From Procambarus clarkii (lineage: Eukaryota > Arthropoda > Malacostraca > Decapoda > Cambaridae), in NCBI RefSeq assembly GCF_040958095.1, contig NC_091228.1:6631200-6695199 (forward strand): a stretch of DNA of 64,000 nt, written 5' to 3'. Made by a program: the position numbers and the translations under genes. Below, in pieces: positions 1 to 64,000 of the stretch. Under the pieces are notes generated by a model. That model saw only the letters and a program-made list of their open reading frames with translations, was not told the origin of the DNA and did not search any database. Each line of letters starts with the position of its first letter. The stretch's first letter is position 1.

Positions 1-204
1 TCCTATTTATATGAAATTTTCTATAATATTTGAAGTAAAGAAAATATAAATTTAAAGGCTAACTCTTAATATAAATTTCAGAAATTTAGATCAATATCAG
101 AATCACATTTATATAAAATTCTGCATATATAGAATAGTAAATGAAGCAATTTATTTGTTTCCGTATATTTTACTCTAATTGGTAAATAAGAAATTCATGC
201 AAAA

Positions 205-335
205 TTTCCGCAGCATAACACTTGGGCCTGTTTCCTTTACCCGATGCGTCTGTTCACCTAGCAGTAAATCGGGACCTGGGAGTTAAGCAACTGTTGTAGC
301 TGCATCCTGTGTCAGTTGTTCACCAGGAAAAACAT
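205..335 (+). mobile_element. SINE-B body fragment
   Basis: TTTCCTTTACCCGATGCGTC, GTTCACCTAGCAGTAAATCG and GGGACCTGGGAGTTAAGCAA form the body of a second tRNA-derived SINE family that recurs in this window. Confidence 0.7.
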
Positions 336-530
336 CTGTAAACGTGTCCGCGACTATGGGAACCATGCCAAGCAGGTGTTTATCTAAAATGCCGGGAATG
401 GTTAAACAATAACATAACGGATGCCGGAGCTCAATTGCAAGAGAAAACGGCTTTCAAAGACTTAAGAAAATATTACCTTCACCGATATCTTCCCTCGGGT
501 ATTCCTCCTCCTCCAAGACAACCCATGTAC

Positions 531-743
531 AGACGAGGAGTCACAATAACGTGGCTGAAGTATGTTGACCAAACCACACACTAGAAAGTGAGACCAACCA
601 CACACTAGAAAGTGAAGGGACGACGACGACGTTTCGGTCTGTCCTGGACCATTCTCAAGTCGATTGTGTGTCGTCACAATCTATTTGAGAATGGTCCAGG
701 ACGGCCCGAAACGTCTTCGTCCCTTTCTAGTGTGTGATTTGGT
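531..743 (-). mobile_element. Hairpin element copy 1
   Basis: Long inverted repeat around GACGACGTTTCGGTCCGTCC / its complement, with a hinge near 660-690. Flanked by exact direct repeats CAACCCATGTAC at 519-530 and 744-755. The left arm carries the extra tail GAGGAGTCACAATAACGTGG; the right arm stops at the equivalent of GTTGACCAGACC. Part of the left arm is locally duplicated (CACACACTAGAAAGTGA twice). A SINE-A lies immediately to the right. Confidence 0.88.
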
Positions 744-760
744 CAACCCATGTACCCTGG

Positions 761-1003
761 GGAGCCAGTCAGCCGAGCGGACAGCACGCGGGACTTGTGA
801 TCCTGGGTTCGATCCCAGGCGCCGGCGAGAAACAATGGGCAGAGTTTCTTTCACCCTATGCCCCTATTACCTAGCAGTAAAATACGTACCTGGGTGTTAG
901 CCAGCTGTCACGGGCTGCTTCCTGGGGGTGGAGGCCTGGTCGAGGACCGGGCCGCGGGGACACTAAAGCCCCGAAATCATCTCAAGATAACCTCAAGATA
1001 ACC
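761..1003 (+). mobile_element. SINE-A copy 1 (tRNA-derived)
   Basis: Head with tRNA-like A box (CAGCCGAGCGGACAGCAC) and B box (GGGTTCGATCCCAGG), a conserved body (CTAGCAGTAAAATACGTACC, GGTGGAGGCCTGGTCGAGGA) and a tail of AAGATAACCTC units. Abuts hairpin copy 1 and a minisatellite. Confidence 0.9.
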
Positions 1004-1007
1004 CACT

Positions 1008-1257
1008 CCTTCCTCTCTCCCAGGACAATCCACGCATCCTCTCCCGTCTCCCAGGACAGCCCACTCCTTCCTCTCTCCCAGGACAATCCACGCATCCTCT
1101 CCCGTCTCCCAGGACAGCCCACTCCTTCCTCTCTCCCAGGACAATCCACGCATCCTCTCCCGTCTCCCAGGACAGCCCATTCCTTCCTCTCTCCCAGGAC
1201 AATCCACGCATCCTCTCCCGTCTCCCAGGACAGCCCATTCCTTCCTATCTCCCAGGA
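1008..1257. repeat. 58-bp minisatellite in XDH intron
   Basis: About 4.3 units, each two related halves (CTCCCAGGACAATCCACGCA / CTCCCAGGACAGCCCACTCC). It ends about 50 bp from the exon 14 donor. Confidence 0.92.
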
Positions 1258-1305
1258 CCATCCCCGCTCCCACCTCTACCATCACCCAAGACGACTAACA
1301 CTCAC

Positions 1306-4300
1306 CTGGAAGAGCTGTGTGGAGGAGGGCACAACGTGAGGGTGGGCGAGGACGGCCCGCTGCTCCTCCTGCGTCAGGGGCGCCGCCACCTCCGGCAGGT
1401 ACTCGCTCAAGCGACCTCTCACACTCAGGTAAAATTTGAAGAAAAAGCTGAAAAAAGAGAGACGTCCCATGCATATTGGGTTGTATACAAAAAGTAAAAT
1501 TTTTTTTCCATAATTTTCAGTGTGTTTGAGCACCAAACACACTTGAGCTAACCTGCAGGGTCTCCCACATTGTTTATAAAGTATCTTCCGTATACCCAGG
1601 TTCTGTGTAATCACACTTAACACACACAGCCTCCATGGCCCTGAGGCTCACGCAGGTTACCTGAGAGTGAGGGCGCGACGGTACTCCACCATGCCACCAG
1701 GCGCAGAAGGAGGGAGAGGAAGGTCCTGTAGGAGGAGGGACGTGGCGTCCTCCAGCAGCGAGGGATCCCACTGCCTGCCCACCAGCGCCTGAAGGAAGAC
1801 CTCCAACATGTTATGGTGTGAGTAATACCCATAATGCGCTCACTTTACACACCTCGGCCTCATGCTTATTAACCATTAAGATAGTTTGTACAGACGTATA
1901 TCCCACAGCGGCACAGTACCTTCATGGTGGTGAGGGCCATGACGGTGGTGGGAGCCATGCCGCCAAAAGCCAGGTCGAGGCGGGTAACTTCACTGGAGTC
2001 AGGTCGAAACCTCACCCTGAAGCCAGCGTTTACAATGGCTATGTCGTCCTCCCGGCGACGGGACTGCTTGTACCCCAGGAAGTACTCGTTCTGTAAAGTC
2101 AGGAACCTATTACAGGGGGAACTGAGGCTGAACAGATGTGCTACTGAGACACGGGTGTGTCTCAGGTGAGAGTGGACACCAGTACGTGTCTGCTGTACCC
2201 ATGTACTCAGGCGAGAGTGTACACTTGTGTGCTCTCAGGTGAGAGCACACAAGAAAAACCAATGAGGTTCACAGCTAAAAAACAGAACACGAAGATAACT
2301 AATTATTAAATACCTAAAAACACTAAAAGAAAACTTGCCAGACACCACAAAGGCAATACTGAAGAAGACAGTACACGGTCTTACGAGTGTTAAAACAGGA
2401 TGTCTTGGAAGAAATCACTCCCTTCTTCCTAACACTGACCTCCTGGGTGTAGGGGATGTGGACATTGAGCAGAATCTCATCCTGCCGGACAATATTGCGC
2501 CTGTAGCCGGTGAAGAAGTGTTGATCCATCAACACGCGTCGCTCACCGTCTCCTGGTCACAAACACCATACAAATCGGTTTAGAATTAATTGATCTAACT
2601 AGAGGGGTACCGACGGCGCCCTCAGGTCTCTCTCTCAGAGAGGGGAGAGAGAGTGATCTCAGTATCGTTGTGCATCTGTACATCATACAACGCTTTTCAT
2701 GCATTGTCTTAACATTGCTAAGAGCATAGTAAGGTGTTCTGACCTTGGCTGTGGAGAGTGAGGGTGACCCCAGCGGCCAGCAGCAAGGGGTTGAGGTCAC
2801 TGATGGGTGACCCGGTCATAATGTTGCCACCAATAGCCTGAAAGATCCACGGGAACGTTACTCTGGTTGTAGAGATTTGTAATGCTACTACTGGCCCTTG
2901 TGTCTGTAAGCAGACACCACACTCCCTCACCAGGCACCACACACACACACCCCACACCAGACACCACACTCCCTCACCAGACACCACACACACACACCCT
3001 CACCAGACACCACACACACACACCCTCACCAGACACCACACACACACACCCCTCACCAGACACCACACACACACACCCCTCACCACACACCACACACACA
3101 CACCCCTCACCAGACACCACACACACACACCCCTCACCAGACACCACACACACACACCCCTCACCACACACCACACACACACCCCTCACCAGACACCACA
3201 CACACACACCCCTCACCAGACACCACACACACACACCCCTCACCAGACACCACACACACACACCCCTCACCACACACCACACACACACCCCTCACCAGAC
3301 ACCACACACACACACACCCCTCACCACACACCACACACACACCCCTCACCAGACACCACACACACACACACCTCACCAGACACCACACACCCCTCACCAC
3401 ACACCACACACACACCCCTCACCAGACACCACACACACACACACCTCACCAGACACCACACACCCCTCACCAGACACCACACACCCCCTCACCAGACACC
3501 ACACACCCCTCACCAGACACCACACACACACCCCTCACCAGACACCACACACCCCTCACCAGACACCACACACCCCCTCACCAGACACCACACACACACA
3601 CCCCTCACCAGACACCACACACCCCTCACCAGACACCACACACCCCCTCACCAGACACCACACACCCCTCACCAGACACCACACACACACACCCCTCACC
3701 AGACACCACACACACACACCCCCTCACCAGACACCACACACACACACCCCTCACCAGACACCACACACCCCTCACCAGACACCACACACACACACCCCTC
3801 ACCAGACACCACACACACACACCCCTCACCACACACCCCTCACCACACACCACACACCCTCACCACACTCACCGCAGCGTTCCTAATCTGCTTGCCAGCG
3901 AACCACCGCAACATCTCCAGCACAGCAGAGAACACTCGCGTCTTGTGTTCTGTCCCAAGGAACACAACATTAACAAGCTTGACAAGAACAATATAAGTGA
4001 ACAAGTAAGTATTAACTGAGAATTAACATGTTTTACAACTACACACATTTACAACTGCACACATGTTTGAGAATTTATTTTGTTTACTAAGAGAGAAGTG
4101 GTGGGCCTGTAAGACAAGATATAACTAGATCTTAAGAACTCTCAATGTGTCAAGTTCCTGTCAGACGCACTTCACTCAAGATGACATGTATAAATGGATC
4201 TTATTTGCGATCAATCAGCTTCAGCCATCACGTGCTTCCTGTTTGTTTACACTAGACAAGCCACGTGGCTTTGTTTACATGATGTAACAGCTGACAACAA

Positions 4301-7300
4301 CACTCACTATCCTAGGAGCATCATTCATGGTGCAAGCGAGGAGTCACAATAACGTGGCTAAAGTATGATGACCAGACCACACACTAGAAGGTGAAGGGAC
4401 GACGACGTTTCGGTCCGTCCTGGACCATTCTCAAGTCGACCATTCTCACAATCGACTGGAGAATGGTCCAGGACGGACCGAAACGTTTTCGTCCCTTCAC
4501 ATTCTAGTGTGTGGTCTGGTCATCATTCATGATGGCTCTCCCTTACTGACCTGGGAGGACGTGGACTTGGGTACGAAGTGTGTTCTCCAAGGCGGTCAGG
4601 GTGACAGAGGCTCCAAAGACTACGCCAGTCTCCGTGACCGTGACTGAAGTGAGCTCCTCCACGCAGGTGGGACTGATGATCACCGGGTACTCCTGGTTCT
4701 TGAACTTCACCTCCACACCTGGAGCAGGTTCAAGGTTACGTCAGATACTATTTCATCTCACTCTATAGCACAGACAAATGTCACTACGTTTAGGCCAAGC
4801 TTAATGTTTGAGTAAGTACCGTGTGACCCGTGTTCTATTACATTTTTACCAACATCTGCCTTTGTGTAGATGCCCTGGACTATATGAAGGGTCATTGTGT
4901 GTCAAGAGATGCTTGGAAAACTCTCAATCTAGCTCCATTGTTAGTCATTACATTGTGATGAGTAGCCAGCACTAAAGTGACCACTGGGTGCGTTATGTGG
5001 ATATTCTCCAGAACATGAGAGTGAATAAAGCAACTGCAAAACACCAGGTACCTCATTCCCAGCAGGTGTGTGTGTGTGTGTTTTATGTATGAATGCTGCT
5101 TGTGCCCGATAAAAGAATTTACTATTATACCAGAGCCTCCACTCACCAGCTTCAGTGTTGCCGACGATAATCTTGGCGTTGGGGTACAGCGTCTTGAGCC
5201 GGAGGAGCTGAGGGAGGGACACTGGTCTGTAGAAGACGACTCTTTCTCCTCTTATCTCCAAGTACTGCTTGTCAAGATCACCTCGCACCTGTTGTAAGAA
5301 GGAAAACCGATTCCTGAGAATTTGCTATGACGACTTCGTTGTCGATACAGTTATACCACACGGTCGATACAGCTATACCACACACATGACAGTTGATCAC
5401 TTTAATCTACATAAACTGCAAATTAAATTGTGTTTCATGCCATAAGAAAAGAATCTTAGATCACCACCCAATACCTCTTTCTCTCTCATATTATAGCAGC
5501 AGCTTCTACTAGTTATCGCTTCACTTACAACAGAGTTATTAGGCAGATATATTACGCGAGTGATACACGTGTCTGTAGTGTTAAGTGGGGTCATAAGTAG
5601 ACATGTCACGTCACTGGGGTGTTCTGGTCACAGGGGACTCTGTAGGGGGGGGGGGACATACCGGGGCCACCCCGACACATAAGTGGCACTCGCAACATTC
5701 ACCAGTCAACATGCGGGTCACTTTCAGCACCTCAAGGGTTCACATAGCGTCACCTTCAGCTCCGGAGGGAAGATGATCTCCTGGCTGGGGTCGAGGGGCC
5801 GGAACTGTCTAGTGTCGTAGAGCAAGGCAGGTGCTTCCGTTTCTCCGTTTTCCGTTGCAGCTTCAAAAACAAAGTTTTTTTTTTACCCAAAAATAATTGC
5901 GAGATATGTTACTAATAAATAAATATCGAGACAATGTGTATGCTAATGTATATTGTCTTATTAAAACAGGGTTTTGTTTTTAAGATTCAGGGGGGTAGAA
6001 ATAGCCTAAGCTACTCTATCCCTTTGAGATGTATTTATTGCTTATCTCAATAAACATACTTGAACTTGAAGATTAAAATCACATTTGTCATTCACCAGTA
6101 AAGGTATGAGCACCCACCTTGGATGCTGCAGTCTGTACCTCGGAGCTTGCAGCAGCCAGCTATGCCACCCCCAGCAGCATCAGAGGTCAGGTCACGGAGC
6201 TTGCAACAGCCGGCTATGCCACCCCCAGCAGCATCAGAGGTCAGGTCACGGAGCTTGCAACAGCCGGCTATGCCACACCCAGCAGCATCATCAGAGGTCA
6301 GGTCACGGAGCTTGCAACAGCCGGCTATGCCACACCCAGCAGCAGCAGCAGCAGCATCAGAGGTCAGGTCACGGAAGCCCTCGAGAATGGGACGGTATCC
6401 AGTACACCGACACAGGTTCCCTGATGGTGTACATCGGGTTTACTTACACACCTGACTTACTGCACACCAAGATACGTTGATGCGTTACTCTGAAGCTACT
6501 AAATGAATGACAGGAAGAACTTAGTCACAACTCTCAAAGTAGTTAAAGAATCTAAGAGGAATTATAATGCCAAGCTTCTATATGTATCATTTAGCTAACT
6601 CTTTGCTTAAGAGAATCTTGTGTTCTTAGTTTGGTTATATGAGCAAGGTACGTGAGAAAACACTGAAGCCGTTCAGTGGAATCGAACCCTCGTCTGTGAA
6701 CTGGTCAGAATGCTGAAGATAAGGGTCAACTCACCTGTGAAGTACTCGTTGAGATCGGCCATAGAGGGTTTAGGAGTGTTTCTGAGGAGTGTGTACATGG
6801 ACATGACTATACCGGGCGTGCAGAAGCCGCACTGGGAGCCGTGCGCACGTGCTATGCGCTCCTGCACGGCGTGGAGGCCAGTGGTGGAGGAGCCGATGCC
6901 CTCGACGGTGGTGACGGCCAGGCCGTGCGTTGAAACCACGGGAGTCAGGCAGGCGTTGACTGAGTAGTGGCTGCATGGTGAGGAGAGAGACAGCTTAGTC
7001 ACATCTATCTATCTCTCTCTCTCTCTCTCTCACACACACAAAATTGTGGAAATTGAGTGACAAAATGAGCCATAGAGACGTTAGAATTTTTTTTTCAGTG
7101 TCAGAGTAGTAGACAAATGGAATGCATTAGGAAGTGATGTGGTGGAGGCTGACTCCATACACAGCTTCAAGTGTAGATATGATAGAGCCCAATAGGCTCA
7201 GGAACCTGTACACCAGTTGATTGACGGTTGAGAGGCGGGACCAAAGAGCCAAAACTCAACCCCCGCAAACACAACTAGGCGAGTACTTGTTATAATCTAT

Positions 7301-10300
7301 TCCTTCGTTAAAACTAATTTCATAATAATCTATTTGAAAACAGAACAATTAACATATACTTGTGTGAGTCACTGATCAACACAAGTTCATCTGCTGAAGC
7401 CTCAAGATATTTAGATTCTTTACCAAATTTCAATAATAACCAAATTATATCAGGAATTATATCACATGTTTACCAGTAATTACGATCTAATTACCAAATT
7501 ATCAGTTATAATAGGTCTTCTAAATTTAATAGTTATAACTTATCTTATGTTATGATTGCACTATACATGCAATGAAATATGAAGAACAGATGACGCGAAG
7601 TGTATGATTTGAGGTACAAAATGATTGATGCCAACAGGAGCAAAACGCTGATAGAGCAGGACCCGTGCTGCAACACGGCTCACAGAGACCGGGTCAGACC
7701 GGGTCACTTGCAGCAAGAGCAGGACCCGTGCTGCAACAAGGCTCACAGAGACCGGGTCAGGTCAGGTCACAGGTACTTACATGACCTTGTCGTTGCTGCG
7801 GTCGTATCGGGAGATCATGACGGTACAAGCGCCGCAGCCGCCCTCGCCGCACCCAAGCTTCGTGCCGCATAGCCGCACTCTCCCTGCGTCAAGGAATATA
7901 CACACACAAATATGCCTAAGAGAAACGCTCAAATTTTCAACCCGAGTCAGCAGAGTCGGCATTCGATCCCCGATGGTACAAGCGATTGAGCATCGTTCCT
8001 TTACCTCATATTCCAGTTCCATATCCTCACATCCTCCCTCCACACAAGTTCTATGACATGACGACAATCTTCCTGTCGACGAGCACAGGAGACCAGCGGC
8101 TTGTCGAAGGTCCCCACCCCCCCCATTTGCCTTTATGAACTATATATATCAATACGATGGATTTTTTAAATTTATTTTCTACCCTATATCCATCCTATGG
8201 GTGGCAGTGGGCCCGGTATACCCATCCTATGGGTGGCAGTGGGCCCGGTATACCCATCCTATGGGTGGCAGTGGGCCCGGTATACCCATCCTATTGGTGG
8301 GAGTGGGCCCGGTATACCCAACATATGGGTGGCAGTAGGCCCATACCCATCCCGATAGAAGGAACCGAGCTCCAAAATTTATTTAGGTAAGTAACAATCT
8401 TTATAAGTTAGCTACACAGTTGAATATAACTATATACCAATAGTCTTTAATAGCACAATTGGTGCAAGAAACTTGTCCACAACAGTCTCTAAGCTGAATA
8501 ATTTATAGCTGTATGAAGGCTGATAATTTCTTAAAATATAGAAACGAGACGACTATTGCTTCGAATTCTGGGAATGTTTTCAGTTAGCCCTTCCTCTTAA
8601 ATTATAGTACATACACAAGACTATTTAGTCGTACGAACAAAAATTCATTGTTATACCTCAAACGTTCACGTTTTCTGTGGTTGAATTAGCCCGAAATGTA
8701 GCTTAAGAAAATGGAAATTAAAGCAAAGTACCTAATCTAACCTGTCCAACAAATCCTAGGCCTAATAATCTATCTTAGGCCTAATAGAGTACATATATTG
8801 GTTACACTAGACATAGGAATGTTAAAGTTTGGTATATTTGTTCGTACTCTCTGCAAACTAACAGCATCAAACTAAATCACTGTTGGCTGCAACAGTCCAT
8901 TCTTGTACGTCTGACTAAATAGTTTCATTAAATACCATCACTGAGGACGAGTTGCCCGGGGCTGAGGTATATCAAGAAGCGGCCAGCCAGGACTGGTGAG
9001 GAGGCTGTGGTGTAACCAGATCTTTCCCCCAACCGGTTGATCAACGACATCCTATATATCCATGTCTGGCCACTCCTGGTTGTAGAATCTTCTTCCCAAG
9101 GTAACCATGGCTATATTTTACAGTTTCACTTATTCTTCATTTCACTGTAACAAAGGATACGTTTGTTGCGAAGGTAACTGAGAAGCGTCCACTCAGGGTC
9201 CACGCTGGAGTCCTCCACCTGAAATGTACAAGAATTGTTATTCCTCATTGAAGGGGCCAGTTAGTAGTAGCAGTAATGGAGTATATATGCAGGTATACTT
9301 GAGGGTATACCTCAAGTATACCTGCATGGTGAGGGTGAGGGCCATCAGGGATGTAATGAGGACCTAAACAGTGGTAACCATGCAGATATATCCTCCCCCC
9401 ACAACCCCTTATAGTATAGTTATCTCCCCCTCAAGCATACATCCTCTTGCACCCCATTAGTGATGAAGCCTGCCAAGAGGACATTGTATATCTTTTACAA
9501 AACATGCATTTTTTTTGGGTGGTATATGTTTTGTACCAATGTTAACGGTACATGTTTAGCCACTGTGTGTCACATCTTTAATGGTACATTATGCATTGTT
9601 TTACCAATAAAAAACATATATATTGCTTTTCAAGTTATTTCAATTAATGTCAACAAATATAAGTTTGATTTACACTGAAGAACTGTTCAGTCCAGTTACA
9701 CTTGTGAAAAATAAGGTTAGTAGGTGACGCATTATGTATTCGATTTCCAGCCAAAATTTGAATCAGAATTATATACTCTTTTAGTGATTATAATGAAATT
9801 TTTTTTTAATTATAACTCCAGTACAGGCAGGAAGTCTAATACACGATGCGCCATCTATTAACGGAGTTCCGAATTAGCAGGTGATGCTCACCGTGTGTGT
9901 TCTACAACGGTTGGGCACCCTTCCTTTCACCTGATGCCTCTTTTCACCAAGTAAATAAATAGGTACCTGGGAGTTGGGCAACTATTGTGGGGGTTACATC
10001 TTAGGGAGGGTCAGTAGTTGACCTTAGGTGGGTAAAAAGAAGGGGAAACCTCAGTAAACCCAAGTAGAGGTTCCCCATCCTCCCTTCCCCCCCCAAAACT
10101 CACCCCCTCCCCATCCACACATTCTACCCCTTCTCTATATGACCAGGTTCTTCAATTACATCAATTGTGATCCATCCTGCACACTGACGGCCCTCGCCGC
10201 CGCCGCTCAGTTTGTTGAGTTGGTCATGGTACCCATGACAGCCGTCAACACAAACTTCTGGAGCATTATTCCGACTTTTCGAAGTGTTATCCAAATCATA

Positions 10301-13300
10301 CAATCAGAAAATGAAGAAACGACGACATTTCGGTCCGTCCTGGACCATTGTTACAAGACTTGATAGGGGTCCAGGACGGACCGACACGTCGTCGTCGTCG
10401 TCTTCTGATATATGGTTTGGACGTATTGTATGGACCCTTTTTACAAGACTTGATAGGGGTCCAGGACGGACCGACACGTCGTCGTCGTCGTCTTCTGATA
10501 TATGGTTTGGACGTATTGTATGGACCCTTTTTACAAGACTTGATAGGGGTCCAGGACGGACCGACACGTCGTCGTCTTCTGATATATGGTTTGGACGTAT
10601 TGTATGGACCCTTTTTACAAGACTTGATAGGGGTCCAGGACGGGCCGACACGTCGTCGTCGTCGTCTTCTGATATATGGTTTGGACGTATCTTCAGCTCC
10701 GTTGTTGTGACTCCTCGTCTGTATTTCAAGTGCTGTGTCATGAATGGTCATGCTAAGATCCTGTGAGAGGGAGCAAACATACTGTGACGACTATATTAAC
10801 GTCGTCTGTTGGGGGGGGGGGGAAACGAACACGCCTTGCAGCGAATACATCAGCCCATCCTCCTGTTTTGGTCGTACTTATAGCAACGATGAGGACCATA
10901 GCATATATACCGACCTACAACGAAAGTTTAGAAAGTAGAAATCTGAACTATTGAGTTGGACAAACTGGAGAACTATTTTTGACTTGTGCTGCTTTTGACT
11001 AACCTAACCTTCCTAGGCTTAATACACTACATCTGAAGGCCTTATATAGTACATGTGTGTGCTATACTAGGTCTAGGAATATTTAAGTTCGTTTTTCAGC
11101 TTCATGCATTTTAAAAATCCCGTACTAGTCAGTATACTACTATGTAAAAGCTAAGTTCGTACGAATTCGTGACTATCGACGATCGTCACAATATGTACTA
11201 AACAGAAGGATGGGCTGCCAGCACACACTTTTTTTTTTTTGAGATATACAAGAGTTGTTACATTCTTGTACAGCCACTAGTACACGTAGCGTTTCGGGCA
11301 AGTCCTTAATCCTATGGTCCCTGGAATACGATCCCCTGCCGCGAAGAATCTTTTTTTCATCCAAGTACACATTTTACTGTTGCGTTAAACAGAGGCTACA
11401 GTTAAGGAATTGCGCCCAGTAAATCCTCCCCGGCCATGATACGAACCCATGACATAGCGCTCGCGGAACGCCAGGCGAGTGTCTTACCACTACACCACGG
11501 AGACTTACCACTACACCACGGAGACATAGACAAAACATGTTTGGGGAGCCTACAGGAGTCACAATCAAGGCCCCTTCTAAGCACGTAGCCCACTCAGCAA
11601 CTATGCAAAACAACTTCCAGTGCCCTCGATCAGAGCACAGGCCAGCCGACGCTGCCCCCACACTCAGGGCGCACCAGGAGTCCACCAACCCCAGGGCTTG
11701 GCCAGCCTCAGGGCTTGGCCAAGCTGGCGCCGGACACCGTCTCTCCGTGATTAAAAGTATCAACACGAGACAGAACACGAAACAATGGGTATAAATTGGA
11801 TAAGTTTAGATTTAGGAAAGACATGGGTAAATACTGCTTCAGTAACAGGGTTGTTGATTTGTGGAACCAATTACCGCGTAACGTGCTGGAGGTGGGGTCC
11901 CTCGATTGTTTCAAGCGCAGGTTGGACAAGTATATGAGTGGGATTGGGTGGTTATAAATAGGAGCTGCCTCGTATGGGCCAATAGGCCTTCTGCAGTTGC
12001 CTTTGTTCTTATGTTCCGAAGAACCGGACAGAAAAGAAAACCAAACAGTCTATCCACTTCGCTGTGACCCCCCAGGCGACAAGTGCGCCCCCTTCCTTCC
12101 CCAAGACGCATTAATAAATTTTAACAATAATATTAACTTTTAATAAAGTAATATATTAAAGTTTCACGTATACCTGTAGTTAGGCATTGATTAGGTTAGG
12201 GGTAGATTCTGTTGGACATTTACAGCGTTGCGATTCGAACAGAGGTCATCAGCAAAGCACTGTTCGAGAAGTGATCGAACGTAATCAGTTGAGTCGTGAA
12301 TAAACCGATTTCCGAATACGCAGTGCGTCTTTGGGTTCGGCCGCTGGATGGAATGGACTTGGTCTGAGGACGGGTTGTGTGTGTAACGCGCTTCATTCAT
12401 AAACAGAGGGAGGGGGGGGCAGGAGCAGCTAGATTAACGAGTAGTTAACCTTAGTTGATGAGGACGGAGCGAGAACAAATGCGTAAAAGATCCAACGTGC
12501 TCAAGCGAGCATCCAAGGGATGACTTAACTAAACCTTTTGACATTCCCCGACCCCACATATGCGTAGAAACGAGCAGAAACCCCAACAAACATGCTGTGA
12601 ATCCCATCTCTTGATAAGTGCATGAGCCAGTGTTTACGGAAGTACCCAGAGCGCCCTACTGGGTATGCACGAGACGAGGCTTCATGGGGGTAGTGGTGGA
12701 GAGGGTTGAAGACCTTGACTGGACAAGTTTTTTTTTTTACCGCCTGCGCCCCTGCCAGCCGTCGTGAGGTTGTAATACATAGTCTGGCCTTTCACTCGCA
12801 ACACTCTTGTGCAGTAACTTAAGCGATGGGTGTATAACGAAAGTTATACGAGAGCATTAATACGAGTATTCATAACGAGACGCTTCGTGTCCTGGTTAGT
12901 GGTGGTGGTCCGGTAGTTTCATGCGACGCTTTTGGCTCACTACTGGCAACCTTGCGCCACTCGCCTGGTTGTACTTCTCTAGTTGTACTCGTCTAGCTGT
13001 GCTCATAAGGTTGTATTCATCTAGATGTACTCATCTGGTTGTACTCACCTTGCTGTATACACCTCTTTGTACTTGAAGGGAATGAGCAGCTGTTCGTAAA
13101 CCCCGCCACTCAACTGTTGGGTTACCATATCTCCAGTTAAAACTTGTGTGTGTGTGTAGAGGTCCCACCTCTTGGCACATTCCTGTTAACTACTCTGACA
13201 CTGAACAACATTTCTAACGTCTCATTGACTCATTTGTGTACTAAGTTTCGATCTTGTTTACTAGCCGTGTTAAATCATTTTGTCCTTATCTATCCTGTCA

Positions 13301-14505
13301 ATTCATCTGAGAATTTTAAAGGTGGCTAGCCATGCCTTAACTCTACCGTCTTCCAGTAACGAGAGGTTCAATTCCGGCAACTTTTCCTCGCAACTCTCAC
13401 CTGTGGCGTCATTAAGACGTCATAATATTCGTGGCAATAAAGGTTTTAGATCCTAGGAGACATAATTGGATATCCACATCAGAATTTCTCATAACCCGAG
13501 CAACAGAAAACGTGTTATCCGCCAGAAAGACGAATCTGAGCGGGAATCCCGTACCGGAGTTCCCAATTTCCGGTCATGACACAAATCTCGGAAAATATGG
13601 AGACGTCGGAAACGCAAGATGGTTTGTTACCAGCCGTACGAGGCCTCTTGACAGGTCTTAGAAACAAGTAAACAACTTGAGAGTCTCGTCACGTTAGCGT
13701 CAGCGTGACGTTGATAATGTTGAAGTAAACAATGAGTGCCTCGAGTTAAGTCCAAGTCTCACGATTCCCCAAGTAACGGCGAAACTGCGTTTAGTAGACG
13801 CAGTATCCAGGAGCAACGTCGAATCAACGCCACTCTTGGAGATACCAGGTGTCCACTAGGTATCTTGTACTTTTCCCAGTGGGCATAATACCCAAAAGTG
13901 GCGTTAGTTTGACGTTTAATCCAAACGCTATTTCAACGTTGCAATGATTCTACGTCTCGCTACAATAATCACCATCATGAATGAGAGCTGCAGTGAAACA
14001 GCTGACTGTTGTAGACTGACTTATAAGGTCTACAATTGCACAGTCAGGTGTATATAGTTGCTCAAGATTGTCGCGTGAGGACGACAAGGCTATTGGGTCA
14101 GCGGTGGTTAAGCCCTTGCACCTACACCACTTTCCTTTTACCATTATATCTATGTCGTCTAGTTAACCAGGCCTTTCACTCATTAATTGGGACATTCTCT
14201 ACACTTTCTGGACATTAAAATAATTGAGAACCAAAAAATATAAACTTAGGACTATAATAGGCAAAAAAATTGTATCAATTCGTAAGGAAATAAATTAGTT
14301 TGTCTTTACGGCGCAGTAACATGTCGGAGGACCTACGCACGACTGGGGGGGGACAGGTTGTACCCATATCTTGATAATGCTACACTACCACCTAGCCCCT
14401 TCTATCCATCACACGAACGACTAGGAATTGATCAACCTCACGGCTTACCTTCTTTCCATTCACGAAAAACACCAAGGTGCCGCTCGACGCCGCGTTTTCC
14501 CCCAT
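1306..14505 (-). CDS. XDH: Xanthine dehydrogenase, 5' part (partial at left edge)
   Basis: Molybdo-flavoenzyme that oxidises hypoxanthine and xanthine to urate in purine catabolism; cytosolic or peroxisomal by family knowledge. Fourteen exons with GT-AG junctions keep one frame: 14505-14449, 9218-9161, 7883-7781, 6970-6735, 6420-6118, 5860-5754, 5288-5147, 4718-4551, 3949-3873, 2837-2744, 2552-2440, 2090-1920, 1788-1661, 1447-1306 (1899 nt, 633 codons). All eight 2Fe-2S cysteines are visible: C50, C55, C58 and C80 for one cluster; C120, C123, C155 and C157 for the other. The FAD domain shows IIVGNTEAG (about 328-336), [15 protein letters not shown] (about 420-434) and FFTGYR (461-466), the last favouring XDH over aldehyde oxidase. 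The final exon reads through SFFFKFYL to STQLFQ. The start [19 protein letters not shown] is conserved in style. The molybdopterin domains (about 750 aa) must lie left of position 1. The acceptor at 1788 is chosen by family length; an alternative begins four codons earlier. Confidence 0.95.
2920..3868. repeat. CA-rich minisatellite in XDH intron 9
   Basis: Roughly 33 units of ACACACCCCTCACCAGACAC type, 22-30 bp long, varying in CA number. It runs to within about 5 bp of the exon 9 donor (3872). Long frames across it are low-complexity artefacts. Confidence 0.93.
4333..4520 (-). mobile_element. Hairpin element copy 2
   Basis: Lies in XDH intron 8. Inverted arms with a short hinge near 4440. 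Flanks CATCATTCATGGTG (4319-4332) and CATCATTCATGATG (4521-4534) match at 13 of 14 positions. The left arm has the extra tail; the right arm ends GTGTGGTCTGGT. Confidence 0.88.
6118..6420 (-). repeat. XDH: XDH exon 5 with in-frame coding minisatellite in the Fe-S/FAD linker
   Basis: This exon starts with the conserved second cluster motif ([17 protein letters not shown]) and then carries tandem units of an 18-residue peptide, [18 protein letters not shown] with small variations. Spacings between units are 54, 57 and 66 nt, all multiples of three, so the frame survives. The longest unit has six GCT alanine codons in a row, a microsatellite inside the minisatellite. Each unit adds a Cys-Cys pair. 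In known XDHs this stretch is the short variable linker between the iron-sulfur and FAD domains; here the encoded protein is roughly 60-80 residues longer up to the end of the FAD domain. Flanking exons continue normal XDH sequence in phase, so the expansion appears to be translated. Confidence 0.9.
7085..7290 (+). mobile_element. LINE-F 3' end
   Basis: Encodes [20 protein letters not shown] then FKCRYDRAQ and a stop, a LINE ORF2 C-terminus, followed by GAGCCAAAACTCAACCCCCG and CACAACTAGGCGAGTA. XDH intron 3. Confidence 0.78.
7654..7775. repeat. 63-bp direct repeat at XDH exon 3 donor
   Basis: GAGCAGGACCCGTGCTGCAA occurs at 7654 and 7717; the second unit ends next to the exon 3 donor at 7780. 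Confidence 0.85.
8190..8345. repeat. 32-bp minisatellite in XDH intron 2
   Basis: About 4.5 units of TACCCATCCTATGGGTGGCA plus GTGGGCCCGGTA. Confidence 0.92.
9287..9327. repeat. Perfect 18-bp hairpin in XDH intron 1
   Basis: ATGCAGGTATACTTGAGG, a 5-nt loop and the exact complement, about 70 bp from the exon 2 acceptor. Confidence 0.85.
9890..10030 (+). mobile_element. SINE-B fragment
   Basis: GGTTGGGCACCCTTCCTTTC, ATAGGTACCTGGGAGTTGGG and GGGTCAGTAGTTGACC match the SINE-B body. XDH intron 1. Confidence 0.75.
10290..10700 (+). repeat. Variant hairpin element with one arm amplified in tandem
   Basis: A diverged subfamily (AATGAAGAAACGACGACATT ... CTGATATATGGTTTGGACGT) of the hairpin element. 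The right arm is repeated four times at spacings of 90, 90 and 84 bp (TTACAAGACTTGATAGGGGT at 10351, 10441, 10531, 10615), differing in the number of GTC triplets. Because spacings are multiples of three, long frames open on both strands; these are a by-product, not genes. It sits in XDH intron 1. Confidence 0.82.
11213..11530 (-). mobile_element. SINE-C, full: tRNA-like head plus LINE tail
   Basis: On the minus strand: a head with GTGGTGTAGTGGTAAGACAC and GGGTTCGTATCATGG (one head segment is duplicated), a unique body (TAGCCTCTGTTTAACGCAAC), then the tail TGCCCGAAACGCTACGTGTA and a poly-A run. The tail matches the 3' end of the LINE at 37667-39902. Confidence 0.85.
11765..12030 (+). mobile_element. 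LINE-G 3' end
   Basis: Reads [20 protein letters not shown]-type peptide and [20 protein letters not shown], then YMSGIGWL and a stop; the DNA end is GGGCCAATAGGCCTTCTGCA. A typical LINE ORF2 C-terminus. Confidence 0.78.
12031..13144. other. XDH intron 1, no gene seen
   Basis: Contains a dispersed repeat at about 12085-12420 (CAAGACGCATTAATAAATTT; related text at 20545-21030) and otherwise unassigned sequence. 8346-9160 and 9328-9889 in XDH introns likewise show nothing I can name. Confidence 0.5.
13145..13330 (-). mobile_element. LINE-F fragment
   Basis: GACACTGAACAACATTTCTA, TCATTTGTGTACTAAGTTTC and TTCATCTGAGAATTTTAAAG are a diverged relative of 56215-56360. XDH intron 1. Confidence 0.65.
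13735..13960. repeat. Imperfect inverted repeat of unknown class
   Basis: AACGTCGAATCAACGCCACT near 13816 and AGTGGCGTTAGTTTGACGTT near 13895 pair across about 60 bp. Similar ACAACGTT-rich sequence is at 55235-55350. XDH intron 1. Possibly a MITE, but ends are not clear. Confidence 0.45.
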
Positions 14506-14819
14506 GACAAACTGGTAACAATAATCTCCCGAAACTGATGACCAATGAAAGAGGTAAAAAGACGACTAACACAAGCGTGGAGAGGACCAGAGCGAGCGTC
14601 CTCACCCTCTCACGTCTCTCAGACAACTGACCCTCTCCCAATACTCCAGGGTTGCCAGTTCCAAATTACTGAAAGTAGCGAGCTGATGGACTAAAAAGTA
14701 GCGAATTTGTAATAAGAGTAGCGCAATAAATATATATAATCTCATTGATTTTTTGCCGCCAGAGGTAGATAGTTCATTAAGCATCCTCTATTCAACCATT
14801 GAGGGGTAGTTTATTGTGC

Positions 14820-16080
14820 ACCCCATAGTCCGACCAGTTGTGTAAGCAGACCCCGACCAGTTGTGTAAGCAGACCCCGACCAGTTGTGTAACCAGTAAAT
14901 CTAGCATGAACGAACCGAACAAAACCTGTAAAACACAACCATGCACGAACCGAAGCCCGATCATGCACAACCCTTAGCCCGAGTGACACCCCCGGAGCCC
15001 GACCAGTTAAGTAACCGGAGCCCGACCAGTTAAGTAACCAGACCCCGACCAGTTGTGTAACCAAAGCCCCACTGGTTGTGTAACCACAAGCCTAGAATGA
15101 ACGAACCGAACAAACAACAACTGAAGCACAACAATGCAGGTACCGAAGCCCGACCATGCACAACCCGAAGCCCGACCATGCACAACCCGAAGCCCGACCA
15201 TGCACAACCCGAAGCCCAAGTGACACCCCCATAGCCCGACCAGTTGTGTAACTAGACCCCGACCAGTTGTGTGACCGTAAACCTAGCATGAACGAACCGA
15301 ACAAACAACATCTGAAGCACAACCATGCACGAACCGAAGCCCGACCATGCACAACCCTTAGCCCAAGTGACACCCCCGGAGCCCGACCAGTTGTGTAACC
15401 GGAGCCCGACCAGTTGTGTAACCGAAGCCCCACCAGTTGTGTAACCGGACCCCGACCAGTTGTGTAACCGAAGCCCCACCAGTTGTGTAACCGGACCCCG
15501 ACCAGTTGTGTAACTGCAAGCCTAGCATGAACGAACCGAAGCCCGACGAGTTGTGTAACTGGAACCCGACCAGTTGAGTAACTGGAACCTGACCTGTTGA
15601 GTAACTGGAGCCCGACCTGTTGAGTAACTGGAACCCGACCAGTTGAGTAACTGGAACCCGACCAGTTGAGTAACTGGAACCCGACCAGTTTAACTGGAAC
15701 CCGACCAGTTTAACTGGAACCCGACCAGTTTAACTGGAACCCGACCAGTTGCGTAACCAGACCCCGACCAGTTGCGTAACCAGACCCCGACCAGTTGCGT
15801 AACCAGACCCCGACCAGTTGTGTAACCGCAAGCCTAGCATGAACGAACCGACCAAACATCATCTGAAGCACAACTATGCACGAACCGAAGCCCGATCATG
15901 CACAACCCTTAGCCCAAGTGACACCCCCGGAGCCCGACCAGTTAAGTAACCGGAGCCCGACCAGTTATTTAACCGGAGCCCGACCAGTTAGTTAACCGGA
16001 GCCCGACCAGTTGTGTAACCGAAGCCCCACCAGTTGTGTAACCGGACCCCGACCAGTTGTGTAACCTCAAGCCTAGCGAG
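14820..16080. repeat. Large minisatellite upstream of XDH
   Basis: About 1.26 kb of 20-27 bp units centred on CCGACCAGTTGTGTAACC, in a higher-order pattern with GAACGAACCGAACAAACAAC and GAAGCCCGACCATGCACAAC blocks that recur about four times. Starts about 315 bp upstream of the XDH start codon. Degenerate relatives continue to 16440. Confidence 0.9.
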
Positions 16081-16464
16081 TATACATCTTATCCCACCTC
16101 CACCAAGCTCAACAAACAGCCCCAGAGTCCAACCAAACTCCATTCCTAGCTCTGCCAAACAAACACTCCCTTAGCCCTACCTAAAACCCTCCACTTGCCC
16201 TAGAAAGCAACTATGGCGCCATAGCAAACAAAAATTGAGCTCTGTACGAAAAAAGAAACCCGGATTTCTAGCAAACATACAACCATGGACGCCTAGCAAA
16301 CAAACCTGGAGCACTAGAACACAAACAACCCCTGGAGTACAACCATGCACGAATCGGAGCCCGACCACGAACAACTAGAAGCCCAACAAGTCACACCCCC
16401 GGAGCCCGACCAGTTGTGTAATCGCAAGCCTAACAAGCAAATATCTCACCCAACCTCCCACCAA

Positions 16465-17475
16465 TGTGCTAAGTGGGGTGCCACAGCGGTCCATTTTGAG
16501 ACCAACCCTTTTTGTCAAACATCAATGACAGATGAGAATATTACAAACCACATCAAATTTACAGATGACACTAAGATCTATGGTAAACTGGGAAGTGAAA
16601 GCCATATTGAAACCGTACATTGAGTTCTACATGAACTCCACAAATGGTCAGATGACTTTTTAATGTCGATAAATGCAAGACCTTGCATATGGGGCAAAAC
16701 AATCCACGTCACATCTACCAAATTGACAGCACTACCTTTCAATAGGTAGATGAAGAAAAGCACCTTAGAGTTAGAATCCATCATGTGAGGCACAACTACC
16801 AAATCATCAACATTATCTTGGAGTCAGAATCCACCAATCACTGACAGTTGTACAACAAGTGGGAACGGCAGTGAAAAGCAAACCAAACCCTGGGAATAAT
16901 CATGCGTTCCTTTACCTTCAAGGAAAAGAAAGTAGACCTTCAATTGTATAAGTTCCTGGTACGCCCCCACATGAATTATTGCACCCAGGCATGGAGACAT
17001 CTTCAGAAAGACATAGCTGCTCTGGAGCCATGTCTTACCAGAGCTATGGAGTAATGTCTTACGACAAAAATCATACCATAGTCATCTCTCGTATCAGGAA
17101 CGGTTGAGGGCCACAGGGCTAACACCACCACAAACCAGGCATAACAGGGCGGACTTCATAGAAACCTTTAAAATACTAAACAATTTGGAGGATGTCGACC
17201 AAAAACAATGTCTTCTAAAGTTCAGATGTTACGCGAACAAGGAGCAACAGGTTCAAACTCAAGCCAGAATGTTGGACAGGAAACAGATGTTTTTTTTACC
17301 CATAGGGTTGTAAACCCGCGGAACCGCCTACCCGCCGAAGTCGTAAACGCCGAAAGTCTTATGAGTTTTAAAATACAGCTGGAAAAGATTAGGACAAATG
17401 GGGGGCCCTTTGACAAGCCGCCGGATTTCTGTCCTCATCTAGGCCACTAGTGTTAGTGGCCCTCGGGTAAATTCA
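16465..17475 (+). mobile_element. LINE-E 3' part (CR1-like), decayed
   Basis: RT palm motif as FTDDTKIYG (near 16556), a diverged thumb region, then YQERLRATGLTPPQTRHNR and FIETFKILNNLEDVD (about 17092-17200), and the C-terminal end with RLPAEVVNAESLMSFKIQLEK. The tail contains GACAAGCCGCCGGATTTCTG and CACTAGTGTTAGTGGCCCTC. Stops and frame changes are frequent. Confidence 0.82.
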
Positions 17476-18825
17476 GTTCCTGGAGAGGTGTCCCCGCTCC
17501 TTCCTGTTGGGAAATTGTTCATCTATTCCAGTATTTGTACACAGAACTGTTGCTTGTCACTAAACTTAGTTTTAAAACTATTAACGCGCGCTTCCGTGAA
17601 ACGCTGGGACCCACTACGCATAGTTGCGGGGTGCGCGAAAGTGTTAACTTGATGAAATAATATTACCTAATACGCGAGAATAATTCTGAATACGCAGCAT
17701 GATAAAATTGACGAACGCGGGTCGGGCGGCGGCGCAGGCGAGCCTGGCCTGAGGACAGGCAACTGTGAATGCTTCACCCGCCACATACTTCAAGTGCAAA
17801 TAATTACCAACAGAACCTAAATACCGAACCTACTATACGCCTAATTAAACAGAATATAAAATTAATTTATACGCGATAAAAACTATTTTTAATACACAGT
17901 ACGTGAAAGTCGATAATAAATGACTTAATAAAAATAAATCCTTAACTGTAGCCTCTGTTTAACGCAACAGTAAAATGTGTACTTGGTTGTAACAACGATT
18001 CTTCGCGGCAGGGGATCGTATTCCAGGGACCTGCCCGAAACGCTACGCGTACTAGTGGCTCTACAAGAATGTAACAATTCTTGTATATATCTAAAAAAAA
18101 AAAAAAGCGTCTTGGGAAGGGGGGGGGCTAGACTGCCGCGTTAACGAGCCTAGCCTGACGACGGGGTGGTTTAACACTATGGGGAAGTGCATTCTACATA
18201 ATATCCTACCCATATAATGTTGGCAAATCAAGATCCTCAAAATCTTCCACAATATCCGAGAGAGGGACAGACTATTTAGCATTAGTGTAATACAAACTTT
18301 TGAATACTACAGAACCCCGATGAAAAAAAAAATACGGAATGACCCTCGAAGACATTACAAAAATTTCAATGTTATAATAGCGAACAAATGTATAATGCAT
18401 TAAGCATTGTAGGTGGAGGTAGACTATATATTCATGTGTACCTCCCAACTGCTCAGATAGCAAAAAAAAAAAAAAGTATCAGCCTTACCTACACGGGAGC
18501 GACATACTCACGCCGCCGCTGCTTCCTGACGACTGACCGGGTCGCCGTCAGTGACCCCGTAGCGTCCAACCGACCCAGAGACCCCCTGCCTAAAATTATT
18601 TGAACGCCATATTGAAATTCCAAGCGTATATAGCGTCAAGATTGTGTAAATTAATATTTATATGCATTATAGGCCTTTCTAAAGTAATTTATAGATTTGA
18701 ATATCATATATTGTTTAACAAACGAATTATTTAGGTTAATATTTTAATTATGCCAGATACAAGTCTCAGCGCACACAGGAAGATTCGTTATCGGATTTTT
18801 TATATTTTTTTATTTAAGAACTCTT
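17476..18825. other. Intergenic, repeats only
   Basis: Apart from SINE-C at 17943-18106 I see AT-rich, unassigned sequence; no exon with family resemblance on either strand. The same holds for 19916-20280. Confidence 0.5.
17943..18106 (+). mobile_element. SINE-C, body and tail
   Basis: CCTTAACTGTAGCCTCTGTT and GACCTGCCCGAAACGCTACG followed by CAATTCTTGTATATATC and poly-A. Head missing. Same body as 11213-11530. Confidence 0.85.
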
Positions 18826-19075
18826 TTTATATAAAAAAAAAGAGTTCTTAAATTCTTGTAAAGCCACTAGCATGCATAGTGTTTCAGGCAGGTCCTTAAT
18901 ATTAATATTTTTCCCCGGAAAACGACCCGGCTAATCGTTTAACAACCAATTCTCTGCCGGGTAAACAGTTAAGGATTGTCGGCCGGTCAAGCCTTCCCGG
19001 CCGGCAGGTCACAGCGCTGGCGAAGAGCCTGTCGCATGCTTACCACTGCGCCACAGAGACTGCTCCGTGGCGTAG
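18826..19075 (-). mobile_element. SINE-C variant
   Basis: Poly-T start, TTCTTGTAAAGCCACTAGCA (LINE tail complement), a different body, and a tRNA-like head (CGCTGGCGAAGAGCC, TTACCACTGCGCCACAGAG). Diverged copy. Confidence 0.7.
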
Positions 19076-19119
19076 TGGAATTTTGAATTCCAGGATTATT
19101 TAATTAGCTAAGATTTACC

Positions 19120-19900
19120 TGAATTTACCAGAGGGGTCGCTATCTCTCAGTGAGGATAGGAAGCTGGCGGCTTGTCAAAAGTCCCCTATATCTGGCCGAA
19201 ACGCTGCGCGTACTAGTGGCTTTATAAGAATGTAAATACCACGCTATGTATCCTCACAAACCCAATGTACCTTCTTGTATATAAATAAATAAATAATATT
19301 TGCCCTGGTGATTTTATCGAGCAATGTTTAATCATTTACGGCTTCGTCGGGTAGGTGGTTCCATGGTTTCCCTGAATTTACTCGAGGGCGGCCCTCGGGC
19401 AAATTCAGGCATCTCTCTCTAGTGGTGGCGACGAGGACAGGAAGGTTGTCGATCTGGCTTGTCGAAGGCCCCTCCCATTTGTTTTGGGGATTTTATCAAG
19501 CAATGTTTTGGTATTTACGACATCGGCGGGTATGCGTTTCCACAACGTTATAATTCTATGGGTGAAAACTAATATTTTCCATTCTTCAGTGTGACTTGTT
19601 GAGCTCGAAGCCATTGCTCCTTATTCGTCTTACATCTAGCCTTTTGAAGAAGTGTCCTGGGTTAATATCTTCCAAATTGTTCAGTAATTTAAAAGTTTTG
19701 CTGAGAGCATCCCTGTCATGTCTGGTCCCTGTGGCCCTCAACCGTTCCCGGTATGAAAGTTGACTTAGTTCGGAAAAGATTTTAGTCGCCCGGTGTTGAA
19801 CTTTCTCCAAATCAGATATGTGTCTTTCTGAAGCGTTGGAGCGGAAAGAGTGTCTTGGTTGATTGATGAAGATTAGGCCACCCAAGAGGTGGCACGGGCA
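19120..19900 (-). mobile_element. LINE-E 3' fragments
   Basis: Minus-strand frame with YRERLRATGTRHDRDALSKT, FKLLNNLEDINPGHFFKR and RIPADVVNTKTLLDKI (19405-19885), close to the 16.5-kb element. A short LINE-E tail is also at 19120-19190. A LINE tail fragment (19188-19308, plus) lies between them. Confidence 0.82.
19188..19308 (+). mobile_element. LINE tail fragment
   Basis: GGCCGAAACGCTGCGCGTAC through CAAACCCAATGTACCTTCTT and (AAATA)n. Same tail as the LINE at 37667-39902. Confidence 0.8.
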
Positions 19901-20279
19901 TGAATAGCCCGTAAGTGGAAGATTTTTTTTGGAGTGAATGTGATCTTTGGTCGTGAAAGGATATACTTGCGTGTTGTGCTCGCATTTAAATCGTCAGTCT
20001 GTGGCTGCTATCGCGGGGGTCTATGTTTGTGTTCCATCTGACTATAAACAATCATCATTGAGTTTCGTAATACATTAATAGCCCAAATTAGCACATCTTG
20101 CTTTTAAATTAGCCCAAATTAGCACATCTTGCTTTTAAATTAGCCCAAAAAGTAGCAAGTAGCGAAATTAAACATTTGGGAGCGCGGGGCTCTCAAAAGT
20201 AGCCCAATTCGCTACTTATAGCCCAATCTGGCAGCGCTACATTGGCTGGGACACACTCCATCGCTCACTCGGAGCAAGT

Positions 20280-20440
20280 ACATGGTTACATAGGTGCCCA
20301 GGTGTATACATTGGTACCCAGGTGTATACACAGGCACCCGGGTGTTAGGCCGCCCACAACAGCTGCCTAAAACCCGGGTACCTATTTGCTGCTAGGTGAA
20401 CCAACTTGTAGCCACTGCCCCCCTCTCCTCCCCCCCCCAA
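20280..20440 (-). mobile_element. SINE-B-like fragment with tandem start
   Basis: Starts with a small tandem run (CCCAGGTGTATACA type), then GGGTACCTATTTGCTGCTAG and GTGAACCAACTTGTAGCC, the complement of the SINE body. Confidence 0.55.
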
Positions 20441-20700
20441 TGTATTGTGAGGCGATAAGGTGAACTATAATTTGTAACTATTAATATCTAAGATACATTT
20501 TTTTATCATTTATTTTTACTACATTCTTTAAATACATCTCCCCACCCCCCCTTTCCAAGGACGCAATGTTAAATTTTAACGTATTGTGTATTAAGAATAC
20601 GTTTGTTTTCATTTATATATTAACGTTCTATGTATAGTTAGGCATAGGTTAAGTTCGATTTTTAGGTTCTGTTGTCGATTATTTTGTGTGTGAAGTACAT

Positions 20701-20946
20701 CTTGAGGTTATCTTGAGATGATTTCGGGGCTTTAGTGTCCCCGCGGCCCGGTCCTCGACCAGGCCTCCACCCCCAGGAAGCAGCCCGTGACAGCTGACTA
20801 ACACCCAGGTACCTATTTACTGCTAGGTAACAGGGGCATAGGGTGAAAGAAACTTTGCTCATTGTTTCTCGCCGGCGCCTGGGATCGAACCCAGGACCAC
20901 AGGATCACAAGTCCAGTGTGCTGTCCGCTCGGCCGACCGGCTCCCT
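20701..20946 (-). mobile_element. SINE-A copy 2
   Basis: Full copy in reverse orientation: AAGATAACC-type tail at 20701, tRNA-like head ending near 20946. Five-base TACAT occurs on both sides, a possible short target duplication. Confidence 0.9.
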
Positions 20947-21205
20947 CCTACATGGGTGAAGCCTTTATCAACCCGGCCTCAGATCAAGTCCATTCCATCC
21001 AGCGGTCGACCCTAAAGATGTATTCATCAATGTTAACATGTTATTCATTCAAAATAGTGATCTTCTCAAATATAAATTAATATTATAATATAGCAGCATA
21101 TATAGGCATATTTAGGGACAATTTTGTTGTTACTCGTCTGCGTTTCTCTCACTCCAGTGAGAGAATATTTTTCTCTCACTACAGTGAGAGAGAAGTATTC
21201 ATAAG

Positions 21206-21380
21206 CAGGCGATGAGTCACAATAACGTGGCTGAAGTATGTTGACCAGACCACACACTAGAAATTGAAGGAACGACGACGTTTCGGTCCGTCCTGGACCA
21301 TTCTCAAGTCGATTGGGAATGGTCCAGGACGGACCGAAACGTCGTCGTTCCTTCAATTTCTAGTGTGTGGTCTGGTCAAC
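21206..21380 (-). mobile_element. Hairpin element copy 3
   Basis: Arms are identical over about 64 bp, including the private variant AAATTGAAGGAACG on both sides. Flanks AAGTATTCATAAG (21193-21205) and AAGTGTTCATAAG (21381-21393) match at 12 of 13. The left arm has the extra tail (CAGGCGATGAGTCACAATAA). Confidence 0.92.
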
Positions 21381-22009
21381 AAGTGTTCATAAGCCTGAGA
21401 GACAAGAGCAGTGACACAGAAGTCTGTTTAAGGCTTGTCTAATCACACATTGTTGCTGCTTAAGATAAGATTACGTGATGACCTGGTGATCGTGCCTCAC
21501 AAGTATTCAAAAAGGGAGCCAACAGCAGCTGAGAACTATGCTGAGAGAGAAGTGGTAGATGACTATACCAAAGGATTAATTGATTGATTAAGATTAAGCC
21601 ACCCAAAAGGTGGCACGGGCATGAATAGCCCGTAAATGGTGGCCCTTTGGAGCCATTACCAGTATCAAGAGCTGATACTGGAGATCTGTGGAGGTGCGAC
21701 TGCACCCTACGAAGATTGTTGTTGTTGTTGTTAAGAGATTCAGCTACTCGGAACAAGTTCCAAGTAGCACGGGCTATGGTGAGCCCGTAACTTACCTGGC
21801 ACAGGAGCGGGGCAAGTAGCATGGGCTATGGTGAGCCCGTAGTGGACTTACCTGGCACAGGAGCGGTGTTGTCCCCTACGGAGAGGTCCTGACCTCTGAT
21901 GTACCAGAGGAGTGATTGATTGATGAAGATTAAACCACCCAAGAGGTGGCACGGGCATGAATAACCCGTAATCTAGAGGACTGTTGCTGTTGTTGTTTTA
22001 TATTCAGCT

Positions 22010-22130
22010 CATCCAAGTGGTCGGGCACCATTCCTTCCCCCCCCCCCCCGTCCTATCCCAAATCCTTATCCTGACTCCAAGTGCTATCAAGTCGTAATGG
22101 CTTGGTGTTTTCCCCTAATAATTAAAATAA
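22010..22130 (+). mobile_element. SINE-D fragment
   Basis: AAGTGGTCGGGCACCATTCC, CCAAATCCTTATCCTGACTC and GTGCTATCAAGTCGTAATGG; head missing. Confidence 0.75.
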
Positions 22131-22261
22131 AATTAACTACATTTAGATTCAGCTACTTGGAACAAAACGTTCCAAGCAGCACGGGCTATGGAGAGCCCGT
22201 TGTGGACTTACCTTTCACAGAAGATGTGCTGTAAGAGAGGGCCTGAAGACGTGAGAGTACA

Positions 22262-22400
22262 TACTATCGGTGTATTTACATTCTTGTACAGCCACAAGCA
22301 CACATATAGTGTTTTCAGCAGAATCCATTAACCCCCGATTGTTATTTTTAGCGTGACGACCCATGTAAACAAGTCTTGTTGTCGACCTACTTGCGATTCT
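22262..22400 (-). mobile_element. LINE/SINE tail fragment, diverged
   Basis: TACATTCTTGTACAGCCACA and AGTGTTTTCAGCAGAATCC are a diverged complement of the same tail. Confidence 0.6.
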
Positions 22401-22440
22401 GGCGCATTTTGTTGGCCCCACAAAGCAGGGCACCGCTCCA

Positions 22441-22850
22441 GTGTCAGGTAAGTCCACTACGGGCTCACCATAGCCCGTGCTACTTGCCCCGCTCCTGTGC
22501 CAGGTAAGTTACGGGCTCACCATAGCCCGGGCTACTTGCCCCGCTCCTGTGCCAGGTAAGTCCACTACGGGCTCACCATAGCCCGTGCTACTTGCCCCGC
22601 TCCTGTGCCAGGTAAGTCACGGGCTCACCATAGCCCGTGCTACTTGTCCCGCTCCTGTGCCAGGTAAGTCCACTACGGGCTCACCATAGCCCGTGCTACT
22701 TGCCCCGCTCCTGTGCCAGGTAAGTCCACTACGGGCTCACCATAGCCCGTGCTACTTGCCCCGCTCCTGTGCTAGGTAAGTTACGGGCTCACCATAGCCC
22801 GTGCTACTTGGAACTTGTTCCGAATAGCTGAATCTATAACAACAACAACA
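22441..22850 (+). repeat. Array of about seven 56-61 bp units with hairpin and donor-like motif
   Basis: Each unit has the hairpin ACGGGCTCACCATAGCCCGT and TGCCAGGTAAGTCCAC, which includes CAG|GTAAGT, a perfect match to the 5' splice site consensus. The array ends in a retroposon-like tail (GAATAGCTGAATCTATAAC then AAC repeats). Related single units lie at 21730-21905 and 22140-22215 on the other strand, together with a related element (GCCACCCAAGAGGTGGCACG; 19845-19915, 21570-21645, 21905-21980). Confidence 0.85.
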
Positions 22851-22854
22851 TGTT

Positions 22855-23460
22855 GGCCCCACAGGACTAGCAACACTGCAAGCTACACATGACAGGACCG
22901 AACGCGTCGAAACTTTTATAATGCCGAAAAAATTTGCAGGGGTATGGCAGGCGAGGAGTCACAATAACGTGGCTAAAGTATGTTGCCCAGACCACACACT
23001 AGAAGGGTGAAGGGACGACGACGTTTCGGTCCGTCCTGGACCATTCTCAAGTCGATTGTGTATAGATTGCAGGGGTATTGATGTAGAAAACTTCGTTAAC
23101 CATGTGATGATTTTGGGGCTCAATGTCCCCTCGGCCCGGTCCCCGACCTCCTACTGAGGGGGGGAGGGGGTTAAAAGGTCAGATGTAAAACAAATAGCGA
23201 TCAATGGTTCCCAGCTCGACAAGCCACAATGTAGGAGAGAAAACGGATTTTTGTTTACCCTTTGGGTTATAAGGTCGTGGAACCGCCTACCCGTCGAAGG
23301 TGTAAATGCCAATACACTGATAAATTTCTAGATCCAGCCCGTTAAAACCACCAGAACAAACAAGGGGTGACCTTTAACAAGCCGTTGACTTCATATCTTT
23401 GTCGTGGCCACTAGAAAGAGAGATCGAGTAGCCCTTAGATAAATTTCTAATCTAGTGGAA
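22855..23460 (+). mobile_element. LINE-E 3' fragment interrupted by hairpin half copy and SINE piece
   Basis: ACAGGACTAGCAACACTGCA at the start and TAAACCTTTGG-like region (GTCGTGGAACCGCCTACCCG) plus AACAAGCCGTTGACTTC at the end match other LINE-E copies. Broken by insertions at 22946-23066 and about 23100-23160. Confidence 0.75.
22946..23066 (-). mobile_element. Hairpin element copy 4, half copy
   Basis: Only the long arm is present, ending at the hinge CTCAAGTCGATTGTG. It interrupts a LINE-E fragment and is flanked by exact TTGCAGGGGTAT at 22934-22945 and 23067-23078. Uninterrupted LINE-E relatives (near 28470 and 47350) have this segment once, so a target duplication is supported by paralogous empty sites. 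Confidence 0.9.
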
Positions 23461-23499
23461 TTTCTCCTCAAGAGATTTTTTGACTAGGAGTTTCAGGTG

Positions 23500-23700
23500 G
23501 TAGGGAAGGGAATTTTCAGGGGACAGCGTCAAACCATTACGGCTATATAGCACTGGGAAGGGGTCAGGATAAGGATGTGGGATGGGACGGGGGGGAAGGA
23601 ATGGTGCCCAACCACTTGTGGACGGTCGGGGACTGAACGCCGACCTATATGAAGCGAGACCGTCGCTCTACCGTCCAGCCCAAGTGGTGGTTGGACTGTT
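23500..23700 (-). mobile_element. SINE-D, full tRNA-derived copy
   Basis: On the minus strand: GGGCTGGACGGTAGAGCGAC (A box), GGCGTTCAGTCCCCGACC (B box), AGTGGTTGGGCACCATTCC, and the body ending near TTTCCCCTGAAAATTCCC-like sequence. Confidence 0.82.
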
Positions 23701-24924
23701 TCAGGTGGAAGACACAGTTCATTACGATTTTGGATCGAATACCATTTACACCTGAAGCTTTCAATTCCTTTAATTTCTTAATTTAGATTCCTGATTGTTT
23801 CTCTCGTTGTAGGAATAGTCATTAATTCATTCTCTTCACCTGCTTCAAAAAATTGTGTGGGTATTGGTCGTAATCTTTCTAGTGAGAACATGAATAATGT
23901 AATATATTCATTCAGAATATTGGCTGCCATTTTTTAAATTGTCAATTATAACTTGTTTAATTTACCACTAATGGGATCTCTGTTAAAGCGACTCCACAAT
24001 AAACACTCAAAGCCTATAAATTATACTGATTTAGTTGTATACTCGAAATAATAATAATAATATTTGGTTCATGAAATATACTATAAAGGAACATGTTACA
24101 TAAATTTAAATTTTAAATTTTGCCTCGAGGGGCGAGTTTATTGGGCAGCGCCACTCATCTTGTGAGTGGACATACCGCCATAGCAGCAATCACAACACTC
24201 CCCAATAGGAGGAAAACCCGCTGGGTTGTTCATCCTGTCACTTGTACCTAGACACAGCTGGGACTTGCTTAACTGTCTCAAGTAAACATGTGTAACTACT
24301 GAGCAATCAAATAGGATTAAAAAATGACCTAAAGAATAGTTGTTCAACGTCATCGCTGCTCAAAAAATTATGAGGATACCTATAGCCAATGTGATGAGTG
24401 TGTCGAATAGAGTAGGCTGTGTCAAGCACCTTAACTCCTCCTTAACCAGCACCTTAACACCTCCTTAACCTTATCCAACACCTTAACCAGACTCCTGTGG
24501 AAGGAATAAGTAGGGGTGTTGTGGGGTGACAATTGAGGAGTCTTATGGAGTCCCAAGAATGAGGGGGTAAGTCCCATGGGTAGGAATCAGGGGGGAAGGG
24601 GGGAACTTGAGGAGGGAAAGAATAGGGAGATCAGTGGTGAGAGTCCTGCAAAATAATATACGAGAAGGGAAGGCTTGGTAAAGCCTTCTTATAAAGAAGG
24701 AGGGAAAGTCTTCCTTCTTACTTATAAAGGTAAGAAGGGAAGGCTTGTATAACTTTAGTAAAAGGTATTCGCATTAGGAGTATTTGAAGTCCACCACAAG
24801 CTCAACATAACCCGTGCTACATAGAGTTCTTATTAGGAGTAGCTAAATCTAAAGCAAAAAACAACAGGAGTATTTGGAGCTTCCTTGAGCAACTAAAGTT
24901 AAATTTTTGATGCTTGGATGAAAT
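23701..24924. other. Intergenic, nothing recognised
   Basis: Mostly AT-rich DNA. A short run of CACCTTAACACCTCCTTAAC units is at 24425-24490, purine-rich sequence at 24480-24640, and a block at 24120-24200 that resembles the I-like LINE tail. 25346-26003, upstream of TPMT, shows no clear promoter motif. Confidence 0.5.
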
Positions 24925-25118
24925 ATGAGACCACTTGGGCTGGACGATATAGAGCGACGGTCTTGCTTCATGCAAAAATTGGTGTTCAATCCCCTCGACC
25001 GTCCACAAGTGGTTGGGCACCATTCCTTCCCCCCCGTCCCATCCCAAATCCTTATCCTGACCTCTTCCCAGTGCTATATAGTCGTAATAGTGTAGAGCTT
25101 TCCCCTGAATTACCTTCC
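24925..25118 (+). mobile_element. SINE-D, full copy
   Basis: GGGCTGGACGATATAGAGCG, GTGTTCAATCCCCTCGACC, CACAAGTGGTTGGGCACC and CAGTGCTATATAGTCGTAAT match the 23.5-kb copy in the opposite orientation. Confidence 0.82.
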
Positions 25119-25119
25119 C

Positions 25120-25262
25120 TTCTTTACGAAACTAAGTTTTAAAATCCAACTAGAAAAGATCATCAAGGAAAATGGGGGCAGGGGGACCTTCGACAAGCCG
25201 CCAGCTTCCTGTCCTCCCCAGGCCACTATTGTTAGTGGCACTCAAGTAAATTCAGGAACGTG
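25120..25262 (+). mobile_element. LINE-E terminal fragment
   Basis: AAAATCCAACTAGAAAAGAT, GACAAGCCGCCAGCTTCCTG and CACTATTGTTAGTGGCAC; only the last 140 bp. Confidence 0.75.
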
Positions 25263-26003
25263 GGGCACTGGGGCTCTCACTAATACTCACTATGTACTCC
25301 CATAGTTGTGCTTGCGCGGGTTGAGCTTTGGCTCTTTGGTTCCAGCATGTGTAGCATGACAAAGGAACGCATCGCTGAGACATGCAGACTGGTTTTTCTA
25401 TATGCATATACTTAATAAAAGGGTCAGGATCATGTTATTGTGAATCCCATCACATTGGGCTGCAAGAACATAAATTAATGCCCTTGTGAAGCTTGCAGTA
25501 AATGAAGGCAATGATGAACAGTAGAGAACGGCTGCTAGCGCACAAGTACAATAGCGTACGTGTTACTTCTGATGTCATTTTTGTTAATTAACATTAAATA
25601 TTCGACGTTGATCTTTAATACAAATTGTTAATATGCTCCGTTAATTGTTATACTCCATAATAGGAGCATAACCCCAAAACCGGCCACTGTCATGTGCTTT
25701 GTGCGTTCCATCATGTTTGTGGTCGTTGGGATGCGTTTAATGTTTGTTCTTACGAAGCCCAGAATTATGTCTATCACATCACTTAACTGCACTTAATGAA
25801 TGCCTGTAAAGTAGAGACGATTTTAGCTGTTAATATAGCCTTATATTGTGGTTTTAATTGTAACCGATCATTTGTAAACGGAACGTACAAATCTGGTGTT
25901 CGAAATGGGCAAAATATATGTATGTTCGATCCGTCTTGTATACCAAGTGACGTAGTCCGGATTAAAGTCCGTGACAGGTGTAGGGACCCGTCCACGCCTC
26001 ACT

Positions 26004-29000
26004 ATGGGCACGGCCGACCGTCTCGCGAAATGGACAGAGAGGTGGACGGAGGGCAACACCAAATGGCACATCAGGGATGTCAACTACTCCTTAGTACACC
26101 ACGGCGCCTTACTGCTGCCTTCAGGTCCCCGGCGGGTCCTGGTGCCCCTCTGTGGCAAGACTGTCGACCTCCGGTGGTAAGTATGGCCCCCAGGAGGCGT
26201 GTGTCTTGTTAGACGGGCTCCCAGGAGGCCAGTGTCTCGAGAGGGACGGCCCCCGTCTCGAGAGAGGGTCGGCCCCGTCTCGAGAGAGGGTCGGCCCCCG
26301 TTTCGAGAGGGTCGGCCCCGAGAGTCGGCCCTGTCTCGAGAGGGTCGGTCCCGTCTCGAGAGGGTCGGCGCCGTCTCGAGAGGGTCGGCGCCGTCTCGAG
26401 AGGGTCGGCGCCGTCTCGAGAGGGTCGGCGCCGTCTCGAGAGGGCTGGCCCTGGCTCGAGAGGGTCGGCCCCCGTCTCGAGAGGGCCGGCCCCCGTCTCG
26501 AGAGAGGGTCGGCCCCGTCTCGAGAGAGGGTCGGCCCCGTCTCGAGAGAGGGTCGGCCCCGTCTCGAGAGGGGGTCGGCCCCGTCTCGAGAGGGGGTCGG
26601 CCCCGTCTCGAGAGAGGGCCGGCCCCCGTCTCGAGAGGGCTGGCCCCCGTCTCGAGAGGGTCGGCCCCCATCTTCTTGCAGATCCTTGTCCTTGTGTCAT
26701 TTCTTATTGTCAGTGTTATATAATCATACTGGTTTAATTAATGCTTTCTCCTGATAATAACCTTGCCTCGCTTCATGTAACTGGGTACAGGGCATTTTGC
26801 GAGTTGTCTTACTCGCCCTCGTGAGACATTTTACTGACTTACAAATGTGACTTACAAATTGCACTAACGTTGAGTTTCTGTAAGAGACGCTTAATAATTT
26901 TCCCTGGCTTTATTATGTGGCTTATTTTTTTGCCATTACTAATTTCTTCTGATTCTTGTAATATTTATTGATTGCAGGTTTTATGATGAAGGACATACAG
27001 TTGTTGGAATTGAAGCTGTCGAAAAGGGAGTTTTGGAATTTTTTTCCGAGCAGCATCTAGACTATACTACTGAAAATTTGGGTTGGGCAAAACATTTTAA
27101 GGTTTGTATAGGCTTCTTTCTCCACTCACGATTAGGAGTCCTGGGTTCAGTTCCCAGGTGGGACAGAAGTGGTTGGGCATGTTTTCCTTCACTTGGTGCC
27201 TCTACTCACCTAGCAGTAAATGGGTAATTGGCTATTATAGACAGCTGTTTTACAATATAATACAATACAATTTTATTTAGGTAAGGTATATACATACAAT
27301 AAATATTTACAAGGATTGTTTGACTTATAGGTATAGCTAGTACATACAATGCCTAAAGCCACTATTACGCAAAGCGTTTCGGGCATGATAAACTTAAATA
27401 ACAAGCTTAATACTAATTGAGCATAATGAGTAGAATGAAAACAAGAAATGAAAACATAGATGAAAAAGCAGCACAAATACAATTATGTCGACAAACAGCG
27501 CTCTTTAAAGAAAAAAACAGACATTGGTTGACAATAGAAGGGTAAGGTAGGTTACAGGGAATTGCAGGGAGTTACAGGGTTTTGGGGTTGCATCCTGGTA
27601 TCTATTGACCATCCAACCCTATTTGGGAGGGGGAGGGACCATTTACTTATCGTATTTTATTTTGCTTTATTTTTGTAACACATGTATGGATAACTGTGAA
27701 AGTATCATAAAAATGCAGTACTGTACTTGGGTATAACGTTAATATCTTCTGGAGCATTAGTTTTATGACTTATTTTGTATCTCCACAGACGAAGGACAAC
27801 AGGCTACACATGTACTGCTGCGACGTCATGAAAGTAGATGTAACACACTTGGGCAAGTTTGATGCTGTGTGGGACAGAGGTTCACTTGTTGCTTTATATG
27901 AAGAAGACAGAAAAAGGTAACCCCTTTATGGTTTTGTTTCCTTTTGTTAATCACTAGAATTCTTCACACTAAAGTCTTTGACCCCAAATTTGAAAGTGGC
28001 TTTTACAGAAAGGTTGACAGGAATATTAACAATGCATTTGGAGCGGGTATATTATTGGGATAATCTACTCGCTACAAGTGGTTAAAGTTTAGTTAAAAGA
28101 AAAAAAAAGGTTTAATATAGTGAAATACAGTACTACTTTCTGAACCAGTATCTCGTATGCTTTCTTGAGCAAGGGAGTGATTGGGACCACCAAACCAGTG
28201 GCCCCCATACCTGAATCATTTGATCTTCTCTCGAGGTCTGAAAAGGGTCTTTGGTAATCATTTTTTTTTTCAGAAGTAAATGCTGGGGGATGGGAGACAA
28301 TGGTAAGCTTATCTTGAGCATTGCTAGGGGGACCAGTCTAGTACCCTGGGACTAATATAAGAAATGTAAGTTCTTTGAGTACTAGGAATGCTTGAGGGCC
28401 ACAGGACTAATAGCACTGCAAGCTAGACATGAAAAGGTTGATTTCATATTAAACGTTTTAAAATGCTGAACAATTTGGGGGATATTGATCTAGACTAATT
28501 CTTTAAAAGGTAAAATGTAACTTATACAAGGACCAACAGCTTCAAGCTTAGCAAGCCACAATGTAGGACAAAATAAGAGATGCTTTTTCTCCCATATGGT
28601 TATAAACCTTTGGAACTACCTGCCCTTTGAAGCTGTAAATACCTAAACATTGCTGCAATTAAAAATCCAGCTGGATATAACTGTCGGGAAAATGGAGGAC
28701 TTTTGTCAAGCTACAAGTTTCCTTCCCTCGTTGCCTTATGCGTTTGTGTTCTCGTATTGTTCATTTTGTTCTCGTATTGTTCAAATTTTGTTCATATATT
28801 ATTCTTGCTTTTGAAACAATAATATCGTATTGGTGTATTTAAACTAAGACAAATACTCATTTTAAATATGTTACCAACACCATGAAACATTGCAGTTTTA
28901 ATTTTTCTCTGAATTACAATCCTCCTTGAGTGCCCCTTTATGAAAAATTATCATCAGAAAGAATAATTAGAATAATTAACTCGGGCTGTATAACAGTTTG

Positions 29001-31566
29001 GTCTTCAATATGGCATTTATTGATCTAATTATAACGAGTAATTTTTTTAATTTTGCAGTTATGCCCAGATAATAAAATCACTTCTGGCACCAGATTTTCG
29101 CTACTTGCTGAATGTTACTCAGTATACACCAAATGAACGCTTTAGTGGACCTCCTGGGAATGTTCCAACTGAACTCGTGGAGCAGCTTTATGGTATGTGT
29201 AAGAAAGTGCAAAGTTTCCTACCTTTCCTCATAGTTCTCTTTATATTAGTAGGGAAATGTTTGAACCCCACTAGCTGATGAGTTAGTGCTTGCTTGGTCA
29301 ATCACATGGCTTAGCTTTCATGTAGTTTGCCATGTAATTGAGAAATGTAGTAACATTTTTAATATCCAAATTATATTGTTCCAGACCAAATCCGAATTTA
29401 CAGGGATTCTATATTTCTGTATTTATTTGTCAGTCACCAAATTTTCCAGATTTTACTTATAATTATTGAGGTGATACACATTTCAGAATATGCAAACATA
29501 CAAGTAATATACAAATACAATAATGATTTGTGTTATAAAATAATTATGCATTAACAATACAAAATGTTGGTCTACTCACTTTTTTTTGTTGAACATTCTA
29601 GTGTTGATAACCCAGAAGCAGCAAAATGCAGTTATATCACACTTTTTTTTCAGGAACAGGAAGCCTGTGTAGTTTTGAAAGTACTTCAGGCTTGTATCTA
29701 GGTTCCTTCTGCCTCCCCATCTCCCATCCAAGGTAGAACGACTAACACTTCCCAGGATGGAACCCCAATTGCCTAATTCCTTGGTACTTATTTACTGCTA
29801 GGTGAAGACAGGCATTACATCAACTGCTCCTGCTGTTCTGTCCTTTCTGAATGCTATCCTGGGAGATGGAGTTTCTCTTCAATAATGTCCTCTCGTCCCT
29901 ATGTTTCATTGATGCCTATGATGTCGGTATTCTCAGCCTCAGCACACAGTGCATTAAATTTATTTACTAGGCTTATGACATTTGTGTATAAGCAATTTAA
30001 CCCCTGCACTGCGCACCTGGTTTCGGCAAAAACTTCTTGGGGCAATTGTCAAGGACATATTCTAGTTGTTTACATAAATATTCAGGTAAATTTAATGTCA
30101 AAATGCTTCCAAACTCTACTATTTTCATTTAAAAACACAGAGTAATGAAAACATTAAAAAACATTAAAATATAGCCTAATTAAAAAAAAAAATAGCACAA
30201 CTCTCAGAGCGCCTAAAGGCGCTTTGCGCAGTGCAGGGGTTAAACTCCTAATGTTGTTTCTAGGGAAGCTGAAGGATTCCTCCTTCATTCTGCACATTAC
30301 TATTCTGTGCATTGTCATTCTGGTTGTGTGCCTGCTTGTTGTCCGAGATATACAGTAAAGGGTTAGTTCTGCCTGGCTAAGTGAAGAACAACATCCTTTC
30401 CTCCATCTCCTGATCTTTAGCTTTGCATACCTGGAGAGGGTTTTGAGAGTTCTACTCCCCGAGCCCGGCCTGAGGGCAGGCATACTTTATATTATTTGTT
30501 TATTAACAAAGCTAATCGGTTAATTACAAGAGTTTTACAGTTAATTTATCGAATTCCTGTTTGGCAACCATGATAATTATATTAAACAGTTTTCACATAC
30601 TGTATTCCTATATAGGAAATGGGTATAAAAACCACTCGAGTACTTGCATGAATTATCCAGACGCCTGGTATGTGCCATAAGGTTTTCGGTAGTATAATTG
30701 AATTTGTTCTCGACTCGCAGTTGGGAATGGTGCGCATCCCTGGTAGGACAAAAATGGCTGGGCACATTTCTTTTCACCGAATGCCTCTGTTCACAGAGCA
30801 GTAGATACCCGTGAGTTGGGTAACTGTTGTGGGGGTTGCATCCTGGGAAGGGTCAGTAGTTTGACCCGGTGTGGGAGGGGAACGGCTTGAATCGAGTAAT
30901 GTATATACATGAACAGGCTGCCTGTCCCCTGACAAAATTTAAGCAAATTACTGTATTATAATTCCAAACACCTCATTTTTGTAGTTAATACCTCTGCAGG
31001 AGTTGTTTGTTCAACATCCATTTTTGTGTTTTATAGAATGTTTCCTTTCTATTCCATCATAAATTTTCCAATAAACTTGTAATTTTAGTCCACCATAAAT
31101 GTTAGCTGTAAATATTCAATAACTAGCAATTGTACCCTAAGGAAATTGAATCTTGTAAATATGTACAGTATAAGTCATTGGCATTAAATTTTATGTACTG
31201 GTTTGCTTGTAAGTAATTTATCTATTGTAGCTATACTCTTGAGAAATTCTCACATTCTTTAGTTTTTAATCACAAATGGCATTACAGTTTCAATAACAAT
31301 CTTCAGATGCATCTGCCAAGTGTGTGGATTTATTTCAAAAGTTTAAAAATATATATATATTTAGTTACAGGTACTGTACTTGAGTTATGTGTCAGAATTA
31401 AGGTATTAAAAATTCCTCTTCCACTAACATTTATGCTTTTTCAGGTGATACATGCAAGTTGGAGCTATTGGAAACTGTCAATTGGCCTTCAGACGATGAT
31501 CGAATATGTAAGTGGGGCTTGACATACATGGTTGAAGTTGTGCTTTTGCTCACTCCAAAGAGTTAA
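26004..31566 (+). CDS. TPMT: Thiopurine S-methyltransferase, complete
   Basis: SAM-dependent methyltransferase of the TPMT family; cytosolic, methylates thiol or related small-molecule substrates (the natural substrate in arthropods is unknown). Exons 26004-26176, 26978-27101, 27789-27916, 29059-29192 and 31445-31566 join in phase with GT-AG junctions to give 226 aa (human TPMT has 245). The N-terminal WxxRW region is at residues 10-14 and WHIRDVN at 21-27. The SAM-binding segment LVPLCGKTVDLRW (46-58) is followed by GHTVVGIE with the acidic E70. Exon 3 has FDAVWDRGSLVAL and exon 4 KSLLAPDFRYLLNVTQY, both family hallmarks. The ATG at 26004 is the first in-frame methionine before the conserved W10. 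Introns hold a 20-bp minisatellite (intron 1), SINE and LINE pieces (introns 2-3) and a piggyBac-type MITE (intron 4). No break is seen. Confidence 0.96.
26215..26668. repeat. TPMT: 20-bp GC-rich minisatellite in TPMT intron 1
   Basis: About 21 units of GTCTCGAGAGGGTCGGCCCC, each with a CTCGAG core. It begins 38 bp after the exon 1 donor. Open frames on several strands are artefacts. A diverged SINE-D end follows (26668-26755). Confidence 0.93.
27125..27245 (+). mobile_element. SINE-B copy
   Basis: B box-like GGGTTCAGTTCCCAGG followed by GTTGGGCATGTTTTCCTTCA and CACCTAGCAGTAAATGGG. It begins about 25 bp after the exon 2 donor of TPMT. Confidence 0.75.
27256..27400 (-). mobile_element. LINE tail fragment in TPMT intron 2
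   Basis: ATTTTATTTAGGTAAGGTAT start, then TAAAGCCACTATTACGCAAA and GCGTTTCGGGCATG, complement of the shared tail. Confidence 0.7.
27998..28066 (+). repeat. Dispersed 65-bp repeat, copy 1
   Basis: AAAGGTTGACAGGAATATTA to GGGATAATCTACTCGCTAC in TPMT intron 3 matches the complement of 43495-43561 almost exactly. Confidence 0.85.
28375..28725 (+). mobile_element. LINE-E fragment in TPMT intron 3
   Basis: GAGGGCCACAGGACTAATAG, TGAACAATTTGGGGGATATT and TGGAACTACCTGCCCTTTGA follow the LINE-E C-terminal end. Decayed, and useful as an uninterrupted comparison for the 22.9-kb copy. Confidence 0.78.
29700..29830 (-). mobile_element. SINE-B fragment
   Basis: Minus-strand body (TTCCCAGGATGGAACCCC, TACTTATTTACTGCTAGGTG) in TPMT intron 4. 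Confidence 0.6.
29830..30485 (-). mobile_element. LINE 5' fragment with endonuclease start, interrupted
   Basis: On the minus strand the piece reads ALCAEAENTDIIGINET, the start of a LINE apurinic-type endonuclease. The MITE at 30001-30239 splits it. Upstream (30244-30485) continues the LINE leader region. It carries stops. Confidence 0.65.
30001..30239. mobile_element. piggyBac-type MITE in TPMT intron 4
   Basis: A 239-bp element with perfect 15-bp terminal inverted repeats CCCCTGCACTGCGCA and TTAA at both edges (29997-30000 and 30240-30243), the piggyBac target site. No coding capacity. It interrupts a LINE endonuclease fragment. Confidence 0.88.
30715..30900 (+). mobile_element. SINE-B copy
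   Basis: GCATCCCTGGTAGGACAAAA, GAATGCCTCTGTTCACAGAG and GGGGTTGCATCCTGGGAAGG mark a SINE-B body. TPMT intron 4. Confidence 0.7.
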
Positions 31567-31629
31567 CTTTTGTTGGACTTCTGATCTGTACAAAAATTGA
31601 CATGATTTTGTTGGGCTATTGTTCATTAT

Positions 31630-31669
31630 ACTGCCATATCACCTCTTGGATGATATGGCAGTATACTTT
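31630..31669 (+). repeat. Perfect hairpin in the TPMT 3' region
   Basis: A 15-nt stem, TATACTGCCATATCA, and its exact complement are separated by about 9 nt, around 65 bp after the TPMT stop and before both candidate polyadenylation signals. It would lie in the 3' UTR. A second small inverted repeat, CCACAAGATTTTGTGG, follows at once. No known element is recognised. Confidence 0.7.
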
Positions 31670-31736
31670 CCACAAGATTTTGTGGAAGTTTGTTGTGTAC
31701 AAAGTATATTGAATAGCATATAAACCTCACTAAACT

Positions 31737-31842
31737 AATAAACAGACATAATGTTTATAATTAAGATGTCTGGAACTGAACAAGATGCAGAAATTCCTCG
31801 GGTATTCCTTCAGTGTTTGATAAATGATCTATAGTGAATAAA
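31737..31842 (+). promoter_or_regulatory. TPMT: Candidate polyadenylation signals of TPMT
   Basis: Two exact AATAAA hexamers lie 171 and 271 bp after the TPMT stop codon, at 31737-31742 and 31837-31842. Either could define the 3' end. Position and sequence are direct observations; use as signals is inference. Confidence 0.5.
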
Positions 31843-32087
31843 GCTTAGGAAAAAGTATAATAAATGGTTTGTTTCACTAACAATTTGTCCATTCCATTTG
31901 TAATGTACTAGTGGCAAGAAAGTTTAATTTCTGATTTAGCATTTACAAGCAGTTGAACTCTGTACCAAGTATACTTTCATATTTTAAATATGCACTTGAA
32001 AGTCAAAGTTAAGAAAGTTGCAGTTCCAAATATGGCTTGGATATTGCACTTTATCTTTGCAGTTACACATTAATTTTATTTCTGAAC

Positions 32088-32336
32088 CATGTCCAGTTGG
32101 CCAAGTGGACAGCACACTGGACTTGTGATCCTGTGGTCCTGGGTTCGATTCCAGGCGCCGGCGAGAAACAATGGGCAGAGTTTCTTTCACCCTATGCCCC
32201 TGTTACCTAGCAGTAAAATAGGTACCTGGGTGTTAGTCAGCTGTCATGGGCTGCTTCCTGGGGGTGGAGGCCTGGTCGAGGACCGGACCGCGGGGACACT
32301 AAAGCCCCGAAATCATCTCAAGATAACCTCAAGATG
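32088..32336 (+). mobile_element. SINE-A copy 3
   Basis: Full copy with a slightly diverged A box (TTGGCCAAGTGGACAGCAC), intact B box and AAGATAACCTC tail. Downstream of TPMT. Confidence 0.9.
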
Positions 32337-33775
32337 TCTCATTTGGCTTCTTAAGGTAAATTCTGCTGTGCCCTTGGCCTGGAATATAACTTTCAGGCAG
32401 TGACATTTTGCCACCACCGCCTCGGGAAATATTTGTAAATAAGTTCTACAGGGTCATGAAAGGCTCTGGAAAGCAATATGATTAGGATAAATTTTCCCTC
32501 CTCGCTAACTGTCCCTTCAAGGATAAGCTATTCATGCATAGAATTAACTATTCACAGACAGAGGTAGATTTGCCTACAGCATGACAAATGCCATCTTTTT
32601 GCAGTATGAAGTGATTAAATATTGCATCCTGTACCTCGTGACAGGAATGATCGTTTAGGTAATCTTAAGTTAAAAATATTAATCTGGGGAGATCCAAGGC
32701 TCCATGGAAAATCTATATGATAGGGCATTTAAGATAAAAGTTGCTAATTAATGTGTCTCCTTTTTGCTAACCAGAGAAAGTCCAGTGTTAACTTTCCATT
32801 CACTTGGGCTCTAGGAGACTCGAACCACAGACCCCATGCATGTGAGGCCGAAGCTCTACCGACCGAGCTATTGCTAACCATGAATGGATCGTTTATTTCC
32901 ACGGAAGTATGGATTCCAGTGTTAACTGGGAAGTGTGTCTGTTTTGTATTCCAACATATAAGTTTGGTGTTAAATGTTCCGATTCGTCTAGACAACAGAC
33001 GAACCAGCCCCGCTAGTTATTCACTCGCACTCCGAGGACCCCATTCTCGATGCTCGTGTGCCATACATGGAACCTTCTCTGGGATTCGTGATGTGTCTAT
33101 GTCAAGAGTCATTACACCGACATCACAAGTAACCCCCCCCCAAACCTGGCGAGGTTGAGTGGTACGTTTTCTGGGTTTTCAGGCTTCTCGCCCTATGGGG
33201 GTGAGAACTTAAATTTAGTTTCTTATAGCCAAAAGACTTTCCTCTGAGGCACCATTGTGACTGCATCAGCAGGCAGCCAATGGCCATCCCCTTTGCTCTC
33301 ATCTTTGATATCTAGGATCCATCAAAGATCTTATCAAACAGTGCTATGTAACTTTTCTGGCGTGGCACTTTCCTTTGATCATCAAATATGCATTTTTAGT
33401 GATTTTTCCACTGACAAATGGGAAGAACACTCCCCTAAAAATGCAATAGACAAACTCAAAATTCCATCCTTAAAACAATATAAATTGCCCATGTTTATAT
33501 TGTTTCTACTGGTAGATAATTTTGTTACTACATAAACCCAAAATGGTATTTGTTAAATATTTTTTAACTATATGTAGACCCATTTATGGGGCCGAAATGA
33601 AAGTGCCACCGCGAAGGGTTAATGATGAAGTTATGGTACAAATGGCATTTGTATTAAATATAAATATTTTTCACAAGTGATTTACTGGTGAAGAGATAAG
33701 TAGTCAGTCACATGTGCTGTACAAGGACACGTGTATACACACACACAAAGAGCCAGGCCAGACCCAACCAAAGAG
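32337..33775. other. Intergenic between TPMT and the nuclease gene
   Basis: Apart from the tRNA-like remnant at 32795-32885 I see no gene or recognisable repeat. 31843-32087 and 34066-34300 are also empty. Confidence 0.5.
32795..32885 (-). mobile_element. Decayed tRNA-like sequence
   Basis: On the minus strand: AATAGCTCGGTCGGTAGAGC (D-arm-like) and GTGGTTCGAGTCTCCTAGAG. The acceptor and T stems do not pair well, so this is a SINE head or tRNA pseudogene rather than a tRNA gene. Confidence 0.55.
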
Positions 33776-33779
33776 CCAG

Positions 33780-34030
33780 AGCCGGTCGGCCGAGCGGACA
33801 GCACGCTGGACTTGTGATCCTGTGGTCCTGGGTTCGATCCCAGGCGCCGGCGAGAAACATTGGGCACAGTTTCTTTCACCCTATGCCCCTGTTACCTAGC
33901 AGTAAAATAGGTACCTGGGTGTTAGTCAGCTGTCACGGGCTGCTTCCTGGGGGTGGAGGCCTGGTCGAGGACCGGGCCGCGGGGACACTAAAAAGCCCCG
34001 AAATCATCTTAAGATAACTTAAGATAACCA
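33780..34030 (+). mobile_element. SINE-A copy 4
   Basis: Full copy with intact A and B boxes. CCAGAGC lies on both sides. It is followed by a short LINE-F end (CAGAGCTCAACCCCTGCAAG, 34029-34065). Confidence 0.9.
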
Positions 34031-34299
34031 GAGCTCAACCCCTGCAAGCACAACTAGGTAAGTACATGCATGTATATAAAATCTGCTTAAAAGTTAACAA
34101 AATAATATGCAAATATTTATATTTATAGTTAATTGCATACTGTCAAATATGTATATTTGCCGAGAAATTATCTGATGGAAGACGTTACTAATAGGTAAAT
34201 ACACGAGTTACTTAATTATTCATGAAGTACTACTTTAATTTAGCCAAGAAATTGCACAGTATTGAAAATAGAGTTTAAAAATTTATTACAGGAAATTCA

Positions 34300-34745
34300 G
34301 TGTTTGATGACCAAACAACACATTGGAAAATGAAGAAACTAAAGCGTTTTGCTCTGTCCTGGACCTAAACTAGATAACTGATACAAACATCAGATACAAG
34401 TACGAGAATGATGTACTTAACCTTTTAATGGAATAATGACCCAAATGGATAATCATATGGCAACTATGTACTGTATTATTGAACAAAAAATATAGGATGT
34501 TTATGGGGCCCACTACTGCCCACAGGATGGGTATGGGGTCTACTATAGCTCACACGAAACTTTACCCCTTTCTCTTATTCTTGTCCCTTTTTCTCTCACC
34601 TGCTCCTCACTCTTACCTTATTTATTTGCCTGTCTCTTCCTCCTTTCTATCACATGACTTGACAAGGGTCCAGAATGGACTGTAACGTCGTCATTTTTTC
34701 ATTTTCCGACACGTTGTTCAGTCATCATATATTCAGCCACAGCTC
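34300..34745 (+). mobile_element. Old, opened hairpin element variant
   Basis: Diverged arms of the 10.3-kb subfamily (AAATGAAGAAACTAAAGCG near 34330; GGGTCCAGAATGGACTGTAA near 34665) are separated by about 300 bp of other sequence. It lies just beyond the nuclease stop codon, so it may contribute to that gene's 3' UTR. Confidence 0.5.
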
Positions 34746-34809
34746 ATTGTCTGCAAATCCAACTTTTAATCATGATAAACACATCAGCATATCCTTGTTT
34801 GAGTAAATG

Positions 34810-37800
34810 TTAGTAGAGAAGACCAACAGGGCCGAGTGAAGGAAAATCAGTGATAGCTGACTGGAGTTCATGAACAGAACAGCAAAAGGTCCTCCCACGT
34901 GTTGGGTCAGAGACTTCCCAGTTAACCCAGGGAAGCCGATAGCACTGGTCAAGGCAAGGAGGATCATGTAGACTCCCGGATTCGAAAGTTCCGTATCTTC
35001 CAACATCATTGACCATAACTATGGCCACAGCAGTGTGCATACTGGGGTCATGGATCACCTGTTGGCGATGAGTGATGGATAAGACTTTAGTGTGTCTTGT
35101 TGCATACTGATAGTCATTGCTATATACAGACTTTCATACAATATTGGAAACTATAACAATTTAAATCTTTCACAAGCATCTGGTTGAAATACTTAATTTG
35201 CAGGATATCAATAGGAAGCGAGGCAACGTAACTTAAACTCAGGACCCAGAAAGCACTTGGTCCACTTAAATTTCTGAATATGTTGGATATTAGGTCATGA
35301 CACATCCTCTCAAGTGTAATCTTTATAAATAAAAATGGAAATGTTCGTTTGTTCAAAATCGCTAATCTCCGAAAGTTCTTCACCGATTGCTTTGAAATTT
35401 TCACACAACATTCCATTCGCATCCGAGAGGGTTTTTATATACATACTATGTAGATGTCATGCCTATGATGGGAAAAAACATGCGTTTTTGGAAAAACTGT
35501 GTTTTTCATGTGAGGGAAATCTTAAAAAACGATTGCTTTGAAATTTTGACAATGTTGCATTCGAATAGGCGAGTGTTTTTATATACCTACTATATACATG
35601 CCTCACCGGTGACAGGAAGAAATATGATTTTTTTGAAAAACAGTCACATCTGTAGGACGTAAGAGCAACACACATAATCTTCGAAAGTTCTTCACCAATT
35701 GCTTTGAAATTTTGGCACAACATTCCATTCGAATACGTGCATGTTTTTATATACTTACAATTTAGATGCCACACCTGTGACAGGTAAAGATATGTTTTTT
35801 TTTTAAACAGCACCATCTGTTGCACCTCAGAGCAACACACGCAATACAAAATATGTTACAATTCCATTTCAATGTTTTCGATTGCATTGGTAAATGGAAT
35901 TTTCATAGATATTATTTTATTTTCATTTTGATTTAATTATTTTGTGTGACATTGCATTGGAATTGAGCCATGTTGTTTACCATACTGTTCATTTCGTGGG
36001 TATAGTTTATTTCTTAATTTTTTCATTTTGTTTTTTTTAACTTCTTATTTTTCAGTGCTTCAGTGCAATTGGTGGTGAAATTGAGTTGTCGACTGATCTG
36101 CGTTTGAACTGAAATATTTTGTTAGTATTTTTTGTTTTTGTTTTGAAAACAAGAAAATGGACAACGCGTTTATTTCACAGCTGCAAATGCAAAAACGGCT
36201 ATAAACACCGGCTACAACATTAACTGCTTTCTTCACGTTATGTCAAAATGACGCGTTTGCGAAAACAGTGCTGTATTCGGAAGTGCCTACGTATTACACA
36301 TGGAATGCCAGTTGAAAATCATTTGAACGACGCAAATGAGGAGAGCGAGTCGGACAACCTGGCACATTCAAACAAACCACAATAGGCAGACTGTAAACCG
36401 TCCATCCCAATCAGGATGAATGCTTCTTTCTTCGCATGCTGTTGGTAAATGTGCCGTGTCCAACGTCTTTCCAGCAATTGAGATTTGTCAATGGCGTAAC
36501 ACATGCCACTTCTCGTATTGCATGTCAAGCTCTGAATTTATTGGCGAACAACCGACACTGGGATGTATGCATTAATATGCGTCCAACACGTCGCATCCAA
36601 ATCAAATTCGTGCATTGTTTGCAATCATATATAACCACTGGCTCTCCATCTCCAACAGAGTTATGGACGAAATATAAATTGCACATGGCCGAAGATATTA
36701 TCCGTTGAATACAAAGGAAAATTCATATATGAACATGGATTTCACAGCAGAAATTTACAACGAAGCGTTGATAATGATCGAAGATTTGTGCTTAGAAATC
36801 GCGAACAAAGTTCTCAATCAGTTGGAAATGCCATCAGCAAATCTAGCTGCTGCTGCTTCGTTCGATGTAGAATTGCGTCGTGAACAAAATTACAACACGG
36901 GTGATCTGTTGTCATATGTGTAATCAAATATTCCTAAGATAACGCTTGAGTGAAAAGGCATTTACAATCAAATAATTCAAATTGTCAATAATGGGCTTGG
37001 AGAAATCTTCTTAAATGCGCCAGGAAGAATTGGTAAAACCTTCCTAATTAGAGTGATTCTGGTAGCATTTCGATCCCAAAATGGCATAACCTTAGCCATT
37101 TTCCGGAAATCCGGAAAACCCATCGTCCGGAAAAGCTGCGACATTGCTACCAGGTGGAAGAACTGCTCATTCAGCTTTGAAATTGCCATTGAACATACAA
37201 TTCATTGAAACTCCCACATGCAACATTTCCAAAGCATCCGGCTTGGGAAACGTATTGCAGAAATGCAAACTTATTGTTTGGGGTGAATGCACAATTGCTC
37301 ACAAAATTGCTCGAGGTTCTTGATCGATCATTGCAAGATTTGTGTGGAAACATCAGACCATTTGGGAATGCATTAATATTGCTTGTAGGAGATTTCAAGC
37401 AAACATTACCTGTAATGCCTCGATCAACACCAGCGGACGAAATAAAGGCTCGCCTGTATTACTCTTCTTTGTTGTGACACAAAGACGTTAAAATTAACTA
37501 AATATACGTGTCCAGCTGAAAAACGATCCATCAGCCGAGATATTCTCACATCAATTGCTGTAAATTGGGAACGGAAATGTGCCGGTTGAACTGAACTCAG
37601 GACGAAATTCATTGGCTCATAACTTCTGCAATGCAGTGAAGTCAAAAGAAAAATTGATTGAAAAGCCTAGGAACTAATATCTAATATCCTAGGAACTAAA
37701 CAACACTCCCACAACCAGATAACACTCTCTAAGGATGGCCTTACACCGTCATCTGACTTAGAAATGGCGAAAGAATTTAATAGCTTCTTTTCATCGATTG

Positions 37801-40800
37801 GTGCTAACCTTGCAATTAAAATCCCACAGACCCAGACGCATATCAACACATATCTCTCAGGCAGCTATCCAAACTCTCTTCTCCTTTCACCAGCCATCCA
37901 TTGTATACAAGAGCGCCTCCCATGCCCTTGCGCCACCTATAGCTCTGCTGTTCAACAAATCCCTTGAGTGTCATACCTTCCCTGATATCCTTAAAAAAGC
38001 AAGAGTAACGCCAGTTCATAAAGGAGGTAATCCGGCAGACATAAACAACTATAGACCAATATCAAACCTACCCATACTATCAAAAATATTTGAAAAAATT
38101 ATCTACAAACAGCTCTACTCCTATCTTGTAAAATTCGACAATCTTAGCCCCTGTCAGTTTGGCTTCCGCTCTCAAAAGAGTACCAACGATGCAATCATTA
38201 GTCTCCTTGATATAATTTACTCAGCCCTTGACAAAAATGAGTTTCCGATTGGACTCTTCGTTGACCTGAGAAAGGCCTTTGATACTGTTAATCACGATTA
38301 CCTCTTATGTAAACTCCATCATTATGGAATCCGAGGCCATGCACTGGACTATATCCAATCCTATCTTAGTGATAGACACCAATGTGTAGCCATCAATAAT
38401 ATAACCTCTCCCATTCTACCAATAACCATTGGAGTGCCACAGGGCAGCATCTTGGGACCTCTTCTATTTCTTATATACATCAATGATCTGCCTAATGTCT
38501 CTAACATTCTGAAACCTATTTTGTTTGCTGATGATACTACCTTCATCTACTCCAACCCCAACCCACATACACTAAATGATGTTGTTAATAATGAACTAAA
38601 AAAAGTCCACTTATGGATGTCAACCAACAAACTAACACTTAACATAGAAAAGACCTACTACATCCTATTTGGAAGCAAATCTACAAATGCAATTCAGCTT
38701 CAGATAGACAATGTAAACATTAGCAATAAAAATGATGGAAAGTTTCTTGGCCTATTCCTAGACAAGAGACTCAACTTCAGTACCCACATACAACACATAA
38801 CTGAGAAAGTCTCTCAAACAGTTGGTATACTCTCCAAAATCAGATATTATGTACCTAACTCTGCTCTCATCTCTCTATATTATGCACTAATCTATCCCTA
38901 TCTCAATTATGGTATCTGTGCATGGGGTTCAACTACTGCAAACCACTTCAAGTCCATCATCGCCCAGCAAAAATCTGCTATCAGAATAATATCAAATTCT
39001 GCTTTCAGACAACACTCAGCCCCCTTGTTTAACTCCCTAAACATGCTAAACATAATCTCACTCCATTCTCTTGTGTCAACTACATTTACAATACCCTGTT
39101 CTTAAATGCAAATCCTGCTCTGAAACTCTTCCTGGACAGATGTAATAGGACCCATTATCACCACACCAGAAATAAATATCTCTTTGATATCCCCAGAGTT
39201 AAACTTAATCTGTGTAAACACTCTATGCAAATAAAGGAACCCAGTTCATGAAACTCACTCCCTATTGAATTGAAAAGCTGTCCAACTTTTACATCATTCA
39301 AAATCAATACTAAAAAGTACCTAATTTCATCTTCATAGTTTTTCACTTTTTGCCTTAAAATTGCACTGTATCTATTGCTACCCAATCTCCCAACCTTTAT
39401 GTTCCCAATTTGAACATCTTTACCATTGTGATCATTGCTGTCTTCTTATATGTGCTGCCAATCTGCTGTATGGTGTTTATTAATCTTGTTTATCTGTATC
39501 TATTGCTACCCAGTCTCCCAATCTTTATGTACCCAATCTGAACATCTTTACCATTGTGATCATTGCTGTCTTATATGTGCTGTCAATCTGCTGTATGGTG
39601 TCTATTAATCTTGTTTAAATTACTAATCAAGCTGTCAATGTAATCAATCAGAGCTTTATTATAACAATGTGCTTTAATATACTTACTAAGCTCTCTCATC
39701 TCATTTTTCTCTTGCAATGTATCTTTATCATTTATCAATTCTGATAGAAATTACCTACTTAAAATTATCTGCTAGATTAAGGACCTGTCCGAAACGCTGC
39801 GCGTACTAGTGGCTTTACAAGAGAGTAAATACTGTACTATCCAATGTATTCTCACAAACCCAATGTACCTTTTTGTATATATATAAATAAATAAAAATAA
39901 ATAAAGCATTTCCCAACATTCAAACCAATTATAAGAATCACGATTGGCTGAATGAACGAGCAGTTCTTGCGGCCAAGAACAAAGACATCTTGGACCTAAA
40001 CAATATTATTTAGTCTAACATCCAAAGCGAGGCAGTCACATAAGTCCGTCGACGCTGTTGTGGAAGCAGATGAAGTGGTTAATTATCCAACAGAATTTTC
40101 GAATTTATTTGATCTGCCAGGGATACCATCACACGCACGGCAATTGAAAATCGGCTTGAATTATCATGTTGCGAAATATCAACCAGCCAAAACTTTGCAA
40201 CGCCACGTGCCTTGCAGTAAAAAAAATAATCAGCGACGTCATAGAAGCAACAATCTTGACAAGACCTTTCAAAGGTGAGGATGTCCTCATTCCTATGATT
40301 CCAACATATATGCCATTTCATTTTAAGAGATTCAATTCGATTGGCATTTTCAATCACCGCCAACAAACCTCAGGGTCAATCTTTAGAAATGTGCAGTTTA
40401 TATGTAAAAACGGATTGCTTCTCTCGTGGACAATTATATGTTGCGTGTTCTAGAGTCGGTAAACCAGATAATATCTATACCTCCACAAACAATGGAACAA
40501 AAAAATATTGTATACCCAGTAGCACTGTGAAATTAAACATATTAGAAACGTGCGCTCTCTCTTTTCTTTCTTTCCCATTAAACCAGACTGAGCCACAGCA
40601 ACGCGTGGCGGGTGCAGCTAGTATATATATATAATAATTATTTTATATAATATACATAATTTATATATGACTCAAAACTCACACCCCAGAATTGACTCGA
40701 ACCCATACTCCCAGGAGCAACGCAACTGGTAACTACAGGACGCCTTTGATTAAGGCGTCCTGTAGTTACCAGTTGCGTTGCTCCTGGGAGTATGGGTTCG

Positions 40801-43800
40801 AGTCACTTCTGGGGTGTGAGTTTTCAGTCGCATATAGTCCTGGGGGACCATTCAGGCTTGTTTGCATAATTTATATATGTACTGTAATTATATATATAAA
40901 ATTGTATCATTGTTTTTGAGTACAACCTTCCACATGAGAGCAGGAACAGGCATCCGGTTATTGCCAAGGAAGATGAAGACAGGGTGGCCGTGGTTGTTGG
41001 GCAGCCTCAGCACACCATGAGTGCCAGTCCACACCTCAAACGTGGCACCACGCATCCTGGCCAGCCTCCGCACAGCAAACTCCAACCTCTACAAGCAAAA
41101 GGGCATTATACCTTCTGTCTAGTTTTATTAAAATTATTTTTAATGACTTTAAATTTAAATTTTTTGGTTATTGTGGCATTTAGGATTTGCAATTGTACAT
41201 ACATACACACATATACATACATATACAAGAAGGTACAATGGGTTGTGAAAGTACACATGCTGGTGATTAAATGGTAAATCCTTGCAAAACCACAAGCGCA
41301 CAAAGCGTTTCGTGCAGGTCCTTAAGCTAACAAATGAATGTAATGATAGGTACATTGTACCAATTTGAATTTATATATTAACTACTTCAGCATAAAATGC
41401 TAAAATAAATTATACCGATTCGATTCCAAAGACCTTAGGGCAGGTAGGCAGGGGCAAGGCTGCAGAAATCTTGAGCAAGGAACTGGAGACTAGTCGAAGA
41501 TGGGAGATGCACAAATACAATAAGTTAAGACAGGAGACAGCTCATTAACGAGTAGTATAGCAGAAGAGTAGAGTGGGGGGACATACTATCCGATTTTTGA
41601 GAGTGAACCCATAAATGTTTTATAGAACTTTTTGGCTGTGTTGTCTGTGATACTGAAGCCAAGGCACTTTTCTATGTATAGGCCAAGGCACTTTTCTATG
41701 TATAGGCCAAGGCACTTTTCTATGTATAGGCCAAGGCACTTTTCTATGTATAGGCCAAGGCACTTTATCAACATTTAATAGTAAAAATGAGGGATTGTCT
41801 ACCTGAAGGCGTATTTTGTTCAACACCGTTTCCAAACAAAATGTAGTACATCTTTAGTTTAGCAAGTTTGTTAGTCGACATACGAGTTGACTTTTGTTTT
41901 TAAAATTTGTTGTTATTTACAGTGTTGTTTAGAGATTGTGGATTGGGGTTAGAAAAGATGAAGCAAGTATTGTCAGCAAATAGTATAGCTTGAAAAACAT
42001 CAGACATTTGGCAAGTCATTGATATATGCAAGAAATAGACGTCCAAAGATGCTGCCTTGTGGGAGCATCCTCTGGTTAATTGTCGAGTGGGAGAGTTGTC
42101 ATGGATGACTAGGTATTTGAGTATGTTCTTTAACAGCAATATACAAATGTTAATTTTTTTTTAATATAAAAATTAATCTTCATGAAAATCAGTAGTAACA
42201 TATGGGTAAAAATGCTTGGTCAAACCAGCTAGAAGAATGAGAAATGTGAAGTTTCCTATTGTCAAGGGCCAAGTCTTAATACCAGATTTTTTTTACACAT
42301 AGAAATCACAATAGCATGATGCATCAAATGAACAAATCCACAAGGGCCGTGACGAGGATTTGAATTGTGATTTTTGTGTGTAATGAAGTAAAGGCAAAGA
42401 GGGAGAACGGCCTATTGACATAGCTCGAGTACATGGGGGAGTTGTGTAAAACCCTGGTTTGTGCTTCGGAGAGGCTGCAGGATCCAGTAAGTTCAGTAGA
42501 ACTTCGGTTTCAACTCTTTTGACCAAGTCGTAGCTCAGTCAATAAAGGCAGCGTCTGGGATGCTCCCGGACGTAGGTTCGAATCCTCGTCACGGCCCTTG
42601 TGGATTTGTTCATTTGATGCATCACGCTATTGTGATTTCTGTGTGTAATTAAGCTTATCGAGGTTTTCCCCAAGGGAAACCACAGTACATGACCCACAAT
42701 ACAACCCACTGCAGTTGCCCAACAGCTGTTCACCTATATTCACTGCTAGGTGAACAGGCATCAGATGTACGAAAACGTGCCATAATGTCTTGTCCTACCT
42801 GGGAATCGAACCCGGGACCAATTGGTTGTGAGCCAACTGCACTGACCACTATGCTACACATCACTGGTAAATGCCAACACCTTTGACCAACGCAACTGAA
42901 AATCACTCTACCCCGTCAGGCAGAAGTCTCACCTTCCAGTTACCGTTGTTGATGGCCTGCCACTGTGGAACCGCGTTAGCGTATTGGTAGGTGGCATCCT
43001 GCTCTGGCTCCAGGATGAAGTCTCCATCTGGCGCCAGGTGTCCCTTGGCCAGGAAATGCTGATTTTCACCAGTCAAGTGCCTCACCGTGTTCAGGAGGCG
43101 CTGCAGTAGGGATATCTGTGTGGTCACTGTGTACGCATTCCTTACGTTAGACGAGAAGAACCCATCATCCCTGAAGCCAGGTCGTGAAGGCTTCACCACC
43201 TTAGCATCAATGTTCCTGTTGATACCACAGGACTTGTGAGAATATTTAATTATAATACATAATATAAAATTTAGTGTACAACAGTTGTTCAGTTTACAAT
43301 AGAAACAAAATACTAAAGTAGTCATCGTTGAAAATCCAGCTGAAATAATCATCAGGATAACTTGTTAGAGGGAGGGGGGGTGGACTTGACAAGCCGCCGG
43401 TTTTATGTCCCCGTCGAGGCCACTAGAGTGATGGCGGCCGTCGGGCTGGGAAGTAATTTACGCACATTATTAGTACCAATAAATTAAATGATATGTAGCG
43501 AGTAGATTATCCCAATAATATACTCACTCCAAATGCATTGTTAATATTCCTGTCAACCTTTAGAGATGAATGAGGTGAGGCGTTGCCCGGGCAACACGGT
43601 GAGGTGTTGCCCGAGCATATAAGCAGCAGAATAGCAAACATTAACCAGAGTCTACTTTCAAGTGTGGTCTAGAGCAGACACTTGCGAGATACTGTACCGA
43701 CGCTCAGTGCGCTCAACTCACACCAAAGTATCACCTGTGTACTTCTGTATATTTGACCAAATATATATATAGTATCTTAGTGTCTGTGTTTATTTGTCAC

Positions 43801-46800
43801 CATACTTTACGTAACAATAGAACCGTTACAGATACATTTGATTGCAGACTATAAACCTACAGATAACATTGGTGGCATGATCCAGTGAACTTCTACAGAT
43901 ACTGTGCATCAGATCTTTAGTGGATTATGCTGCACCTCTGCTTGTTTTGATGCTTAAAAGAAAGCTTGGAGGGCTTGAAAAATTGCAGAACGAAGCCTTG
44001 AGGAGCCTCCTTGGGTGCCCTCGTACCACAAAGATACTTAATATGAGAAAGGAACTTAATATTCTGAGCGTTGTTGATCGTGTTACTGAAATTAACTGTC
44101 AAATTGGTATAAAAATGCTTAGGCTAACTCATCCTAATCCTTGCACAGAAGCCCTCCAGAATGGTTCCAAATGGATAACAATAACTGGAACTCCACTCAG
44201 AATGTACGGGATTCATGATTTGTACCAAGAGAAACAACAACGGCACTTTCCTGCACCGTGGGAGGTTACACCCTTTCCAGTTTTAATCCCTCCCTTTCCA
44301 CCCAAGAAGCAAATTAGAGATCAGCCCAAGCTTCGTCTTGAGGCAAAGCTCAACGCCTTAAGCCATATTGATGCTCTGTCCACAGAGCATTCTCTCTCTC
44401 AAATTATATACACTGATGGTTCCCTACACCGCACCACGGGTGCAGCTGGAAGTGCAGTTGTCCTGACAATGGGCGATGGCCTATACTTTGAGTGGGGAGT
44501 CCGTATAAACAACTGGGCCTCTACCCTTCAGACTGAACTATTTGCCTTGATCCTTGCACTGAAATGTGTACAAGTCTCCAAACTTGATACATTAATTGTA
44601 AGTGACTCCTTATCATCCTTAAATGCTCTCAACTCTTTAAGACATAACTGTAACATGCTCGTGTCCGAAGCTAGACACAAATACAACAAAATTATTAAGG
44701 ATGGTAACAGAGTCCATTTCATGTGGTCTCCATCTCATGTTGGCCTCCGAATGCATGATAGAGCTGATAAGTTAGCCAAAGAATCTGCCTTTAAAGGAGC
44801 CGTTGAGTGTAACCTTGGATTGTCAATGAGCAATCTGAGAGCAGCAGTACACCGAGAACTTCAACAAGATCTTGTAGATCTGAGGCAAAGTGAAATTGAC
44901 ACCAGTAATTCCATCTATCATCATACTATCATGCAAGAGGAGCCACACATCTATGGATCATCCAATAAAATCAGCAGACTTCTAGATGTTACTGCTGCTC
45001 GGCTTAGACTCGGTTACAAGTATCTCTGGGAATTCTCATTATCTGCTGATGTAGACCTGACCAAATGTAAACTGTGTCAACAAAATTATTCGCACACCCT
45101 CCGTCACTATGTGATGGAGTGCGAAAAGATACGTGAATTTAGAGACAATTTTATAACCAATGTTCCAGCGATGTGTCAATATTTCATTCAAAATGATCTG
45201 CTACCAGAAATTTTAGCCAAATATCCCCAGTTTGCTAACTGTAGGTAGTAACTAAGTGATTGTAACCTATCCACCGCTGCCCACTGGATGGGGGGCGGTG
45301 TGCAGGACAAACATATAAATTGTGACACTAGCTCTCCACATATGTCAGTTGCTTAATTTAGAACCTGTACTTGAGGTCGATCTCGAACCCATTGTTGATG
45401 TGATGACTTATATTGAATTTTGTAACTAGCTCATCAAGATTGTAACTTGCTTAGCTAAATGAATTGTGGGGTTCAGTCCCTGAGCCCATTATGTGCCTCT
45501 GTAACCCTTTCCACTACCGCCCACAAGATGGGTATGGGGTGCATAATAAATGAACTAAACTAAAAAAAACTGTATAATAAATATGTTGTAATTAGAGTTA
45601 AGAATTTCGTAAGTTTTTGATCATTTGGAAAACAAAAGAAGCCCATATGGTGACATACCAAGGAGGCCATGTACCTCATATTCAAAGTCATATTCATAAA
45701 AGAAACTAAGAACAATTTTTCATACACTAATACAAGTCCCCGAACCAGCTTTGGAGCAGAACATAAGAACAAAGATAACTCCAGAAGGCCTATTGGCCCA
45801 TACGAGGCAGCTCCTATCTATAACCACCCAATCCCACTCATGTACTTGTCCAACCCACGCTTGAAACAATCGGGGGACCCCACCTCCACCAAGCCACGCA
45901 GCAACCGGTTCCACAAATCAACAACCCTGTTACCGAACCAGTATTTACCCAAGTCTTTCCTAAATCTAAACTTAAGCAATTTATACCCATTGTTTCGTGT
46001 TCTGTCTTAAGAACATAAGAAAGAGTGCCTTGATGTACCTGGTTATATACCAGCTACGAGCTCATGCCATACAATTGTATTTTGCATTTGCAAGAATTGT
46101 ATGCCCAAATTGTTGCAAGTGTAAAATGACAACACTTAAATGCACAGTTCTGTTTTTGTGAAAGGAGTGTTCACGGGAGTGATTTCAGGCCACGGAACAA
46201 TATTACTTCAATTGTCATTCTACAGGTAGGCTAAACATGCAATATTAATATATGAAGGTGCTTTACTACCTCGCAAATGATATGCAATTTACAATGTTAG
46301 AAATCCACAATGGTCCAGGATGGGAGAGGAATTGCGAAACACCTGGAGGATGTTGTAGGAGATCAAGGCATAGAAGCATCAGGGGGAAAATTTCACAAAT
46401 AAATCACTAAACTTTGTTCACCAATGTGTGCCTAGAAAGAAAAAAAGAAGAAAACTAGAGGCACGATACAGGCAGTAAAAGAAACTAATAACCACGCGAA
46501 GCCTTTGGAGCAGGTATCAATCCAAAAGAATAACATTATGAGACGTACAGAAGGGTTTTAAATTCAGTCACCCATGAAATCAGATCAGTCCCCCCAAAAA
46601 TCTATGCATTCAGCAAGTTTTCTTTCAAAGAAAAACAGTCTATGCCTGCATAAGAAATAAAACCATAACAGACATTGTAGGGCAGTTAAACGACGAGACT
46701 AATCTGTTATAATAGACGATAAAAGGGCAGCCAATACCTTGAATGTTAACATTAATGTTCACATTAAAGATACATACCACTGGTATGTATGGTACCACTA

Positions 46801-49800
46801 CCCACACGAATGTTTAAAGCAGGTGAACAGAACGAATTAAGGGGTATTCCCATAAGATGCGATATAATCAAACCGAGCATAACATGTTATGGCATGTTAT
46901 GGGGGCATAACAGCGTACATCACAACTACTAAATCAACAACCTTACCTTGCAGCAGATTAATAAAGAAAATTACCTTAGATTTAGCATCCACCAGTCCCA
47001 TTGAAAGTTGCACAAGGAAATATGAGGTGCGGTGAAAAATGAACCAAACCCTAGGAAGAGTTAAATGAACCTTCGACTTTAAGGAAAAAGCAGTTATTTA
47101 TTCAACTGTATAAATCTCTGCTGCACCACTGGATCCAAGTACGGATCCAGTGGCAAATTTGGACCACTGGATCCAAGCAGGGAGACCTCACCCTCAGCAG
47201 TATACCTGCTTTGAGACATTCAACACCAGGTGATAAAAATGACCCCAGAACTAAGTCAGCTCTCATACTAGGGATGGTTGAGGACTACGGGACTAACAAC
47301 ACTGCAAACCAGACATGATAAGGCTGACTAGCACATCGAAACTTTTAAAATACCGAACAATTTGGAGGATGTTGATCAAGACAACTTCATAAGGTCAGTT
47401 GTAAAACAAACAAGAAACAAACAGTTTCAAGCTCAACAAACTACAATGCAGGACAGAAAACAGGAGAGGTTTCATCACCCTTAGGATTATAAACCCATGG
47501 AACCACCTACCTGCCAAAGCCATAAAGTCCCCCCCCACCCTGAAAAAAAAGTTCAAAATCAAACTGGATAAAATTAGGAAAACAACATGGGAGAGACCTG
47601 AAAAGTCGCCGGCTTCCTGTCCCTTATCGAGGCCTCTAGAGAGATAGTGACCCTCAGATAAATTCAGCTAATGTTTGTTTTCCAATTGATGCCTAGTTAA
47701 GCAGATTATATAGTCTACTTCGAAAGAAATTTGCTAGAATTGGTTCATTTTAATCATAAAATATAACCATGTAAATGGCTTCCCGTTCCTCTGATGACTA
47801 CTTTAAACTGATATTATTGTAACACATAGGGAGCCGGTCGGCCGAGCGGACAGCACTCTGGACTTGTGATCCTGTGGTCCTGGGTTCGATCCCAGGCACC
47901 GGCGAGAAACAATGGGCAATGTTTCTTTCACCCTATGCCCCTGTTACCTAGCAGTAAAATAGGTACCTGGGTGTTAGTCAGCTGTCACGGGCTGCTTCCT
48001 GGGAGTGGAGGCCTGGTCGAGGACCGGGCCGCGGGGACACTAAAAAGCCCCGAAATCATCTCAAGATTTTTACCTCAAGATAGGTCACCATATGCAGGCG
48101 AGGAGTCACAACAACGTGGCTAAAGTATGTTGATCAGACCACACACTAGAAGGTGAAGGGACCACGACGTTCCGGTCCGTCCTGGATCATTCTCAAGTCG
48201 ATTGAGAATGGTCCAGGACGGACCGAAACGTCGTCGTCCCTTCACCTTCTAGTGTGTGCTCTGGTCAACCTAGGTCACTTTTATGAAGTTTCCACAGTTG
48301 GCAGCTCTGAACTGATCTTGACATGTTTCTTACTTTTCTACATTTGTGCCAGTTTTAGTGCATTACTAAAGCGGAACAATTCAGCATCCCGCAACTTGGC
48401 ATACATGAATCTAATTAATAAAATGATTTTGAAGTCGCTTGGAGAAGGGTTTAAGACCTGGAGCCAGATTCACGAAAGCACTTACGAACCTGTACGTCTT
48501 TTCTCAATCTTTGGCGGCTTTGTTTCCACTTATTAAACAGTTAATGAGCTCCGAAGCACCAGGAGGCTGTTTATAACAATAACAACAGTTGATTGGCAAG
48601 TTTTCATGCTTGTAAACTGTTTAATAAATGTAACCAAAGCCCTCAAAGATCGAGGAAAGATATACACGTTCGTAAGTGTTTGCGTAAGTGCTTTCGTGAA
48701 TCTGGCCCCTGATCAGAGCATACGTACCTGCCCTCCAAAGTTATCGATACCCTATAAACAGCCCCAAATCGATTTAATGTCACCCAACGAAAATAAAATT
48801 AGATTTTTCATTTGTTTTCCCTATGAGGTGACAGTGACGTCACATGTTAATTCTGATACAGGTTTTAGATCCTACTGTGAGGCTGACCTGCCATAGATGC
48901 GATGGGAGGTGAAGAGCGGCGTCTCCTGCTGGACGTTATAGCAGAGAGTTATCTGCTTGAAGAAGCGTCTCTTGATATCCCATCCGATGATCCACTCGGT
49001 GCCTCTCTGCCCACACGTCTTGCCCATTCTAATGGAGGACTGCGGCTTCTTGAGACAGCTGAGATCACTCCACTTGATCGGCTGAGGAAGTAAGTGGAGA
49101 CATCTGAACGAGCACTGATACCCCGAGAGAACTACAAAATGAAAGCTGAGATAGAATAACGTAGTAACGAGTAAAGGACAAAGATGAGGATGGATATCCG
49201 TGGCGGTGTGGAAGCCCAGTACCACCACGGTAGCCTCACATCATCACTATAACACGCGAACAGAAATACACCGCATCAGGCTACGGTACCGAAATGTAAA
49301 CATTGTGGAAAAAATAACCGACAAACAACTCAGACATCCACCACATTGCAGATTTGCGCCTCAAATAAGATCACCCCTGAGATTTAATAGTGTAGAAAGT
49401 TTTTAAACACACTGGACAAAACCTTGTTGAAGTTGACGTTTGAGCCCTAAACATTCATCCACCTCACGAGATTAAAACAAATTAAGTAGCACTTACTGGG
49501 TCAGCTTAAGACCCGGTCAAGAATATCCATGCAAAATAAGCATTACGGAGTCCCCCACACACTTCACAGCCAAAGACAATTCACAAAACAGTTCACCAAA
49601 TATTGAGGGTACAGACACGACAGCCAAGCATACAGAACTTACTGTATCAACATGCATGAGGCCAGCATCAGTGCATGTGATGCGACTGTAGTGCATCCTG
49701 TCGGGCCTGGTGGGCCTGACCCTTCCGAAGACCAGGAGGTGATTGTCTTGGCCGGGACAGGAGACCATGACTGAAGAGCCGTGTGGGAGATGCACCACAC

Positions 49801-52800
49801 GGCTCTTCAGCACCGGCACCCTCAACTCCTCTTCCATCACAGGGTACACGAAGTGGTCCATGTCTTTCCTCGATAGGAACGGTCGGATGTGTTCAGGGGG
49901 GACGTCATCGTACTTAAACTTACAGTCACCTATAGAAAATTATTATATATACACATATAAAGAGATTGAAAACCCCCCCACAAAGTTCAGTTCGTTTATT
50001 ATACATCCCAGACCCAACTGAACCCAAAAATTAGTTTATTTTATTTTTATTTTATTTATATATATACAAGAAGGTACATTGGGTTTGTGAGAATACATTG
50101 GATAGTACAGTATTTACATTCTTGTAAAGCCACTAGTACGCGCAGCGTTTCGGACAGGTCCTTAATCTAGCAGATAATTTTAAGTAGGTAATTTCAATCA
50201 GAATTGATAAATGATAAAGATACATTGCAAGAGAAAAATAAGATGAGAGAGCTATATCACCGATATGCTGTTTGCACAGTTTGATAATAATACAGCAATA
50301 ATCTATTCACAGTTTATCAAACACTGTGACCCCTAATCAAGAGGGTCCCCTAGCCAGAGTGTTGTGATCACAGACTGCTGTGGTCACAATATTTTGGTGT
50401 AGTGATGATCCCCAGCAACACAGAGGAGGGAGGTAAACTTGTGGTATACCGTCATTAGGTCGCAAAATGTTTATTGGAAAACATGTAAAAGCGTTATTTA
50501 ACTTCCAATCGGTGCATTACCAATGCTCGCTAAATTATTATTATTTATAGCTTTTAGTTGGTGTTAATTGGCTGTCTAATAAAAACATCATCTGACAGAG
50601 GTTCTCAACCAGTGTCTCGAGATCTAGAATAACCAAATTTAAACAAACTTCACAAATAGTTCATAGTCTATAAACTTTACCATACAGTAAGGCTGGCTAA
50701 TATTACGGAACGGCACAGACACGGGGAACAATTGACTCAATGACCACTTAATTACCAATTAGAGACCGTCAAGGCAATTAGTGTCCTCACAGCCAGTCTT
50801 CAATCCAGGCTGAGGACCTCTTCAGTTGTCACAACATCACAAAAATGATGTGCTAAACTACCCTAACATACCCTAACTCGAGATCACACACTAGAAGGTG
50901 AAGGGGACGACGACGTTTCGGTCCGTCCTGGACCATGGACAATCGACTTGAGAATGGTCCAGGACGGACCGAAACGTCGTCGTCCCTTCACCTTCTAGTG
51001 TGTGATCTGGTCAACATACTTTAACCACGTTATTGTGACTCATCCCCTTCATACCCTAACTCCTTATAACTGAAGCAAAACATCTTCCCGAATAATTAAA
51101 CATCATTTTGACGCTAAAATCCCCAACGGATAAAATATAATGTACTATAAATTATATAGTGGCTCGCAAAAGCTCTTTTTCCCCAATGCGTGGGGTCTTA
51201 GGAGAATTTTTAGTACATCATATTTGTGATGTTATGACAAGTGGAGATGACGGGAGGAGTAGTGAAGGGTGACACAGGCGGCCCAACTTCTCTCTGTGTG
51301 TGTGGGTGTGGAGTGTGGCGTCACCAGTACAAACGAACTCTCACATGTATTAATGTCACAGTGATGTTCTTACAGCTTCGCCGCCCTCCTAGTGTGGCCT
51401 CGCCCCCACCCTCCTCCTAGCGTGGCCTCGCCCCCCCTCCTCCTAGCGTGGCCTCGCCCCCCCTCCTCCTAGCGTGGCCTCGCCGCCCCCCCCCCTCCTC
51501 CTAGCGTGGCCTCGCCCCCACCCTCCTCCTAGCGTGGTCTCGCCGCCCCCTCCTCCTAGCGTGGTCTCGCCGCCCCCCCCCCCTCCTCCTAGCGTGGCCT
51601 CGCCCCCACCCTCCTCCTAGCGAGGCCTCGCCGCCCCCCCTCCTCCCAACGAGGACTCGTCGCCATTATCAACATTCGTGTAAATAAATATCGAATCCAA
51701 GAGTAAATCCTATTGCGTAGTTTGCAACCAGTTGGACCCCGAGTTGGATCCCGGGCAGGGCGAGATGCGCGGACACGTTTTCCTATACCTGATGCCTCTG
51801 TTCACCTAGCAGAAAACAGATAACCAGATGTCAAGGTAGATGCTATGGGCGGCATCCTTAAGGAGGCAGCTGGCCTTAAATTAGCTCGATAGGTCTATCA
51901 GGATTCCTGATAGACCTATGGGAAATGTACTCTTAATTGTGATTTGATATTCGAAATTTACAATGACATTTGTATAGCACGTTATACTATATACCATTTG
52001 CACAGTTTGATAATACATCAATAATCTATTCACAGATGTCACATATCTACTTATTTATAAGCATAATAGTGACTATAAGCAATAAGTCATATATGTGCTG
52101 TTTTTCTTGGGGAGCCGGTGGGCCGAGCGGACAGCACGCTGGACTTGTGATCCTGTGGTCCCGGGTTCGATCCCGGGCGCCGGCGAGAAACAATGGGCAG
52201 AGTTTCTTTCACCCTATGCCCCCTGTTACCTAGCAGTAAAATAGGTACCTGGGTGTCAGTCAGCTGTTACGGGCTGCTTCCTGGAGGTGGAGGCCTGGTC
52301 GAGGACCGGGACGCGGGGACACTAAAGCCCCGAAATCATCTCAAGATAACCTCATGATAACAGTTGATTTAACAATCGGTACGTTACTAATGCTCGCTAG
52401 ATTTTTGTTAATTGGTGGTATTGGTGTTAATTCCGTCTTGGGCGGAATTAGGGATCGCTCAAGGAAAGTAATTACCCTTTGAAACATTAAACTCTTCACT
52501 CGCGGTTAAGAACCTCTGTCAGATTAGATAAACAATTAACCCCAACTGAAGAAAAATGATAATCTAGCAAGCATTGGTAAAAGCCTTGTGGACTCGCCTG
52601 GACTATCGGGCCCCCAAGTATTGGGCGTCTGCACAAGTCAGAGGGCCCACCATACCCACCGGGCTGTGGTGGATATGTGGGCCTGCGGGCCGCTCCAAGC
52701 AACAGCCTGGTGGACCAAACTCTCACAAGTCAAGCCTGGCCTCGGGCCGGGCTTGGGCAGTAGAAGAACTCCCAGAACCCCATCAACCAGGTATCAACCA

Positions 52801-54936
52801 GGTAAAGATTGCTACACTTGAAGCCGTCAATGACATCATGAAGGCTAGAGAGCGGGGGTGTCCAGCATAAAGAGAACCTCAGTTGTGCAGCCCTGACAAC
52901 AGTCACAAGCGCCCAGATGGGGTCACCCTGCAGCCATGGAGGGATGGGAAACAGGTTATGTGGGACCACACGGGTCCGGCTACATTGGCTGATACCTATC
53001 TACCTTACAGTACAGCTGAGGGAGGCGGGGCAAACCACCTCCAGGGAGACCCAGAAAACTAATCAAGTACAGGGACCTAGAACATCGTTACAGATCTTAG
53101 TCAATACTTTCCGAGAGCCGGGTACCGTTAGTAAATGTGCACTTAATGTTCCGGAAGGAGGTGGGTGAGGTATTTACGTGTACACGAGACGAATAACCAG
53201 TTATCTTAGAGATGATTTTTTTGCTGTAGGTGAAGCCGCTACGTACTCTCTCTGCCGCAGGAATTGTGGCAAGTTCCACCTCCCAACTTCTACCCGCGCC
53301 TCTCATTATTTATATTAATCAACAATTTTTCCATGATAATTTGTTAAATTGTTATTAAACAAACGAATAATTAGTAGACGAATAAAGATAATTTACCAAT
53401 AAACGTGTACAAATTACGAATCTTTTAGTCTAGTAAAGTCTGGGGCCCCGAAATCATCTCAAGATAACCTCAAGATAGTATGTTGACCAGACCACACACT
53501 AGAATTTGAAGGGACGACGACGTTTCGGTCCGTCCTGGACCATTCTCAAGTCGATCCTCAAGATAGTATTTTTAGCTTTAAAAACAAAACTATGAAAAGT
53601 ATGAACTAATAACATACAGCTTCTCTAAATTACAATATCTCTCTACACAAGTCCTTATAGGTATGTCTTTTTAATATCTGTGATCGTGATATGTATATAT
53701 ATATATCTTCTTGAGGTTATCTTGAGATGATTTCGGGGCTTTTAGTGTCCCCGCGGCCCGGTCCTCGACCAGGCCTCCACCCCCAGGAAGCAGCCCGTGA
53801 CAGCTGACTAACACCCAGGTACCTATTTTACTGCTAGGTAACAGGGGCATAGGGTGAAACAAACTGCCCATTGTTTCTCGCCGGCGCCCGGGATCGAACC
53901 TGGGACCCTAGGATCACGTGTCCAGCGTGCTGTCCGCTCGGCCGACTGCCTCCCTACCTATTATGTGTAAGCTTAATTGCTCTTTAGTTAGCCGTTTAGT
54001 TAGAAATATATTGAATCCGGTTCTAATTGTATGTTTTATGATACCTGTAATTTATAGACTTATCAAATGATTAATTTCATGTTAATAGCAACTGTAACCA
54101 CCTTGGGGGTAGTAAAGCAATTAGCTCAAAGCCGAATGGTCTCTGGTTAGATTCTCGGGCAAGACGAGACGTTTGGCCACGATTCCTTATACCTGATGCA
54201 TCTGTCCACTTTAGGAGTAACTGCGTACCTGGGAGTTAATCAATTGTTACAAGCATCATCCCGGTTAAAAGCAGTTCTTTTTTATTAATTTCTACCACAG
54301 ACGTGGCCACACATTTACAATACTAACCAGCATATATACATTTTCTTCTGTCCTCCATGGACAGGGTTAGAGATGTATTAAACATGTTGACCAGACCACA
54401 CACTAGAAGTTGAAGGGACGACGACGTTTCGGTCCGTCCTGGACCATTCTCAAGTCGATTTGAGAATGGTCCAGGACGGACCGAAACGTCGTCGTCCCTT
54501 CAACTTCTAGTGTGTGGTCTGGTCAACACACTTCAGCCACGTTATTGTGACTCATCGCCTGTATTAAACATATAGCTCAAGGGTTTATTGAACAATCAAC
54601 CACAGGTGATTCGGTGCTTTTAAAATGCTAAGCTAACCTACATACGTAAATACATAGATACACAGATTTACGTACGCCCTACATAAAAAGTGTAGTTGGC
54701 ATAGGAAACCCTCAAAGCTCCTCATCTCAAACACGAAACCATTCGTCATTTGGTTAAACTTAAACACTTTCTTAATGCCTAAGACATTGAGAGACTTGTA
54801 CGAGTTATTCTATGCCCGTGCCGCCTCTTGGCTGACTCAATCTCTATCAATCAATCTGGAGAAACTTACTGATATAAGCCTGAGCGGCGCACAAGGTCCA
54901 TAGAGAGGCCCACACCACCCCCACGGAGCCCAGCAT
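34810..54936 (-). CDS. Secreted DNA/RNA non-specific endonuclease (duplex-specific nuclease type), complete
   Basis: Extracellular nuclease of the beta-beta-alpha-metal family (DNA/RNA non-specific endonuclease), probably digestive: the crab duplex-specific nuclease is a hepatopancreas enzyme. Exons 54936-54870, 49929-49643, 49081-48888, 43215-42933, 41088-40927 and 35058-34810 join in phase to 413 aa; Kamchatka crab DSN has about 407. A signal peptide (MLGSVGVVWASLWTLCAAQA) fills exon 1. An N-terminal cysteine-containing domain occupies exons 2-3. The catalytic domain shows FLAKGHLAPDGDF (237-249) with general base H242, then QWQAINNGNWK (267-277) with the Mg-binding Asn. The C-terminal exon has paired cysteines (FCCSVHEL) and ends PSLGPVGLLY, matching the family end. 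The exon 5 donor could be 3 nt further on without changing frame. All key residues are present, so the gene looks active. Its introns hold most of the mobile elements at 35-54.9 kb. Confidence 0.95.
36226..40600 (+). pseudogene. Helitron helicase remnant (interrupted)
   Basis: Recognisable helicase blocks occur in order but in shifting frames: LYSEVPTYYTW near 36270; TSFQQLRFVNGVTHATSRIA at 36460-36519; LWTKYKLHMAEDI before 36705; an open stretch MDFTAEIYNEALIMIEDLCL at 36733-36792; a Walker A-like APGRIGKTFLI near 37020; then, after the LINE, FPNIQ, VNYPTEFSNLFDLPG, LLRNINQPKLCNAT, GQSLEMC and GQLYVACSRVGKPDNIY. Several stops and frame changes are present, and no Rep domain precedes it. It cannot encode a working transposase. 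Confidence 0.9.
37667..39902 (+). mobile_element. 5'-truncated LINE (CR1/Jockey group) nested in the Helitron
   Basis: A long open frame (37798-39105) encodes reverse transcriptase: ARVTPVHKGG, NNYRPISNLPILSKIFEK, FGFRSQKSTNDAI, LFVDLRKAFDTVNHDYLL, GVPQGSILGPLLFLIYIND and FADDTTFIYSN near 38520-38550, then thumb motifs. Style resembles the Daphne/Crack/Rex1-like lineages; the exact clade is uncertain. A frame change near 37.9 kb and loss of the endonuclease show truncation. The 3' UTR has a 130-bp direct duplication (39366 and 39495) and ends with a tail (GGACCTGTCCGAAACGCTGC...) plus A/T-rich (AAATA)n. AAAGC at 37662-37666 and 39903-39907 is a likely short target duplication: removing the LINE restores the Helitron reading GAAAAGCATTTCCC. 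Confidence 0.92.
40667..40830. mobile_element. Inverted dimer of a tRNA-derived SINE
   Basis: Arms of about 80 bp, nearly perfect, with a 5-nt loop (40746-40750). The right arm reads AAGGCGTCCTGTAGTTACCA, GGAGTATGGGTTCGAGTC (B box) and CTGGGGTGTGAGTTTTCAG. It lies about 45 bp beyond the Helitron 3' end in nuclease intron 5. Confidence 0.85.
41150..41335 (-). mobile_element. LINE tail fragment in nuclease intron 4
   Basis: ACAAGAAGGTACAATGGGTT, AAACCACAAGCGCACAAAGC and GTGCAGGTCCTTAAGC are the complement of the shared tail. Confidence 0.75.
41650..41772. repeat. 24-bp minisatellite in nuclease intron 4
   Basis: Five units of GGCCAAGGCACTTTTCTATG plus TATA, nearly identical, suggesting recent expansion. 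Confidence 0.93.
42285..42650. mobile_element. Two SINE-F copies in inverted orientation
   Basis: Plus-strand copy 42523-42650: GTCGTAGCTCAGTCAATAAA (A box), GTAGGTTCGAATCCTCG (B box), CACGGCCCTTGTGGATTTGT and GCATCACGCTATTGTGATTT. A minus-strand copy of the latter part lies at 42285-42365. The two face each other across 160 bp in nuclease intron 4 and could pair in RNA. Confidence 0.85.
42675..42870 (-). mobile_element. SINE-B copy with tRNA-like head
   Basis: On the minus strand it shows GTAGCATAGTGGTCAGTGCA (A box) and GGTCCCGGGTTCGATTCCCA (B box), then the SINE-B body. This is the best copy for the head. Nuclease intron 4. Confidence 0.75.
43325..43460 (+). mobile_element. LINE-E terminal fragment
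   Basis: GAAAATCCAGCTGAAATAAT, GACAAGCCGCCGGTTTTATG and CACTAGAGTGATGGCGGCC. Nuclease intron 3. Confidence 0.72.
43495..43561 (-). repeat. Dispersed 65-bp repeat, copy 2
   Basis: Complement of 27998-28066 with two or three differences; nuclease intron 3. Class unknown. Confidence 0.85.
43560..43860 (+). mobile_element. Possible LTR plus leader fossil
   Basis: About 270 bp with a TATA-like CATATAAG, a downstream transcribed-looking segment, a stretch of TA repeats and an end near GTTACA, followed after some 35 bp by ATTGGTGGCATGATCCAGTG, which resembles the leader after an LTR in arthropod LTR elements. No internal coding part is attached; the I-like LINE follows. Family (Gypsy or BEL) cannot be fixed. 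A fragment only, and old. Confidence 0.3.
43860..45566 (+). mobile_element. I-like LINE, 3' half with open RNase H frame
   Basis: Located in nuclease intron 3. The frame 43920-45248 (442 aa) is open. It starts in the RT-RNase H connection and carries a complete RNase H domain: YTDGS, TELFALILAL, SDSLSSLNAL and RADKLAKES give the D-E-D-D catalytic set; the ribonuclease ends with WSPSHVGL. A C-terminal CKLCxxxxxHxxxHYVMEC knuckle follows. This layout is typical of I-clade and related LINEs. The 3' UTR ends CTACCGCCCACAAGATGGG then TATGGGGTGCATAATAAATG and an A-rich run. The 5' part is missing, but no internal stop is seen, suggesting a fairly young insertion. Confidence 0.88.
45755..46020 (-). 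mobile_element. LINE-G 3' end, second copy
   Basis: Complement of the 11765-12030 element: CAGAAGGCCTATTGGCCCAT, TTGAAACAATCGGGGGACCC and CACAAATCAACAACCCTG. Nuclease intron 3. Confidence 0.78.
46965..47670 (+). mobile_element. LINE-E 3' part
   Basis: Diverged thumb region, GGTTGAGGACTACGGGACTA, GAACAATTTGGAGGATGTTG and ATGGAACCACCTACCTGCC, ending CGAGGCCTCTAGAGAGATAG. Decayed. Nuclease intron 3. Confidence 0.78.
47829..48080 (+). mobile_element. SINE-A copy 5
   Basis: Full copy, intact boxes. Its tail runs directly into hairpin copy 5. Nuclease intron 3. Confidence 0.9.
48091..48270 (-). mobile_element. Hairpin element copy 5
   Basis: Directly follows a SINE-A tail. TAGGTCAC occurs on both sides (48081-48088 and 48271-48278), with weaker similarity beyond (CCATATG versus TTTTATG). 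The left arm has the extra tail, the right arm ends GCTCTGGTCAACC. Confidence 0.85.
48459..48708. mobile_element. MITE-H copy 1
   Basis: About 250 bp, inverted over most of its length. Ends GCCAGATTCACGAAAGCACT and its complement. CCTG flanks both sides. Internal TGATTGGCAAGTTTTCATGC and the GTTTAATAA arms match copy 2 in reverse. Nuclease intron 3. Confidence 0.82.
50030..50260 (-). mobile_element. 5'-truncated copy of the nested LINE
   Basis: Complement of LINE positions about 39670-39902: matching segments include TACAAGAAGGTACATTGGGT, AGCGTTTCGGACAGGTCC, TCTAGCAGATAATTTTAAGT and GATACATTGCAAGAGAAAAA. The match extends upstream of the tail, so this is a true short LINE copy rather than a SINE. 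Confidence 0.88.
50880..51049 (+). mobile_element. Hairpin element copy 6
   Basis: Lies in nuclease intron 1. Exact 13-bp flanks CATACCCTAACTC at 50867-50879 and 51050-51062. Here the right arm has the extra tail (CACGTTATTGTGACTCATCC) and the left arm is short. Both arms carry the private variant AGATCACACAC where other copies have GACCACACAC. Confidence 0.92.
51372..51655. repeat. C-rich minisatellite in nuclease intron 1
   Basis: About nine units of CCTCCTCCTAGCGTGGCCTC followed by a variable GCC/CCC run. Confidence 0.92.
51725..51870 (+). mobile_element. SINE-B copy
   Basis: GTTGGATCCCGGGCAGGGCG, TACCTGATGCCTCTGTTCAC and CTATGGGCGGCATCCTTAAG match the family; diverged. Confidence 0.6.
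51889..51919. repeat. Perfect 31-bp palindrome
   Basis: ATAGGTCTATCAGGA, one central T, then the exact complement. Nuclease intron 1. Confidence 0.85.
52110..52362 (+). mobile_element. SINE-A copy 6
   Basis: Full copy with intact boxes and AAGATAACCTC tail. Nuclease intron 1. Confidence 0.9.
52570..52810 (+). repeat. Dispersed repeat of unknown class
   Basis: A GC-rich block including AGTAGAAGAACTCCCAGAAC and CCCATCAACCAGGTATCAAC that looks like the end of a retroposon. No second copy in this window, so class is a guess. Nuclease intron 1. Confidence 0.4.
53482..53555 (+). mobile_element. Hairpin element copy 7, half copy inside a SINE tail
   Basis: One short arm ending at the hinge CTCAAGTCGAT. 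It has landed in the tail of a SINE-A fragment (53436-53481) and is flanked by exact CCTCAAGATAGTAT at 53468-53481 and 53556-53569. It lacks the extra arm tail seen in complete copies. Confidence 0.85.
53708..53957 (-). mobile_element. SINE-A copy 7
   Basis: Full copy on the minus strand in nuclease intron 1. A separate tail-only SINE-A fragment lies at 53436-53481 on the plus strand. Confidence 0.88.
54105..54275 (+). mobile_element. SINE-B copy
   Basis: Starts near TAGCTCAAAGCCGAATGGTC with GGTTAGATTCTCGGG, then ACCTGATGCATCTGTCCAC and CTGGGAGTTAATCAATTG. Nuclease intron 1. Confidence 0.6.
54386..54559 (+). mobile_element. Hairpin element copy 8
   Basis: Exact 12-bp flanks TGTATTAAACAT at 54374-54385 and 54560-54571. 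Arms are identical over about 67 bp with the private variant AGAAGTTGAAGGG on both. The right arm has the extra tail and ends GTGACTCATCGCC. Confidence 0.93.
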
Positions 54937-55469
54937 CTTCAGGGCCGCTGTAGTGGGGAAAATGTTGAAGGTAGTGAGGATATAATGACGACCTGAGATG
55001 CTCAAGCAACGGTGTGGTAACCCCGAGAGACGTCTCGCGCTCAAGTGATACTGGGAGATTTATCTCCAACTGACAAATATATTTTCGCGATGTGGCGTTG
55101 TCGCAAAAAAATAATGAGTCAGCGACGCGATAAAGAGTTGACGGGAAAAGCGTCGCAAAGTAGGAATGATTACGCGAAATGATAATTTGGCGTCGGTATG
55201 TAACCCGCCAAACACACACCGAAACTACGACGTTGGTACAACGTTCGAACAAGTTTTTAACACTTCCTAACCAGTTACAGCAAGTTGTAACAACGTTCTA
55301 ATACGTCATAAACACGTTAAGCCAAGATGTAACAACTTTTTTACAAGTTGTAACAAGCGGAAAATAGAGACAGTTTCGGGTTGTGTTACCAGGATGTAAC
55401 GGGAGTAACGTCTTTAAGTGCCGGCCTAGAAGTGGTTACCAGGCAGTGAGGCTCTTTAAATCCCGCCAA

Positions 55470-55930
55470 GGCCCGTGACGCTGTAACAAGGCCCGTGACG
55501 CCGGAGTGACGCTGTAACAAGGCCCGTGACGCAGTAGGGCCGCTGTAACAAGGCCCGTGACGCCCTAACAAGGCCCGTGACGCAATAGGGCCGCTGTAAC
55601 AAGGCCCGTGACGCAGTAGGGCCGCTGTAACAAGGCCCGTGACGCCGTAACAAGGCCCGTGATGCCGGAAGGACGCTGTAACAAGGCCCGTGACGCCGGA
55701 GTGACGCTGTAACAAGGCCCGTGACGCAGGGGGGGGACGCTACAACAAGGCCCGTGACGCTGTAACAAGGCCCGTGACGCCGGAGTGACGCTGTAACAAG
55801 GCCCGTGACGCAGGAGTGACGCTGTAACACGGCCCGTGACGCAGGAGTGACGCTGTAACAAGGCCCGTGACGCCGGAGTGACGCTGTAACAAGGCCCGTG
55901 ACGCAGGAGTGACGCTGTAACACGGGAGGC
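55470..55930. repeat. 31-bp minisatellite upstream of the nuclease gene
   Basis: About 16 units of ACAAGGCCCGTGACGCCGGA plus GTGACGCTGTA, with shorter variants. Starts about 535 bp upstream of the nuclease start codon. Confidence 0.92.
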
Positions 55931-56049
55931 TGCACCAACTCCCACTGCGTGACGGTGAACAGCAGTGCCCAGAGGGGTAAGAGAGCTGCCGTGTTTTCAC
56001 TGCCCCAAACCTACGCATCGCTGCCAGACGAAAGCTCTTTCTGTGTGTA

Positions 56050-56595
56050 CTCACTTAGTTGTGCTTGCAGGGGTTGAGCTCTGGCTCTTTGGTCCCACCT
56101 CTCAACAGGTGTACAGGTTCCTGAGCCTACTGGCCTCTATCATATCTACATTTGAAACTGTGCATGGAGTCAGCCTCCACCACATCACTGCCTAGTGCAT
56201 TCCATTTGTCAACTACTGACACTGAAAAACAATTATAATGTATCTGTGGCTCATTTGGGTACTAAGTTTCCACCTGTGTTCCCTTGTTCGTGTTCTCATG
56301 TTCCGCCCGTGCTAAATAATTTGTCTTTGTCCACTGTCAGTTCCTCTGAAAATTTTGTACGTGGTGATCATGTCTCCCCTAACTCATTTTGTCTTGGACG
56401 CGAGGGCTAATTTCCGTAGCATTTCCTCTTAGCTCATATCACTCGGCTCTTGGACTAGTCTGGTGGCATACCTCTGAATCTTCTCTAACTTTGTCTTGTG
56501 TTTAACTAGGTATGGATTCCAGGCTGGAACTGCATACTCCAGGATTGGTCTGTCGTAAGTGGTATACAAGATTACGAATGATTCCTTACACACGT
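56050..56595 (-). mobile_element. LINE-F 3' part
   Basis: On the minus strand encodes [20 protein letters not shown] and FKCRYDRGQ; further upstream are remnants of the LINE C-terminal domain. A terminal fragment of the same family is at 25285-25345 (minus). Confidence 0.78.
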
Positions 56596-56786
56596 TTCGA
56601 AAGCAGTTCTTATGTTGAATACGAGTGTATGCGAGTGGGTCGTAGGGCGCCTTAAGTATATTTCATCCACATGTCCTGTCCTCATCCCCGTGTTCTCTAG
56701 TAGCTCCTCTTGTACGCTCTCGTCCCCAACGGACACATTACAAAGTTCTATGAAAAGTAGCGACTCACAGATATCCACGTTTTCTA

Positions 56787-57095
56787 TGCTGACCAGACCA
56801 CACACTAGAAGGTGAAAGGACGACGACTTTTGATTGATTGTTGCCGCCGAAGGCGGCTAGTTTATTGTGCGCCCCATACTCATCCTGTGAGCGGTAGCGC
56901 AAAAGCATTACAGAGGGCACAAAAGGTCTTTATCAGACCTCATCTTAGATTATTACATAAACAATTTCTTCAATCTTTCGACGACGTTTCGGTCCGTCCT
57001 GGACCATTCTCAAGTCGATTGTGACTTGAGAATGGTCCAGGACGGACCGAAACGTCGTCGTCCCTTCACCTTCTAGTGTGTGGTCTGCTTCAACA
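56787..57095 (+). mobile_element. Hairpin element copy 9, interrupted by another repeat
   Basis: The left arm is split by a 156-bp insertion (56828-56983), and CGACGAC appears on both sides of it, a 7-bp target duplication. The rest of the hairpin continues 56984-57095. Outer flanks share only TCTATG. Neither arm has the extra tail. Confidence 0.82.
56828..56983 (-). mobile_element. Short element sharing the I-like LINE tail
   Basis: Read on the minus strand it has CGCTCACAGGATGAGTATGG, GGCGCACAATAAACTAGCC and ends at a GATT repeat. The block matches the 3' end of the I-like LINE (GGGTATGGGGTGCATAATAA). It interrupts hairpin copy 9 with a 7-bp duplication. Probably a truncated LINE or a SINE using that LINE's machinery. 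Confidence 0.65.
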
Positions 57096-57182
57096 CTCAT
57101 CTATGAAATTAAATAACACATACACACGTCTGCGTGTCCCAGCGTTGCGCCTCGTTATAACCGCCCAGCCCTAGAAACTTAT

Positions 57183-57275
57183 ATCTTATTTTATTTATTT
57201 ATTTGTTTTCATTCTTGCACAGCCACTAGCACGCATAGCGTTGCGTGCAAGTCCTTAATCCTAATTTTCAAACAC
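57183..57275 (-). mobile_element. LINE tail fragment
   Basis: TTTCATTCTTGCACAGCCAC, CTAGCACGCATAGCG and GTGCAAGTCCTTAATCC, complement of the shared tail. Confidence 0.75.
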
Positions 57276-57318
57276 ATACATTGCTTGGAAGTAGCCCGTA
57301 ACAGCTGTCTAACGCCCA

Positions 57319-57585
57319 GGGGCCAGATTCACGACAGCACTTACGCAAGTACTTACGAACGTGTACATCTCTCCTTAATCTTTGACGGCTTTGGTTACAT
57401 TTATTAAACAGTTTACAAGCATGAAAACTTGCCAATCAACTGTTGTTATTGTTATAAACAGCCTCCTGGTGCTTCGGAGCTCATTAACTGTTTAATAATT
57501 GTAAACAAAGCCGCCAAAGATTGAGAAAAGATGGACAGGTTCGTAAGTGCTTGCGTAGCTGCTTCGTGAATCTGGTCCCAGGTAC
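57319..57585. mobile_element. MITE-H copy 2, inserted in a SINE
   Basis: Same inverted structure (GGCCAGATTCACGACAGCAC ... GAATCTGGT). It splits a SINE-A-like sequence (57285-57318 and 57586-57725, minus) whose text reads on as GCCCAGGTACC when the MITE is removed; CCCAGG occurs on both sides. Confidence 0.82.
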
Positions 57586-57939
57586 CTATTTACTGCTAGG
57601 TGAACAGCAGTATTGGAAAATTAGGGTACAAAAAACTGCCCATTTGTTTCCACCTTCGCCGGGGATCGAACCTGAACTCTAAGGATTACGAACAACGAGC
57701 GCTGTCCACACAGCCGTCAGGACCCATAATTAAACAAACATTTGGCATTAGCCAACTACAACATCTACTTAGCTCTTTGTTTTGGAGTAGCAAAGGTATC
57801 CGTCGGTCGCTACAGGGAAGGTTGATAGTAGTGGTAATTGGCTGCTCAAAGATTGGACGGTCGAGCAGGTCTTTGCTAGTGTTGACGGGGTGAGGGTTGG
57901 GCGTGTACTGGGACCACCTTATTCATGTGTTGTTGTCAT

Positions 57940-58305
57940 AGATTCAGCTACTCGAAACAAGTTCCAAGTAGCACGGGCTATGGTGAGTCCGTAGTGGACT
58001 TACCTGGCACAGGAGCGGGGCAAGTAGCACGGACTATGGTGAGCCCGTAGTGGACTTACCTGGCACAGGAGCGGGGCAAGTAGCACGGGCTATGGTGAGC
58101 CCCCAGTGGACTTACCTGGCACAGGAGCGGGGCAAGTAGCACGGACTATGGTGAGCCCGTAGTGGACTTACCTGGCACAGGAGCGGGGCAAGTAGCACGG
58201 GCTATGGTGAGCCCGTAGTGGACTTACCTGGCACAGGAGCGGGGCAAGTAGCACGGGCTATGGTGAGCCCGTAGTGGACTTACCTGGCACAGGAGCGGGG
58301 CAGTT
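57940..58305 (-). repeat. Second array of the same unit
   Basis: Six units of about 60 bp, complementary to the 22.4-kb array (GTAGCACGGGCTATGGTGAG, GTGGACTTACCTGGCACAGG). It starts with AGATTCAGCTACTCGAAACA, the same retroposon tail. Confidence 0.85.
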
Positions 58306-58732
58306 CTTGTTCCCCTATGGCTGTGTCGTTAGTTACCGCCCAGTGGTAGTTACGGGGGAAGAGATTGCCACGGAGTAGTTATTCCGGCTCGACGTTGACG
58401 TAATATCAATCTTTGCGTAGCTATTATGCAGTTATTATTTTCTCTTGTTATTTAATAATTAACATTATTGTTATGAATTGTTATCAAGAATTTGTTTACA
58501 TATTTTTGTACGGTAAATAATAATTTTGTGACAGATACGTGCCTAAATAAAATTTATGTGGGGGGAAAAGTCGTGTTGTGGGTTTTCAATCTTTCAGTAG
58601 TTTTTTTTGGTAGCACCTTTGCAATATGTTGTTGTTATATATGATGGCAGCGCCTCTGTAATATGTGGGCAACCCTTTCGTAGTATGTAGATAGTCCTTC
58701 TGTTGTCTAGAGCAGAGGGACTTTTGCTGTAT

Positions 58733-58982
58733 TTTCTTGAGGTTATCTTGAGATGATTTCGGGGCTTTTTAGTGTCCCCGCGGCCCGGTCCTCGACCAGG
58801 CCTCCACCCCCAGGAAGCAGCCCGTGACAGCTGACTAACACCCAGGTACCTATTTTACTGCTAGGTAACAGGGGGCATAGGGTGAAAGAAACTCTGCCCA
58901 TTGTTTCTCGCCGGCGCCTGGGATCGAACCCAGGACCACAGGATCACAAGTCCAGCGTGCTGTCCGCTCGGCCGACCGGCAC
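58733..58982 (-). mobile_element. SINE-A copy 8
   Basis: Full copy, minus strand, intact tRNA-like boxes. Another short SINE-A piece is at 23100-23160 (minus), inside the LINE-E fragment there. Confidence 0.9.
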
Positions 58983-59089
58983 CTCTGTAGCTGTATATGG
59001 CAGCCCTTGTATAGAATGTTAAATACCTAATACCTGCTAACATTTTTTATCAATTTTACTGTTAATTTATCAAAAAAATTTCTGTTGGT

Positions 59090-59218
59090 TTAAGGACTTG
59101 CCCGAAACGCTATTCGTACTAGTGACTTTACAAGAATATTAATTCAACTTATTTTCTATATTCTCTGTTAACCCCCCAATGTAACTTCTTGTATATAAAA
59201 AAATAAATAAATATGTTG
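59090..59218 (+). mobile_element. LINE tail fragment
   Basis: AAGGACTTGCCCGAAACGCT through CCAATGTAACTTCTTGTATA and (AAATA)n. Confidence 0.8.
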
Positions 59219-59310
59219 GTAGCCTTTGCATAGTATGTTGACAGCCCTTGTACAGTATGTTGGCAGCCCTTGTACAGTATGTTGGCAGCCCTTGTGTAAT
59301 ATGTTTGCAT
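59215..59310. repeat. 22-bp minisatellite
   Basis: Four units of ATGTTGGCAGCCCTTGTACA type. Confidence 0.85.
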
Positions 59311-59763
59311 CCTTCGCTGCAATACAATGGAAACCCTTCATTGACGACTCGCGTTGCTAGTGTTTAAGTATGTTGGTAGCCATTACTGTGGTGTACAGGC
59401 AAGCATCGCTCTAGTATACAGGAAGAACTCACTGTAGTATTCAGACAACCCTCATCGTAGAATACACACAGACCCCAATGTAGTAATAATCTAGTTAACA
59501 GGAGGAAATGATGGTTTACCTTGGTATACATTAAACAAGTAGCTTTGAATATCAATATATGCAAAATACGATACGATATTCATTATAATGAAGCTTAACA
59601 ACAAAAACCAAACTCTTAAGACGTAAGTCGTGACCTTTAACACGTACGTAACATGATGATATCCTCCGACGGCTACTGATGCCTCTCGCGCGGGTCTCTC
59701 ATTCCCTGCTTTACCAAGGCAGAGAGAGGGAGAGCTGGAAGCTTCACTGTTATACCTCCACTG

Positions 59764-60585
59764 GTATAGCAACAGGTACGGACGAGTCATCAACACTAGT
59801 ATAGCAACAGGTACGGACGAGTCATCAACACTAGTATAGCAACAGGTACGGACGATTCATTAACACTCGTATAGCAACAGGTACGGACGAGTCATCAACA
59901 CAAGTATAGCAACAGGTACGGACGAGTCATCAACACTAGTATAGCAACAGCAACAGACGAGTCATCAACACTAGTATAGCAACAGCAACAGACGAGTCAT
60001 CAACACTAGTATAGCAACAGCAACAGACGAGTCATCAACACTAGTATAGCAACAGCAACAGACGAGTCATCAACACTAGTATAGCAACAGGTACGGACGA
60101 GTCATGAACACTTGTTTATCAACAGCAACGGATGATTCATTAACACTCGTATAGCAACAGGTACGGACGAGTCATCAACACGTATAGCAACAGGTACGGA
60201 CGAGTCATCAACTAAGTATAGCAACAGGTACGGACGAGTCATCAACACTAGTATAGCAACAGCAACAGACGAGTCATCAACACTAGTATAGCAACAGGTA
60301 CGGACGAGTCATCAACTTAGTATAGCAACAGGTACGGACGAGTCATCAACTAAGTATAGCAACAGGTACGGACGAGTCATCAACACTAGTATAGCAACAG
60401 CAACAGACGAGTCATCAACACTAGTATAGCAACAGCAACAGACGAGTCATCAACACTAGTATAGCAACAGCAACAGACGAGTCATCAACACTAGTATAGC
60501 AACAGGTACGGACGAGTCATGAACACTCGTATAGCAACAGGTACGACGAGTCATCAACTAAGTATAGCAACAGGTACGGACAGTG
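59764..60585. repeat. 35-bp minisatellite upstream of the secreted-protein gene
   Basis: About 23 units of AACACTAGTATAGCAACAGG plus TACGGACGAGTCATC. Two unit types alternate in blocks: one with GGTACGGACGAG, one with CAACAGACGAG. It ends about 200 bp upstream of the signal-peptide exon. Confidence 0.93.
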
Positions 60586-60787
60586 ACTATTGCTATGCAC
60601 GTCGCCATGGAGGTGACCCCATGCATGTTTCCGTCTCAGTCTTCGTAACTGAATTTGCAGCATGTCGCAGAATGGCTTGTCCGCTATGAGGAAAAAATAA
60701 GATTTGAGAACAATGCAACAAAATTAATGCCAAAAAACTAATTGTTAACTAAAGCTATTTATTTATTTATTGTTTCCAGCAGTGAAG

Positions 60788-63310
60788 ATGAGGATGTTGC
60801 TCAGTGTGATGGTGATGGTGGTAGTGATGGTGGTGGTGAAGAGTCACTTGCCTCCTGACTCCCACCTGTACGATGGTAAGTACAGCCTCGGACACTGTCA
60901 CTGTCCACTTTGTGTTATCCACTGCCTGTGTGACGGTAAGTACAGCCCTGGACACTGTCCACTGTCCCCTTGTGTTGTCCACTGCCTGTGTGACGGTAAG
61001 TACAGCCCCGGACACTGTCCACTTTCCTATACAGGAAGCTGTCTACTTTAGGAAAAGAGCGGACCACTGTAGAAAACTAGTTGAATGTTATTGTTTATTC
61101 TAAGGAATTTAGTTTAAACTTTTGACGAGAAAATAGTGAATACTGAACGTCTGAATTTGAGTGCGATATTCTATTAAATTCGAAAGTGAATCAGACCGTC
61201 CACTCAGCATTCTGTCTCCGTTGACTGAATTTTATCAAACGTTGCCTGGCTTCCCCATCATATACGAAAAAGGGAATAAGGTATATGGGGTTTCTAGCTC
61301 CTGGGCCCTGCCATGGGCGATGATGGTTATGGGTCGATAGCTACGGGAGACCCGATTATCAATAAGTTGTTCCCTTCCTATGTGAAAGGGAAATGTTTCA
61401 ATGAAACATTTATCGTTATACTATTTTATCCGAGAAAGGTAACAGGCTATACCGTAAAGCAATTTTTGTAACCATTTGGCAGGCAGGCCATGGTAGTGAG
61501 GATGTGGAGTGTATTGTAGACCCGGGCACCGCCGGATACCCCAGATGGTTATCAATATGAAGCAGGAACGTCATTTAGGGAGCGATTTGTATGTGAATCA
61601 TTAATATCAGTTGACAGGAGGAAAGGTTTGACTCTGACAGCTGAGCTGAGCTGGGGTGGGGGGGGGGGCTTGAGCTTTAACCCCCCCCCATCGTCCTAGT
61701 CCTCCTCCCTCAGCTCTGTGACAGGTGTGTGACAGGTGTGAGGCGTCGAAACAATCCCTCCATCACATCTGACACACATTGTAACAGGTGTGACATTGTA
61801 ACAGGTGTGACACAGGTGTGAGGCTCCGATAATACTGAATGGTATTCCATTTGAAACATATTTAGAAGAAATATTCCTTTAGTTGAATCAACAACAGATA
61901 GAACAACACTAAGTGGGCCAGCAAGAGGTTTAAGGCCCGCGCAGGAATATCCCTAAAGAAAAAGGATGCTAAACCTACTATATATATGGACTTAAGTGCC
62001 ACTTGACTGAGAACTAAGACTCTAACGTTACTGTTTCAGAGTGTGTTGTCAAGGAGAACCCGGTAATTACAACCTTTGAAGACTCGATTAAGTTTTGGTT
62101 TGTAAGAACTAGTGATGAAGACTTACAGATAAAGTTCTTCTTAAAAGTAGAAGATTACATAATGGAGTATGGGAACCTTGCTCAGCATGAGTGGTTACAG
62201 GCTGAGGTGAAGTTAGTAGGTGATCCGGCGCTGTATATACAGGGACGGATTCAGCAGCGGACGTACAACAGGGCACATTTTGGTGGAAGGATTGAAATCC
62301 CCTCCACTTTTCTCAAGAATTTCACCATTCTGAACGCTGATGTTCTACTGCAGTGCCCTCAAGGTTAGTCTTATATTACTGCTCTCTTGTTTGGTCTTAA
62401 AATAAGTTTAAATAAAACAAACTCGGTGCGATATACTACGAAAAACCTTACTTGTTGGATATGGTATAATATATGTTATAATCTGATTAAGTATATTTTA
62501 TTATTGAAAATTTAACCGCTGTATGGGCTGAAAATTTTGTTCTACGGGAAGGGGACCTTTCTATATGATCACTTGCCCTCTTAATCACTCCTAATTGTTG
62601 ACTCTAGAAGTGCCTTGTTTATTGTGCACCCCATACTCATCCTGGGAGCTGTAGTTTATTGTGCACCCCATACTCATCCTGGGAGCTGTAGTTTATTGTG
62701 CACCCCATACTCATCCTGGGAGCTGTAGTTTATTGTGCACCCTATACTCATCCTGTGAGCCGTGTCCCATACACATCTTGTGAGCATTATATTGCGTTTG
62801 TGCTCCCCATACTCATTTTGAGAGCGTAATACCTCGTTAAGGAAGGACGAGTTACCGAACTGGTGAAGTAACGCCAGTCACTCAAAATATGAGTTACCTT
62901 ATTTTCTAACAATTCTCATAATATTTTCCAGTCTCTAGTCGTATATACAGATACTTTTTATCTCCAGGCTGGCCAATCAGAGAGCTCTCAACCTTTGTGT
63001 GGCCTGGTGTACGAATTCCTTCGTCTGGAAAAGAGGAGACCTTGGTTCTGACGTCAATATTGGACACAAAAGTGAAGTTCTCAGTATCAGGAAACATGAG
63101 GACTCTGTGTTGGAACACCAGCGGCTCCGGCCTGGCAGTAGTTGGCGAAGAGACGGAGAGCGACTGTGGCGATCTGAGGGGCAATTCACCCGTCACCCTC
63201 AAGTTTTTGTTCGAGGACCACAACGTTGAGGTAAACAGTTGATACTGGCTTCGTGGCTACACCGGGGGTAACACACACACACACACACATACACACCTCA
63301 CAGACACACA

Positions 63311-63389
<79 letters not shown>

Positions 63390-64000
63390 TATGGAAGAAT
63401 ATCTCCCTTTCAGAGAGGGAGAGGGGCACCCCCATACTCATTCCCCGAGCTCATTTCTCTCTTGCTGTAGACACACTGGTGTCTACAGGAAGTGTGTCAC
63501 TGGTGTCGACACCAAGTGTGTCACTGGTGTCGACACCAGTGACACACTCTGGTGTCTCCACCCTTAAACAACAAAGCTATGTCAGTTCCCTTCAATTCTC
63601 ACCCGAGCTGAATGCTTACCAACCCCACTCCAGAGTAATAGCACCAAAGTAACATTAGCTGGAACACCCAAAACTTTATTAAAACTCGGAAACTCTTGGG
63701 TCGGTAGAACAAGGAATGTGGAACACTTGGCTATACTTCTGGTCATCACTGAGCAAGTATTACAGCCCACTTGCTTCTGTCTTGGGATCACTCTCCTGAT
63801 TGCACCTAGTTCGGTTGTTACTTAATGTTACCAGAGTAGCACCAACTCTGCAGCCCATCTTGAATTATTCCTGATTGTCACTCTTAAGATCTCTAACTAT
63901 AAACTTCCAGCAGACAGAGAGGTAATAATTATATTACTTACATGAAGATTAAAATATTTTCAGATATTTTATCTTCGTCGTGATCTGTGGATCACGCCGA
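60788..64000 (+). CDS. Secreted protein of unknown function, 5' part (runs off right edge)
   Basis: Exons 60788-60875, 62040-62363, 62968-63230 and the start of a fourth at 63964 join in phase with GT-AG junctions. The product begins with a hydrophobic Met/Val-rich signal peptide (MRMLLSVMVMVVVMVVVKS). Exon 2 encodes a beta-rich block from ECVVKENPVITTFED to VLLQCPQG with cysteines at both ends. Exon 3 has a second block (VRIPSSGKEETLVLTSILD through LCWNTSGSG to ESDCGDL). The fourth exon opens IFYLRRDLWITP at the edge. Both blocks look like beta-sandwich domains with disulfides, but I recognise no family. An upstream pyrimidine-rich AG just before the ATG may mean a further 5' UTR exon. The first donor is tandemly triplicated (see separate entry). 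Confidence 0.72.
60864..61010 (+). repeat. In-frame triplicated 5' splice donor after the signal-peptide exon
   Basis: The donor context GGTAAGTACAGCC occurs three times, with GT at 60876, 60936 and 60996, exactly 60 bp apart. The reading frame is open across the whole array, so using donor 2 or 3 would insert 20 or 40 residues without changing phase. The added units are GKYSLGHCHCPLCVIHCLCD and GKYSPGHCPLSPCVVHCLCD, both cysteine- and histidine-rich. It is a minisatellite whose unit carries a full donor site. Use of the extra donors is inference. Confidence 0.85.
61020..62039. other. Intron 1 of the secreted-protein gene
   Basis: Unassigned apart from a small GGTGTGACA-type tandem run near 61720-61825 and homopolymer G/C runs near 61660-61690. 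Confidence 0.5.
62605..62830 (-). repeat. Tandem array of LINE-tail units
   Basis: TAGTTTATTGTGCACCCCAT is repeated with a 37-bp period about four times, followed by degenerate copies to 62830. The unit is the complement of the I-like LINE 3' tail. It sits in the second intron of the secreted-protein gene. Confidence 0.8.
63270..63387. repeat. CA microsatellite
   Basis: A long (CA)n run about 40 bp after the exon 3 donor of the secreted-protein gene. Confidence 0.95.
63515..63548. repeat. Perfect 34-bp palindrome
   Basis: AGTGTGTCACTGGTGTC followed by its exact complement, formed where a 26-bp direct repeat turns around. Confidence 0.85.

What the first reader, a model, noticed from the sequence alone, without database searches (positions are those of the whole stretch)
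531..57095. Hairpin element that inserts with 12-14 bp duplications: a candidate retroposed hairpin
Seen: nine copies of a long inverted repeat. Five have exact 12-14 bp direct flanks (519/744, 22934/23067, 50867/51050, 53468/53556, 54374/54560), two have one mismatch (4319/4521, 21193/21381), and one has 8 bp (48081/48271). Known: foldbacks moved by DDE transposases usually leave short fixed-length duplications (2-9 bp), whereas variable duplications over 10 bp are typical of LINE-driven target-primed insertion. Inference: this is a hairpin RNA, or a snap-back cDNA, mobilised by a LINE, and not an ordinary MITE. I do not know of a described family with this form.
Basis: partly seen in the sequence, partly recalled or inferred. 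Interest (0 to 1): 0.8.

Follow-up and report, generated by a model that had tools for sequence, protein, structure and literature searches.

The report
SINE-like retroposon that inserts as hairpin
A short non-coding "copy-and-paste" repeat in this animal-like DNA usually lands as a mirror-image double of itself between copies of its target site, probably because its new DNA strand folds back and copies itself during insertion; it is a striking variant of a known process rather than a new class of element.

Summary
The target duplications are real and far beyond chance. It is not a MITE: about 35 nt at one end, the tail, have no inverted partner. Duplications are exact, 11-14 bp, in 6 of 11 copies, weaker in 4, absent in 1. 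An unrelated tRNA-like SINE (40655-40879) has the same palindrome-plus-tail layout with an exact 15-bp duplication and gives the polarity: tail = RNA 3' end, apex = RNA 5' end. In 8 of 9 inverted copies the extra arm ends at one site before the tail, often overlapping the target. Arms of one copy resemble each other (16 of 5040 re-pairings as close), while apices mostly differ. So the hairpin is most likely made anew at each insertion, by snap-back of first-strand cDNA in target-primed reverse transcription. Twin priming and a hairpin master RNA remain possible. Snap-back is a described R2 junction class (low frequency in one study) and 5' inversion is 1 of 5554 in Alu; here inverted copies are the majority. 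Only 64 kb was available; the partner LINE and host are unknown; Repbase and Dfam were not searched.

The parts
519..755 (-). E1: inverted copy, strand given as RNA sense (tail at low end); duplication CAACCCATGTAC 519-530 and 744-755; one arm carries a 24-bp internal tandem duplication
4319..4531 (-). E2: inverted copy; duplication CATCATTCATG 4319-4329 and 4521-4531, six bases of which overlap the expected continuation of the arm
10277..10732 (+). E3: old, diverged inverted copy with about four tandem 90-bp body units; decayed duplication TTTCGAAGTG/TTTCAAGTG; its arms are only 72% complementary over 58 nt
21193..21394 (-). E4: inverted copy; 14-bp duplication with one mismatch; three minority variants present in both arms
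22934..23078 (-). E5: full-length single unit without inverted arm; duplication TTGCAGGGGTAT
34302..34754 (+). E6: old, diverged inverted copy with about 300 bp between arms; no target duplication found
48081..48278 (-). E7: inverted copy; duplication TAGGTCAC (8 bp exact)
50867..51062 (+). E8: inverted copy with the extra arm shortened to consensus position 43; duplication CATACCCTAACTC
53468..53569 (-). E9: tail-less single unit ending at the same site where the extra arms end; duplication CCTCAAGATAGTAT. The strand (RNA sense) is by analogy
54374..54571 (+). E10: inverted copy; duplication TGTATTAAACAT; arms identical over the 62 compared sites and sharing a minority variant
56747..57108 (-). 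E11: inverted copy with a foreign insertion in one arm (about 56831-56979) and a diverged tail; duplication TCTATGAAA (9 bp)
40655..40879 (+). I1: unrelated tRNA-like SINE as an almost complete palindrome with a one-sided 36-nt 3' tail; duplication CATAATTTATATATG (15 bp, found nowhere else on the + strand of the window); B-box-like GGTTCGAGTCA 10 of 11

Best explanation
It is a short (about 115 nt) non-coding retroposon, SINE-like in behaviour. Proposed course: a LINE-type enzyme nicks the target; the nick primes reverse transcription at the RNA 3' tail (GCCACGTTATTGTGACTCATCGCCTGC end); the first strand runs to the RNA 5' end (about ACACAATCGACTTGAG); its 3' end folds back (for example TTG onto CAA in E4 and E7) and primes a copy of the strand on itself; this copy stops about 35 nt short of the target, just before the 3' tail, and its end is joined to the other cut strand, often over a few matching bases, leaving a target duplication of about 11-15 bp and a palindrome with a one-sided tail. 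Shown by sequence: duplications, one-sided tail, arm end, likeness of the arms within a copy, differing apices, single-unit copies. Inferred: the enzyme, the order of steps, snap-back rather than twin priming, and that the arm stops because the tail is still held by RNA and enzyme.
For: Target duplications. Tail at one end only; arm start at consensus 32-36 in 8 of 9 inverted copies and 43 in the ninth. Arm likeness within copies: summed matched distance 18 against a mean of 26.7 over all 5040 pairings, 16 as low or lower; six cases (E1, E8, E4 three times, E10) where both arms of a copy share a minority base, against one base shared by the same-side arms of two copies (7 of 9 inverted copies used, E3 and E6 left out as too diverged). 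Arm divergence 18/424 is not different from duplication divergence 3/102 (Fisher p 0.78), so arms were about identical at insertion. Apices: E4 and E7 one base apart, E1, E2, E8, E10, E11 each different, with short loops (up to about 17 nt in E8, by eye). Overlap of the arm's expected continuation with the target duplication 4, 6, 1, 0, 0, 5, 2 bases in E1, E2, E4, E7, E8, E9, E10 (read by eye), p about 4e-7 under a geometric null. I1, an unrelated tRNA-like SINE, has the same layout, stops 36 nt before its 3' end and gives the polarity. Snap-back junctions are reported for R2 proteins.
Against: E9 lacks the tail yet has a 14-bp duplication and ends at the site where the extra arms end: it shows priming at, or an RNA ending at, that site, which snap-back does not predict. 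E1's arms differ by several indels (24, about 4 and 3 bases), and E3's arms are not copies of each other. Two one-arm bases recur in other copies (46T in one arm of E1 and both arms of E8; 59T in one arm of E2 and in E9), and 72A is shared by the same-side arms of E1 and E2: these could mean arms from different templates, or hot spots. The E10 variant 60T and E4's 59A and 60T also occur in other copies, so they are minority, not private, bases. E4 and E7 share an apex; E2 and E8 apices need extra steps. No pol III promoter, small-RNA head or partner LINE was found. Only 11 copies from one 64-kb window were examined.
Confidence: 0.52

Rival explanations
1. Twin priming: both cut target strands prime reverse transcription, one at the RNA 3' end and the other at an internal accessible site (consensus 31-36), both cDNAs run to the RNA 5' end, and their 3' ends join head to head.
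For: Fixed internal site with target overlap; E9 looks like a product of priming at that site alone (AGTAT over AUACU, 5 bases); 2 of 3 folds that contain that site (E4 tail, consensus; not E5) put it in a hairpin loop. PMC2912911 (passages read): 5' junction microhomology is more frequent in 5'-inverted L1 than in full-length or 5'-truncated L1.
Against: Nearly the whole body is present twice in the inverted copies, so one RNA must be copied twice or two RNAs used; likeness of arms within a copy then needs the same RNA or the same source locus. The apex lies at the RNA 5' end with a short loop in the 7 younger inverted copies. Alu 5' inversions are 1 of 5554.
Confidence: 0.22
2. Hairpin master RNA: hairpin loci are transcribed and the hairpin RNA (5' end at GTTGACC, 3' end at the tail) is reverse transcribed as such by a LINE.
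For: Nearly constant start of the extra arm in 8 of 9 copies looks like a transcript start; E4 and E7 share an apex; 72A is shared by the same-side arms of E1 and E2.
Against: Apices mostly differ, so hairpins formed repeatedly anyway; only that one arm-specific base is shared between copies; target overlap extends past the supposed RNA end in 4 of 7 copies (p 0.0016); a full-length single unit, E5, exists.
Confidence: 0.15
3. Fold-back DNA transposon (MITE) moved by a transposase.
For: Long inverted repeats in many copies.
Against: The inverted repeat is not terminal: about 35 nt at one end have no partner; duplications vary; a tail-bearing single unit with a duplication exists (E5); arms resemble each other within copies.
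Confidence: 0.03
4. Assembly or amplification artefact that makes inverted chimeras.
For: Inverted chimeras are known artefacts (recalled, from no call).
Against: Artefacts would not lie between target duplications, and one-sided tails and diverged old copies (E3, E6) would not be expected.
Confidence: 0.02

Closest known systems
Snap-back 5' junctions of R2 proteins in human cells (PRINT; PMC11371274, PMC11331408, passages read)
   Same: cDNA 3' end primes synthesis on its own strand before the 5' junction forms, giving an antisense copy next to the upstream target
   Different: There an engineered R2 transgene at the rDNA target, at low frequency in PMC11331408 (frequency not seen in the passages of PMC11371274); here a dispersed natural family in which 9 of 11 copies are inverted, with near-complete arms and target duplications
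5'-inverted L1 / twin priming (PMC2912911, passages read)
   Same: Inverted 5' part, target duplications, microhomology at the 5' junction
   Different: Here the inverted part repeats nearly the whole body; in twin priming as recalled it mostly continues it. 5' inversion is 639 of 2068 L1 (30.9%) but 1 of 5554 Alu insertions there
SINEs in general
   Same: Short, non-coding, dispersed, variable target duplications, 3' tail mostly intact
   Different: No small-RNA head or promoter shown; most copies inverted
Fold-back MITEs
   Same: Long inverted repeat
   Different: Inverted repeat not terminal, longer and variable duplications

Membership tests
SINE | Short dispersed non-coding repeat | tested here: met
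   11 copies, about 115-nt unit
SINE | Variable target duplications of the LINE type | tested here: met
   11-14 bp exact in 6 of 11 copies; 14 bp with a mismatch, 9 bp or 8 bp in 3, decayed in 1, none in 1
SINE | Small-RNA derived head | tested here: not met
   Rfam at E up to 10 gave only miRNA-precursor (palindrome) and chance-level matches in E2 and E5; but the same search also gave no tRNA for the tRNA-like heads of I1 and I5, so the test is weak
SINE | Internal pol III promoter | tested here: inconclusive
   A-box-like 11 of 12, reached by 72 of 500 shuffles; B-box 8 of 11, reached by 361 of 500; consensus boxes recalled
SINE | 3' end shared with a partner LINE | tested here: inconclusive
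   13-base stretch with one mismatch shared with the tail of the tRNA-like SINE I5; 3 of 60 random sequences have such a hit, and the motif was chosen after seeing it. No LINE tail found in the window
MITE / fold-back DNA transposon | Inverted repeats at both termini | tested here: not met
   About 35 nt at one end lack a partner in the inverted copies that keep the family tail
MITE / fold-back DNA transposon | Fixed short target duplication | tested here: not met
   Exact duplications of 8, 9, 11, 12, 13 and 14 bp
Snap-back product of target-primed reverse transcription | Antisense copy starts at the cDNA 3' end with a short loop | tested here: met
   Short apices at the RNA 5' end in E1, E2, E4, E7, E8, E10, E11, 7 of 9 inverted copies; E6 has about 300 bp between its arms and E3's arms are unlike
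Snap-back product of target-primed reverse transcription | Both arms derive from one template | tested here: met
   16 of 5040 pairings as close in 7 of 9 inverted copies; arms and duplications about equally diverged; E1 and E2 less clear, E3 not
Snap-back product of target-primed reverse transcription | Single-strand hairpin intermediate | not testable with these tools
   needs a biochemical assay
Hammerhead-bearing retroposon (Penelope-like, retrozyme) | Hammerhead ribozyme | tested here: not met
   No hammerhead family among Rfam matches up to E 10 in E2 or E5

The most novel reading that the evidence does not exclude
In this host a LINE-type reverse transcriptase routinely primes second-strand synthesis by snap-back of the finished cDNA, at least for two unrelated short RNAs (this family and I1), and the copying stops at a boundary some 35 nt from the target set by the enzyme-held 3' tail, so that hairpin DNA is the normal product rather than an accident.
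Probability: 0.3. Interest if true: 0.75.

Novelty: new variant of a known kind. Interest (0 to 1): 0.55.

Why it matters
How LINEs complete integration after first-strand synthesis is called very poorly understood (abstract of PMC6895275, seen in the listing). A natural family that mostly inserts as snap-back palindromes would record that step in its genomic copies, with the apex, stop point and target overlap all readable. It would also seed the host genome with near-perfect palindromes, possible sources of double-stranded RNA and of fragile sites (inference).

Tried and rejected
Own-genome search: none held. More copies: four exact family patterns and one of the control SINE in viral contigs gave none; one family pattern in genome contigs gave two bacterial contigs with chance 20-21 base matches. 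Family letters in papers: none. Ten paper searches; I saw only the best 12-20 rows of each, of up to 261 papers, and none of those rows looked like a description of this family. Open-licence papers only; Repbase and Dfam not searched.

First idea dropped: that the tail is the RNA 5' end and the constant arm end the RNA 3' end. I1's orientation and the mostly complete tail turned the polarity; E9 is the copy that fits the old view better.

Rejected: miRNA-like Rfam matches of E2, which any long palindrome may score; hammerhead relic; tRNA head. Partner LINE in the window: around the reverse transcriptase frame at 37762-39105 and the RNase H frame at 43881-45248 the only matches to the tail core with up to 3 mismatches are those of I5 at 42304 and 42623. 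Local hairpin of the tail: folds disagree with one another, so no structure is claimed.

Errors corrected: the first chance control for duplications included tandem arrays, redone with masking; I1 ends were misplaced, set right; the control for inverted copies handled minus-strand copies wrongly, redone. The 3/102 duplication divergence counts E7 as 14 bp with two mismatches, leaves out E3, E6 and E11 and is biased low, because duplications are found by their likeness. The overlap test uses 7 of 11 copies; E3, E5, E6 and E11 are left out. The overlap counts were read by eye. The arm test uses 7 of 9 inverted copies.

Full report
Observation. With tandem arrays masked, exact flank matches of 11 bp or more occur in 0.07% and of 12 or more in 0.045% of 20000 random pairs of positions, so the long ones are target-site duplications; 8 bp or more occurs in 1.2%, so E7's is weaker. 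A search of the window with a consensus of the repeat gives 11 copies, E1 to E11, besides three hits of 12-17 bases at E 0.78 that I left out. Eight copies of an ordinary tRNA-like SINE in the same window (for example 52081-52330) hold none by the same test (internal scores 6.0-7.5).

Anatomy. Read from the tail, a full unit is GCAGGCGATGAGTCACAATAACGTGGCTGAAGTATGTTGACCAGACC...CATTCTCAAGTCGATTGTG. In inverted copies the body comes back as an inverted arm, but the first 35 or so positions do not: the arm match begins at consensus position 36, 34, 35, 35, 32, 33, 43, 34 and 35 in E1, E2, E3, E4, E6, E7, E8, E10 and E11. The inverted repeat is therefore not terminal, which is against a MITE. The tail is kept in E1, E2, E3, E4, E5, E7, E8 and E10, diverged but recognisable by eye in E6 and E11, and missing in E9.

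Polarity. An unrelated repeat, I1 (40655-40879), is an almost complete palindrome with a one-sided tail and an exact 15-bp duplication. It carries a B-box-like GGTTCGAGTCA (10 of 11; consensus recalled), which gives its sense strand: the apex is at the RNA 5' end and the tail at the RNA 3' end. By analogy, and because a complete 3' end with a shortened 5' end is the rule for target-primed insertion (recalled), the family's tail is its RNA 3' end. Rfam did not recognise a tRNA in I1, so its tRNA origin rests on the motif.

Where the second arm comes from. In 7 of 9 inverted copies (E3 and E6 left out as too diverged) arms of one copy are closer than arms of different copies: sum 18 against a mean of 26.7 over 5040 pairings, 16 as low or lower. 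Six times both arms of a copy share a minority base; once the same-side arms of two copies do (72A, E1 and E2). Two further one-arm bases recur elsewhere (46T in one arm of E1 and in E8; 59T in one arm of E2 and in E9), and E1's arms differ by indels, so E1 and E2 are less clear than E4, E8 and E10. Arm divergence (18/424) is about that of the duplications (3/102; Fisher p 0.78). Apices differ among E1, E2, E8, E10 and E11, with E4 and E7 one base apart. Together: both arms came mostly from one template, and most hairpins arose separately.

Where it stops. The arm end overlaps the target duplication by 4, 6, 1, 0, 0, 5 and 2 bases in E1, E2, E4, E7, E8, E9 and E10 (read by eye), p about 4e-7, or 3e-5 without E9. 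This resembles the microhomology known at 5' junctions of L1 and R2 (PMC2912911 and PMC2718515, passages read). In I1 the arm likewise stops 36 nt before the 3' end (arm coordinates, duplication ends): the same distance in an unrelated repeat.

Mechanism. Snap-back of first-strand cDNA explains one template, varied short apices, polarity and end joining. It is a reported junction class for R2 proteins (PMC11371274; PMC11331408, low frequency; passages read). Against it stands E9, which lacks the tail and ends where the arms end; this favours priming at an internal site, as in twin priming. A hairpin master RNA would explain the constant arm end but not the differing apices, nor the target overlap that runs past that end in 4 of 7 copies (p 0.0016). 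I put snap-back at 0.52, twin priming at 0.22, a hairpin master at 0.15.

How unusual. In PMC2912911 (passages read) 5' inversions are 639 of 2068 human- and chimpanzee-specific L1 insertions (30.9%) but 1 of 5554 Alu insertions. Here 9 of 11 copies are inverted. No listed row of my ten paper searches looked like a description of this family; PMC10454600 (passages) reports few SINEs in decapods and has no occurrence of hairpin or foldback in its main text. I recall similar sequence from decapod records, but no call shows it, and the host is unknown.

Limits. One window, 11 copies, no further copies in viral or prokaryote collections, no partner LINE, no RNA data.

Noticed in passing
40655-40879: An unrelated tRNA-like SINE forms an 85-nt-arm palindrome (95% complementary, 5-nt loop) with a 15-bp target duplication and a one-sided 3' tail.
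   Followed up: yes
42293-42652: A tRNA-like SINE (B-box 11 of 11) lies beside an inverted partial copy joined to a second sense tail; looks like a 5' inversion, no target duplication found. Its tail shares CACGCTATTGTGA (one mismatch) with the hairpin family.
   Followed up: partly
10341-10690: Inside E3 the body of the repeat is amplified as about four 90-bp tandem units, without the tail: a possible route from retroposon to satellite.
   Followed up: no
48472-48685 and 57336-57563: Two copies of a different fold-back element, arms 81-84% complementary with a 58-nt spacer and ends like GGGGCCAGATTCACGA; probably a true MITE.
   Followed up: no
52081-52330 and 7 other places: tRNA-like SINE of about 220-250 bp, 8 copies, the 7 others 91-96% alike to this one, with a CTCAAGATAAC tail and short or absent duplications (best match 4-9 bp).
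   Followed up: partly
42799-42856: Minus-strand tRNA match in Rfam (RF00005, 41.1 bits) outside the other SINE families' copies; weakly similar to the 52081 SINE.
   Followed up: no
42906-43364: Minus-strand frame with a DNA/RNA non-specific endonuclease domain (Pfam PF01223, E 1.5e-16); no solved relative found by sequence search at E 0.001.
   Followed up: partly
37762-39105 and 43881-45248: Two LINE-like remnants: a reverse transcriptase frame (PF00078) and an RNase H frame (PF00075).
   Followed up: partly
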